Shown: positions 1 to 64,000 of the stretch, in pieces
Numbering within the stretch: the stretch's first letter is position 1
How the letters are laid out: each line of letters starts with the position of its first letter
Source of the DNA: Ectobius pallidus
Lineage: Eukaryota; Arthropoda; Insecta; Blattodea; Ectobiidae
Direction: 5' to 3'
Assembly (NCBI GenBank): GCA_964059195.1
Contig: CAXKWD010000001.1
Span: forward strand, 216,326,484-216,390,483
Length of the DNA: 64,000 nt
The notes under the pieces: model-generated
Told to the model about the DNA's origin: nothing
What the model saw: only the letters and a program-made list of their open reading frames with translations
Database searches by the model: none
Position numbers and translations under genes: made by a program

Positions 1-530
1 CGACTTTATATAATAGATATCCTGCCACCCAAATAAATGAACTTTGGTACAGGTGATAAGATTACTGTACTTTGAAAAGCCGGTGGCTGTAGTATGTGTG
101 AAGAGTACTGTAGCTACTGTGCAATTACCACTGCATGTCTGTCAGCTCTTGTCTGCTCTGGAATTCTTCCAACACGCGCTGCCCCAATACAACTTTAATC
201 ACTGGTTCGTTGTGCGAAACCAACAGGTTCCAGCAATGCTATCACTACTCGGAGATTCCCAATTATCTGAACTGTATCCTAACTCTACGATAATTACATG
301 ACCTCAATAAAGAAAGCAAATTAACGAAGTCGCTCAATTTCTAGACGGGTGAAAATCCGGCTATTTTTAGTAAACAAAAAATGCACTTTTTGTTGTTTGC
401 ATAATTAATGAACTCACTAATAAAATCAGGTAACTGATGTAACAAAGTGCCAGAATTCTTTTGTTTAATCAGTGATAATTGCAATTATGATATCATATCC
501 AGAAAATAAGTTATTTTTGTTATCCTTTTC
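1..530. other. Unassigned AT-rich sequence
   Basis: An 85-codon open frame at 44-301 starts with GTG and matches nothing I recognise; I see no splice-linked continuation. Confidence 0.3.
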
Positions 531-534
531 GGAG

Positions 535-905
535 TTAAGCTAAAGATCGATTCATTAAGCAGGACTTACGGAAGAACAAAAGTCAAAAGTTTGATAAGCA
601 TATGTGAAGGAATATGTGGGTAGGTTATTTGTCGTAGCTAACTGTATTGCAACACTGATTTGCATTTGATAAATTCTTTCTAATATACTACCATAAAATA
701 GGTGCTAAATTGGACACTACTCCGGTACAGGTCAACCAATTTGGTCCAAAATCAATAAGCTTCTTCCAATGGCAGTTATAAATGCGTATACCAAGTTTCA
801 TGAAAATCCGATAAAGCGTATTTGAGTTATCGCGCGTACAGACACACGGACAGACAGACATTTTCCCGTCCACCACACAATCTCAGAAAGTAAATTACTT
901 GTAGG
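535..905 (-). repeat. Dispersed repeat A, copy 1
   Basis: The reverse complement matches 7466-7890. Shared phrases include GATTTTCATGAAACTTGG, the ATTTGGTCCAAAATCAATA block, and a CAGACAGACA-rich run followed by CCACCACACAATCTC. Other copies are at 7085-7395, 18898-19085 (inside a hAT element) and 57541-57625. No ORF is conserved; the class is unknown. Confidence 0.6.
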
Positions 906-968
906 AGGACGATTCAGGGCAAAAATGCTTACATACGTACATGTCCTGTTTTCAAGATTAATTATAAC

Positions 969-1520
969 CAGGGCCAGGATTTTGATGACATGTCATCTTT
1001 TCACTGGTACACACCATGGACGTTGCCCACTATTCTGATCATGCCTCCTAGATTATAAAAAAAATGCATTTTTACGTTCATTTTTGGTCATTTTCCGCAT
1101 TTTTATTTTTAGGCAATTTAAAAAAATTAATGTCAACATCTGGTCATTTTGTGGCCATTTTACGGTCTTTTCCCCCCTCCATTTCATATTTTTAGGCATT
1201 TTTTAATTTCAAAGTCGTTATCTTCTCATTTTGCGTCGTTTCTTGCATTATGTAGAGTGTTTTTGAGTTTACTTATATTCAATAGCCTACCATAGGAACT
1301 CTGAATAAACATAAATAAATAAATATTGTTATAATTTTAATATGGATACAGAAACACGGTGTTTGCTGTTTGCATTTAACCGTATGTACCAATTAACTTA
1401 TTACAAGCCTATAATTGGTCAACATTAGATTAGGTACAATTCTGATGAATAAATTAGTATTTTCATACAAATTTCTGCGTTTTTTGTTTAGTTTTTGGGC
1501 CATTTTTTTTTTAGTATTCT
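969..1520 (+). mobile_element. Decayed hAT-type non-autonomous element (CAGGGCCCGG family)
   Basis: It begins CAGGGCCAGGATTTTGATGA, preceded by ATTATAAC, and continues with the CATGTCATCTTTT block and iterated GTCATTTT motifs seen in the copies at 5501, 8800 and 28222. The right end is lost, so the end coordinate is approximate. Confidence 0.5.
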
Positions 1521-2046
1521 ACGGTCATTTTATAGCTTATTTTAATAGAATATTGCGATACAAGTGCCATAAGCGGTACATACGAATCGAGGAAAGAGTT
1601 TTTTCAATTTTCGGAGATCCGTTATGCGCTTACGGCACGAGTATTGCATGCTGTTTTTTTTGCACGATGATTATTTATATCAATTGAGATATTAGCTGAA
1701 AATATTATGTTTATACACTGTTGAAAATGGATGTTATATTTCAGAAAGTGATTCGCATGTGTTGGTTGTTATGGGGACTGAATATTTGTCCTGTTAAAGT
1801 CGCCACAAAATAGGGGGCCTTGGTTCCGGTCTTCCATAAAGGCTTGTATTATGATGGTTTTACTTACGGCACTTGTGCTTTTTGTAATTTTTACCGCACG
1901 GAGATTGGTTTCATAGCCAACCAGATTGCGTGCGGGAATGTCAAGTTACGATCCACGGCAACAATATTCGTAAGTACCACTAATTAGTTACGTCGTGCAA
2001 AAATGTATGTTTTTACATTAGTTAATTATAACAAATTGCATTTCTA

Positions 2047-2047
<1 letters not shown>

Positions 2048-2085
<38 letters not shown>
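2048..2085. repeat. (TA)n microsatellite
   Basis: An uninterrupted TATA tract runs up against the left end of the element at 2086. Confidence 0.8.
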
Positions 2086-2486
2086 TAGGGAAGGGTCCTC
2101 GATACTTGCATGGTATCGGCATCGAACGATACTTCAGAAAACTTGCTCGATACTTTTTCGATACTTTTGTAAACCTGCAATTCTGCAATTAAGTGAGAAT
2201 GCTAGTATTTTTTAACAAAAACTTGTAAGTGGACTGTTTAAAAAAGTAATTTTAGTTTTAATGTAAAGTTTAAAAATAATTATAGGCTACTGATGATATT
2301 AAATGTAGTCTCATTAAATTTGCAGACTTAATTAATTTAGTTGGTATTACACAGTTCTCTCACATTTTAATTTTTAATGTACCTACCTATTTATTGAAAC
2401 TGGAAATCTTGAAGGTATCGAGTATCGAGGAAAAAATCATGTATCGGTATCGAGTATCGAGAAAATCTGGTTTCGACCCATCCCTA
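2086..2486 (-). mobile_element. hAT-type MITE, TAGGGATGGGTCGA family, copy 1
   Basis: Ends are TAGGGAAGGGTCC and CGACCCATCCCTA, with repeated GATACTCGATAC-like motifs just inside. It is inverted relative to the copy at 13368. Flanks GTATATAT and ATATATAT agree at 7 of 8 bases but lie in TA repeats, so the target duplication is weak. Confidence 0.6.
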
Positions 2487-2498
2487 ATATATATATCA

Positions 2499-3090
2499 CT
2501 AGCTTAAAAGACCCGGCGTCGCCGGGGTTTTTTATTTTGTTAATTGGAAATGAACTTATGAAGGACTTTTGATTTTTAACTGTTTTGGGGATGAAATTAA
2601 ACAGAAAGCAATATCACTTTCTTACTTCTCTCTCCAAAAACCTGCGATATAATAATATAATATATTACCATACCTCGTATTGTTTTCTCTATGTCCAGGG
2701 TAGAGAAAAGTTATGCGACTGCATTATTTTCGTGGATTACATTCTTTAATATTTATTTATAACCATGAATTATAAATTGATACCTTCTCTTATTTGTCAA
2801 ACTTGCATTTTTTTTTCCAAAGCCATCTGATACCATTAGCAACAATATGTTCTGTGATTGTGGTTGTATAATTCTGTGTAAAAAGGGATTAAATTTTCTC
2901 AAAAACATTTAATTTTTGGCATTTAAAATCAAAATTTTGTAAATTCCTTTCTTAGTGAGCACCTACATTATGAAACGAAGGTACTGTCAAAATTCCAAGT
3001 CTCTACCTGTTATAGTTTAGGCTCTACGTTGATTCCTGCCAGTCAGTCAGTCTTTCATTCAGTCAATCAGGACAAAGCCTCTTATATACA
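2499..3090 (-). mobile_element. Non-autonomous Helitron
   Basis: Read on the minus strand it ends in a GC hairpin of the form CCGGCGACGCCGGG followed by CTAG, the typical Helitron 3' terminus. The 5' end is a TATATAAGAGGC run followed by GACTGACTGACTGG. No Rep/helicase coding remains. Confidence 0.65.
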
Positions 3091-3092
3091 TA

Positions 3093-3900
3093 CTAGCTTA
3101 AAAGACCCGGCGTCGCCCGGGTTTTGTATTTTGTAATTGGAAATTAACTTATGAAGGATTTTCAATTTTAAATTCTAGGTCCTTATATAGGCATTTATAA
3201 TTTGAAATAGGAAGAACGACTTATTACACTCAAACTATTCCCTCAGAAAACGCTTGATATAGTTTTTTATGGCTCATAGAGGATCTAGAATGTTGCATCC
3301 CATCGCTTGTACAGTGCACAGGAAGCCTGGTAGAGGTTTAAATAAGAAGAAACAGAAATTCCAGTAACATAAAATTGTAATATCGAGGCGGGAAATTTCC
3401 CACTCTTATGTTACCATAAAGCCTTCATACTTTTATCTCCAAAAACCTGCGATATAATATAATAATATACACATTACCATACCTCGTTTTGTTTTCTCTA
3501 TGTCCAGGGTAGAGAAAGTTATGTGATTCCATTATTTTAGTGGATTTCATTCTGTAATATTTATTTATAACATGAATTATTTTGATAACTTCTCTTATTT
3601 GTCAAAAGTGCATTTCAATTGTTTTTTCCAAGCCCACCTGATACCATTTGGCAACAATATATTCTGTGATTTGGAATTGATAATTCTATGTAAAAAGGGA
3701 TTAAGTATTTTCAAAAACATTTAATTTTTGGCATTTAGAATCAGAATTTTTCAAAATCCTTTCTTAGTGAGCACCTACATTATGCAACGAAGGTACTGTC
3801 AAAATTCCAAGTCTCTACCTGTTATAGTTTAGGCTCTACGTTGATTCCTGCCAGTCAGTCAGTCAGTCAGTCAGGACAAAGCCTCTTATATATATAGAGA
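3093..3900 (-). mobile_element. Non-autonomous Helitron, adjacent second copy
   Basis: The same family as the element to its left. On the minus strand it starts TCTCTATATATATAAGAGGC near 3900 and ends CCCGGGCGACGCCGGG-CTTTTAAG-CTAG at 3093. It has about 215 bp of internal sequence absent from the neighbour, including a block also found in the fragment at 30800-31071. The two copies lie head to tail. Confidence 0.65.
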
Positions 3901-4468
3901 TGTAAATTACTTGGGGTTTTTATCACCCCTGTGGTATTCATTGTAACAGAGACAACATGGTAGTAGGAAGGTTAAGAAATGTGATAGTTCGACATGCGTT
4001 ATGTGTGCTTATGCCAATCTTGACATATTGTTATTGCGTTAAACACACTCTTGTTTGCTCGTGGGCCCAGTAAACAGCCTCGTAATTACATTGGTTTGGG
4101 CGATGAACTTTTCACGAGCCGCTCTCGCTAATAATGCATGCGCTAAATTACCCGCGAAATTAATTATTGCTCGCTTTTGTCAATCGGTTTTCACTCAGAG
4201 GCGCACGAGCCTATTCATTATCCAGACAGATTGCTTTCCTATGTGACGTTTCCAAGCTTCAATAATTCAACCTCCCTTCAGTCCATCAGCTTAAAAGATT
4301 TCAATAATACACAGTCTAGTAGACCACGCATTGTCGCAAAAACCCTACATGCATGATAGATGTGGATATAGAGTGGGTGCCACTTTTTAAAGACTTCCAA
4401 GAACTTCCCCTCTCTGCTGCCACCCTAATCCTTTTCGACTTGTCAAACAGTGAATAGAAAGGTACGCT

Positions 4469-4582
4469 AAATGCAGGTTTATTCTTTTATCTATCTTTGT
4501 ATTTGTTCTTGTTGAATCCCATAAAAATGCAGATTACTCATTCGGTGAACTTCCCTTATCGTTACGGCAAGAGAAATAGAAT
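4469..4582 (+). repeat. Dispersed repeat B, copy 1
   Basis: It shares with 44385-44515 the phrases TGCAGGTTTATT, GAATCCCATAAAAATGCAGA and GGTGAACTTCCCTTAT. No coding capacity. Confidence 0.55.
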
Positions 4583-4670
4583 ACGAACACACACACACAA
4601 AAAGAAGTACGAACAAAGCCTAAAGGGAAGCAGATGTATAAGTATTCTGGGTGCCAAACGACACTCTTTA

Positions 4671-4755
4671 CATGCCCCGAACAAAGAAATCCAGCAACGT
4701 TAAGTCGGGCGATCGCGCTGGCCATGCAACAGATCCTCACCTCCCGTAACGTGGA
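4671..4755 (-). pseudogene. Tc1/mariner-type transposase fragment (third catalytic Asp)
   Basis: The minus strand reads AWPARSPDLTLLDFFVRGM, the familiar block around the last catalytic Asp, then hits a stop and resumes in another frame. An upstream stop interrupts the preceding GxxG block. Only a short relic remains. Confidence 0.55.
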
Positions 4756-5007
4756 TAGTAAAACGGGAGCAACAATGTTGGGAGAAGTAGATCTTATACT
4801 TTTTTGGACGCGATTAGTATTGTTAATCAGAACTACTAGTCTGGTAAATATACTTGATCATGTACCGGTACATATGCTAAAATGTTTTATCATAAACAGA
4901 GACATAGAAATTCGATAGTGTAATATAGGTCATGCATAACTTTAATCTCAATTCGAACTGAATATGGAACTACCGTGCCTGCGAGCGTAAACGCGCAAAA
5001 ATACAGC

Positions 5008-5075
5008 AAGAGATAGATAGATAGAGACATAGAGAAACAAAGAGAGAGAGGGAGCGACAGAGTGAGAGAGATACT
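5008..5075. repeat. GATA/GA-rich simple repeat
   Basis: Tandem GATA followed by GAGAGA tracts. Confidence 0.7.
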
Positions 5076-5500
5076 ACTGGTAGTAATAAAAGCGTAACAA
5101 AAAAGTCAAAAGCAACAAATGCTGGCATTTTTATTATAGAACTTTGGATAACAGCAGAGTGGCATTTTGAGTGGAGGTTTTGCTGTTATTAATGAATAAA
5201 CAGCTCAAGCGGAACTTCTAAATAAATAGCAATGTGCTGTTTACTTTAGCAAGTCAAGTTTGGAGCTCTGAAAGTTTGAACTGCAGTTAGTTCACTGTGG
5301 CATGAAGTCTGTGGAAGCGGAATTGGTTTTAGCGCACTTTCCATTCTATACAATAGGAAAAAATGTATTATTCCCTCACTCAGTGTTTGATGTGTATGTA
5401 ATGTAGGGGAGAGAGTGACTCAGCAAGCAGCCATGTTACAAAGGACCCTGAAGCAATCAAATGGTACTTTTAGCTGATACATTATTGTCATTATTATTAT

Positions 5501-6244
5501 CAGGGCCCGGATTCTGATGACCTAAAATTGTTTGAAAAATGACCTACAAAATGACCCTAAATTTTAAATAAAATGACTTAATAATTGTAAAGAAAAGACC
5601 TAAAAACTGATATTTTGTTTATAAAAAAATTATTGTACACACAAAGTTATAGACTAATTTGTACATAATCGTAAAAACTGTAAATAACTGTAATGTTGTG
5701 AATGTTTTCTCGCGGAAATTTATACTGGCACTGAGACACTGGCGAGTCAAATTTCGGCATTTCCTTCTGTGGTCTGCCGGATTATATGGTTGTTTATTGA
5801 GGGTAAACAGTAGTTTGCACTCTCAGATCCAAGCTGGTGGCAGACTCTGGTGCCAAGTCAATCTAATAACAATAGTAACATAATACAAAATTTTGGCGTT
5901 TCTTTGATTCTCATTTCCGACTGAGACATGACAACACTTCAACACCGAGTTTTTCCTTCTTGCATTAAACAAACAACACTTCAAAGACAGCACCGCCAGC
6001 GATGAAAAATGTAATACACTCAATGTAAATACATGAAAATTACTAAATGAGGAAGCAAAAGACACGAAAATGACAAAATAATGACGTAAAATTGAAATAA
6101 ATGCCCATTACATAACATGACAAAAATGACTCAACAAAAATGCATTTCTATAATCTAGAGGCCACGATTAGGATTTATCTGCAAGTTGGCAATGTCTATG
6201 CAGCATCAATAAAAAGATGACATGTCATTAAAATCCGGGCCCTG
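5501..6244 (+). mobile_element. Complete hAT-type non-autonomous element (CAGGGCCCGG family)
   Basis: The termini are CAGGGCCCGGATTCTGATGA and its near-inverse ending AAAATCCGGGCCCTG. It is flanked by a perfect 8 bp direct repeat, ATTATTAT, at 5493-5500 and 6245-6252. An 8 bp duplication with CAGGG ends is diagnostic of hAT transposition. The interior has iterated ATGACCTAAAA motifs and no transposase. Confidence 0.85.
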
Positions 6245-6253
6245 ATTATTATA

Positions 6254-7073
6254 CACCGTGTCCGGGAAAGACCTGACGAAAAAGAAATAATTATATAACA
6301 GAAACTATTACAGTTACTACCTCAGTATTTTCACAGTTAGAAAGACAAACTCAAAAAGTTTTGTTTTGTAGCATCCCGTAATGCGCATGAGCAAGCACAT
6401 TGTTGTTGCACGAGGGGAAACGAAAAAAAGCTTTTTTCTGCGCAGCGTGTGTAGTCAGTCTTATTCTGAGAACTGGGAATGCAAGTTGTGCGTAGGCTAC
6501 AACGTCGTTTCCAAACAGACAAAGGCCGAAATCCTCCCGCCGAAACAGCATCCTTCATTGGCACAAGCAATTTCTGGAGATAGGTAATGTTGAGTCACAG
6601 CAGGGAAAGGCAAAGAAATAGCGCATAAACGACAATGACATTGAAAGGGTACGGGCTGCTTTTGTAAGAAGCCCGAGGAAATCCATTTGTGAGGCGGCAA
6701 GACAACTGCAAATGCCAAAATCCACAGTCCATGGGAGAGAAGGACCTACACCATGGCCACCAAGGTCACCTGACATGACCCCACTGGATTTCTTTCTCTG
6801 GGGTTTTGTGAAAGACAAAGTGTATCGCACGCCTGTGACCGATAATGCAGATTTGCGTGGCCGAATCTACGATGGAATAGCACTAGTCACACCGGAGATG
6901 CTTTCGCGTGTGTGGCACGAAATTGAGTATCGGGCCATAAATGATGCTCACATAGAGGCTTATTAAAACTCATCGTGTTTCTCTTTGTAACCGTGAAAAC
7001 ATCACGTCAATAAATGCAATAGTTTCAGATATATAATTATTTCTTTTTCGTCAGGTCTTTCCCGGACACCCTG
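6254..7073 (+). mobile_element. Tc1/mariner-type element with internally deleted transposase
   Basis: Inverted ends of about 45 bp (CACCGTGTCCGGGAAAGACC / GGTCTTTCCCGGACACCCTG) are flanked by TA at 6252-6253 and 7074-7075. The left TA overlaps the target duplication of the adjoining hAT, so the two insertions abut. Confidence 0.8.
6622..6966 (+). pseudogene. Deleted mariner-type transposase: HTH fused to C-terminal part
   Basis: The frame reads NDNDIERVRAAFVRSPRKSI then EAARQLQMPKSTVH, a DNA-binding helix-turn-helix, and passes directly into WPPRSPDMTPLDFFLWGFVK, the block holding the last catalytic Asp. The central catalytic region with the first two Asp residues is absent, yet the frame is open to the stop at 6964-6966. 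It cannot be an active transposase, but could in principle still make a DNA-binding peptide. A stop at 6619-6621 truncates the upstream side. Confidence 0.65.
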
Positions 7074-7084
7074 TATTACTATTA

Positions 7085-7395
7085 TCTTTATTATGGCTCG
7101 GTTATTAAGTGCCAAAATGGTACTTCATAGGATTTTCATGAAACTTGGTATACGCATTTATAACGTCCATGGAAAGAAGCCTATTGGTATTGGACCGATA
7201 CCGGAGTAATGCCCAATTTAGTGCCTACGGTATGGTAATATATTAGAAAGTATTTATCAAATGGAAATAAGTACTCACGACAACATATTGTTTTACAGTT
7301 TTCATATACGGCTTTGGAAGTTGAAATACAGTTAGCTTTGACAAATAACGCTACCCACATATTCCTTACCATATGCTTATCAAACTACAGAGTTA
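7085..7395 (+). repeat. Dispersed repeat A, copy 2
   Basis: Shares GATTTTCATGAAACTTGG, TATACGCATTTATAACGTCC and the tail CCCACATATTCCTTACCATA with copy 3. It lacks the tetranucleotide-rich left part. Confidence 0.55.
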
Positions 7396-7465
7396 CAGAA
7401 AAAAGAAATTTCACTTAAGAAAATACTCAAATCCTTTCTTTTAGTAAACTGTTTTTATAGTATAA

Positions 7466-7890
7466 GCGATCGTTATTAAATGTCAGAATGGTACTTGATG
7501 AGATTGTATGGGGCATGGAAAAATGTCTGTCTGCCGTATATCTGTGTCTGCATGCGCCATAACTCAAATACGCTTTATCGGATTTTCATGAAACTTAGCA
7601 TACCCATTTATAAAGTCCATGGGAAGAAGTCTATTGATTTTGGACTAAATCGGTTGATCGGTATCGGAGTAACGCCCAATTGAGTGGCTATTTTATGGTA
7701 ATATATTAGAAAGAATTTATCAAATGCAAATCAGCTATCATGACAACGTATTGTTTTACAGTGTTCATATACGGCTTTGGAAGTTGCAATGCAAGTAGCT
7801 TTAACAAATAACACGACCCACATATTCCTTACCGTATGTTTATCAAACTTTAGACCTTTGTTCTTCCGTAAGCCCCGATTAATGAATCAT
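7466..7890 (+). repeat. Dispersed repeat A, copy 3
   Basis: The longest copy here. It includes the GTCTGTCTGCC run, AACTCAAATACGCTTTATCG and a tail ending GTTCTTCCGTAAGCC, matching 535-905 in inverse orientation. Confidence 0.6.
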
Positions 7891-8274
7891 GCACGGCCTG
7901 GGAAATCGAGAGCGCCTGCAACTTACGACTAGAAAACCCGCACAGCAGAGCAATTTAGGTGAAATCAAGCATTGCATGGGGAATAGAAAAGGCCTACAAA
8001 TTACTTAAATGTAAATTTATTTATATCAAGTTAATGTTTTATGTTTAATTAAAAATCTGTGCGTGACATAAAAAACGAAAGGTATATCCATAATCTACTG
8101 TTGGAGTAGCTACGGAATACAAAGCTATTAAGTAATATGGTTGCCGCAATTGACAACACAATGAAGAATCAACAGCCTAATTACAGAGTGCAATCTCAGC
8201 ATTATCTTCGTATAAATAGGACTCTGAATATGTACAAGCAGAGTCAGGCAGCAGCCCTGTCTGTGGCCACGCCA

Positions 8275-8294
8275 CTCGGGCCTTTGGGCCCGAG
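8275..8294. repeat. Short GC hairpin
   Basis: CTCGGGCCTTTGGGCCCGAG forms an 8-9 bp stem in otherwise mixed sequence. A TATAAAAAGG motif follows at about 8371. No gene can be tied to either. Confidence 0.4.
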
Positions 8295-8799
8295 AGAAGA
8301 TTGAAGAGTTTATGACGACATCACCCCGTCAACCCTTCCCGTGTGTGTGCTGCTAGCTCGGAGATCAACTTATAAAAAGGTATGAAACATGTCTGTATTA
8401 ATTAATATGTAATTGATGCATTACAATAATTTGTATCAATGTGTAGAGAGTCATAAACAATATGAATAAATATGAATACTTAAACATACTGTTTATATAT
8501 GTAACATTATGTCTTCTATTATATAGTTCGTATGCCAAATACTTAAAGGTAACACATATACAAATAAATAAAGACATTTAGCCATAACATATATCCGCCA
8601 TAACACTACATGAAAAGTTGGTCTAGAAATGTATCATTTTGCACTGCCGATTTAAATTTGTATAAAAGGGTTCTGCATCAGCTAACATCACTTTGGAGTA
8701 CTACAGGATATTCTGAAATCGGCGTCCACTTTGTTGGAATAGGTAACCCAAATGACAATATCATGAATGGAAAATACCCTTTACTGTTGTATTTTTTAC

Positions 8800-9935
8800 C
8801 AGGGCCCGGATTCTAATGACAAGTCATCTTTTTATTGATGCTGCATAGACATTGCTAACTTGTGGATAAATCCTAATCATGGCCACTAGATCAGCGGTTC
8901 CCAAATTTTTTTGTCCTGGGACCCACCATCATCTTGAAATCTTTTTCGCGACCCACTACTACATAACGATAACCAATATAGGCCATATAAAATACAGCAC
9001 ATGTTTTTCATATGCCTTTCAATAGTTTTATTGTGTTCAAATGTCCTGCTGAGAAAACGCAGTTGAAATAAAAATGGTAAAGCTCATTTCAATAAAGAAC
9101 CTTGTCCAACTAGTACATTTTATTTTTTTTTTAAATTGAGATTTGTGAAACTGTTGTTTTTTATTTACAAATTAAATTAAATTAAACACTCTTTCCTTAC
9201 ATTGAAAACACGTTAAATTTTTCTCGCCCTTTTCGCGACCCATCGAAATTTCTCCCGCGACCCATAGTTTGAGAACCACTGCTCTAGATTATAGAAATGC
9301 ATTAAGTCATTTTTTTTGTCATTTTATATTTTTAGTGCATTTATTTAAATTTTAGGTCATTATTTTGTCATTTTCGTGTCATTTGCTTCCTTATTTAGTC
9401 ATTTTCACGTATTTACATTGAGTGTATTAACTTTTTTCGTCGCTAGCGGTGCTGTCTTTGAAGTGGTGTTTGTTTAACACAAGAAGGAAAAATTCGGCGT
9501 TAAAATGTTGACATGTCTCAGTCGGAAATGAGAATCAAAGAAACGCCAAAATTTTGTATTATATTACTATTGTTATTAGATTGACTTGGCACCAGAATCT
9601 GCCACCTGCTTGGATTTGAGAGTGCAACTACTGTTTACCCTCAATTAAACAACAATATAATCCGGCAGACCACAAAAGGAAATGCCGAATTTTGACTCGC
9701 CAGTGCCTCAGTGCCCGTATAAATTTCCGTGAGAAAAGAACATTCACAACATTACAGTTTTTACAATTATGTACAAACTAGTCTATAACTTTGTGTGTAC
9801 AATAATAATTTTTTATAAATAAAATATCAGTTTTTAGGTAATTTTTTATAATTATTAAGTCATTTTCTTTAAAATTTAGGGTAATTTTATAGATCATTTT
9901 TCAAACAATTTTAGGTCATCAGATTCCGGACCCTG
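8800..9935 (-). mobile_element. hAT-type element (CAGGGCCCGG family) carrying a nested insertion
   Basis: The internal sequence is the inverse of 5501-6244, including the stretch around AACGCCAAAATTTTGTATTA. Ends are CAGGGCCCGGATTCTAATGA and CCGGACCCTG. The flanks no longer show a clear 8 bp duplication. A 390 bp element (8892-9281) splits it. Confidence 0.75.
8892..9281. mobile_element. Nested hAT MITE with Buster/Charlie-like target site
   Basis: Ends are CAGCGGTTCCCAAA and TTTGAGAACCACTG. Flanks are CACTAGAT (8884-8891) and CTCTAGAT (9282-9289), 7 of 8 identical and matching the nTCTAGAn preference of that hAT branch. The CGACCCA motif is iterated inside. No transposase. Confidence 0.8.
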
Positions 9936-10199
9936 GTAATCACTATTATTTAATGTTCGATCAGATCACGTCGCATACACACCGCGACATTTGTGAAACA
10001 AGTTCAAGACGCAACGCGATACTGCAATATCGCACCATTGTAAATGCCACTTTAGCGAGTGTGCGACATCTGAAGTTAATTCCCGCGACAACATATCGGG
10101 ATTCTTCCCTTATCAGAAACAAACCATTTATTTTCATTTGATTGAGGACAAAGTTGTCAGCACCCAAAACATCCTAAAGTTCATAATAACTTATCTAGG

Positions 10200-10860
10200 A
10201 GAGAGAGATAAGTGCTTCTTGTTCTAATCCATTACCCGCGCGGTGACAAAGTCAAAAGTGGACAGGAAGGAATCGGTTTATCTGTAACAATAATTGTGAA
10301 GTCATCCGAAGAGATTGCGGGGGGGTCCTAAGACCGGACCCGGGGGTTAAACAAATCACCCTCTCAGCTCTCCCATCCGATCAATCATCCAATCAATCTC
10401 AAAGTGAGTCCCGGTCACACAAGAGGTCAATAGAAAACCTTCCATCTCTTAAAAAATCCAATTCTGGTAGGAAAAGTGGGACGGGGGTGAATTGATGACC
10501 TTATTATCGTGCCCAGCTAGCGACATAGCCATTCACATAGCACTCAACTTTTCATCCCTCTCTCTCTCTCTCTCCCTCCTCCCCCTCACACCATCCACCA
10601 AAAAATGAGGGAATGACAGAGTTCAGCATGAGGCTCGGCGTCAGTGGCATCGCGGCGCGGGAAGTTCGATCCGGTCCAATGCGCAGGCGTAAGAATGTGG
10701 GCAGCGTCCATGCAAGACCGGTGCATGGACCTCTTAAATCTCCAAGGGAGATAAAAAAGATTTACTACTCCGAAACAAGGCTTAATTTAGGAGCAGAAGT
10801 GGCGTTCAGGGATTTCTTTGCGTATTCCTAATGTGCGGGCCACAGTTGGCCAGAGCCATT
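10200..10860. other. CpG-rich, apparently non-repeat patch of unknown role
   Basis: GC and CpG content rise relative to the flanks (for example around 10310-10345 and 10630-10740), with a CT tract at 10558-10580. There is no recognisable protein in the short frames and no terminal repeats. It could be a CpG island, a conserved element or an old repeat. Confidence 0.3.
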
Positions 10861-10977
10861 TATAAGCACAATAGCGCAAAACATTTGCAGCGTCTCTCTT
10901 TGTTAAGGAATACCCTTTTTGCTATAATGTCAAGGGTTCAACTCTCGGCTAGTGTAATGGTAACGTTCAATAATCTA

Positions 10978-11345
10978 TCTATATATATAAAAATGAATGT
11001 ATGTCTGTCTGTCCTTTATGCATTACTAAACCATTCAACCGATCGCCATGAAACTTTGGGAAGTTGTTGAGTACATTCCCGGGAAGGTTTCTGGCATATT
11101 ACATTTTTAATTTTAGCTTTCGTTCGCGAGTTATGAGTGAAAACGGGAATGAGACGTGCAATTTTCAGCACTGCCTTCTAAACTGTATTATTCTCGAGAC
11201 GGCGGTGCATTTCAGTTGTCAAATCAATTGCAGAAGGCTTTGTATATTTTTGTCATACCTTGGGAGAAAAAAAAAGCATCGCGATCGCCATGGAAGGCAA
11301 TGGATATCGCAAGTTATTGTAAACGCCAGAGAAGTTTATAATAAG
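10978..11345 (+). mobile_element. Helitron 5' fragment
   Basis: Begins TCTATATATATAAAAATGAA then GTCTGTCTGTCC, the usual 5' start of this family. It shares AAAGCATCGCGATCG with the element at 12529. The 3' hairpin is missing; the right limit is approximate. Confidence 0.6.
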
Positions 11346-11450
11346 GTAATATTAAATATTTATTTAAGATGGAATATGCTTCTTATGAAAGATGGTTTAC
11401 AGAAAATTCCGGGGAAGTTGCTTAGTTCGGGGTCCTGGCTACAACATTTC

Positions 11451-12402
11451 GGGGAGCGGGGGGTGGTATCGGACAGCGTCTGGTATCGGACAAGAACAAT
11501 ATCTCTTGCTAGCAGGTGCTTGGACGACCGGTTTTGTGATTGACAGTCTTGGCTAAGTGTTTGAAGAGGGTGAACATCTTATTCAGTTGACAGCTAGTTT
11601 CGTTTGTGAGTGGTAGTGTTTTTTGTTCTTTTCTGTATGAATCGGCTTGCACGAAGATAACTTCACAAAGCAGTAACAGGAAGAAGGGTGAGTTGTGTTA
11701 CATTCTAACATCACTAACAGAAGCACTGTACTTAAGGCTATAAGCTGTAGGTTTAGAATTTAATTCTCTTCAAAGGTTCTTGGTTCAGATTTTTTTTCTT
11801 AGGACCGTGAATCGGGTGGTATCGGACAGGAAGCTAGCGGGTGGTATCGGACAATGTAGCTACTCATCCAACGTGGTTACTGATGGTTCTTTCCTTTGGT
11901 TTTAGGTAAATATGGGGAAGATAAGAGGAAAGTGGGAAGAAGGTGACATTATATTTTCCGTAACAATGTCAGGGACAAAAAATGACTATTCGAGAGGCAA
12001 GTGATTGTTTTTCAGTACCGAAAAGTACATTAGCTGAGTTTGCAACGGCTGGGCACACGAAAAATGTGCAAATTTGGAGGGGAACTCTTTATTTTATAAA
12101 TGTGACATTTGTAAAAAAAAAAGTAAAACAGTAAAACTTTATACTTTGAACATGGAAATAAGTATTTTGTGGAAAACAGTGACTGTCCGATACCACCCTC
12201 CATTTTTCAAAAGTACAAAAATGTAACTACTTTTTAATTTTCTTGTGCTAATTACATTTTTTAGTTTTAATTAAATATATTCATGTAAACATTTAGTTAT
12301 ACAATAAAGTTATCTGTAAAGTAGATTAAACATTTGTTTCCAGTTTCAAAAACGAGTTACGTCGTAAAAACCTAAGGTGTCCGATACCACCCCCCGTTCC
12401 CC
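11451..12402 (+). mobile_element. Pogo-like element with long GC-rich ends
   Basis: Inverted ends are GGGGAGCGGGGGGTGGTATC and GATACCACCCCCCGTTCCCC. The phrase GGTATCGGACA is repeated several times near both ends. A broken pogo/pipsqueak-type helix-turn-helix lies inside. The target duplication is not clear on the left side. Confidence 0.6.
11912..12060 (+). pseudogene. Pogo/psq-type HTH transposase fragment, frameshifted
   Basis: One frame starts MGKIRGKWEEGDIIF at 11912; a second, from 11982, reads MTIREASDCFSVPKSTLAEF. The latter is the typical psq-type helix-turn-helix phrase. The two must be joined across a frameshift, so this is a relic. Confidence 0.5.
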
Positions 12403-12528
12403 TCTATATGTAATCGTAATTAAAATCTCTTATGTAGGGTCGTTAAATCTGCCTGAAATGTAACGGAATTATAAGTCTGGACAAATGAATATAGAAACCA
12501 CGGCCTCAATGGCTTATTCCATTTTTCA

Positions 12529-13356
12529 TCTATATAAATAAAAACGAATAAGTTATATGTCTGTCTGTCTCATAGTACATTCATCGTGAGTTTAATCGAT
12601 TTCAATTCTCATAATCTTTCGAATACTGAATTTTTCCATTTATTTATTTATTATTATTTTTTGCGAATTTGCGAGCATCGACGACAATTATGCCCCCCAA
12701 ACGGAAATCGATTGGTCGATCTACATCTCAAGCACAAAATAAAAAGGCATTACGAGCTTCAGAAACAGACGAGCAACGGGAAACAAGATTAGAAGCTGAT
12801 CGAATACAAACTGCTCAAGCCCGTTCTTTCCAAACGAACGCTTTTGCGGTTTCGAAGCATCAATTGCAGAGGGCTTTCCTACTTTCGTCATATCTTGGAA
12901 ATAAAAGCATCGCGATCGTTTGAATTTTGTAAGCCCACTCTGGCCGATTCATTTGCTTATAATGTTAAGGCACGCAGACAGATGAAATTTTCACCCTAGA
13001 CGGAAGAAGAATAATGAATATAGGCCTAAATGGGCAAACATTGTTCGATTCGGACGAAACTCATTATGCAGGGTTTTTTGGGCCAGGGAACTCGAGTCTG
13101 AGGTTATTTTCCCCATGCTGCGTTTCTAATCGTGGAATTCACTTCAAAGCCGGATTTAGGCCTAGGGCCTATAGCTGTTTCATTAATTAGGCCTATAAAT
13201 CGTTTAGTTTAGACCTATGAATGTTTCGTGTGCAAAGTGTTAAAATACCTATATAAAGACCTTAAAGACCTAGCGTTTGAAAATCGAAAGTCCTTCATAA
13301 GTTTTTTCGCATTTACAAAATACAAAACCCGAGCGACGCCGGGCCTTTTCAGCTAG
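12529..13356 (+). mobile_element. Helitron with remnant of its ORF start
   Basis: Begins TCTATATAAATAAAAACGAA, then GTCTGTCTGTC, and ends with GAGCGACGCCGGGCCTTTTC then AGCTAG at 13356. It includes the common block around GGGCCAGGGAACTCGAG, also found inverted near 53700 and 56240. Confidence 0.7.
12690..12923 (+). pseudogene. N-terminal remnant of Helitron-encoded protein
   Basis: The frame MPPKRKSIGRSTSQAQNKKA continues with RASETDEQRETRLEADRIQ, the charged EQRxxRL repeat that opens Helitron Rep/helicase proteins. It stops after 78 codons; no Rep motifs or helicase domain follow. Confidence 0.5.
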
Positions 13357-13367
13357 TTCATCATATT

Positions 13368-14275
13368 TAGGGATGGGTCGATACCAGCTTTTCTCGATAC
13401 TCGATACCGATACATTATTATTTCCTCGATACTCGATACAGTCAACATTTCCAGTTTCAATAAATAGGTACATTAAAAATTAAAAGTTGAGAGAACTGTG
13501 TAATACCAACTAAATTAATTAAGTGTGCATATTTAATGAGAAAAAATTTAATATCATCAGTAGCCCATAATTATTTTTAAACTCTACATTAAAACTAAAC
13601 GTTTGAAAATAAACGAAACAATTAAGAATCTCTTCTGCTTGGATTTTAAAAAGTCGGAAAGTCTTTATTCATGACTAGACAAAAGTCAGAGAGTGGTTTT
13701 CTCCATTTCAAGGAGAAATAAAAGTATTTACTATATTTAGTAGACTACTAAAAGCAGAAAGAGATTCCGCATTTCCTTAAATTGCAGAGTTACCAAAGTA
13801 TCGAAAAAGTACCGAGCGAGTATTTTGAAGTACTGCTCGATGCCGATACCATGCAAGTATCGAGAGTATCGAGGTATCGAAAGTATCGAGGATTCATCCC
13901 TAGGGTGGCCATTTCTAAAATGTCAGAAAGGAGGACACACTTTTATAATCTAGCATAGTATAAAACTTCGAGCATGGACGGCTGGACAGCAGATATTATA
14001 TGGTATAACCCTGACTAATTTTACTTAATAACTGCATTTATATAAAATAAATGATAGTACGCTATCATCGTATGGACAAGCGTGCCATCCTTAGGATTGG
14101 CAGGAACATACCGGAGAATACAAATTTTATTAATATGCTTTACCGATCCATCAGAGTCTCGAAAAGGGGGGCAAATCAACGTCCGGCATAAAGCCGCGCC
14201 GGATGGAGGACTGCTTAGCAAAAAGCCTTACAGTCCGGCCAAAAGCCGGATGTCTGGCCACCCTACTCATCCCTA
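13368..14275 (+). mobile_element. hAT-type MITE, TAGGGATGGGTCGA family, copy 2, split by nested element
   Basis: Starts TAGGGATGGGTCGATACC. Its last bases (TA) reappear after a nested insertion. The target duplication ATCATATT is perfect: 13360-13367 and 14276-14283. GATACTCGATAC-like motifs are iterated near both ends. Without the insert it would be about 535 bp. Confidence 0.8.
13901..14265. mobile_element. Nested hAT MITE, TAGGGTGGCCA family
   Basis: Ends are TAGGGTGGCCATTT and TCTGGCCACCCTA, with flanks TTCATCCC and CTCATCCC (7 of 8). It landed within two bases of the end of its host element. The interior has an AAAGCC-rich GC patch but no recognisable transposase. Confidence 0.8.
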
Positions 14276-14755
14276 ATCATATTATACACATAGCTCAATA
14301 AAAGTGAAATTGCCCCTCTTGAAATGCACGGAAAAGTATATATTTTTATTTCATCTGTTAGCTTTTGGCAGAACATCCGCGCTTCAAAACACCTCACGAA
14401 GACAGGCGATGAACGACGATAGGTTTTAAGCTCCCGCAGACTTATTATCCCTAGGACTCCGAAGGAGGGGGTTATTGACTCCATAACTTTTTACTCTTGT
14501 TAGTTTCAAGTTTCTTTTGCAGAACCACCATCTTCTGAGATAACTTTTCAATACTGTACAAAATAAAAGTGCCTTCATTTTATTTCTGTTCGTCCATACT
14601 ACAGTGTGCCAGGGAAGTTCCTCCGCAGTAGCTACATGCTGGAGAGGGTTATGCTGTGTGCTTTGTCTTGCACCCATCAGTGCACATTGCAGTGAGCAAG
14701 CATTTAGACCGAATATTGTGTACACAATTGACTGTTTATTTTCGTAAAAGCTCGT

Positions 14756-15058
14756 GCTTAGCACCCTATACTTACTTACTTACTCAATGGCAATATACAA
14801 TTCCTAAGCAAGCTAAAGGAATAGCCTACGATCTATTTTATGGAACCCGAAGATTCATTGCCGCGCTTACCTGAGCCCGCCATTCAACACTATTCTGTGC
14901 TAACTCCATCCAACCATCCCTCACAAATCCTACTTCTGTTGAATCTACCCTAATATTGTCCTCCCACCTACGTCTAGGTCTTCCAAGTGATCTTCTCCCT
15001 TCGGGTCTCCCAGTCAATACTTTTGAGATATGTCTTTCCTCCCCCATGCGCGCAACAT
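14756..15058 (-). pseudogene. 3' tail of a non-LTR retrotransposon (LINE)
   Basis: The minus strand encodes GEERHISKVLTGRPEGRRSL then GRPRRRWEDNIRVD and AAMNLRVP, the C-terminal tail of an insect LINE polyprotein. It is followed by a short 3'UTR and a GTAAGTAAGTAAG tail. It is 5' truncated and of the same family as 26885-27276. Confidence 0.75.
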
Positions 15059-15956
15059 GTCTAGTCCCTTTTAGGGCTTTCAGTTCGATTTAGCCCTTTT
15101 TAGGTTCTATAACATTAATGTATTCGGAAGCAAGGGGCATGAAACGGAAAAATACGTTAATATGTTCAAATTAGGAAGCTGGGGAAAAAATGGGTTAAAA
15201 CCTTCAAATCCGGGCCCTAGTCATAAGTTACTGAATTGGTCCCAGATTCGACTTCTAGAAACATAGCCACCTTACAAAATGTTAGCAGATAAACTGTATC
15301 TCCAGCTACTCCAACTTGCACGTATAGACTTGAATTATGCATGGCTGGTCAATATGGAATTAAGAGAAGCAATTAGAATGCGTGTACACATTTGTTTGTA
15401 CATTTAGCACTGGAGACAGCCCGCCGTACATCATCAGGGTAATCATGACGCCGATATAATTATAGCAACTTAAAAACTCATTACCCAATGCAATAATCTC
15501 TCCACTTCCATCTATTTCAAAATAATTGACGTGCGCTGCATGTTTCATTTGTTTTTATTTCTCCATGGCGCTACAGTGTGACGCAACAAAGCTCTCCAAA
15601 CAAATTCTCATCACACAACAACACAACAGCATTAAGCCTATTTGTGGGGAATTTCTTCGACAGAATGTCATTTCGCAAACCACAATGCACTGTTATGCAG
15701 ATTGATGAATTTCATTTTTGTTTCTCTCATATGAGGGAATTTTAATGATTTATGGCTTTACTGCCACTGGCGGATACATATATCTCGCGTTTTACACTAT
15801 TATCATTATTATTATTTTTTATTAAAATTAATTTATGCAACAGAAAAAAACTATACATATTACAAAACTATAAATTAGTCTCATAAGTCCTATTGAATGA
15901 GTTAATTACAAAATCTAATGAAAAACTAAAATGAAAAAGTAGCGAAGTTACCTATC

Positions 15957-15957
<1 letters not shown>

Positions 15958-15987
<30 letters not shown>

Positions 15988-15988
15988 C
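15958..15988. repeat. (ATT)n microsatellite
   Basis: About ten ATT units. A G-rich run lies at 16051-16064. Confidence 0.8.
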
Positions 15989-16384
15989 TAAATTTAGCTG
16001 TATTTATACTTTCAGCTTCGAGGCCATATCAGGAGTTCAGGATCTTCGGGGAGGGGGGGGGGGAATCGTGTTAGGATAGCTGCCTTAAATTAAGGTTGCC
16101 AATGACATAGCCAAATCAAAACAATTCTTAGAACTATATATATTTTTTAAGACGAGAATTTATTTTCAGTATTCCTAAATATATATATATTGAAATTTAA
16201 AGCAGCTATCAATAAAGGACTTCCTTCCTATTTATTAAAACGTTCTTAATAAAAATGATTATGGACAATATGGAGGGAGTCTTGAAGAATGTTTAAGGCC
16301 AATTCCTGTAATGTGGCTGAAGACAGTACCAAAATGTTGTCGATTGTCGATTACTTTCTATTGTTGGTGTATTTTATGGAGTAA

Positions 16385-16592
16385 ATTTCAACTGGTGATT
16401 AATTTAAATGGATATGATATGAAATGGTGAGGATGATTCATGATAAGTTAATATACAATTCGACATCTGCCTTTACGACTTGGGGAAACCATGAAAAAAC
16501 CCATGTCAAAATGGCCGGCCACGGGATTTGAACCTGGGACCTCCCAAATGGGAGTCCAAAATGATACCATCTCGGCCACCTCGCTCGGACTA
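16385..16592 (-). mobile_element. tRNA-derived SINE
   Basis: The minus strand has an A-box-like GAGGTGGCCGAGATGGT and a B box GGTTCAAATCC 45-50 nt later, followed by a non-tRNA tail. It lacks a proper acceptor stem, so it is not a tRNA gene. Confidence 0.55.
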
Positions 16593-16711
16593 ATATTTAA
16601 GGTGGCATTAGCTCATATAAAAATATATATTCTTTACAACACATTAATTCAACTACATTTCATTACAAAATAATAGAACATCACGCCACGAGCCTATTAA
16701 TTACACTTATT

Positions 16712-17120
16712 AATGCCCGGTTTCTACAAACTTGTGAATTACCTACGGGTAAATTATCCATGGACAAATTAGTTCCTTTTCACCCACAATGATATAATGA
16801 GCAAGGCCTTGGAGTTGTACAGTTAATTTAATTCAGAAGGCTTTGATTCTCATTGTTTAAATTATTATTGATCCTACAAAGCGTTTAAATTTTATCCAGC
16901 CATCCATGAAAGGATAAATTAACCCGACGATTTACCCTTGGAAAGATCTTGCCCGAGTTTGTAGGAACATTTTTTCTGTCATTTTCATATTTATCCAGAG
17001 GACATTTATCTAGAAACTCGCCACAAGTGTATGTGATTGCTATTTTTAAATTATTTATGTTTGTGTGGTGTTATTCTTGTGTAAATTCTGTGCATTGGAT
17101 AATTTACCCATAGGACACGA
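16712..17120. mobile_element. MITE family C, copy 1
   Basis: It starts CCCGGTTTCTACAAAC with subterminal GGGTAAATTATCC, and shares with 44090-44336 the phrase CCATGAAAGGATAAATTAAC. The opposite end here is degraded after GATAATTTACCCATAGG. Confidence 0.5.
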
Positions 17121-17778
17121 GTATCATTATGAAACGAGCGCTATCTTAATTACCATTATGGGCAAGTTGCGTATGACTGTTTTATTCGCCCATAAAACCC
17201 ATCTAAGTTTGCAACTTTCTAGGCAGATTCCAAAGAGTGACCCACAGGAGACAAGAAAGAAAGGCACTCAGGCAATCTATTGCCTTGCCAAAAAGATGCG
17301 CAAGTTTTTTGTTACATGGATGATAAATGAGTAAACGTTGCTGATATAGGGAACGAGCTAAAAGCCCTGATGTGTCTTTATTTTATTAGGACAAGATGAT
17401 GATGATGAATTATTGGGTATCGGTTGACAAGGAAAGCCACTGAGCTCGCCAGCATTATCGAACCACAGCAGCGGCCAAGCTTATTGGGAAGTGTTCTTTG
17501 AAGTTGGGAGCCACATCACCAACTTTTTGTTTCTAAATTGCACTGCAGTTTGCACCTTTTGCCTTCTGCTTCCAACTAACTTTCGCTCTCTTTCTCTCTA
17601 CTCTAGTTAAATCCATTTACTCCTCTTGGCTTAAAAACAAACTATATTAATGCATTTTCTGTCTCTTCTTATCTTCTGTTCGTTAAAATTATTGAAATAA
17701 CTCATTTTCAACAGATAAGGGTTAATATTAAATATTTAATACACTATTCCACCTTTACCCTTAACATATAATATACAA

Positions 17779-17832
17779 CTTATTATGAAAATGCATTTCG
17801 GCGTATGCTGCGCCATCATCAGTTCAAATAAG
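17779..17832 (-). ncRNA. Hammerhead ribozyme (type I, Penelope-associated), left arm
   Basis: Minus strand order: stem I CTTATTTGAA, core CTGATGA, stem II TGGCG-loop-CGCC, GAAA, stem III TGCA flanked by the A-U pair, cleavage triplet ATT, then TTCATAATAAG, which pairs back to stem I with one bulge. All invariant core residues are present (C3, U4, G5, A6, G8, A9, GAAA). The palindromic, almost loopless stem III implies dimeric action, as described for Penelope-like elements. Confidence 0.75.
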
Positions 17833-17909
17833 ATGTAATGAACACCACAATTCTTCTCAAATAATGTTGTTTATAAAATTTGTTAATTGGTAACCTAGGT
17901 CACCGTTGT

Positions 17910-18059
17910 AGTCAAGTCAAATAAATGATTTTGGTCAATTATGTTTTCATTAAGGATGTTATTTCTGTTCTTATAAATTTGAAAGTTTTCCAATGTATTT
18001 AGTCTAACACCCTTATCACAGATATGTAGGACTTCCATGGTGTTATTTAAATTATCCAA
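17910..18059 (-). pseudogene. Penelope-like polyprotein C-terminal fragment, left arm
   Basis: Mirror image of the right-arm fragment with a few substitutions (for example NTLENF in place of NTLESF). Confidence 0.55.
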
Positions 18060-18070
18060 TCTATGACCAC

Positions 18071-18220
18071 TTGGATAATTTAAATAACACCATGGAAGTC
18101 CTACATATCTGTGATAAGGGTGTTAGACTAAATACATTGGAAAGCTTTCAAATTTATAAGAACAGAAATAACATCCTTAATGAAAACATAATTGACCAAA
18201 ATCATTTATTTGACTCGACT
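18071..18220 (+). pseudogene. Penelope-like polyprotein C-terminal fragment, right arm
   Basis: The frame begins LDNLNNTMEVLHICDKG at the palindrome centre and ends soon after DQNHLFDS. This is the tail that follows the GIY-YIG endonuclease in Penelope-like elements. The reverse transcriptase and the nuclease core are missing. Confidence 0.55.
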
Positions 18221-18297
18221 ACAACGGTGACCTAGGTTACCAATTAACAAATTTTATAAACAACATTATTTGAGAAGAATTGTGGTGTTCATTACAT

Positions 18298-18351
18298 CTT
18301 ATTTGAACTGAAGATGGCGCAGCATACGCCGAAATGCATTTTCATAATAAG
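18298..18351 (+). ncRNA. Hammerhead ribozyme, right arm
   Basis: The same layout as the left-arm copy, with core CTGAAGA. The change is at position 7, which tolerates any base, so the catalytic core remains intact. Stems I, II and III are otherwise identical. Confidence 0.72.
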
Positions 18352-18465
18352 TTGTATATTATATGTTAAGGGTAAAGGTGGAATAGTGTATTAAATATTT
18401 CTGTTCGTTACATTTTCTCAACATCTTTCTAGCGCTTTCTTTTTCCATCTCTGTGTCAACACTAC

Positions 18466-19496
18466 CTGTCCGCCGGCGTGGTCTTGTGGTTAGCGTCAGG
18501 CCCGATGAGAGGGAGGGGCAGCCGGGGCTGCAGCCCCGGGGCCCGTTCCCCGAAAGGGGGCCCGGCCGACCAGATTTTAGTTTTTACTTTCTAAATTTAC
18601 TCTAAAATAAAATTGGTTATAAGGCAATAAACAGATTAACTTATGTTTTATGTGTTTATTTTATCTGCAGTGTCCTGTCGTATAACGGTGACAGGGAATT
18701 TAGCAGTTATCTGAAACGGATTATTCTTGAAGAAAAATTGCTATTTTTGAAAAGTATAAGCAGAAATCCTTTTGGACGCAAGCCTCACTACGTTCGGCAT
18801 ATAAAATCATAATTTTCAAAAGATTAAACTGGTACATACAGATAAAATTGTTCCAAATTATAACATTTTAATGTATTTTTCCGTTTCGTGCCCGGCATCA
18901 GTTAACCGATTTGGTCCAAAATCAATAGGCTACGTCCCATGGGCGTTATAAATGGTATACCAAGTTATATGAAAATCCGATAAAGCGTATTTGAGTTATC
19001 GCGCTTACAGACACACGGACAGATAGACAGTCAGATAGTCCTGTCTACCAGACAATCTCATAAAGTACCGGTACTTAATAATTATGTAATATCATTACAT
19101 AATCTTTTTGTTACATATATTATGAAGGGCGAGTTGGGTAATGAATTTAATATTTGACGGGGGCCCGGGAAAATTTGTCCCTGGGGCCCTTGCTTTCTTT
19201 CCACGGCCCTGGTTAGCGTCGATCCGTCGGTCTGGGTTCGATCCCCGGTACCTCCTCGGATTTTTCTGTGGTAGGGAGGTCTGGTAGGTGTGCACTCAGC
19301 CTCGAGATTCAAATTGAGGAGCTACTTGATAGAGAAGTAACGGCTCCGGTCATGAAAACCACCATTAACGGCCGTGGGTGTCGGCATGCTGACCACATGC
19401 CCCCCAATCCTGCCATCTGCCTACGGTACATGACGCAGCGTTCGGGTGGTAGGCCAAGTCCCTCCAGGAATGTAGCGCCACGGAGTTTAGTTTAGT
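18466..19496 (+). mobile_element. tRNA-derived SINE family 1, split by a hAT element
   Basis: The head at 18470-18496 has GTGGTTAGCG (A box). The body at 19212-19496 carries GGGTTCGATCCCC (B box), the phrase CGGCATGCTGACCACATGCC and a TTTAGTTTAG tail. Copies at 37748 and 37562 show the uninterrupted order, confirming that 18497-19211 is an insertion. Confidence 0.75.
18497..19211. mobile_element. hAT-type element inserted in a SINE
   Basis: Ends are CAGGCCCGATG and CACGGCCCTG, with a perfect 8 bp duplication GTTAGCGT at 18489-18496 and 19212-19219. Both ends carry GGGGCCC-rich sequence. Dispersed repeat A sequence lies inside at 18898-19085, so the element itself captured or received another repeat. 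Confidence 0.8.
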
Positions 19497-19504
19497 TTAG
19501 TCAA

Positions 19505-20203
19505 CACTACCTATTTATCCCTATCTCTCTTCATCACCTCTTTTATTCGGTTGTTCTTTTGCTCTATCTCTGTTATTTTCATCTTCATGAAATATTTCTC
19601 TTTGCACTCTTCTTTCCTCTATACTCAAATGGTGAAATTCCACTTTCCAACTCTTTCTAACTTCTGCTGCATCTTTTAATTCTCTAAAGCTTCTTTTCCT
19701 CCTTTATCAACCAGCACCTCAATTCTTCTACCATTTTTTTAAACTTTTATTTTTCCTTCAATTATATCGAGCAAAATTCCTCTTTTTTCTTGGTGTGCCC
19801 TACCAGTTAGCTTTTCTTTTCTTTACAATTTCTCATCCACTCTCCTTAAAACTTATTCATTCGTCAATAAGTTTGTCCACCAAATCATCTCCATTCTTAT
19901 CGAACACTTCATTTCAAAACTATCTAAATATATATTTTCCATTTTCCTCAGCGCCCATAATATATCAGCTCCATATAAAGCAATTCTCCATATGTAACAT
20001 TTTCTAAGCTGCAGATCTAGTTTTCCGGCCAAACAGAGTCCTCTTTCTGCTATAAGCAGTTTCGCCATTGCTATCTTTTCTCTAATTTCTTTCATGCAAC
20101 GTATATCTCTAGTAATCAAGCTTCCTAAATATCGAAATTGAGGCACATTCTCTAATACTACCAGCATGTATGCTATTCTTTCCCACAAAACTATTATTCT
20201 CAT
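19505..20203 (-). pseudogene. LINE reverse-transcriptase C-terminal fragment
   Basis: The minus strand reads VPQFRYLGSLITRDIRCMKE then KCYIWRIALYGADILWALRK and MIWWTNLLTNE, the well-known post-catalytic region of insect non-LTR reverse transcriptases. It continues, with stops, to HQEKRGILLDIIEGKI and DAAEVRKSWK. No YxDD box is present; 5' truncated. Confidence 0.7.
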
Positions 20204-20994
20204 AGCCTACAAAATATAATCTCGGTGAACCTAACGATAAAAAAGGCATTTTGATGAAACTTGATCGGATAAAGCAATATGCTATAAAATATAATAATAG
20301 GCTACTAATATTTCTTTATTCAATTTGGCACAGATAAAGCCTTTAAGATCCTCTCTAATATTCAAACAGAAACAGAAAAAGGAAGAAACAAATACACTAC
20401 CATGGTTCTATAAGTAGCCTAATAAGAATACAATAGTTATATACATACACAATAGTTATAATTGAGTCTATGTTAAATAAAATTAAACTTTTTCTGCAAA
20501 ATGTGTTCCACTAAAAAAAGAGGTAACTTAACTTTAGACCTACAAATACCAGAAACAACAAGAAGCAAATGGTTTATATCTAAAAAAAATTAGTGTTTTT
20601 TAAATAGATATTAGTTTAGCCAAGTTTTAAATGTTGAAGATACTATTAGCGAATTGTGTGTCTCTGTGTTTGAATCCAATAACGCAAGTAGCCTACGGGT
20701 AAAAACGAGATAAATCCATCGACGAGGAAGCAGAACCCCTGATCTACCTTTTCTCAAATGACTGAATGCGTAGGTAGTACCACGTAGGTAAACCGGGCGG
20801 CAGCTCAATGGGGACTGCGCTTAAGGAAACGTGTTCCATGCATGAACCCAACATCTCACAACACGATGTCTGGACTTTTCGAATAAGAACGAAATGTTGT
20901 GTCTTTGTTCAGTATCTTGTGACAAATCATGGCGTCGACTTTCGCTTACTTTACTAACACTTTACACACACTATCTTGGTTGGTTGGTATAACT

Positions 20995-21200
20995 TATGGT
21001 TATTTAACGAAGGGGATGTACTGCAACTTAGGCCTGTGACCGTCGCCGGTGTGCCGGAATTTTGTCCCGCAGGAGTTCTTTTACATGCCAGTAAATCTAC
21101 TGACATGGGCTTGTCGCACTTATGCACACATAAACGCCATCGACCTGGGCCGGGATCGAACCCGCAACCGTATCATTACGATACCGTTACGTCACATGTA
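20995..21200 (-). mobile_element. tRNA-derived SINE family 2
   Basis: The minus strand has B box GGGTTCGATCCCGGCC followed by the phrase GTAGATTTACTGGCATGTAA and CCGGCGACGGTCACAGGCC. Its head is only weakly tRNA-like. Confidence 0.55.
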
Positions 21201-21229
21201 ATAAGCATATTATAGATTATTTAGATTTA

Positions 21230-21553
21230 CAGTAGAGTCCCGCTATTCCAGACTAGATGGTCCAGACCCTGTCCAGATTATCGCAAGTCCGGATTAAACG
21301 GCGTTTGCCCTAAAATGCACGTACTGAACTGTAAATCAAGGTTTAGATGAATACAACTATAAAAAACTACGTTTTCTTTCATAAACATAATTTTAGTTTT
21401 AATACTACTGTAGGTCTATATGTAGACCTAAGTTTGTAACCTACGAACTCAATGCAGGATTAATAAATCAATTTTGTGATTAAAATTCAAAGCTATTTTC
21501 CAAATCCCGTCGGATTAACCGGTTGTCCGGAATAGAGTCCGGAGTCTCCACGG
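21230..21553. mobile_element. Pogo/Tigger-like MITE
   Basis: Ends are CAGTAGAGTCCCGCTATTCC and GGAATAGAGTCCGGAGTCTCCACGG as imperfect inverted repeats, flanked by TA on both sides. CAGT-starting ends with GTCCGG subterminal motifs are typical of Tigger-type elements. 324 bp, no coding. Confidence 0.65.
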
Positions 21554-21589
21554 TATATTATAAATTATTTATATATAATTTTTTATTGC

Positions 21590-21768
21590 AACCAATGGTC
21601 ATAGTATGAAGAATGGAGCTCTGGTGGACAGGGGAAACAAGAGCACCCCGAAAAAAACCTGCCCGACCCCATTTTATTCACCAAAAATTCACACGGCTCC
21701 ACCGAGATTCGATCCCGCGTCCCAGCGATGGAAGGCGAGCGGTCTAACCACTTAGCCATGGGGGCGTC
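21590..21768 (-). mobile_element. tRNA-derived SINE family 3, copy 1
   Basis: The minus strand starts ATGGCTAAGTGGTTAGACCG (A box) with B box GGGATCGAATCTC, then a non-tRNA body. Related to 52490-52650. Confidence 0.6.
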
Positions 21769-22113
21769 CTATAAATTATTTATATAACTCGAGGAGTAAC
21801 TGCCAGCGATTCTTCACATTCTCCTGATTCCGAAGGAGACTATAGGCTATCTGAAAGAACTGAAGATCCCATAGCCTATAGGCCTAAAATGGAATTCAAA
21901 GGTAGCCTACAGTCGAACAATTTTATTCTATTTAAAGACAAAGTTTTAGGGTAATAGGGTAGGTTCATGGCATTTCCAGTGAAGGCAGCAATAGGGGGAC
22001 TGACATCATAGCTTTCAAACCTTCGACATCTGAAGGATACATCCTGAACCCTACAATCAGGTTCGAATCCTATGAACAGCAGCCAGAAGAGATGAATGCA
22101 GAGAAACAACATA

Positions 22114-23027
22114 GGGGAAGGTTGCCTATGTTGGACCGATTTTACATTTTGTTACCCCACGCCTTTATTTTGTATTTAATTGATACAAAATATATTGTAC
22201 AATAATCTACATTTTACACACTTTCATCTGGTAGTATTATATTTTGTATAGATATATATCTCCAAGGCCTAAAATTTAAAATTCAGAAGTCTGTATATGG
22301 TCCGACTTAGGAAACCGGTTGCTTAAGTTGGACCGATAGTAAAACTGTGAATAAAAAAATAATAATTGTAATATTTTAAAGAGCCTGTATTTTAACAAAT
22401 TTATTAGGCACTCATGGCATTTAAAGTAAGTTAGTCAGGGCCTATTATACAAAAAGATTAATTATAATATTTTTAAATTAGAAGCAAACTGTTTTGTACT
22501 GTTAAAGTGCTTCAAATAAGAAACAAACAATAACCTAGGAAACAAATTGCATAAAAAAAATGTAAAATTTACCAAATATACCTAATCTGCCTATACGCTG
22601 ATATCAAGAATGGAAGTTATTTTGGTCCAAATTAGGAAACACGCGGTGGTCCAACTTCGGAAACTGGACGCCATGTAAAGAAATATGATACTACAAGGAC
22701 TCACAAAATGTAAAACTAGTTTTACGATATCTAGTTATTAACTAATGAAAGGCAGTTGTAAAATATAATTTAGGTAATTATTTTGCTTACTTTTACTGTG
22801 CACAATAGCTTATAATTTGTAGCGCGACCCTTGTTACACAAACGAGGAGAACACAATAATTGCAGTTATTCTTTCTTCAAAGGCTGCAGTCAACTGACCG
22901 TTGGATCACGCGTCCTTGACAACATTTCTCACCAATAGAGCCAACTTGAAGGTTTAAGTTACTAACACATTGTGAAATATGAAGGAGGTCCAACTTAGGC
23001 AACGGTCCAACTTCGGCAACTCTCCCC
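22114..23027. mobile_element. TA-flanked MITE with iterated GGTCCAACTT motifs
   Basis: Ends are GGGGAAGGTTGCC and GGCAACTCTCCCC flanked by TA (22112-22113 and 23028-23029). The phrase GGTCCAACTTAGGAAAC or close variants occurs at least six times toward both ends. 914 bp, no transposase; Tc1/mariner or pogo-like by its TA target. Confidence 0.65.
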
Positions 23028-23270
23028 TATTTATGAACCCACTGTAGATTTTTGCAAACAAAAATACAACCTGACTTCTATCAGTATGATGGGTTTAATG
23101 ATAGGGGCCCAGGGAACCATTCCTCATTTAATGGCCAATGTCTGCCAAAAATTTAGCCTTCCTAAAAACATTCTGGTAGACATTGCACTGACAGCATTGA
23201 AAGGATCTTTGGCCATATTTCGAAACCATGCGTATGGACCAAATACACTAATTTTTTAGGTAGATTTCGA

Positions 23271-24103
23271 AGAAAAATATACCTATTGCAATGGATACCA
23301 TGTCATGATTTTCGAAAAATTCTTTCATATCTTTACGTTTCATGCTCCCCTAAGTACGAAACCACCGCCCGTTCAAAAACAAATTTTGTGATATTTATAT
23401 ATATATATGTATATATATCTTTACACGATAGCGGCCGTAATTTTGAAGATATTTGAACCAAATTTTAATATGTTATTTCTAGGCCCAATAGTTCGGACAA
23501 GTTCGTTAATGAGCAAAATTGGCCCAAGGGGTGGTCGGGGGAGGGGGTTGAAATTTTTAAAAATGTATATCTCGGCCCCTATGAAGTACAGAGGGAAACT
23601 TTGTTTGAATAAATTAGAGTACTCCATATGGAGTTCACAGTGACACCAACGATTCGGGGGTTCGAGTGAGGGTGGGGGTGGAGGTGGGGTGAAAATTCGA
23701 AACTTTTGAAACCACGTCTTGTGGGGTATCGTTGAAAAGCTCTTGATGAGTACTCTACAAATCAATAAATAGTTTCTTGATAGCTCTCATATGACGCGAG
23801 ATTTTAATGTTTGAAAATAATAACACTTAAAAGAATTATTATAATATAATTTTTGTCTTGTTTAGCGGCTTTGCTAATTTTTATTCATTGCTGATCTTGC
23901 GCACGGCCTCCCAGAATATTATATCCTATTCTTGTTGTCAAAACAAATGATTGTAGGCTCTTCCTCTTTACCGAATTCAGTTCTTATTACTGCAGGTTTA
24001 CCATGCCAAGGCTAAAGAAGAAGAGTGCTATGCAGCGACAATAAATTAAACCAAAAGCACTTCGAAATCTACCTCCGCCTGTAGGCCTGCCTAAAGGGAT
24101 TTT
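23271..24103 (+). repeat. Unclassified dispersed repeat D, copy 1
   Basis: Matches 40345-41022 in inverse orientation over most of its length, from GACAAGTTCGTTAATGAGCA to GCCTGTAGGCCTGCCTAAAG. It has no terminal inverted repeats that I can define. A 114-codon antisense frame is open here but interrupted in the other copy. Confidence 0.6.
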
Positions 24104-24264
24104 TTTTGCTTGTGTTTGTTTATATGTGTGTATGAGTGCAATGTTATTCTGTTACATAGTCGGATTCTGTGGTCATAATTTTATATTTGTTTGTTTCCTT
24201 GCATTTTCCAATGTATGGTAACTTATTCTTTGTCGCAAGGAAAGCTACAACTGTTACAGGAAGA

Positions 24265-24266
<2 letters not shown>

Positions 24267-24311
<45 letters not shown>

Positions 24312-24325
24312 TAATAATAATAAAT
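24267..24325. repeat. (AAT)n microsatellite
   Basis: About 19 AAT units with one AAC. Confidence 0.85.
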
Positions 24326-25081
24326 AGATAAGCTATAACTTTATTCAGAATTTCGTACAAACTCTACTTTATCGAGGATCCCCCATTGCTTACACTGTAT
24401 CGAAACAGATATTTTTGAACAGAGAGTGAACTAAAATTTGTATAATTTGTACAAATTATATTAACAATGTTTTCTAAAACGAAAAACGTGAGGAGAGAAA
24501 GAGAGAGCGTAAAAAAAGAGATAAAAAAAGCTGTCATTTGTTGGAAAACATCCATGCACGAGCCTGCCCATGTTGAATTCTGATGTTTTTGTATTAATGA
24601 GATGACACAATTATTGACATGTTACATTATGGACATTTTGACAGGCAGTTGCATAAGAAGATTCCTATGTCACAAGCAGATTTATTCATGCTGCCGTTTT
24701 AAAACAGTAGCTTTGTTTTAGACAGTGATTTGTTTCCAGTTTAGTAAAAAAAAAAAAAAGTTAAAATATTGTTATAATATTGTATCATCCATGCTCTTTG
24801 ATAAAAAAAAAGTAGATCTTCGATACAATAAATTTCATGACTATCAACTTTGATGATAATTCATATACATGAATAACACCGAAATATTTTACCTGTGTAT
24901 TGCTAGGAAGTCCACCCTAAAGCCCTGACCTCACTCCCAGTGATTTCCACCTTTTCCTACACCTCACGAAATGACAAATAATGGGAGAAAGGCGAAGGTG
25001 GTATTAGAATTGGATCATATTCAGATCAATCTGAATTCTGCACGAAAACGTAGTAACAACTAGGTCCGATTATCGCGCTAC

Positions 25082-26046
25082 ATGTAATCACTAGGGCAAT
25101 GCATTTGATGATTTTGCATCTTTTTTTTTATATGAAGGTTAAAAGATAGCTCGAATATATAAAAATGTGTATCTTGAAATAATTGATCAAATAAGGGCAG
25201 TTTTTTTGCATTTTTTTGCTTTATTTTGCATTTTTCATTTTTAAGAGATAGATCACTTTTTGACAATTTTTATGTCATTTTCAGCATTTTTAAGTCATAT
25301 TTCAGTGCCTATTTTATAGTGATGTATTATTGTGATCACTGGGGCATGGCATTTGATGATATTGCATCTTTTTTATATGAAGGTTAAAAGGTAGTTCGAA
25401 CTGATGATATTGCATCTTTTTTATATGAAGGTTAAAAGGTAGTTCGAATATAAATGTGTTTCATGAAATAATTGATCAAATAAGGGCAATTTTTGAATTT
25501 TTTCTTTATTTTGCATTTTTTGTCATTTCTAAGAGGTAGGTCTTTTTTGGCAATGTTTAGGGTATATTCGGCATTTTAGGACATGTTTCAGTGGAGGTAG
25601 AAAGGAACTTTTCCATGTACAAATCGTTACTTTCAGACAACAGACAATCGTTTTTATTTCAGAATCTCCAAGTGTTCATAGTTCATTTAAATTCAAGTTT
25701 ATTGTAAACACCATAGCAGTTTGTCTTGTAGCATTAAATAATTTTTCTTTCTTTCTTTTTAAATGACACATATTTTCTAGGGGGAATTTGATGGGCATAT
25801 GCCAGTTCAGAAAGAATTTCTTCTTCGCGTTTTATATTGTAAATTGATATATAGGCCTAACAATAACGCACTGTCATCCATGAAATTGCTTTTAGCAATC
25901 CATTACTTAAGAACACTAATTGCAAGTATTAATGTTAAATTTATTGTTTTTTTTTTAAATTTTGTGTCATTTTTTCACTATTTTAGGCCATAAATGCATT
26001 TTTACACATTTTATGGTCATTAAATGCCATGCCCTAGTAGTTACAT
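25082..26046. mobile_element. TIR element with ACTAGGGCAATGCATTT ends
   Basis: Inverted ends are ATGTAATCACTAGGGCAATG and CATGCCCTAGTAGTTACAT. An internal terminus-like copy occurs at 25336, and a ~48 bp segment is tandemly doubled at 25352-25450. GTCATTTT motifs are iterated through the body. It resembles the hAT non-autonomous families but lacks a clear 8 bp target duplication. Confidence 0.5.
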
Positions 26047-26672
26047 TTAAAAGGCGCGTTATTGAATCATAGTTAACGTTTGTTTTTACTCCAAAATCAT
26101 ACTTAGTTCTACTGCGGATTGTGGGAGATTAGGCTTAAGGCTTAATGCAATTGCATTGCGTACCACACGTTGCTAACTTCTCTCTCATCTTAATAGCCTA
26201 CACGGACCGTTCTCTGCCTCATTAGCCAAATAATGAGGGCAGCCAGGCAGATCAATTTTTAAAGGGAGTAAGTGAGGGTGCATCCCCCCTCATGCAATTA
26301 CACTTCGTTACGGCATTACTTCCAATACTTGAAACACACGGGGACAATCCACACTCGCAACACAGCTTTCCTGGTTTCTTTTCACTTTCTAGTCATAACT
26401 AGAATCCGGATTTTTTTAAATGCAAAACATTAACTGACCGACCGAAGCGACCCCTCGTTCGATTTTCTTCCAATTTGGCATAAATGTTTCTTGAAATCAT
26501 TAAAAACGAAGTGTGCGTAAGGATTTTTATTTTTTGATCCAGTTTCAAGATGGTGACCGTTTTAATATGAGGGCCGTCCATAAAGTAAGTTTCCCAGGGG
26601 CCGTTTACAGAAACAAAACACAATATCATGGAAATGTTTATTGCAACAGATACAATAAGTTTTCAGCTATTT

Positions 26673-26900
26673 TTAAAAATATTCGCTACCGGAATTGAGA
26701 CACTTTTCATACTGTGAGATCAACTTTTGAATACCTGTGTCGTAGAACTCCGCCGCCTGGGATTTGAACCACTGAGTGACAACCATCTCCACTTCTCTGT
26801 CATTTACCGAGGTGTAGGAAAAGATGGAAATCACTGGGAGCGAAGTCCGGGCCGTAAGGTGAATGTTTAAACACTTCCTTAGAGAGATGAAAATGAGGAC
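26673..26900 (-). pseudogene. Mariner transposase C-terminal fragment
   Basis: The minus strand reads HSPYGPDFAPSDFHLFLHL (around the last catalytic Asp) and, after a frameshift, VVTQWFKSQAAEFYDTGIQK then KCLNSGSEYF. Frame-broken; the upstream part was displaced by the LINE insertion. Confidence 0.65.
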
Positions 26901-27276
26901 TGGAGAAAACTGCATAACGACGAGCTTCATAACCTGTGTTCGTCACTTGATATAGTAAGGGTAATTAAAACACGGAGGATGAAATGGGCTGGACATGTTG
27001 CGCGCATGGACGAGGAAAGACACGTGTAAAAAATATTGACTGGGAGACCCGAAGGGAAGATATCACTTGGAAGGCCTAGACGTAGGTGGGAGGACAATAT
27101 TAGGATATATTCAAGAGAAGTCGGATTTGTGAGGGGTGATTAGAGTTAGCACAGAATGGGGTTGAATGGCGGGCTCAGGTAAGCGCGGCGATGAACCTTC
27201 GGGTTCGATAAAATAAATAATATTCCTTTAGCTTGCTTAGGAATTGTCTATTGCCATTGAGTAAGTAAGTAAGTAA
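26885..27276 (+). pseudogene. LINE 3' tail, same family as 14756-15058
   Basis: Reads NEDWRKLHNDELHNLCSS then KTRRMKWAGHVARMDEERHV, stops, and continues as LTGRPEGKISLGRPRRRWED. It ends with GAGTAAGTAAGTAAGTAAGT. Several stops and frameshifts. Confidence 0.75.
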
Positions 27277-27986
27277 GTATTCTCTAAATCATAACTAAAG
27301 AAACCAAAAGAAACCCAACGCCTTCAGCAACTAAGATATAAATTCTAGAGTGATAGGGAAAAAGCAAATTAGTCAAAATGCCAGGGTTTTAGGAGAGACA
27401 AAAAAAACAATTTATTTCCATAGCATTGTTAAAATATTTAGTTCAGTCCACCAGATATTTTTACGCATCATCTTATACTGTGTAAAAATATCTGGGTGGG
27501 CTAATCTAAATAGCATAAGAATGCTGTGGAAGTAAAGTGTTTTTTTGTCTTTCCTGAAACTTTGGTCCGAAGAGAAGTCCTGACACTAATGAACTACGCA
27601 GCATGCAGAAAAAAAATGCATTCCTTAGAAAACTCAGCGTTTCAATTAATGAGATACCGCGAAACTAAAAGGGTGGAACATGAAGTCTGTTTATTCATAG
27701 CAAAGTAGATGCTTTAGGAAATCCCAGGCAGGCGCGGCAACTTCTCCGACACATGTGCAACGCGTGTAGTCTGTGCGTCAGGATATGAAATCCTGATTTA
27801 TGGCCTGCACTGTAATCAAGTTTCCTGACGGAACAGAGTGAAAACAAGTGAAATTAATGTGTGTAGGGGTCTCCAACTACGCAAGAACACAAGCACAACC
27901 TTTTCATTTCTCCATGCGGTGTCAGCCTGAAATGACTGCAAACACAAACATAATTTAAAGGGGATGACGGATGAGATTTCTAACTT

Positions 27987-27987
<1 letters not shown>

Positions 27988-28037
<50 letters not shown>
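27988..28037. repeat. (AAT)n microsatellite
   Basis: About 16 AAT units. Confidence 0.85.
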
Positions 28038-28221
28038 GGAGGAAAGCGAGGTCCTGTTTTAATTGGATCGTTCGGTATTTCTTCTGTTTGTAAATCTGTG
28101 TGTTACGCAGTTGCGATCAAACGTTTTAATATATATTTTTTTCCAATGTGTCATAAATGTTCCTTGAAGTCTTTAAAAACGAAGTATGTATATATGAATT
28201 CTTGTTTCATTCCATTATAAC

Positions 28222-28771
28222 CAGGGCCCGGATTCTGATGGCCTAAAATTGTTTGAAAAATGGCCTATAAAATGGCCCTGAATTTTAAAGAAAATGAGTT
28301 AATAATTACTAAAAATGACCTAAAAACTGATATTTTATTTATAAAAAATATTACTTTGCACACAAAGATATAGACTAATTTGTACATAATTCTAAAAAAC
28401 TGTAAATGTAGAAAGGATATTGTAGGTCTAAAAACTTTGTTCTAGATCGGAATATTCGAGAAGAAAAATAAGAATTTTTTTTTTAAAAGTAGATTCTACA
28501 AAAATGTTGCATTATAGTAACCTAGTCATTTATTTAAAGTAAATGCATAAAAATTACAAAATAAGGAGGCAAATGACACGAAAATGACAAAATAATGACG
28601 TAAAAGTGAAATAAATGCCCTAAAAATATAAAATTGTATAAAATGACAAAAAATGACCTAATAAAAATGCATTTCTATAATCTAAAGGCCATGATTAGGA
28701 TTTATCTACAAGTCGGCAATGTCTATGCAGCATCAATAAAAAGATGACATGTCATCAGAATCCGGGCCCTG
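28222..28771 (+). mobile_element. hAT-type element (CAGGGCCCGG family), short copy
   Basis: Both ends are intact: CAGGGCCCGGATTCTGATGG and CATCAGAATCCGGGCCCTG. Flanks ATTATAAC and GTTATAAT match at 6 of 8. About 190 bp shorter than the copy at 5501 because of an internal deletion. Confidence 0.75.
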
Positions 28772-29081
28772 GTTATAATAGATTTTTCGGATTTGTTCCC
28801 ATGGAAACAAGGTTGTCTTAAAAATGAATGATTTTTGTAGGTAACTCTAGGTTTACCGGCATTTCGACTGTTTCTCAGTAATTATACAGGCATTTCTTAT
28901 CTTTCTCTGTAAATTTATTTCTTACATAGTCACGACCAAACACGTTGATCGATTTTCTTCCAAGTTGGCAGGAAAGTTCCTTGAGGTCATTACAGGCTTT
29001 AAAACTTAGTGCCCGATCGAATATGTTAACAGCAACCGTACTGTACAGACTTTGCTCGGTGTATGCGCTAGCTACCATATG

Positions 29082-29261
29082 CTAGTTCACGTGATAGTAA
29101 ACAAACCGGAATACAGGTATAGGAAGACCACAAACTAACTTCTCATTCTCTAAACTCACATCACAAGCATGCAAGACGATACGTTCTCCTGTTTGTGTAT
29201 AATAGACCCTCCCAAATGTTTCAATATATGTTTGCGTTTTAGAACACTTTACTTTCGGCAT
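29082..29261 (-). pseudogene. CGBP1-like (hAT-derived) zinc-finger N-terminal fragment
   Basis: A 59-codon frame starting MPKVKCSKTQTYIETFGRVY, then LHACDVSLENEK. This resembles the start of CGBP1-like proteins, which derive from hAT elements. The paired His residues of the zinc finger are not visible. Weak identification. Confidence 0.35.
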
Positions 29262-29614
29262 GCCGAACAGGTATAAACACAGACATTGACAAGGTACACT
29301 GTTGACCAATTTGAGAGCCACCGTACTACGAGCGCATTCACTTCTCTGTACTACTATCAATGACTGTCTTATCAGCCTACGCAATCACCCTCCACCCCCT
29401 ATACTCAGGTTGTTGGTAACCGGAATCAACTTCCTCTGTGGGTTCGGGCACTAAGTTTTAAAGCCTGGTCATTACAAACGACGTATGTGTAAGGGTTTTA
29501 ATTTTTTTATTTCGTTTGAAGATGAAGAGCAGAATTTAGATTTTTCGATCGCTAGTACATAGTACACAAACCTCTCCTTATCACTACACTATAGCTAACT
29601 GAGCTTTTTAGTTG

Positions 29615-29905
29615 TGTTCTTGCATAGTGACAATCGCTATTATTCGCGGGGGTAAGAACTTAACAATGCTTCGTTATGCGTGAACGCAGCATAATAGGCC
29701 GAGAGGCTTTAATATGGGGAGAGTTGCTAATTTACAATGATGATGCGACAGTAACTGTATAGGTTGCATTCTTGCACATAACAATGGTCACTTATTTGCG
29801 GCGAAGAAACAAACAATGCTTCGTTACGCGTGCTTGCCGCATAATACAGGAGCGAGCCGCCAACTAGAGCCAATTCATAACCATGATGCAACAGCAACAC
29901 TGCCA
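29615..29905. repeat. Diverged tandem duplication of ~150 bp
   Basis: Two successive units share ACAATGCTTCGTTA, CGCATAATA and a GATGATGC/ATGATGCAACAG phrase. Confidence 0.5.
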
Positions 29906-30799
29906 CAGCCAAAGCAAAACTCATTATACAGCATTCTGGTTATTTCAATTTTATTTACACGTGATATCAGAAGGCCGTGTATAGTTCAGGCGGCTTCCTT
30001 TCATTAGGAGAAAAAGTTTGCCGACAGCTCAACCCATATTCTTTATTTTTACCGCACCAATCAGCTAGTTACCCCAGCCAATCAAAATATAAGAATGTCC
30101 AGTGACGATTTTGACAGCTACTCGTCAACTCCTCGTGGAGTGAAATGCGCGGTTGCGCATTGTGAAATGCGCGAAATTGTGTTTTGATTCTGTAAACGGC
30201 CCCGGGGAAACTTACTTTATGGACGCGCCTCGTATTATTGCTTCTGATAATTTTAACTGATTATCTATTTTGACAATAGAAAGGATGAAATAGCAGCGAT
30301 GAGGCATGAGGCATGAGGCATGAGGTAGTATATGTAAGGATTTATACCTTTATATCCCGTTTCATGTAATGTTTAGCTCCTTTCAACTAGTCTAACCAAA
30401 CGGTTTATGCTATAAAATAAGTGAGTACTGCATCCAGTCTCGAGTGTAAAATTTTCAACATCTTTGTTTTGGTACTCTTTTGATGTAACTCTAGTAGTTT
30501 ACTAGAATGAGAGGTCGTATTGCAGGAGCAACTTAAGTGTGTGAGTATGCTATACCAGAAGTCGGTAAATAGTCAGTTATCCATAGCTGTAGGCTTCGTA
30601 TTAGTTGAGATTTATCATAGGCCCTAAGCATGGGATGGAACATTTTGAGTCCTATACTCGCAGTATATTATGTCCCGGGTTTTAGGGGAGGAAAGTATGA
30701 AAGTGATACTGCATTTCTATTTTATTTCAGGCCCGAAACGGTTTAACATGAGAATGAGAAATAAAATTTTCCGTCAAGTCAATACAATCTTATGTAATT

Positions 30800-31071
30800 T
30801 ATGTTTCTTCTTATTTCAACCCCTCCCAGGCATGATGAGTAGAAGCAACGGAATGCAGCATTCGACATCCTCTATGAACCATAAAAAGCTATATCTAGCG
30901 TTTTAGCTTTCTGAGGGAATAGTCTGAGTGCCATATGTTGTTCTTCCTCATTTTGAATTCTACATACATTATTATATCAGGACCTAGATTTTCAACATCG
31001 AAAGTCCTCCATAAGTTAATTTCAAATTACAAAATACAAAGCCCGGGCGACGCCGGGCCTTTTCAGCAAGT
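30800..31071 (+). mobile_element. Helitron 3' fragment
   Basis: Matches the inner part of the Helitron at 3093-3900 (phrase CCATAAAAAGCTATATCTAG) and ends CCCGGGCGACGCCGGG-CCTTTTCAG-CAAG. The last tetranucleotide is CAAG rather than CTAG. Confidence 0.6.
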
Positions 31072-31429
31072 AATAAATAATAGGCCCCCGGTTTGTTTAC
31101 AGGAGCAAATATGGTGTGTGACTAAGAAAGAGTAGTACAACACTGGTGTATGTTATCGAAATATAGCAACATGATGAACTGGTGTCATATAAAAACAATT
31201 GATCACATATACAGAAATACCTACTATCTTCAACAGAATGGATGCTACAAGGAAGTTATAATACGTATAGTGTAATAATGAAATGTTCGGAATGGAGCAC
31301 GAGAAATCACGTTGACGACGATATGAATGTAAAGCAAGGAGAGAAAATAGTGCGACTATCAGAGGGGGGAGGAATGGGGTCGTTATGACGTAATTACGCA
31401 ATAAAAGGGAACAGGTTATTAAGTGAAGA

Positions 31430-31890
31430 ATCTAGTGCGAGATCGCCTTAAACCCTTCATGTTCTGCGCGGGGCAGATAGCGTCCGGGCTCCGGGGGGGG
31501 AGGGGACGAGGGGTTGTTATATCTGGCACTCAAGCTCCGGAGCGCCAGTTCTCCTAGCGCCGGGGACCAGAACGGGTCAGAATGCCAGGGCAGAAGCATT
31601 GAAACTCAGCGATCTGTCCTCACACCAGGCTCAGGCCAAACAGGCCAAGTTCGCCAACGTCGACGTGATTCCACGTTCGCAACAATCAAAACAAAGACAG
31701 ACGAGCATCGACAACGCGTGCCGGCGTCGCTTCGGTATGCTGTTCTAGTGACCGATATTTCCTCGTCTCCGCGTTTTCTTGTCGAGTGAAATCATTACTG
31801 GGGTTTCTTGTAAAAAAAAAATGAAATCACGACTGTTGTATATGTTAAGAAATACTATCGCTAAATTCACGAATTTTAGATACAAGAAGT
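31430..31890 (+). promoter_or_regulatory. Probable 2mit promoter and first non-coding exon
   Basis: A GC- and CpG-rich patch (31440-31770) stands out sharply from AT-rich surroundings about 1.1 kb upstream of the 2mit start codon. It lacks an obvious TATA box. It ends close to a strong donor, AAGAAGT/GTAAGTAT at 31890/31891. No convincing protein is encoded: the short open frames here have no recognisable content. The transcription start cannot be placed from sequence alone. Confidence 0.45.
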
Positions 31891-32475
31891 GTAAGTATAT
31901 GCCAGGTAAAAGCAAACCGCGATTTTTGCTGCCAATGGACGTAGATGGATCCTGGTCGTGAATAGTTTTTTCTTATGAAGTTTAAATTTGAATCGTGTTA
32001 ACTGTGGTTAAAGATGATTTAAACATATTTGGATTGTAAGAAAAGTGTGTGATAAAACGCAGAGATATTGCCGTCGATTGATATAGCAGATCGTAGCTGT
32101 AAAATACAGTGTAACGAACAAAAATACTTTCATAATATTTTCAAATCCAGATGAAATTTCTATAAAAGTGAAACAAGATGATTGTATTAACACATTTGGA
32201 TACAAAAGTGTGAATTTATAATACGTATAAACAACTGATATTTTGCTGTCGATTGACTTAGAAAGTTACAGACGCGATATAGGTGTATCAGTTACAGAAA
32301 TTAACCTGTAATATCTTCTAACCGAGTTGTAATTTCTGATTAGACAAGAATAAATGAGATCTGTACTTATAAATGAAAAACACAGTCAAGTGAATTTGTA
32401 AGCCAGACAAAAACAAACCTAGATTTATGCTAGACGTAGATTTAGAGAGTTCTTACACGTGTAGAAGTGCATAGA
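31875..32475 (+). repeat. Four diverged repeat units upstream of 2mit
   Basis: Related segments begin near 31875, 32028, 32197 and 32385. Each has a block like GTGTAAGT or AAGTGTGAAT, then an A-rich part, then a phrase such as GCTAGACGTAGATTTAGA or TTGCTGTCGATTGACTTAGA. Spacing is about 150-190 nt. They lie inside the predicted leader intron. Confidence 0.45.
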
Positions 32476-32840
32476 CAACATATATAAATATTTTCAAATA
32501 GACTGGATATCTCTACCTGGGCCAGGATAAATAGAAATTAACGTTACAGTAGACTGTGAAATGTTCGTGTACTTGTAGCGTTAAATCGGGAGTGTAAAAC
32601 AGCAGTGGAACTTTCAAATTTATAGTTTCAGCAGCAATCACTGATACATATTGTGCCCCCCTCTCTCTCCCGGTCGTAACAAATTGCTTACACAGGCGAT
32701 AACGAATCCAATAAATCTTCGTACAAAAGGCAATGCAATACAATTCTGGTATTTAAAACATGTGAACGAATTAATTCCGAACGAAATGTCAAAACGTTTG
32801 CAAATGCAGATACAGAGTGGATATTTGTGTTTGTGTGTAG
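31891..32840 (+). other. Predicted 5'UTR intron of 2mit
   Basis: The donor GTAAGTAT at 31891 and the acceptor TTTGTGTTTGTGTGTAG ending at 32840 would remove 950 nt and bring the CpG-rich exon to within 34 nt of the 2mit ATG. The interval contains four diverged repeats of a ~85 nt motif. Splicing is predicted only from consensus sites. Confidence 0.4.
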
Positions 32841-32874
32841 ACCAGCAACAAGTGTAAGCTATGTGAAGTGCGAC

Positions 32875-35800
32875 ATGGCTCGAGTGCTGTTAGCCGTGGG
32901 TCTGCTAACGCTCGTCATGTGCAGTGCCGGGGGTCTCTGCCCCCCAGAGTGCGTGTGCCACACCAACAGGACGTCTTGCTCCACGTGGAGCGCCGGTCTG
33001 CAGAACCTAACAGATCTCGCGGTCACCAATGCGCGGCTCCAGAACATCCAAGTCTTCCCCGGTCTGAGAAACCTCTCTAAACTCGACCTGTCCTCTAACC
33101 TCCTCGACGGTTTCCCTGCTGGAGAGTTCGCGTCTCTTCGAGTGCTCAATCTAAGCGGCAATTGTTTCTCGGAGGTCGGTGAAGGATGGCTCCGAGGTCT
33201 GGAGAGTTTGGAAGTGTTAGACTTATCTCATAACAATGTGTCCGTAGTGGAAGATACGGCACTGGAGTGTATTCCAGAACTACAGACTCTAATTCTCCGC
33301 AACAACAAGATCTCGCTGCTACCGCATTTCAATAGCAGTCTTCAGAATTTGGACTTGTCCGCCAACAATATCTCATTTCTCAATGACAGTGCGTTTTCTG
33401 GTTTGGAGAACTTACGAGTTATTAACCTCGGGGCTAACAGACTGCAGGAGTTAAATATTATGTGTTTCGCAGGACTAGCCAACCTCCAAGAACTAGATTT
33501 GTCCGGAAATCTCATTTCGGTGTTACAAGATGGCGTGCTGAAGGAACTGGCGAGCCTACTGAGGCTCAACTTGAGTGGGAATCGTTTACAAAACTTGAAT
33601 GACCAGTCTCTTCACGGTTTATCGAAACTTCAACAGCTGGACTTGTCTAAAAACATGATTTCTGTGATTCAGGACGGACTACTGAGTGAACTAGAAGCAT
33701 TGGTCAGGTTGAATATTAGCTGGAATCGCTTGGAATCGCTGAGCGATCAGTGCTTCCGCGGGCTGTCACGACTACAGCAGCTGGACGTGTCTCACAACCG
33801 CATTACCAGCGTTTCTCCGGGCACGTTCCAGCCCATGGGAGGCCTCACAGAGCTGATACTGAGTGACAACCCGGTATTGGGTGTGATGGTGTTAGTGGGA
33901 ACGGGCAGGAAGCTGCAAGTGGTGGACGCTTCTCGAGCGGGTCTGACACAGGTGCCGGCAGCATTAACACGATCCATCAGGACGCTACAGCTTGCAGGAA
34001 ACTTGGTGACGGCGGTCCGGTGTGGAGACCTGGACAGCTATCCACTTCTGCAGCTGCTTGACCTATCTGATAACCGTATTCTTGAGGTGGAGGAGGATGC
34101 CCTGGGCCGCCTCGAAGTCCTGACTACACTATACCTCTCTGGTAACCAACTGTTAGCCGTACCGAGGTCTCTACCGGCAGGATTGGTCTCACTGCATCTC
34201 CAGAGAAATCGGATACGCCAGGTGAATTCTGGCGAACTACAAGGTCTTCCTCGACTCAAACACCTCTCACTCCGAGACAGCGGCTTATCAATAATACAGA
34301 ACGGCGCTTTCAGCCAGCTTACAGCTCTGGAGATGCTAGACCTGTCCAGCAATCCACTCACCAGTCTTCCAGGCAACGCACTGTCAGGCCCCATCATGAC
34401 TGTGCTCAGACTGTCATCGCTCGCGGCCATCGTCCCCTCGGCAGCCACCGAGATGTCATTTCCAGTCACCTCTCCAGAGCGACTGGAGGTACTCGAACTG
34501 GACAGTAGCCCCGTGTTAGCAAGGCAACTGCTGGCCGACACCGCCGCTCTCGCCGCCTTCCGTCAGCTCCGCCACTTGGACCTGACCAATACCGAACTCA
34601 CTTCTCTGCGCTCAGACCTCTTCCACTTTTTGCCGCGACTTCGGGTGCTCAGACTGGGTGGAAATCCTTGGCAATGTGAAGATATGCTCTGGCTAGCAGA
34701 TTGGGTCCGGCATGAGCAACGCGAGCTGCAGTCCTCGCTACGAGACGCAACGTGTTCTTCCCATCATCAGCAGGCTGTCGTCCCAGTACTTGGACTCAGA
34801 GATCAAGATTTCAACATTACCACCACAAGTACCAGGTATGATGACGACTTCACTACTACATCCAACGAGCCTCTTGATTTTTTAAATATCACTTCCATCT
34901 ACTATGACGAGGAGGATATTAATAATACAGATATATCTGTAGTGACGTCTCCTGACGTATATACAACTACAGACATCCCTACTGAACAAACTTCCAGTTT
35001 AGATTTAAGTGTAGGAATAAGTACCCTTGAGTTTCTCCCCGAAGAAGCAGACCCCACCGATAGCAATAATACATCAAACACAATTCTCACTGTGACCACA
35101 ACAAAACTTCCAATCAATATTACAAACAAATCCATTCACCCTAAATTCCGCGTAAACACTCCCAGCAATACCACATTTGTGAACAGACCCTGGAACCAAC
35201 ATAAATTCTTCCCTAGCACAAATATCAAAGAAGTTCTTCCAAGTACACAACCTTTACTAAACAGTACCTTAATTCAAACTTCCATTTCAAATACCACTAT
35301 TTTTAAGAAACATATATTCCCACACAAAGATCTTCAGAAGTTGATGCATCAACAAGAAAGATCTTTCAACAATATTATGCAAGGAGATGAATCTGTAGCT
35401 GCTCCTCAAGTTGCTATTAAAGATGTTTTCAGAGACAAAACTAATTTCACTAAAAGCGTAAGAAATGAATCTAACACGAAAATTCCTGACAACAAACAAA
35501 CACTAACAAATTCATCTTTACAACACGAGTACACAGTTACAGCCAACATCTCCTCGTCAGCTCTAGAAGGGGAGAATCTCTTGTTTGAGAATGTGACTGT
35601 AGCTGTGGGAGAAAAGTCTGTGTTTTACAGCAGTCGTGCCAGCGATGCTTATGTTTCCGGTGTGCGTGTGACTGTTAAAGACAGTGTTAGCACGTCCCTG
35701 ATTTCAGGATCGCATCCTGGTATGTTTGTTTTGTTAGGGGTTGTCCTCGCCATGGCAGGTGCTCTGGCCATGGCGATGTCACACTGTGCCAAGAGGAGAC

Positions 35801-35877
35801 GGCGGCAAGCTGTAGAGTACAGCAGGCAACAGGACATTGAGGTCAGAAGCATGTCCAGTATAGGGGACCTTTGGTGA
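32875..35877 (+). CDS. 2mit: 2mit: leucine-rich-repeat single-pass membrane protein, nested in timeout
   Basis: A single open frame of 1000 codons. I chose the ATG at 32875 because it begins a clean signal peptide (MARVLLAVGLLTLVMCSAGG); the 16 codons upstream in frame have no ATG and follow a likely acceptor (AG at 32839-32840). Domains: LRR N-terminal cap with CPPECVC (about 23-45), roughly twenty LRRs of the form LxxLxLSxNxI (about 45-595), LRR C-terminal cap from NPWQCED to ATC (about 597-628), a Thr/Ser/Asn-rich stalk with many N-glycosylation sequons (630-948), one transmembrane helix GMFVLLGVVLAMAGALAMAM (about 949-969), then a 31-residue basic tail starting HCAKRRRRQ and ending SIGDLW. 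Identification as 2mit combines this architecture with its opposite-strand position within timeout. In Drosophila 2mit is a neuronal receptor-like protein implicated in short-term memory. No kinase or TIR domain is present. It could be another LRR surface protein if the nesting proves false. Confidence 0.85.
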   Translation: MARVLLAVGLLTLVMCSAGGLCPPECVCHTNRTSCSTWSAGLQNLTDLAVTNARLQNIQVFPGLRNLSKLDLSSNLLDGFPAGEFASLRVLNLSGNCFSEVGEGWLRGLESLEVLDLSHNNVSVVEDTALECIPELQTLILRNNKISLLPHFNSSLQNLDLSANNISFLNDSAFSGLENLRVINLGANRLQELNIMCFAGLANLQELDLSGNLISVLQDGVLKELASLLRLNLSGNRLQNLNDQSLHGLSKLQQLDLSKNMISVIQDGLLSELEALVRLNISWNRLESLSDQCFRGLSRLQQLDVSHNRITSVSPGTFQPMGGLTELILSDNPVLGVMVLVGTGRKLQVVDASRAGLTQVPAALTRSIRTLQLAGNLVTAVRCGDLDSYPLLQLLDLSDNRILEVEEDALGRLEVLTTLYLSGNQLLAVPRSLPAGLVSLHLQRNRIRQVNSGELQGLPRLKHLSLRDSGLSIIQNGAFSQLTALEMLDLSSNPLTSLPGNALSGPIMTVLRLSSLAAIVPSAATEMSFPVTSPERLEVLELDSSPVLARQLLADTAALAAFRQLRHLDLTNTELTSLRSDLFHFLPRLRVLRLGGNPWQCEDMLWLADWVRHEQRELQSSLRDATCSSHHQQAVVPVLGLRDQDFNITTTSTRYDDDFTTTSNEPLDFLNITSIYYDEEDINNTDISVVTSPDVYTTTDIPTEQTSSLDLSVGISTLEFLPEEADPTDSNNTSNTILTVTTTKLPINITNKSIHPKFRVNTPSNTTFVNRPWNQHKFFPSTNIKEVLPSTQPLLNSTLIQTSISNTTIFKKHIFPHKDLQKLMHQQERSFNNIMQGDESVAAPQVAIKDVFRDKTNFTKSVRNESNTKIPDNKQTLTNSSLQHEYTVTANISSSALEGENLLFENVTVAVGEKSVFYSSRASDAYVSGVRVTVKDSVSTSLISGSHPGMFVLLGVVLAMAGALAMAMSHCAKRRRRQAVEYSRQQDIEVRSMSSIGDLW

Positions 35878-35923
35878 CAGTCACCGAGATACTAGGGTAC
35901 AAAACCCTGATGAATGGCAATAT

Positions 35924-35929
35924 AATAAA
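35924..35929 (+). terminator. First AATAAA poly(A) signal after 2mit
   Basis: AATAAA lies 47 nt after the TGA stop. A real 3'UTR could be much longer; further AATAAA motifs occur downstream, for instance near 37475, so this is only a candidate site. Confidence 0.35.
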
Positions 35930-37560
35930 AACTGTTTAATATTTGACCAATTTTTAAAGTGTTGGAAATGGAGAGGTGTAAACTTAGAACGAATATTTCT
36001 CTATCTTTTTATGTAAGTGTGGTGAAAGAGTTAAGGATACATTTGTGAAAGATGAACTATCTTATTTCTAGGCTATTAACAAAGAAAGGAGATTATGCTG
36101 CTCATTTGAACAGAATTTCAGATAAATTATGTTGTGCCATATCAAATCAAAACATAAATGACAATATCTTTTTCACATATAACAGCAGAAAGCAATACAA
36201 GAATTCTCTAAATTTCCAACCACTTTTTTAACTTCTCGTATATTACAGTAGACATCTATGAGACTTCAGCTAAAATCAGGATGTTGTAAGAAACAAAATT
36301 TTGATGAGAAAGCAAATGAATTTAGCAGCAATATTATGTATGACCTCTTAAAATCAGGATGTTGTAATACAAATTTTGGTGATAAAGCAAAGAGTTTAAA
36401 AGCAATATTATTTTAAACCCCCCAAAAAACTAATGGCTAAAGTACTAGTAACATTTTCTTTATTATTTAAGACTGAGATGATTTACATGGTGTATGTTGT
36501 ATTATTACACAAAACCTATCACGATATAATTATTAGATTCACGCATTCCCATAAATTTTGTATTTGGCTTATTGGTTCTGTAAAACATTACTAGGGGATG
36601 TTTAAAAACCCTCAGACTCAGTAACAGAATCACCATGCATCCCTAGTAGGAAAACAGCAATGAAAAACATATTTTCTAGTTATACAAAAATATTTGAAAA
36701 GTTTGTGGTATGAAGAGAAAGAGTATGGAAATGCCTATACAAAACTAGTGGAAAAACTTGACTGAATATTATACTATCATAAAAGTACGTATTTCACTTC
36801 CTAGAATATACACAGAATTGATTTACAATGCATTTCATCATGTCCCTCCTCAAAGAGGGGTTGAATAATCATTTGTTATCTGAAAGTAAGTGAGGGAAGT
36901 CTTTACTGACTTCTCAGGGAGAGAAGAATATGATTGAAACAGCTGTCTGTACGACAGTAATTTGATACGCACACTGTATGGCACTTGCACAACATCTGCT
37001 GTATTGCACTTTGAATCTATATTAAATCTTGTGTCATGGCACATGGAATAGCTCTATTCTTTCTTGTTTGGCAAGCACATATGCATTGTTTCACTAAAAA
37101 AACAACTTGACATCCGATGCATATTTCAACAACTTTTTGGTTTTGTTTCGTTCTGCCACATATCTTGCCATAGATTATTGAAAATATATGTGACACAAAA
37201 GACCACCTGTGGAATTTCTATCCTAGAACTCAACTCAATTAGGTGTAGTATACAGAAGATGGAGGAAGTTTCTATGGGTTTAACTCATGTACATTACATA
37301 CGTACTGAATTATTGACAAAATTAACTGAGCAATAGAACATCTATCTTCATAATTATACAAGAAATTGGATTAGCAGTATCGAGGGGATGCAGCTGTAGG
37401 GTATGTGAAACACATTGTGTTTGCTACCTAAATTCAGCAGGCTCAATATGTTACAATTTGTTTCCATATTTGCAATAAATACAAACGGCATTATGTATAT
37501 TCGGTTCTTACATGTTATAGACTATTTGATTAATATTTAAAAACTACTATTGCTATAATT
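35930..37560. other. 2mit 3' flank, no gene recognised
   Basis: AT-rich, low in obvious transposon sequence, with a short local duplication of the phrase AAATCAGGATGTTGTAA at about 36275 and 36350. It may include 2mit 3'UTR. No open frame here resembles a known protein. Confidence 0.4.
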
Positions 37561-37561
37561 T

Positions 37562-37697
37562 AACTACCATTAACGGCTGTGGGTGTCGGCATGCTGACCA
37601 CATGCCCCCAATCCTGCCATCTGCCTGTGGTAGATGCCACAGCAGTCGGGTGGTAGGCCAAGTCCCTTCAGGGATGTAGCGCCACGGAGTTTAGTAA
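37562..37697 (+). mobile_element. SINE family 1, 5'-truncated copy
   Basis: Starts at ACCATTAACGGCTGTGGG and runs through CGGCATGCTGACCACATGCC to GCGCCACGGAGTTTAG. Confidence 0.65.
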
Positions 37698-37747
37698 TAG
37701 CTATAATTTAACACAGGTTACCTTCTTTAAATTTTATTTACACTCTG

Positions 37748-38040
37748 CCTGCATGGTTTAGTGGTTAGCGTTGCTGATTACAGATCCGAAGGTCTGGGTT
37801 CAATTCCCTGTGCCTCCTCAAGTTTTTCTGAGGTAGGGAGATCTGGAACAGGATGCACTCAGCCTTGACACAAACTAAGGAGCTACTTGATAAATAAGTG
37901 GCGGCTCTGGTCCAGTAAGCCATGAGTAACAGCTGTGGGAATCGGCATGCTGACCACATGCTCCCAATCCTGCCATCTGCCTATGGTAGATGATGCAGCG
38001 GTTGGATGGCAGGCCTAATCCCTCAAAGAAATTTAAAATA
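37748..38040 (+). mobile_element. SINE family 1, near full-length
   Basis: A box GGTTTAGTGGTTAGCG and B box GGGTTCAATTCCC are correctly ordered, followed by the body shared with 19212-19496. It ends in an A-rich stretch. Confidence 0.7.
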
Positions 38041-38316
38041 AAAACCCTGGATCCGCCATTGAGCACTATGCTCTTTTCATATTGAATATAGCATTCTCAA
38101 TAAAGTGTATTTTAAAATTCATCAACAAAATCAGATAACGAAATCAAATGAGGATAGAAAGCTCAAAAAGCAGAGAGTTCTGAGCTACTGAAGTTTTCAA
38201 CAACAAAAAATATATATATGTATATATAACAAAACTTAGAAGAAAATTAAAGTTTGTTCACTGATAATAGCTAGAAGCAATTGTAAAGAAAACACAATTA
38301 AAGTGAAGTTTTTTTG

Positions 38317-38520
38317 TTAACTCCATGCACGAAGCTCCTCAAGCTTTTTTGTTTCTTGCTCGAGCAAAAGATGTTTACCTCTAGATTGAGTAACTACTGC
38401 TATTAGAGCCCTGCTATCTACAGGGTGATATAGAAATAACTGAGTAGATGGCACAATGGTCATGCTGTTTGTAGCAAAGGAGTTAACAACTACAGGTGTT
38501 TTTATTTTTTTAAATTTCAA
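38317..38520 (-). CDS. Uncharacterised 67-codon open frame
   Basis: The minus strand encodes KTPVVVNSFATNSMTIVPST, then LFLYHPVDSRALIAVVTQ, then KHLLLEQETKKLEELRAWS and a stop. The composition looks more protein-like than neighbouring frames, and it ends in a plausible charged helix. I do not recognise the family. It could be a terminal exon, a retrocopy fragment or chance. No clear acceptor with a pyrimidine tract precedes it. Confidence 0.25.
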   Translation of the reverse strand: MKFKKIKTPVVVNSFATNSMTIVPSTQLFLYHPVDSRALIAVVTQSRGKHLLLEQETKKLEELRAWS

Positions 38521-38732
38521 ATTTTAAAAAAATGTGTTTGTCTAGTTATTGTACATTCTGAATTAGTCTTATCAAGTTTTGCAATAATAGTTTTTTCTCT
38601 GCCATTAAAATCCAGAATCCCAAGGGAACAAATATACTAGACATGATTTTGCATTCTGGACAGGTCTTCCTACCCCTATCGATATTTCCGTATGCATGCT
38701 GCATTTACATAGTGTACTGACAGTATTACTAG

Positions 38733-39392
38733 TAGGGTTTGGATGTTTATTACATGTTATATTTTTATCCTGACCTCCATTCTCGTTGCAAATACAAATT
38801 ACACAAGAACTGCACATTTGTTATCTTAATTGAACTGTTTTTATTCAGCATACAAAGTCATATTCTGGTAATTTTCATGGTCTTGGTCATATTTCGGTCT
38901 TATCTGCAATTTGTCATATTTCAGTTATAATTTCGGTAAAACAGCACAATTATGCAGTTTATGCACTAAATTGTAGACTTACATTTTTTCTAAAAAAGTC
39001 AGGAATATTTTGGTTTTACTGTAACTGAAACGTGAAGGCACAATAACTAATAATAGCACAATTATCTCTTGCTCCTTGTTGTTAGCAACTTCTAATCAAA
39101 AAATATTTTCAGTTCACATTTGCAGTGGTATCCGGAATCATTAATAGATTAGAAGTTCTTTACAAGTAAAACTGTAAATCACCTGCAAAACTGTCAAAAA
39201 GTGGTTATTCACTGAATTAATGTAATGTAATAATTTGGTGTCATTAAATGTTTTAAATTGGAACATTTACTTTAAGAAAAAACATTCTTTTATGAGGTCA
39301 TATTTAGGATTTTTGGATCATATTTAGTCATTTTTAAGGTCATATTGGCAGTCATATTTTCAACTTTTTAGGTCATACACATCTGAACCCTA
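38733..39392 (+). mobile_element. hAT-type non-autonomous element, TAGGGTT family, copy 1
   Basis: Ends are TAGGGTTTGGATGTTTATTA and ATACACATCTGAACCCTA. Flanks ATTACTAG and ATTGTTAG match at 6 of 8. The body carries iterated GTCATATTT motifs. Homologous to 59037-59684. Confidence 0.7.
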
Positions 39393-39699
39393 ATTGTTAG
39401 TATTATTATCATAATAATTTCTGTTCGCTGTAGGCATCACTTAGCAGTCTTCACATCTGTACCAATCTGTGTTTACTTCCCTTCGTGAATTAATATTATC
39501 AATTTTATCACTTAGTTATCTTCTGGTGTATTATGGATTTGATATCAATCCCAGTTGAAGTTTCACTGTAACCTAATCAGTCTTTCTAAACATAACTTCT
39601 TTAAAGTTGTTTCTTGTTTGTTTAAATCTTTGTTGGTTAATTCCCTTTGCATTTGTTAGATCTAAAAATATAGGATTCATGTTCAAAGTTCCTTGGGCT

Positions 39700-39765
39700 T
39701 TAATGGACAAGGCGACTGACTTCCAGGCTAATGCCTGGGTTCAAACCCCAAGTAATGCTGATTTG
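39700..39765 (+). mobile_element. tRNA-like SINE head
   Basis: GGACAAGGCGACTGACTTCC with B box GGGTTCAAACCCC, then a non-tRNA tail. Not a foldable tRNA. Confidence 0.4.
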
Positions 39766-40344
39766 GATTTCACAAGTTATTAAATCCAACTTTCAGTTTC
39801 TTTTAGTTATGTGATAATAGTGGTATTTTCTCTTTCGACCATAGAGCAGGGTTTCTTAGGGGGAGTTGTGCTGTCGTAAAGAGTAGTGTGGGAAAATAAA
39901 AATATAAAACAGATTTTTTTTAGAAACACTAACACGTATCAAATCATTCATTAGACATAATTGTTAAAAACACATTTCTAAGAAGAAATTTACTGTATTT
40001 TAAAACTACAGTCTGATACCCCATTTACTAATGTGATGGATGATTTCATTTTTCATATAGAAGTTTGATGGACGGCTCCACAGTACTCACACAAAAGAAA
40101 TTGCTTTTAAGAAAAGGGAGACGATTCCTATATTGAATTTTGTTTTGAATGCTGCCATGGACCTTTTTTTACACGGCAAATATTTCCAAAGTTTGTGTGA
40201 CTACTTTTTTTTTATCTACTTTGACAACAAAGTCAAACTAACCTAAATTTTGAGATAAATAATGTGGGAAATTATTCCAAATCTTGGGAGGATTAAAACA
40301 AACTTCTGGATACTCAAAGAATTAGAATCATAACATTAAATCAA

Positions 40345-41022
40345 AAATCCCTTTAGGCAGGCCTACAGGATGAGGTATATTTTGAAGTGCTTTTGGTTTA
40401 ATTTATTGTCGCTGCACAGCAGTCTTCTTTAGCCTTGGCATGACAAACCCACAATATTAACTGCAAAAAACAGGAAAGAGCACTTTTTCAAACATTCAAA
40501 TCTCGCCTTATATGAGAACTATCGAGAAACTAGTTATTGATTTGTAGAGTACTCATCAAGAGCTTTTCAACGATACCTCACAAGACGTGGTTTCAAACAT
40601 TTCGAATTTCCATCCCCCCACCCCCACTCGTACCCCCAAAACCTCCGAATCGTTGGTGTCACTGTGAACTCCATAGGGAGTACTGTAATTTATTCAAACA
40701 AAGTTTTCCTCTATACTTCATAGGGACCGAGATATAAATTTTTCAAAATTTCAAACCCCTCCCCTGACTCCCCCCTTGGGCCAATTTTGCTCATTAACGA
40801 ACTTGTCCGAACTATTGGGCCTAGAAATAACATAATAAAATTTGGTTCAAATATCTTCAAAATTACAGCCGCTAGCATGTAAAGATATAAATATATATAT
40901 AAATATCAGAACATTTTTTTTTTTTTTACGGGCGGTGGTTTCGTACTTAGGGAGGCAGGAAACGTTTAGATATGGAAGAATTTTTCGAAAGTCATGACAT
41001 GGTATCGATTGCAATAGGTATA
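40345..41022 (-). repeat. Unclassified dispersed repeat D, copy 2
   Basis: Inverse of 23271-24103, with a poly-T run at 40914-40926 and numerous point differences. Shorter by about 150 bp. Confidence 0.6.
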
Positions 41023-41971
41023 AAACAATCAGACACCAATTATATTGAAGTTAATGTGAACTATAGTTGTAATGCAAACATTTCTTCGGTTGCAAAGCAT
41101 TAATTCTTTTATTTATATTTTAATATTCTTTTGGTGTCACAGTGCTATGGTGTTTAAGAAACTCTGCTCTATGGTACCAGCTAGCCAACTTCCCAAATAG
41201 CATTCCATTTCAGAATCGGTTTTGTGAAAATCATTTAGCAGGAACTCTCTTGTCATGGCATACAGCGTGTTACTGTGATTGCCTATAGTTTGCATAATGC
41301 AACATATTTGCATTATGTATATGTAATGGTTTGAAAACAATCCTTATTACCAATATGCATACATAGTACTCTCGCTTCAAAGCCATTTCATCATCAATCA
41401 ATCAGGGTGGTGATATTTAACTTTAATGTCCACGTTCAGAATTTAGTAAAGTGATGCTATAACCTCGTGCGATGAGTTGTACAGTCTGAGCTGCTATAAA
41501 CACCTTTATCCTACATTTTTGTTATATATGTACAGTATGTTATGGGTGAAGCCATCTCTCTGTCCTATTCAGTCACTGGAGTGGGCAAAAATTTGTGGAC
41601 ATGATCAACATCATGAGAATCTGCACCAAAAATAAAAGTAAAAGTAATTTATTACACAAGATGACCAAGAGGTTTAATGTCAAGACGAAGTCGAGATGTG
41701 CATGAGCCATAAGATACATGTGATACACGTACTGGTAAATAGGTAAAAATGAAAAATATACAAAATAACTTATAGGTTTCATTTTGCGGATTATGGCATT
41801 TGTGGTTTTTTTAATGAAATTACATGTTTTTTCACGGCTTACATTTGTCTGCAAAAACAAACATCTCTAGTAATAAAGTTTGATAACAAAAGTACAGAAT
41901 CGATAAGAAGTTCGTTGCCATGAGAATCGTTCCAAAACAAAAAGTAATGAATCGATAAGAAGTTCGTTGCC

Positions 41972-42383
41972 ATGAGAACCGTTCCAAAACAAACATGTTC
42001 AATAAGGAAATTTACATTTTCAGTTGAGTTTTCTCATAAAATGTTTGGTTCAGAAGGAGATATTTTCATTCCAGAAGATGTCGCTGAAGGTGCTAGATCC
42101 ATTATGGATAATTTATTACCTGAAGAGTCAAAGATATTATACGAAAGAGAATATCAAGTGTTTTCAGAGTGGAGGAACAGCTGAGAGATTCATTATTATT
42201 CTTACTGAAATCTTCCTGTCATGTTTCGCAGAGAAATCAAATAAATGTAAGGTTTCAATGCTATGGAGTAGTTACTCAACATTGAAAACCACTTTATCTC
42301 GTAAACAAAATGCGTATATTTCGAAGTTTCTCCATCTGAAGGCTTTCCTAAAGCGAAAGTATGCTAACTTTTACCAGTCATAG
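41972..42383 (+). pseudogene. Crypton-like tyrosine-recombinase core-binding fragment, frameshifted
   Basis: The first frame has DIFIPEDVAEGARSIMDNLL then EREYQVFSEW. After a shift of frame near 42170 the second reads EIFLSCFAEKSNKCKVSMLW then SYSTLKTTLSRKQNAYISKF and LKAFLKRKY. This order (YxxFxxW, LxxFxxLSxxYxPSTLWSxYS, LKAFLKR) is that of the N-terminal SAM-like half of Crypton-like tyrosine recombinases in insects. The catalytic half is absent. Confidence 0.45.
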
Positions 42384-42529
42384 ACATATTATGCAAACGG
42401 ACGTGGTTAAAAAACTTTATTCAAACATATGAATAACATCCTCTATTAATTTTTTTTCTTAAGGTTTTTCTCAATAAGTTGTGGTTTCCCTCAATCAAAC
42501 AATACGTAATAATTATACATTCTATTTTT

Positions 42530-42745
42530 AATTAATTTTGCTTCTCCACTGTCGTCTGTCCATCGTATCTTCACATTATAGTCCTCCATCCATCCATCCA
42601 GACATCAGTCGGTCTTCCTTTCCTTCATCTTCCATCAGATTCCCAGTTCATAACGACTTCGGCAACTTTCGGTTGTCCATTCTCTTCACATGGCCGTACC
42701 ATCTTAATCTTTTCTTTTCAATAATTTCTATGACATCTTCATTCA
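42530..42745 (-). pseudogene. LINE C-terminal fragment
   Basis: The minus strand reads EIIEKKRLRWYGHVKRMDNR and, after a stop, further tail sequence ending DVWMDG. RLRWYGHVKRM is the standard tail motif of a second insect LINE family, different from the AGHVARM family above. Confidence 0.6.
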
Positions 42746-42755
42746 TTAATTATAA

Positions 42756-42823
42756 GGAGGGAAAAGTAAAGAATACTGTAATAAAATAATTATTTTATTA
42801 CAGTATTCCTTACTTTTCCCTCC
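42756..42823. repeat. Near-perfect 68 bp palindrome
   Basis: Arms of 34 bp with no spacer and one mismatch. The outer ends are GGAGGGAAAAGTAA and the centre is AATAAAATAATTATTTTATT. It adjoins the LINE fragment. Confidence 0.85.
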
Positions 42824-42899
42824 ATCATTTTTTTTCTAATCTTCTCCAGTAATCTATTTCTGTGGCTCGTGGTTCTGCTTCTTGTTTGTTGTTTACCGT

Positions 42900-44085
42900 C
42901 CGCTCCATATAACATTATACTTTCCACTATTGATTTGTGTGTAAGTACCTCTATTTTATTCATGATATTCCTGCTCCGTAATAGAGAGTTTAATTTTGAG
43001 TCCTTCTGTTTCTGTGTTAATCCACTTCAAAATCAAAATCACTTATTGCCAGTATGTTATATACCTCTATCTAATATGATAATTAAATTAAAATCCGAGT
43101 ATTCTCTCTGTTATGAGAGCATTGAAGCTTAAAACCTTAATCACTTCCTTTAGTATCAGGACTGAAAATCCTGTAATGCTTTTGACACAATTTCACCACT
43201 TTATCCAAATGACAAAACAGCGCATCATATATACTCCTGTTGGGTGTACAGATAATACTTTGTGAATAATCCCTAGAGTATAGCAGTCGCAATCAAAGCA
43301 AAGGTTTTATCACTGACGAGCAGTGTTGGAGAAATAACACAGTTGAGCAGTTACTTCACAATGCCACATTATTGATTGCTGCTGCCGTTGTGTTGTTTTG
43401 ATGTTGAGCAACCATATGAGTTGCCTCAAAGGGCTTCATTACACAATTGTTACATTATTCAAAAGGCAGGAAAAGCTTGACATACTCCTAGCAATCCCCA
43501 ATTTGATATCAATGGACAATTAGGTTTCATATGCCAATATATAGCCTCTTGCTTTTCATCATCTTTCCTCTTCAGCATTGGGTCATCAACAATCTTTTTG
43601 TTATACACAGTTTCTACTTTATGGAGGAAATTCTCTATTCTCTATTACAACTGGAAAATCAATCATGAGATTTAATTTTTCCCAGAGACTAATCATTTAC
43701 ACAGAAGCATCGCTGCTAACAAAAGATTTTGGAAACCACCACCGAAGCTGCAAGTCAATAAGATGTGATTTTGCAATAAATATTATACTAATTAGTTCGG
43801 AATAATATTATGCCATTATTATCGAGAACTAATGCGTGAGAGGAAGGAAAAATGAGAAATGTTTGCAATATTTGCATACTCAGTGCTACCAAACATGGGC
43901 AAATACAGTCATTACCAATAATGTACGGTATATACAAATTTAAATAAGAAATATGTATATAAATTCTGATAGGTCTATCCTATCATGGAGAAAGCAAGCC
44001 AACGCTACAAATCATCTCAGCATTTCTAAAACTGTGTTTTACAGGAATTGCAATCAGCTGTGTATGTCCGACATATTGATGCTAG
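42900..44085. other. No gene recognised
   Basis: AT-rich sequence with only short frames. No terminal repeats or known protein motifs were noticed. Confidence 0.4.
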
Positions 44086-44089
44086 GAGA

Positions 44090-44336
44090 TGTTAAATTTT
44101 ATCCAGCCAACCATGAAAGGATAAATTAACCCAGCTATTTAGCCTTGGAAGATCTAACCTGAATTTGTTGAAACATTTTTTTCTATCATTTGCATATTTA
44201 CCCATTTACCTAAAAACTTGCCATAAGTGTTTATGATTTTTTAAAAATAATTTGAGTTTGCAAAAGTTATTCTTGTGTTAATTCTGTCTATTGGATAATT
44301 TACCCATAGGTATTTAGCGAGTTAATAGAAACCGGG
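44090..44336. mobile_element. MITE family C, copy 2
   Basis: Shares CCATGAAAGGATAAATTAAC with 16712-17120 and preserves the other terminus, GGATAATTTACCCATAGG ... TAGAAACCGGGC. The left end is truncated. Confidence 0.55.
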
Positions 44337-44384
44337 CAGTAATGAGTTTCATTTAACATTATTAAGGAACAAAGAAAATCGCTA

Positions 44385-44515
44385 AGTGCAGGTTTATTGT
44401 TATATCTATCTTTATATTAATTGTTCATGATTAGTTGAATCCCATAAAAATGCAGATTACTCACTTGGTGAACTTCCCTTATGGTTACGGCAAGAGCAAT
44501 AGAATATAAAATGGC
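44385..44515 (+). repeat. Dispersed repeat B, copy 2
   Basis: Matches 4469-4582 over TGCAGGTTTATT to GGTTACGGCAAGAG. Confidence 0.55.
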
Positions 44516-44519
44516 GATC

Positions 44520-46270
44520 TGATATGAACAGAGAAAAAGACGTATGAACAGACGTACGAGATGTAAAGTATTAACAATTTTTTTCTCAATTTTAAGTTAA
44601 AAGAAACCCAGGAAAGGAAATCTGTTTATATTGTTTAGCAGCCATATGTTTACACACAAAACGGGAATTATTGTGTTTTAAGATATCTAGATGCGTCGAA
44701 TCCAGTAGACTCTTTTGTAACTTTTTTCTAGTACAATAAATATATCTTATCTTATCATATCTATCTTCGTTGTACAGAGTTTCAATTGTATTCCAGAAAA
44801 CTTGAACTGTAATTTGAGGGATATGTGCGTTTTTGTGAGAATCATTTCAGTTATGAAATGTTCCACTCCACATAATTTACAAGAGCAGATCATTCAAATG
44901 ATTTGTTTTGACATACCCCACTAATTGCATCGTTTATCAAAGCTGAGCTCATTACAAAATAATATGCCCTCAAGAATAAACCCGAACAAATGTATATTTT
45001 CTGTCTTTTCAAATTAATAAAATCTCTCATAATTGAGACATATCCAAGCAGATAACATATCGAAACAAATCCCATCAAAGGATTATTGATGCATGTGATT
45101 GTGTTCATTTTTATGCTATGAACAGTACACTCATGTCTGCGGGGCTGGTTTGGGATCAGTGCAACAGAATTGGTTAATTATGTAATAAATCATAGTACAG
45201 TGGGGATCCATTAGACCATGATATTTGCAAGCTTGGAGATGGAGGGGGGCATATTGGTAATTTCCCATGCTGCTATTCATTCACTTGTAATTAACTGCAA
45301 GTCAAAGCCAAACTCCCTCCCTTCACAACAGTGTTCTAACATTTCAAAGCTTGCCTTTTATTTCCTGCTACGGCAATTATACACAAAAGGACAGCAGACA
45401 ATTATAACCATGAAAAGAGAAGAGGAAAGACAGGATTAAGTTTCAGAAGAAATGTGATACTGTGAAATATTTAGTTTAAGTGAATTTGCAACTGGTGTTG
45501 TACGGTACAATAAAAGCATAGTGGAGAAATGTACTAATTCCATCTTCAAGAGAAAATTTTCCTGTGATGCTTTGTGGACTTACATCATATTCTGACTCAC
45601 AATGCATATAATTTTAAGATGATGGCTTGTTTTAAGCACTTCTTCTTTATTAGCAGCTATAACTTCAACTGATGAATGTCTTGGCCTTCTCAACAACACT
45701 CTTTGGTAACTTAACACTGATTAACCGGTTTTTAATTTTCATGTTTTTTAAGGTCCTTTATTACTTCCTCCTTCTTTGGTTTTTCTGAAGATCTAGTGGC
45801 AGTTGGTTTCCATTTGTATGTCTTCTTTACTAATCTTTCTGCTGAAATTCTATAAATTCACTGAGATAAGGTTGAAAAGCCTGTCATTAAGGGACTATTT
45901 TTATTTGTACATTATTAACGTTGTTTGAAGATTAAATCAAAACCAAAAATTATACTTCTACTGATGTATGTACGTATTTTAACTATTTCCATGAACTGCA
46001 ATACAGTTGATATAAGATATATTTGCCAAATAAGAAAGAATGAGTAGCAATGAGCTTTGGAATGATGCAAATGGTGTCTGAGATAATGTGATTATGCATG
46101 TTGCCTGAAGCCAGAAAGAGTCAATGTCTGATGTTAGAGGTGAAGATAAATTACGAGTAATCTGAGTGCCATACAGTGATGTGCTTACAACATAATTTCC
46201 CAAATAATAACTCCTAATCGTTGCCAGAAGCAATGTCTTTCATTTCATAACATTGTATTTAAAAGTATCA
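44520..46270. other. No gene recognised
   Basis: AT-rich with no coding or terminal-repeat signal that I could support. Confidence 0.4.
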
Positions 46271-46278
46271 AGTTATAT

Positions 46279-46795
46279 TAGGTTTGTTTGCAAAGCAGTC
46301 AGAAACCAGGAACAAATCGTTCGCGCATGCGCTCTTTCTCCACACGCGTTCGCAAAGCGAGAATCCGTGATTCTGATTTCAATCTTCTGTTCGCAAAGCT
46401 CTCACGGACAGTTTCTGTACTATAAGAAAAATTTGCAGGCTCTACCATGAATTGTTATCAGAGACATGCGCAGTAACCTATTTTCACACGCCTGACTCCT
46501 CCCTCCAAATCCTTGCTCCAGATTTATAAGCATAGGCTACTTATATGTATGAATAATGGAACATAATTAAAAGTTTCCCAAATATAGTTTATATTGCCGA
46601 TGTATATTGCATGTATAACATGTTAAAGGGAAATATATATTTTATTTGCATATCATATCGATTAAACGCAGAAACTATCGATTCCAAATTCTTCTAACCG
46701 TTCGCAAAGTGCAACTCACGGGTAAGTTACAGACTGGACATGTGCAGTACAACCAATTCTCAAGCAGTCACGGATTTGCTTTGCGAACAAACCTA
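46279..46795. mobile_element. TA-flanked MITE with iterated GTTCGCAAAG motif
   Basis: Ends are GGTTTGTTTGCAAAGCA and TGCTTTGCGAACAAACC with TA on each side. The motif GTTCGCAAAG recurs inside at about 46349, 46389 and 46700, each followed by an ACGG- or ACTCACGG-like phrase. 517 bp, no ORF. Confidence 0.65.
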
Positions 46796-46799
46796 TAGC

Positions 46800-49700
46800 C
46801 TCTTCACTTAAAACCAAATATGGAACCTTGAGGAAATCCTACATTATTTATGGCACCCTTGAAACTTAATTTTTGTTAATTTTGGCTGTTTCTTCTGAAA
46901 ACTGAAGTGCTTATCTCAGACAGGAACAAAATATATTTAATGAACTGGACTCATAAAGAAATAGTATGTATTTCTCCACTTGTTACGACATAAAGGAAAA
47001 TTATTGGTAATATTTGGTGTATACAACAGAATCTCGTTTAATTAACTTTAAAAGATGGAACAGAAGACAAGTGGATTTTTATGTATATGAACTACGTTCC
47101 TTCAAGATATGTCTGTTTTCCACGGAATTAAAATGTTATGTTTATTCTGATTATTTTTACTGTGCTTGTACTGAAATCTTCAGAGTCAAGTTCTTCTTTC
47201 ATAAAACTTAGCAGGTATCTGTACGAATTAGTAAGATAAATTACATATTTTTCTTTCAGGTTTCTTGTATCTTGTGTCATCGTTTATTATATCCCCTGCA
47301 GATAGCATCACTGATTTTATTTATCTCTATGAAGTAAATTTAATTTCAAAGTTCAAACCTACGTAGGAACCTACTAGAGTGTAATGCATTTAATTGCCTG
47401 AATGGATATTGACATTTTCAGATTAGCACTAATGGGCCTGGCAGTAATTACCAAGAATAATGAATTTATACAGAGTGCAGAATTTATATGGTAAGCTGCC
47501 CTTGCTTTTTGCACAAAATTTGTATTGATAATTGACTGCCTGCTTTTGGTTTGCAGTAACTCCCAAGATAATGGTCAAACATACTGTTACACAAAATTAG
47601 CACTTTACTCTAGTAATAATTTAAATATCATACTTTACAGTAATTACTGCTTTCTGACATCGTAGCATTTCTTTGATGTACAGAATATATAAGTTTGTCC
47701 CATGGTATAATGAAAAAGATGACAAGGAGCAGTACCAGCTGGCAAAGTAAATACTAATACGAAGTGCAAGGACAGGTTCCTTTATAAAGATATACAGTAA
47801 AACTTGATGCCTCTTGTGGTGACAAATTGAGGCAATAGCCCACATAAAACATTACCTGACACATTCACAGGGATTCACAATATGTGATGTGGAAAATGAA
47901 AAGGGATCATTTCTCGGAGAGAAAAAAGAATACAAGAGGGGCTAAAAACCTGAGCAATGTCAGTGTTGGCCATTTTTTTGGGTGTATTTTTATTAAAGCA
48001 ATTCTATTTAATCTTAAAAATATGTTTAAAAGGTCAAATCAGCCTTTGGCATTGTTAAAAATAAAATTTTCCAAAGTGAGTCATGGTTAGAAAAAGGCAC
48101 CGTGCTATAAAGGACAAATAACATGCGAGTTGAAGAACGGTCCCTTTCTCCAACAAAAGGAATAGCATTCCTGGTTATTCCTGCATTCTAGTGGAATTTT
48201 AGAAAACTGTGTGAAGTTTAAACGTTGTCTGCAGTGAATAAACTATTTGTGCGACATTCGGTCCCATTTCTTCTGTCTGAAACAGTGACATTAATTCACC
48301 ACTTCTGACAGTATATCATTTCTTAAATATGAAAAGTATCAAATTTTTCAGACCATAAGACATACTTTTCTACTTGAAAGTTGGGTGTGTAATATATATG
48401 TATATATACATATATTTTAAGTAATGCTGGTAATATGATAACCATAAACAAGGTGTTGTCTAAGGATAAGTTAGTTGGAAATTCTGGCACAGACTGTACA
48501 TCAGTGTACTTCTCACATTTGTAAAATGAGGGTAGTAAGAAGTCAGGTATGCAACACAAAAAGAAAAGAATATTGGGCTCTTTCACACAAAAGGAGTCGT
48601 CTCCGTGGGGTGGTCTAAATGAAGGCAATGACCTGGAAACAGCCTTGTTCCGTTACATTTACCATAATATTCTGTATTGAGGGTGAGAGGGTGTAAAAGT
48701 ATTCTCAATCTGTCATGAATTTTCATTGAGAATCAAATTACATTTTTTTCCCTTAAATTTTCATTCTAAAGTCAAGATGTTTCTTATGGTTTGGAGCATC
48801 TTCTAGTATAAGAAATATGGTATACAAAATAAGGCATTCTTTTTGTTTAATAAACTTTACCTCGTTTTTCTCAAAATGCCAAATTTCTGTACGTTATATT
48901 GAAACAAATATAAGTCTACTAAATTTTAAGACATTTATTGGTTTATTGGTAAAAAACTATTATGTATTGTGCTTTTTAAGGGTATCACTAAAAGTCGATT
49001 TCTAAAAAATTGACAAATGTTTCCTTTTCATTTTCCGCATCACATGTATTGATATGAAACTGTATCGCAACTAATGTCATGAAGTGCCAAACTAGAAACA
49101 TAAATTGTCTTCTACACAGGACTGACAGACTTGTATAAAATATTGAGTGAATTCAGATTTGTAGTGTTTTTAAACTACAAGAACTGGTTTGAACATCAAG
49201 CAAATCAAATAGAACTAACAAAAACTTTCATCGCGATTGGTTAAAGTAAGGTATATATATTTTTTTTACCTTTGAGAAGGAAGAGGAACTTGTGTCGAGT
49301 GTAAGCAGTGAATTCATAGTAATAACAAACTTTGTAAGGTGAAATATTTTGTATAAAGTTGCCAAATCTGTTGTCCTCACAATTTAAGGTCAACATTTTG
49401 ATGGTTAATAATGATTTTTGTGCCCCCTGAAACCCCTAGGAAATCTGTCTTATGTGATTAAGCCTATATTTTTTACGGCAATCGTATGTAGATGACATCT
49501 ACCCTTGGAATAGCCAGTAGTGTTTTTTGCTACCGTAATGTAAAGGATCGCTAACCAGTTTCTATTTGCTAGAAATGTAAGCTGAGGATGAAAGAATACA
49601 GGAGTTTGTGATCTTATGATGTTATTTTATTTCAGAGTCCTCATTTCTGTGTTTCCCATGTCCGATACAAACTACATCCTAAGTTACCTTCTATCAAACA

Positions 49701-50430
49701 AATGTGACACTGCCAGGGAAACCCGAAATAAATATTCTGATTTAAGTTAAGTTCACATTTACAAGCACCCATGTACAAAGATTTTTAACAGTGGATGCCT
49801 CAAGAATTTTAACTATTTTAACTGTGGAATTGTGATTTATCACGTTTTATTGTCTTTGGACTCTATTTCTTTTAATTCAGATAACAAATGTTGCGTACCA
49901 ATTTGCATTTTGTTGCAAAGTTTTAATCGACATAGAGTATCGTAGGCCTACATTGCAATACTCTTTAAAGATTTTTAAATTCCACCTGCAGGTCAGTATA
50001 TAATAAAATTTAAGTGAACTTGGTTTTAGATATTCTTTATTTCATAACTTTAAGGTGTAGTTGTATGTATAAAAAGATTATTTTATTCTCTCCTAGGCCT
50101 AGACTTCTTATATTCTATTATATAAATGAGGGTATGAGGTTGGGTTTTTGTCACATTTTAGCTAAATATTCTGAGTTGTATGGATTCAATTTCAACATAA
50201 AATTCTGAGCATTCTGAAAAAAAAAAAATTATATCTCTAGCACAAAAATTGAAGTTTTTAGGACCTTTGAAACTTTACTGTTCAAAAAGTGTAATTTATG
50301 GCTATTGATTTCCAAAGTTAAGGAACTTTTCCATGTTTTAAACGTCAGTTTCACAATACTGTAATACCATGCTCCAAGTCTGTCACACTAATAGAATATC
50401 CAACTACATTACCAGCAAAGCAAGTATTTC
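46800..50430. other. Low-repeat intronic stretch, no gene recognised
   Basis: About 3.6 kb without identifiable transposons. It includes a TATATACATATA palindromic tract near 48400. Open frames are short and match nothing. This is one of the longest repeat-poor stretches of the 2mit-hosting intron. Confidence 0.4.
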
Positions 50431-50434
50431 TGGT

Positions 50435-50519
50435 ATATTGTTGTTTCTCGGGCTTCCAACCAGGTGAGTCGGAACCTAACTTCCAACTCATCCAGTTGGA
50501 AGCCCGAGAAACAATAATA
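50435..50519. repeat. Long hairpin (85 nt)
   Basis: Arms share TTGTTTCTCGGGCTTCCAAC and its exact inverse. Inside the loop a second stem forms between GGTGAGTCGGAA and TTCCAACTCATCC. Could be a tiny fold-back element or a hairpin RNA. Confidence 0.6.
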
Positions 50520-50655
50520 CATTCTCAACACCAGGAAAGCCTCAAGTCACATAAGTATTTCTGTTGTCTGTATTTTTTTTCTTTCTTTCTTTACGACTGC
50601 TATGCAGAAACATGTTGACCGAATTATGGTTGGGTTTCCCTGGCACGGTCACATA

Positions 50656-51359
50656 CAAGGTGCGTCCATAAAGTAAGTTTCCTTCGGATCGTTTACAGAA
50701 ACAAAACACAATTTCATGGACACATATATTCCAACAGATACAGCAAGTGTTCAGCTATTTTTCAACATATTCACCATCGGAATAGAAACATGTCATACCG
50801 TGGAACCAACTTTTGAATGCCTGTATCATACAAGTCTGCCGCCAGGGATTTGAACCACTGTGTGATGCAAACATCTCCTCCTCTCTGTCATTTCTTGAGG
50901 TGTAGGAGAAGATGGAAATCATTGGGATCGAGGTAGGGGCTATAGGCGAATGTTTAAACACCTCCCAGTCGAACCTCCGCAGGAGACTTGCTGGGAGGTG
51001 TTTAAACACCTCCCAGTCGAACCTCCGCAGGAGACTTGCTGGGAGGTGTTTAAACATCCACCCTACAGCCCGGACCTCGCTCCTATTGATTTCCATCTTT
51101 TCCTACGCCTCATGAAATGAGAAATAACGACAGAGAGGCGAAGATAGTTGTCACACAGTGGTTCAAATCCCAGGCAGCAGACTTCTACAACACAGGTATT
51201 CAAAAGTTGGTTCCACGGTATGACAAATGTCTCAATTCCGGTGGTGAATATATTAAAAAATAGCTGAACACTGGCGGCGTATGTGATAACTGTTTACTTG
51301 AAATGGTGTATTGTTTTGGTAAAAGGACCCAGGGAAAGTTACTTTATGGACGCGCCTCG
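50656..51359. mobile_element. Mariner fold-back element
   Basis: Two inverted copies of a mariner 3' part face each other. Outer ends are GTGCGTCCATAAAGTAAGTT and its inverse TTACTTTATGGACGCGCCTC, flanked by TA (50654-50655 and 51360-51361). Each arm encodes the transposase C-terminus: the right arm reads HPPYSPDLAPIDFHLF, then in another frame VVTQWFKSQAADFYNTGIQK. At the centre (about 50950-51056) a ~52 bp unit that is itself a hairpin (TGTTTAAACACCTCCCAG ... CTGGGAGGTGTTTAAACA) is present twice in tandem. Confidence 0.75.
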
Positions 51360-51399
51360 TATAATGTTGGACGGATAAGCTGTTCTCCCTCGATCTGGT

Positions 51400-51950
51400 A
51401 ATATCAGTTACGGTACATCTGAGCTGCTCAAGTCATCCTAACAGTTGTAGAACTCAAGCAATATACGCTGAACTGGAGAATGCAAGGCAATAAACCCAAA
51501 CTGCTTGTTTATTTTTAATATGTTTCAAACTTTTTTCATTAAGGTTCAGACAGGCAGGGAACAAGAACTCTATCATTAAGCCCATGCTAATGGCAGGGGA
51601 GGGGGACTGTCTCATTGTAATCCCCAACTTTCATCAAAATCAGATTAGCCTCACAAACACTCGTATATTACATGCAGAGAATCTCACAATCTGTTCCCCT
51701 ACAGTTATCACAGAAACAGCCGACGGGTTCGCTGTTAATATTAATGCTCAGGATAATAAATGTCTACAATTAAATTATGCAGCGTGGAAGCCACATAATT
51801 TACTTAATGCAAATACACTCTAATCTGTTACAATTTAACATGCTTATGGCTGTTGAAAAGTTGTTGTGACTGCTTATTTTCTGTTTCGTTCATTGCTTTT
51901 AACAGAATTTTTTTTACTTATTTAATATGAGGCTCTGTATAGAAGTACTT
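51400..51950. other. No gene recognised
   Basis: Includes a 79-codon frame at 51584-51823 without recognisable motifs. Confidence 0.35.
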
Positions 51951-51959
51951 ACAATAAAA

Positions 51960-52049
51960 GTGATGATGATGATGATAATAATAATAAAATAATAAAATTA
52001 ATAACAATCATAAACATAATAATGATAATGACAACAGACATTAATAAAT

Positions 52050-52082
<33 letters not shown>

Positions 52083-52337
52083 TTATTTATTCTATTGCTC
52101 AGGCTGTTGAACAACCGTCATTGTCATTGATGATGATGATGATGATGTTGATGGTGATGATGATAATAATAATAATAATAATAATAATTATAATAATAAT
52201 AATTATATCTTCAGGACCAAAATTTACAAATGGCAATTTGACCAAGAGGGAAAACCAAAAAAAAAAAGACTGGAACAACGTGGCCCACAGTGAAAGGATG
52301 AATGAGATATTGGCATAGTCCTAATGAGCTTATTTGA

Positions 52338-52388
<51 letters not shown>

Positions 52389-52450
52389 CAACAATAACAA
52401 CAATAATAATAATAATATTAATAATAATAATAATAATAATAATAACAACA
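51960..52450. repeat. Cluster of GAT/AAT microsatellites
   Basis: Several (AAT)n and (GAT)n tracts, notably 52045-52082, 52130-52205 and 52340-52447, separated by short unique sequence. Poly-Leu and poly-Ile frames here are artefacts. Confidence 0.85.
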
Positions 52451-52489
52451 ACCACATTTAATGAATACTGCATTTCCTTTTGCTGTCTT

Positions 52490-52650
52490 AATAAATGGTG
52501 GAATGACACATAGCAGAGGAATCAGGAGCAGCCCAAGAAAACCTGTGCCAACTCCATTTTGTCTACCATAAATTCCATATAGATCCACCGAGATTCATCC
52601 CAGGTCCCAGCGGTGGAAGGCGAATGGCCTAACCATGCGTCTTATGCTGT
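52490..52650 (-). mobile_element. tRNA-derived SINE family 3, copy 2
   Basis: Matches 21590-21768 (phrases CCAACTCCATTTT, CCACCGAGATTC, CCCAGCGGTGGAAGGCGA). The A-box end is partly deleted. Confidence 0.5.
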
Positions 52651-53517
52651 ATTAATCACATTTAACATTTTAGTTCTATCAGTTGAGTGGCTTATGAAAT
52701 TGTATAGATAAAGTCACTAAAACCACTAGATTTTTATATCAGTATACAATAATTTGAAATATTTTTAAAAAATCCACCTATTTTTCGCAAAACGCTAAAC
52801 CGAACAAGATTTTTATACTGAAATTTAGAGTTTTTATAAAGTATTTTAGAAGAGGAGCCACAATAATAATACCTGCGATCTATCTGACCCACAAAACCTT
52901 AATTTCACATCAACGGAGGTAACTGAGCTATTATAAAAAGCAGTCAAGTAATATCTGATGTCACATGTCATTTCCTGTTGTTTGTGAGGAAAAGCATGCT
53001 GGCTGCACCCCACGTTTCACTTGAGATTGCCTTCGAAGAAATGATAAAGGTTTTGATGGAACATGACAAAACTGAACAAACACAAGCATCCAGGCTGAAT
53101 AATTTAAGCCGGTGACATCTGCTGCTGAGGGAAGACAGCACTGCACCCCAATACTTTATAAATATTTTAGTGGCAACAGGTGGAAGGGACAGTACGAGTT
53201 TCAACTCACGCTGGTTCTCAAGATAAATGTACATACACATCGCAAGTGCTTAACTACATACTCTTAACAAGAGACATAGAAACTCCAAGAAAATGAAACA
53301 ACCTAGATAGAATTCCACTTTCATGGCAGTAGTTTCGATGTTTCCAGTGTCTGCTACTGCAACAGAACATTCCAAGGAAATTGCTCCAGTTTAGGTACAA
53401 AAAAGATTTGGCTACGTTTACTACTACCTGCAGCTTTGCCCACATTTATAAATTCAACTGCTAGATTTTTAGAAATAATTTAACAGCACACTCCGGTAAT
53501 TAAAAATTTGTATGCTG

Positions 53518-53612
53518 ACCTATGGTAGACGATGCAGCTGTCGGGTGGTAGGCTTTGTCCCTTCAGGGATGTAGCACCACGGAGTTTAGTTTAGTTTAGT
53601 TTATTTATTAAC
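53518..53612 (+). mobile_element. SINE family 1, 3' end fragment
   Basis: ACCTATGGTAGACGATGCAG through TAGCACCACGGAGTTTAG with a TTTAGTTTAG tail. Confidence 0.6.
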
Positions 53613-53639
53613 ACTTACATGTAAATCATTCATGAACAT

Positions 53640-53830
53640 TTGATATGATTAATAATGAAAAACCTAAAAATCCGGCTTCGAGGTGCATTTCACGATTAGA
53701 AAGCGCCACCGGGAAAAAGAAGTTCCCTGGCCCAAAATCCCCCGCATAGTGAGTTTCATACAAATTGATCAATGTTTTCTAACTTAAGCGTATATTCATG
53801 ATCTTCTGCTAGTTGCCACTTTCATTAATA
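53640..53830 (-). mobile_element. Helitron internal fragment
   Basis: Inverse of the block at 13030-13155 (phrases ATCCGGCTTCGAGGTGCATT, AAGTTCCCTGGCCCAAAA, ATAGTGAGTTTCATAC). Terminal structures are not seen here. Confidence 0.4.
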
Positions 53831-53984
53831 TGTATTATGTAAAACGTTTTGCTAAACCTATATATTTATTGGTGGTTGGATGGTATTTTGTCATTTGGAA
53901 TTTCGCAAACCTAATAAGAGCCAAAAAAATCACTTATCCATCAGTTTTTAGTTCATAACCCATAACACAGTTATTATCATGACG

Positions 53985-54305
53985 ATCACAATGTATATAA
54001 GTTTATGCCACCAAATCAAAATTGTGTTTTTAATCAATGGAGATTTATATTATTTCAATTTCCAAACAAATTATGTTGTATAAAAGAATCTGTTTTCGTG
54101 CTGCTTAATGGTAGCATGTGACATATTAATCACTGCATGTTGATGCTTACATGTCCATCCAGTAACGAGCTGACGATTTTATCAGATAAAATTGCATCTT
54201 CATATTAGCAGCAAGCATTTTATAATATAAACAATCATGAATGGTCTATACCCGTGGAATTGATAAACATTATTGGTCAATATCAAACGACGCGGCGTAT
54301 GAGAG
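53985..54305. repeat. Dispersed repeat E, copy 1 (partial)
   Basis: Shares TTATTTCAATTTCCAAA, AGTTATGTTG-like and ATTATTGGTCAATATCAAAC with 54530-55160 and 59965-60530. Confidence 0.5.
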
Positions 54306-54529
54306 GAAAAGTCACGTTAAAATAAAAATTCTCTGCATAACAGCCCTCTTGTTGGATGATTACCAGCAAAGAGCAAAGAAATGTCTTACAGGGAAATCAA
54401 TAGAAACAAAGTATTGTACATTTCGGTTTAAAAAAAATTATTTTAATAGTATCTGAAGTAATAAGATTGGATGGCCTGCTTATCTTCAAATTCAAGCTTT
54501 TAACAAATTGCATGTAAAAGGTAATCGTG

Positions 54530-55160
54530 ATTTCTTCATAGGTAATCCCACAAGAGTTGACTAGTTTATCGATAGATTCGCGACTGCGAAGCAGGAGCGA
54601 AATTATCTGATGTAACTCGTCAACTCGAGTTGGATTTATTAGGACTATTTCATGAATAAAATGTAACGGATTGTATAAATAATAATTACTTTCGTGCTTT
54701 GTTGTATAAAAATAAAACTAAAAGTTACGACATCACGGCATACTGTGAATCAACCATCCATGAATCGATTCGAGCTGCCTTGGTGCTACCACCAGTGCAT
54801 ATAAGACATAGTTAACTTCATTCAGTTAAGCTAACAGCAGAACAGAATAAAAGCACACGAACTGGCTTGCACCGAATTGAAACTGTGTTCTTAATCAATG
54901 TACATTTCTATTATTTCAATTTCCAAATAAGTTATGTTGCATAAAATAATCTGATTTCATGCCGCTTAGTGGCAACAGTGACTATCAATCACTGCACACT
55001 GATACTCGCGTCTCCAGTAACGACCAGCTGGTTTTACTGCGATAAAATACCCTCCTCGCGATTCCTACAAGAATATTGCAAGATAAACGGCCGTGGTTGG
55101 TCTACATCCGAGGAATTGCTAAACGTTATTGGTCAATATCAAACACGCAGCGTATGAGTT
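54530..55160. repeat. Dispersed repeat E, copy 2 (long)
   Basis: Starts GGTAATCCCACAAGAGTTGA and contains CGTCAACTCGAGTTGGATTT, a TATAAGACATAGTTAAC block, and the end shared with copy 1. Not classified; no transposase or reverse transcriptase is visible. Confidence 0.5.
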
Positions 55161-55589
55161 GAGTAGTCTTATTAAAACACAAAATATACTCAATGATTGT
55201 TAAATAATATTGCAGTATCCTTAGGACATCTGTAGTAGACAGTTGTGTTGATAATATTGTGTTTGGAAAGTGGATAAGAACCGACCAGAATATTCAAGTT
55301 ATGGAGTGAGTTTTAGGCTAAAAGTTATAAAATTCTTGGGAGAATATGGTGACAGAGCCACTGGACAAGAATTTACAGTGTCTGGAGTGTAATTTGCTTG
55401 TTTCTTGTCTGTTTAAGCAACTGCTAACTATCGAATGTCATATGTGCGACACAATCATTAAGTAAATTCATCGTGGCCGCAATATCGACACGTACGCTAT
55501 CGATTGTTAACTGGTGCAACTTTTAATATGTGTTTCTTTTTTTCACTAAAATGTTTTCGTAGCATAAAGGATGTACCCTAGTTTTTTGG

Positions 55590-55751
55590 TATAAAAATCT
55601 GGAAAAAGTTCATCTATTACATAGGTAAATACAGTAAAGGCTAGTTTACACGAAGAAATTAGTTTTTGTATATAAAAATCTGGAAAAAGTTCATCTATTA
55701 CATAGGTAAATACAGTAAAGGCTAGTTTACACGAAGAAATTAGTTTTTGTA
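55590..55751. repeat. 81 bp exact tandem duplication
   Basis: TATAAAAATCTGGAAAAAGT through AATTAGTTTTTG occurs twice in succession, taking with it the MITE terminus AAGGCTAGTTTACACGA. Confidence 0.85.
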
Positions 55752-55913
55752 ACTAAGTTTTGTAACTGTTTTCTATTTGAATACGCAAGTGCAACATGTA
55801 CTGGCGACAACGAGTTACGACACTACGCAGTTTCAGCCAATTCCGACTTTTCACAGAACTATAATACTAGTTTTGTAATTTTACGTTCATTTAGCTTGTT
55901 CACCTTTTCTAAA

Positions 55914-56075
55914 ATGAAGTGGGAGTGTGAGGAAATTGATAAATGCCTAGATTCTTATGTGTCTCAAACTTACATATGGAATTTCAGCAACTTGAACTTC
56001 AGAAATAATACAAAATGTGCGGTTGTCCTGGAATTAGTTTTGAAGAAAATGGGTGTAATTAATTTTATGAAATCA
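55914..56075 (+). pseudogene. MADF-like domain fragment
   Basis: Reads MKWECEEIDKCLDSYVSQTY then IWNFSNLNFRNNTKCAVVLE and LVLKKMG. The spacing of Y..W....YR...K and the final KKMG is similar to MADF domains carried by some DNA transposons. It is cut off by the nested Helitron. Confidence 0.35.
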
Positions 56076-56635
56076 CTAGCATGTGCCCGCGGCTATGCCT
56101 GCGATAATTATTTCAAAAATTAAAAATTAAGAGCATAATAGTTAAATCATTATATTTATTAACACCTAAATCACGTGGACCACATACCACGATTAGATAG
56201 CATCGCCTGGTAAAAGCTACCTCAGATTCAAGTTCCTTGGCCCAGAAAACCCCTGTATAGTGAGTTTAGTCCAAATAAAACAATGTTTGGCTATATTTAG
56301 GGCTTACAACATTCAAGAGATCGTGAAAGTTTTATTTCCAAGGTATGACAAAAAATAGTCAAAGCCAACTGTAATTGATTTGACATTGAAATGTATAACT
56401 GAAAACTGATGCTTCGAAAACGCAAAAAAATGCACGTTTTCTGCCCGTTTTTCACTCATAACTCACGAACAAAAACAAAATTTAAAATTCCGGCTTCAAG
56501 GTGCATTTTCCGAACCTTCAGTCCACCTATGTTTAAAATTTTAGATCTCTGCGTTGAGTAGATTTCGCTGGGCATCGCGGACAGACAAACAGACAGACAG
56601 AAGGAAAGACACACACTTCCTTTTATTAATATAGA
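56076..56635 (-). mobile_element. Non-autonomous Helitron nested in MITE
   Basis: The minus strand starts TCTATATTAATAAAAGGAAG with CTGTCTGTCTGTTTGTCTG and ends GCCGCGGGCACATGCTAG at 56076. It shares the AAGTTCCTTGGCCCAGAAAA block with 13030-13155 and 53640. Confidence 0.65.
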
Positions 56636-56728
56636 CTTTCATGAAAGTTGTTATGAAATCTACTATCATCGTGTAAACTAGCCTTAATATGACAGCTATA
56701 AATTTAAAATTAATATCTTTGTACTCAC

Positions 56729-56826
56729 TCGGGAGCTCGGCCAGGAAGATGTCATGCAGTGCCATGAATTCTTCTTCAGGAGACATGTTGGCTGAACCAA
56801 AGGAATCATTTTCAGGCCACACCTCT
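56729..56826 (-). CDS. timeout: timeout internal exon, third of three
   Basis: This 98 nt exon has an acceptor ending TTATTTTCAG before 56826 and a CCCGA/GTGAGT donor after 56729. Its first A completes an Arg codon. Then come 32 codons beginning EVWPENDSFGSANMSPEEEF and ending LAELP, and one spare base. Human TIMELESS has REVWPEGDVFGS and ISPEEE at the same place, so the order and spacing of conserved blocks are preserved across all three exons. I found no later exon in the window: the next TIMELESS block (the LDYLKRF and HTNHC region) was looked for by eye on the minus strand down to 36 kb and not seen. Confidence 0.88.
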
Positions 56827-57251
56827 CTGAAAATAAGTTAACATAAAACATAATTAATTTCATGAGGCAATATGACATGGAACAGTGGATTGCATGCACA
56901 ACTCCTGCATTAGGATTCCAGATTTCTTAAATCTGTACTTTACTGTTGGAACTAAGAACAATGATATACAACCCCTAATCAGTGTGGATATTAAATTTGA
57001 TCACAGCTGCCAAATTAACACTTAATCACATAAATGTTTCTATCCTCAAAAATATCTATTTAGCTCACGAATCAGTGACCAATCTGGTGTAAGGAAGTGT
57101 AAAAAAACAATCAACCAGTGCTGCCTATTGTTTTAATAAGTACCAGATTGGTATTATTTAATTAATGAAGGAAGTTTACACAGTGAAGTTATTAAATATG
57201 TAAGCATATGAGTGGAGACTTAATACACTGAACTTCACAAAATTTGTACTA

Positions 57252-57292
57252 ACCTGGACCGGTTTCGGGATTATAACTTTACCCCATTTTCA
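57252..57292 (-). ncRNA. Degenerate hammerhead-like motif, left arm
   Basis: The minus strand has TTGAAAA in place of CTGANGA, then TGGGG-loop-CCC, GAAA, palindromic CCGG and TC. C3 and G8 are both altered, so cleavage is not expected. Confidence 0.35.
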
Positions 57293-57441
57293 ACGTACTC
57301 CGACTGATGTTTGTGTTGTATGGGCACCCTCCCGCGGACGTCCTATGAACTTCCTGACTAGTTCATCTTCCGTTGGTATTTCAAAGTTCATTAGGTTATC
57401 TGCATTCTTCTGGATAAATACCGTATCTTCTCCCAGACTGT

Positions 57442-57490
57442 CAGTTGAAAATGGGGTAAAGTTATAAACCCAAACCCGGTCCAGGTTAGT
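57442..57490 (+). ncRNA. Degenerate hammerhead-like motif, right arm
   Basis: TTGAAAA, TGGGG-loop-CCC, CAAA in place of GAAA, then CCCGGTCC. More decayed than the left arm. Confidence 0.3.
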
Positions 57491-57540
57491 ACAAATTTAG
57501 TGAAGTTCAGTGTATTAAGTCTCCACTCATATGCCTACAT

Positions 57541-57625
57541 ACCAGATTGGTACTTTCTGAGATTGTGTGGTGGATGCGCAAATGTCTGTCCTTCTGTCTG
57601 TCTGTACGTGCAATAACTCAAATGT
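57541..57625 (+). repeat. Dispersed repeat A, copy 5 (fragment)
   Basis: ACTTTCTGAGATTGTGTGGT and CTGTCTGTCTGTACGTGC match the left part of the family. Confidence 0.5.
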
Positions 57626-57854
57626 GCTTAAACTAAAATTATAAAACATGCGAGAAAATGAAAGTGATAAAACTAAAATTATAAAATTATGTCGAAAGTT
57701 GGTTGTGATTGGTTGAAATTAAACATATTCTTATTTTGGACTGGTCACAGTTTCATCAGCTAAAGAGTCATAATAATATTACCCAAAGATAAAAACAATA
57801 ATAATAGAGATGATGGCAATGATAATCCTGCTGATAAATGAATAACAACAACAA

Positions 57855-57855
57855 C

Positions 57856-57905
<50 letters not shown>
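57855..57905. repeat. (AAT)n microsatellite
   Basis: About 15 AAT units preceded by AAC units. Confidence 0.85.
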
Positions 57906-57907
<2 letters not shown>

Positions 57908-58111
57908 GCTCATAGATAAAACTGCAAAAAAAATAACCAAAGTCAAGAAAGAGTGGTTCCAAGTCAAAATCAAAACCAAACAAATGATTCAGATCAGTGA
58001 AGACGAGAGAAAAGCAAGATCAGAAAGAATGAAGCAATACTGGGCTAAAATTAAAACACAAAACATTAAGAAGTGATTGATTCAACGTACCCCAAAGTTG
58101 GGTGAAATGGA

Positions 58112-58112
<1 letters not shown>

Positions 58113-58174
<62 letters not shown>
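58113..58174. repeat. (AAT)n microsatellite
   Basis: About 20 uninterrupted units. Confidence 0.85.
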
Positions 58175-58175
<1 letters not shown>

Positions 58176-59036
58176 CACTGCACAGTGAATAGAGTTTTGT
58201 ACACTCTTTATAAGCCATGAAGTAGATACGGAATAGAATGCGAACCAGTTCCATACATAAGCATGACCGGAATATGAAACCAAACATATGCACACCGTGG
58301 ATATCTCTGCACTGAATAAAATATGACCTCCCGTGCCCAAGTTAAGAGTGTTATGAATTGAATAGAGCAGCATCAATATCCCAGCTACTCCCAAGCTAAT
58401 CCCATTCCCGGGCATCTATCAAAAGGCTGCAGGCTTCATTTAGAGATACCAAGAATTAAAAATAAAAATACAGGAGGATAACTCATGACACGGAGAGCAT
58501 ACATTATGTATGAGGCCAGCTTCTGCAGCTTGCACAAACTTATCTCCTTCCTGGTTGGTTTCCACTATTCATTACATGAATGTAAAATCTCTATTAATTT
58601 TATGTGACTTCATTTAGGTAAAAACTTCTCTACGGAAACTCTTTTATCACTGCCTGTTGGCAGGGAACATAATACATTAAAAAGTTTGGAATAATTATGT
58701 GAAATGAAAACTTAATCCGTAGTGTTTGAACTTTCATATCAAAACATATTTTGTTTCCTATATGCATACATCTACCTTTTATCATGGTTTTTCATTCTGC
58801 TATTATTTACGCATCGTAAAATATTGAATTGTAGGGCTAAGATATCAGTGATGTTCAGTTTTACGGTGAATAAATTGAAACTGAAAGAGATATTCCACCA
58901 ATTTTATGCAAAAATAAAACCTTGTACAATATATATTATGGTTTGTAACACACTTACATTTCACTTTTTATAGTTATAGCTGTAGCTGAGGATGATCACA
59001 ATGGTGATTGAAACTACGTACTCCTAAGGTAATAAC

Positions 59037-59684
59037 TAGGGTTCGGACATTTATGACATGTCATATTTTTATCCTGAACTCTGTTCTTGCTTCAAACACA
59101 AATTAAACACGAACTGCACACTTATTATCCTAATTGGACCATTTTTATTTTGCAGATAAAGTCATATTTTGGTCTTTTTTGTGGTCTTGGTCATATTTTG
59201 GCTGTATTTGTAATTTAAAGTCATATTTCAGTTGCAAGTTTGGTAAAAAAAACACAATTATACAGTGTACGTACTACATGGTCGTGTTAAATTTGAAATT
59301 TATTTAATTAATTCAATGATTATGCCAAATTAATAGTAACTTAAATTTTAAAATTAATGCAATTGTTCATATTTAATAGGGACATGCAAGGTCTACAAAA
59401 TATTACGAGTAGGCTACTTGGAGCTGAAGAAGCGAGCAAACAGGAGAACATTTTTTTAAATAGAAGTTCATCACAAGTAAAACTCAAAATTGTTAAAAAG
59501 TGATTATCTGACTGAATTCATGTGATTGATTCATGTTCAACGTTTAAATTGAGTCATTTGTTTTTTTGAAAATGTTACTTTTATTAGGTCATATTTTGGA
59601 TTTTTGGGTTATATTTAATAATTTTTAAGGGAATCTTTGAAGTTATATTTTCAACTTTTTTAGGTTATAAACATACCAACCTTA
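59037..59684 (+). mobile_element. hAT-type non-autonomous element, TAGGGTT family, copy 2
   Basis: Ends are TAGGGTTCGGACATTTATGA and ATAAACATACCAACCTTA, with a perfect 8 bp duplication GTAATAAC at 59029-59036 and 59685-59692. GTCATATTT motifs are iterated. It confirms the family definition for 38733-39392. Confidence 0.85.
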
Positions 59685-59964
59685 GTAATAACTATAAAAA
59701 GTTAAGTTTAAGTGTGTTACAAACTATAATATACATGTTATGACTTCAATGTATCCTTCCCAATATCAGTATCTACCTTGTACATTAATTACATAAAAGA
59801 GTTTACATTCAAAGCAGCTACACAGAAAGCAAAAAGAAACAGAGAAGAAAGAAAGAAAGATTTGTAGACAGATATAACGGATGGAAGGAATAAAGAAATA
59901 TTAAGAGGAGAAAAAAACTTCAATGAAAGGAAAATTGGTTAGAAGAAAGATAGGGAAAAGAAAT

Positions 59965-60530
59965 TACCATAGGTAATCCCAAGAGAGTTGACGAGTTTCA
60001 TGAGCTCGTCATGAGCTCGTCAACTCGAGTTGGATTTATTAAGTCTATTCCATGAATAAAAATGTAACGGATTATACAAATAATAATTACTTTTGTGCTT
60101 TGTTGTATAAAAACAAAACTAACAGCAGCTAGATCACAGCGTACTATGAATCAACCATCTGTGAATCGATTCGAGTTACCATGTGGTAACCAGTGCTACC
60201 AATGGTGCATATAAGACATAGTTAACTTCATTCAGGTAACATGAACTGGCTTGCTCCAAATCGAGATTGTTTTTTTAATCAATGTACATTTCTATTATTT
60301 CAATTTCCAAACAAGTTATGTTGCATAAAATTATCTGTTTTCGTGCTGTTTAATGACAACAAGTGACATATTAATCAGTGTACACTGACACTTTCGTCCA
60401 GTAACGAGTAGACGGTTTTACCCAATAAAATACCATCCTTGGAATTCCTACAAGAATATTGTAAGATAAACGTCCGTGATTGTTCTATATCCAAGGAACT
60501 GCTAAACATTATTGGTCAATAATATGAGTG
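59965..60530. repeat. Dispersed repeat E, copy 3
   Basis: Matches 54530-55160. It also has GACGAG...CTCGTC inverted motifs near 59993-60025. Confidence 0.5.
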
Positions 60531-61578
60531 GAATAGTCGGTGGAAACTTGTTAGCATGTTCCTCATTACCATTTTTTCCTGCATAGTACAACTGTTTTTG
60601 AAAGTATCAATCCCAATCTGACTAATTACATGTTTGAATATTCCTTTGACATGTTTCAGTTTCTCGCTTAGTGCATTCACATTTGGCTCTCCAACCACAT
60701 GTTGCAAAACATGACCAATAAATGTAATTTACATAAGAAACAAAAAAGTATACAAAATTCATTACCTGTAGCTGTACACTATGCAGCAAGCACAATTACT
60801 TACATATTAAATTGTGTGTCTTAATTGCTATTTTATTTTATTTTATTTTATTTTATTTCAAAACACTCAGCACAGTTAGAAGAAAATAATAAACACTAGT
60901 ATGAGTTGTATTTATACGCTGCCATCTAGGCTCTACAAGCATACAATGGGGTAATGAGCATTGTGCCAGAGGATGAGAGTCATCAACTTTGAGGCCATAG
61001 CCTTAGGCTGGCCGAGAGGCAGCGAGAGCAAGTTCCTGGAGTTTTGAAATGAAAACTTCCGTTAGTACATTGCAATGGAATTGCAACTCTGCAATTGTCA
61101 GCCACCATACAGAAAAACAGAAGAGGCAAAGTTCAAACTGAATAACAACTGGTAGAGGAAACAACAGATCATTCACATGATGCATTTTTTGGAGAGAGAA
61201 TTTATGACTAGAAATCTTTCATACACAAGCAGGAAAATTATGCATGCATTTTCCTCCCTGAATTTAATTTCAAAATTAAGGACAAGGAAGTTTTGTGAAG
61301 GAAAATATTATGGGATACATGAGAAATGTTTTACTTACTTTAATCTAAATTGTTACAGTTCAAGCTTGATCTAGTCGTTTGAAAATGAAAATCCATACTT
61401 CTTGTTTTAATTTCCACGAAAAGATCAATAATTTTTTCCTTGATCTGCCATGGTTAAAGTTTTCTGTTAAATAAAAGAACCGAAAAAAAATAGAATAGCC
61501 GGAAACAAGATAATAATCTGATTCTACACTTTGTCACATTCAGGAATATGGTATATGGTTTTAAGCACAACACAGGCA

Positions 61579-61602
61579 TGGGGGGGGGGGGGGAGGGGGG
61601 GC
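61579..61602. repeat. Poly-G tract
   Basis: About 22 bases, nearly all G, with one A. Confidence 0.8.
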
Positions 61603-62139
61603 TACTACCTTCCACTAATATGCCAGGGTAGGCACTGTGGTAGCGACAGTGATCTTTCTCTCCCTCACTGCCAGCGGACCGGCCGTGGCATGCACACAAC
61701 AGTCAAACATCACATCACTGGAACTGTGAAGCACACAGTTCCATACAAAGATTTTCTTTTCTCTTTTTAATAAACTGGGGGACGGCTACTGGCATTAAGC
61801 TTAAGTATTATATATTGTACAAGTTTAAAGAAAGAAGTAAAGAAAAAATGACTCATTATACTAAATGTTATCGATAATAATAAGTAAAAATAGGGGGTGC
61901 TGCAGTTCCACAGCGCCTATAAACGAGCCACCACTGGTAGATTTGTAGCATTCAAAATTGGAGTGCCCATTAGATTTGAATGCAGTAACTTTGATAATTT
62001 AACGCTGGAATATTACCGGTACCCACAGACACGGACTGAAGTTAATATAATATTTTGACACTATTGCAGTGACCATTAGATTTAACGGTGCATTACATTC
62101 AAATAAATACGGTAGTTTTCTGTGAGAGATTAAACTCAC

Positions 62140-62220
62140 CTTGCTGCTCGAAGCAATCCTACAGCTTCTTCATATTCATGTTCTCGGAGTAACCTTTGAA
62201 TACGCACCATAGCATCTGCC
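62140..62220 (-). CDS. timeout: timeout internal exon, second of three
   Basis: This 81 nt exon has an acceptor ending TTTAATTTCAG before 62220 and an AAG/GTGAGT donor after 62140. Its first G completes the AA left by the upstream exon, giving Lys. It then encodes ADAMVRIQRLLREHEYEEAV and GLLRAA and leaves AG, which the next exon completes to Arg. The joined text DAQKADAMVRIQ resembles the helical stretch of vertebrate TIMELESS containing AEAMVRIQ and LLRSAREVWPE. The exon is too short to be found as a long open frame; it was recognised from protein similarity and splice phase. The intron separating it from the upstream exon is 1308 nt. Confidence 0.88.
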
Positions 62221-63528
62221 CTGAAATTAAGTAAAAACCATGGTATACATTGATTTAATAAAAAAAATTTAAAAAAAACAGTATTCATTGATACAATAAA
62301 TAAAATCAATTTCTGTATAGGCTGTTTTATTTTTTAAAAATATAAAAACACTTTCTTAAGGCTAGTTTACACGATGACACTAGGTTTCGTAACCACTTTC
62401 TTGAAAGTGATTTCATGAAACTAATTACACACATTTTCTTTCCAATGTAACCACACATTTCATGTTATTTCTGAAGTTCAGGTTGTTAAAATCCCATATA
62501 AACGTTTGAAACACGTATGAATACAGGCATTTCACAATTTCCTCACTTCCCATTTTAATTGACGAAACGCGAACAAGCTAAATAAGCGTAAAATATCAAA
62601 ATTACTATTATAGTTTCCTGAAAAGTTGGAATCAGACGAAACTGCGTACTTTCGTAACTCATTGTCGCCAGTACATCTAGCGCTTGCGCATTCAAGCAAA
62701 AAACAGTTGCGAAACTTACTTACGAAACCTAATTTCGTCGTGTAAACTAGCCTTAAGACTAAAAAATTCTGTATCCCTGGAAGATGTCAAACTGAGGTTC
62801 TACTGTACATCGTGTTCCCACCTCAGAAATGAAATTTGCCAATTTGCAAAGATCTGTATTTCTTCAACACTTCAAGGAATTTTTCACTAATTTAAGGCCA
62901 GTATGAAACTTCCTAGTCGATATAGGTAGAGGCAGCTATTTTTGTTGACCATTGTGGATTGTTAAAGCCCATCTAGTTTATGGACCAAATTTTTATTCCT
63001 GAAATACCAGTAGTTATTTATGTTATTTTGAATATTGTAATTGATTAATAGGTACACGATAATAGGACCGTAGTAGGAATAAAAATATTTGTAGTGGTTA
63101 AAATGAATTGCTAATTATTTATTTGTACAAAAGGGAAGTGAATGATAATGACATCTGGTGATATCCTGTATAATCTCTTGAACGTTACAAGACCCAATTT
63201 TTTACCGTAATGATACTAGTCTGTAAAATTAAACTTTATATAGATGGAGAGAGTTCTGTTAAACAATCTTTACGAATCAAAATAACATAAAAATGTTTAC
63301 AGTCATTTTAATATACTTTTTGCCATTTTTATTTAATTTTGTCAACAATTTTGCTATTTTTATTAGGAAAAATGCTTAGCATACACTAATTTCAATTTGT
63401 GTGGTACGTTTTGTTCAATTATGACATAATTTTGCTGAAAGATGAATAATTTCCCATTTTTAATGGAATTTGTTATATACTTTGCAAAATATAGAGACCT
63501 TTATCATGCGCGAAAAAACAATTCTTAC
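62221..63528 (-). other. timeout intron (1308 nt)
   Basis: The intron has GTAAGAA and TTTCAG ends. It contains a short inverted-terminal MITE at 62359-62753 and otherwise AT-rich sequence with no coding signal that I can recognise. Confidence 0.85.
62359..62753. mobile_element. MITE with AGGCTAGTTTACACGA ends, short copy
   Basis: Ends are AGGCTAGTTTACACGATGAC and TTCGTCGTGTAAACTAGCCT. Outer flanks are TTA and TAA, forming TTAAGG/CCTTAA palindromes. Internal homology to the long copy includes GTTTCGTAAC and the reverse of its left part. Confidence 0.65.
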
Positions 63529-63688
63529 TTTTGTGCATCAATATCTTGATCCGAAGCAGCATCAAATGGCACCACATCTGGTATCTCAGATGTTCCTTGC
63601 AGAACTACAGATAATTGTGGTCCTACTTCATCCCATAATTCCTCTGGGTTACGAGCCTGGGCAGTTTGTTGTGAAGCAGCATTTGATT
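63529..63688 (-). CDS. timeout: timeout (Timeless-2) internal exon, most upstream of three in window
   Basis: This 160 nt internal exon lies on the minus strand. A pyrimidine-rich acceptor ending TTTCTTTCAG precedes 63688 and a GTAAGAA donor follows 63529. It holds 2 nt of a split codon, 52 full codons and 2 nt of the next. The peptide runs from SNAASQQ through PEELWDEVGPQL and VVPFDAASDQDIDAQ. From memory of the family, human TIMELESS has an equivalent stretch, with VVPFDAAS followed shortly by EAMVRIQ, roughly midway along its ~1200 residues. TIMELESS/TIMEOUT works with TIPIN at replication forks; in Drosophila timeout also has a minor role in light entrainment. Upstream exons must lie beyond the right edge. 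Canonical circadian timeless is less likely, because the match is to the TIMELESS/TIMEOUT type and 2mit is the neighbour. Confidence 0.88.
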
Positions 63689-64000
63689 CTGAAAGAAAGA
63701 GGACATATTTCAGTATTTACTTGGGCGGGCTGCTAATCATAAAATCTTTGCAGAAATCTCTCTTGGGATTCCTGGCAAGCTTGAAATGTTATTTATTTAT
63801 GACTTTTGGATGTGAACTGTGACTCAATTTTCAAGAAATTTAGTATGAAAGTTGAAAACAGATAGTTTCATACAGGAAATTAGAAAGACAGGAGACGAAA
63901 AAAGAGACTGACTGCAGAAACTTAGCGGAAGCAAATGGTTAAAAAATGTCCAGCTTTTTATTAATTAATTTTAATATTTATGATAATTATTTTAAGTTAC

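Follow-up and report, generated by a model that had tools for sequence, protein, structure and literature searches.

The stretch of DNA analysed here (the window, 64,000 nucleotides, C1:216326484-216390483 of a 2.12 Gb genome in 410 contigs) carries genes on both strands. On the minus strand lie three coding exons of timeout, exon 13 (63529..63688), exon 14 (62140..62220) and exon 15 (56729..56826). All three are placed by their splice sites and the spliced frame, and exon 15 ends in the phase 1 donor GTGAGT. The part of the window from position 1 to 56728 belongs, by the spliced exon map, to timeout coding intron 15 (minus strand). Within this intron, on the plus strand and antisense to the host, sits a gene for a leucine-rich repeat (LRR) membrane protein, the putative 2mit (32875..35877), with one coding exon specifying 1000 amino acids plus a stop. 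An earlier note, made from the sequence alone, had proposed that the three minus-strand exons join in phase into a TIMELESS/TIMEOUT segment, and both parts of this proposal hold: the exons have AG acceptors, GT donors and a single open frame, and their peptide matches residues 556-657 of 7pfo_K (E 1.7e-20). Two PDB sequences were matched by this peptide at E up to 0.1, both titled 'Protein timeless homolog'. Searched alone against Pfam, the 112-residue segment gave two matches, both below the cut-offs and neither to TIMELESS.

Timeout was followed over a 264-kb stretch, composed of the window and 100 kb on each side, which contains zero N. A tblastn search of this stretch with human TIMELESS returned ordered minus-strand matches of 20 bits or more from residue 5 (C1:216454908) to residue 954 (C1:216236237); weaker matches on both strands, mostly with E above about 1, were treated as noise. 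Joined by script, 20 minus-strand coding exons give an 847-residue frame with zero stops. Exons 1-20 are spliced, whereas three more, leftward of exon 20, were placed by similarity alone. The splice sites of exons 1-20 were read by eye, the exon 19 acceptor being the weakest choice, and 18 of the 19 introns are GT-AG. The other, from exon 7 to 8, is GC-AG, with the donor GCAAGT at C1:216411473 (window coordinate 84990). The spliced protein carries PF04821 (236.5 bits, E 4.5e-70). In a PDB search that matched six sequences at E up to 0.001, it scored 843.1 bits to 7pfo_K ('Protein timeless homolog'), which we take to be human TIMELESS, and 87.1 bits to 8dd7_B, presumably the Drosophila clock protein TIM. 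The earlier note had named the host as timeout, and this difference (843 versus 87 bits) bears that out, as opposed to the clock gene tim. A reading of the three exons as tim was rejected, since the spliced protein is far nearer TIMELESS and a separate clock-type locus exists. That locus lies on the same contig at C1:50.04 Mb, about 166 Mb away, and holds two PF04821 matches, each with in-frame stops (one TAG; three TAA); by eye, it resembles clock tim with introns.

Timeout coding intron 15 is 131,250 bp long (C1:216251962-216383211), contains no N and is ten times the size of the next largest of the other 18 mapped introns, which measure 90-13,225 bp; its number counts coding introns, with a possible non-coding first exon outside the count. 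Exon 15 ends at window position 56729 and exon 16 starts at C1:216251961, 74.5 kb to the left of the window. It interrupts the frame in phase 1, following LAELP and ahead of the acidic linker. The distance from the LRR gene to the intron donor is 20.9 kb and that to the acceptor 107.4 kb, and timeout exons of the same order and strand flank the gene on both sides. According to the earlier note, 3' exons of timeout left of position 32875 would confirm nesting, and exons 16-20 were found at window coordinates -74522 to -84324. The contrary arrangement that it had named, with all remaining exons between 36 and 56 kb, was not observed, the best of six tblastn matches of 20 bits or more in that interval having an E of 16. 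That timeout ends within the window, the two genes being merely neighbours, is ruled out by exons 16-20. At the DNA level, the LRR gene is nested antisense in a timeout intron.

Besides the LRR gene, the ORFs of at least 140 codons in intron 15 resemble, by eye, pieces of reverse transcriptase or of other repeats, or nothing recognised. The LRR gene was taken to be the one further genuine gene of the window from a judgement by eye of ten ORFs of at least 120 codons; an Rfam search over the window gave zero matches at the gathering threshold. Many diverged repeat pairs populate the window portion of the intron and may account for part of its size. Pairs with 79-89% identity include 55718-56077/62406-62754, 54616-55138/60016-60521, 23278-23817/40485-41022 and 5496-6160/9282-9940, and some are found near timeout exons 14 and 15. 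Simple repeats at about 24147-24363, 27958-28116, 52102-52521 and 57763-58341 read as long Ile, Leu or Tyr runs in their frames.

The LRR frame is uninterrupted from 32680 to 35877, with an ATG at 32875. Its 1065 codons compare with a longest ORF of 245 codons in 60 simulated 64-kb sequences (first-order Markov, 30 with ORF composition and 30 with background composition), and its coding frame has a GC of 0.49 versus 0.36 in the flanks. The earlier call of a plus-strand LRR membrane gene agrees with an LRR_8 match at E 1.9e-90 and one hydrophobic stretch near the C-terminus; all six Pfam families matched are LRR. The architecture is read from Pfam for the LRRs and from hydropathy and composition for the remaining parts. 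A hydrophobic N-terminus is accompanied by an N-flank cysteine cluster (C22, C26, C28 and C35; 32938..32979) and an LRR region (33007..34662) of 22 pattern-matched units, being 27 pattern hits minus five that overlap or are non-LRR. The LRR C-flank (34663..34779) contains two cysteines, C601 and C627. It is followed by an Asn/Ser/Thr-rich stalk (34792..35694), 26% Ser+Thr and 9% Asn, in which N-glycosylation sequons are numerous. A transmembrane stretch is predicted from hydropathy alone at about residues 948-970 (35716..35784), where the protein has its one hydrophobic stretch near residues 947-971, and a short, basic cytoplasmic tail of 30 residues from the sequence (35785..35874). The best 60 of 361 PDB matches include LRR proteins such as Toll-like receptors, LGR4/5 and the IGF acid-labile subunit. 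Within its own genome the protein is matched over its full length once, among at least 90 matches, these counts being lower bounds from 46 scored of 409 candidates. Each of the remaining 89 matches falls within residues 5-510, and the strongest has 99 bits and 37% identity. The idea of a recent family copy was discarded, as none of the 89 exceeds 99 bits or passes residue 510. Judged by its sequence, the gene is intact and predicted to encode a type-I membrane protein, without a close paralog among the scored matches. Elsewhere, an uninterrupted 2214-codon frame with many LRR matches (C11:17688212-17694520) appears to be a very large LRR gene.

The genome also contains glycoside hydrolases of family GH9, contigs C3 and C1 together holding 26 matches to this cellulase family. 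Four of these cover the first 55-65 profile positions, which argues for at least four GH9 first exons. The loci are at C3:104.49-104.94 Mb, with several in one stretch, and at C1:82.30-82.33 Mb. The joined pieces of one gene matched 22 PDB sequences, best 1ks8, which we take to be a termite enzyme, at 69% identity across 180 columns and 73% across 113. The first block, of 59 columns, and the final 26 columns of the second, where the alignment runs past an exon joint, are left out of these values. Endogenous production of cellulases by this insect is probable, and possession of several GH9 genes is a typical feature of Polyneoptera. Together with the clock-type tim locus, the GH9 genes suggest, indirectly, a polyneopteran and thus hemimetabolous insect, probably one resembling a cockroach, cricket or stick insect.

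The LRR gene is likely to be 2mit on the basis of its position, orientation, size and type-I LRR membrane architecture, which comprises the signal peptide, LRR ectodomain, disordered Ser/Thr-rich stalk and single transmembrane helix of the 2mit type, as predicted. The earlier note had stated that in Drosophila and honeybee 2mit lies in a timeout intron in opposite orientation, and this is correct (PMC3786989). Several published details are absent from the protein described here, and its LRR-CT cysteines, number of LRR units, tail length and want of PKA and FHA motifs all weigh against the identity. The C-flank lacks the four cysteines of fly 2MIT, a feature that PMC3786989 describes for the fly protein only. 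According to the same paper, the tails of all studied 2MIT orthologs carry NRD1, KEX2, 14-3-3, PKA, at least one FHA and one sorting motif (PMC3786989). Four of six motifs sought are present here (NRD1, KEX2, 14-3-3_3 and diArg sorting), and PKA_2 and both FHA patterns were not found in the 30-residue tail; the patterns are short and weak. A SNAIL site, considered as a possible constraint on the nesting here, is described about 20 kb upstream of fly 2mit (PMC3786989). CAGGTG/CACCTG occurs 39 times in the whole of intron 15 and four times at 20-30 kb upstream of the LRR ATG; none lies within 20 kb upstream, which was counted against the 2mit reading. Taken as a whole, there is good reason to regard the locus as an insect timeout, probably polyneopteran, in which the very large coding intron 15 houses 2mit on the opposite strand. 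We infer that the gene is orthologous to 2mit of fly and bee, and hence that the nesting arose once, before this lineage and Holometabola diverged.

Other histories could have produced the same arrangement. A different LRR membrane gene might have entered the largest timeout intron of this lineage in a separate event, so that the likeness to fly and bee is coincidental and reflects the tendency of large introns to collect genes. This model draws on the many LRR loci of the genome (at least 90 matches), on a host intron ten times the next largest of the 18 others mapped and on the several unmatched 2MIT details, the likeness to 2MIT being one of position and architecture. However, if 50-100 LRR loci, an assumed range, were evenly scattered, an unrelated one would fall antisense in intron 15 by chance in just 0.15-0.31% of cases, and the orientation is the same as in the published pair, with a similar size and class. 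Independent insertion is consequently considered unlikely, though it is the most serious of the alternatives. More improbable is a scenario in which 2mit predates the nesting and entered timeout introns separately here and in Holometabola. Lepidoptera prove that the pair is separable, and the host introns carry different numbers (11, 14 and 15). Nevertheless, a single event is a simpler account than repeated arrival in the same host and orientation, and intron numbers move with intron gain and loss, 'intron 15' itself counting coding introns alone. Misplacement of the LRR gene into the timeout intron during assembly would be favoured by the great length and repeat-richness of the intron. Such an artefact is scarcely credible given that the 264-kb stretch is without N and that the timeout exons on either side share order and strand.

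If the gene is 2mit, timeout and 2mit would be transcribed independently from opposite strands, TIMEOUT acting at the replisome and the LRR protein, by analogy to the fly, serving as a cell-surface receptor mainly in the nervous system. In the published view of the fly, the two genes are functionally separate, and 2mit is expressed in the nervous system with a role in short-term memory (PMC3786989). In fly embryos its ectodomain is described as binding to axons as well as to many other cell surfaces (PMC7252235). As a hypothesis, the nesting probably persists for the reason that 2mit has its regulatory elements scattered across the host intron, such that exit would break 2mit expression. The regulatory DNA of a nested gene in its host intron is discussed as a constraint in PMC3786989, and in C. 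elegans a nested gene is described as inducing a short host transcript (PMC12274878). Nested-gene relations are often short-lived, with 20-34% conserved among Drosophilidae (quoted in PMC3786989), and the tim2-2mit pair, tim2 being the name used there for timeout, has been dated before the Hymenoptera-Diptera split (PMC3786989). Should the LRR gene be 2mit and the insect polyneopteran, that date shifts back beyond Holometabola, and the pairing probably predates the insects that undergo complete metamorphosis. An older date, if true, would open a test of a neutral link versus one held by shared regulatory DNA.

Very probably, the arrangement known from fly and bee also occurs in this insect, which would lie outside Holometabola. 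Pediculus and Acyrthosiphon are hemimetabolous. Incomplete 2MIT matches from both, as from Culex and Aedes, were printed in 2013 and excluded from the later analyses of that paper (PMC3786989), so it is the nesting in a hemimetabolous insect, not the gene, that would be new. Among the open-licence titles and abstracts listed, none describes tim2-2mit nesting outside Drosophila and honeybee; annotated genomes may already show it. The Drosophila pair shares with the present locus a timeout host and an LRR type-I membrane gene in one intron on the opposite strand. There, 2mit lies antisense in intron 11 of a tim2 gene of 75 kb and 18 exons, and four Lepidoptera are described as being without the nesting (PMC3786989). 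In contrast, the host intron here is coding intron 15, of 131 kb, and the tail has 30 residues versus 187 in fly 2MIT, the LRR-CT two cysteines versus four. The LRR units number 16 in the fly, two more in bee and moths and 22 here, although counting methods differ. The Apis mellifera pair is close by its published description, 2mit being antisense in intron 14 (here coding intron 15) with a protein of 999 aa (here 1000 aa), the bee values being those described in PMC3786989. A clock-type tim locus is present in this genome, which argues against Hymenoptera, a group not known to retain clock tim. A further parallel is provided by the vertebrate LRRTM genes in alpha-catenin introns, which code for LRR transmembrane proteins and are described as lying antisense within a large, conserved intron of an unrelated host (PMC3933685). 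The host and the LRR family differ from those considered here, and the likeness is one of arrangement alone. On balance we favour, with some reserve, a model in which the timeout-2mit nesting arose in a single ancestral event, before Polyneoptera separated from the other winged insects, and persisted while the intron grew to 131 kb, owing to 2mit regulatory DNA dispersed across it; the pair would form the insect counterpart of LRRTM/alpha-catenin.
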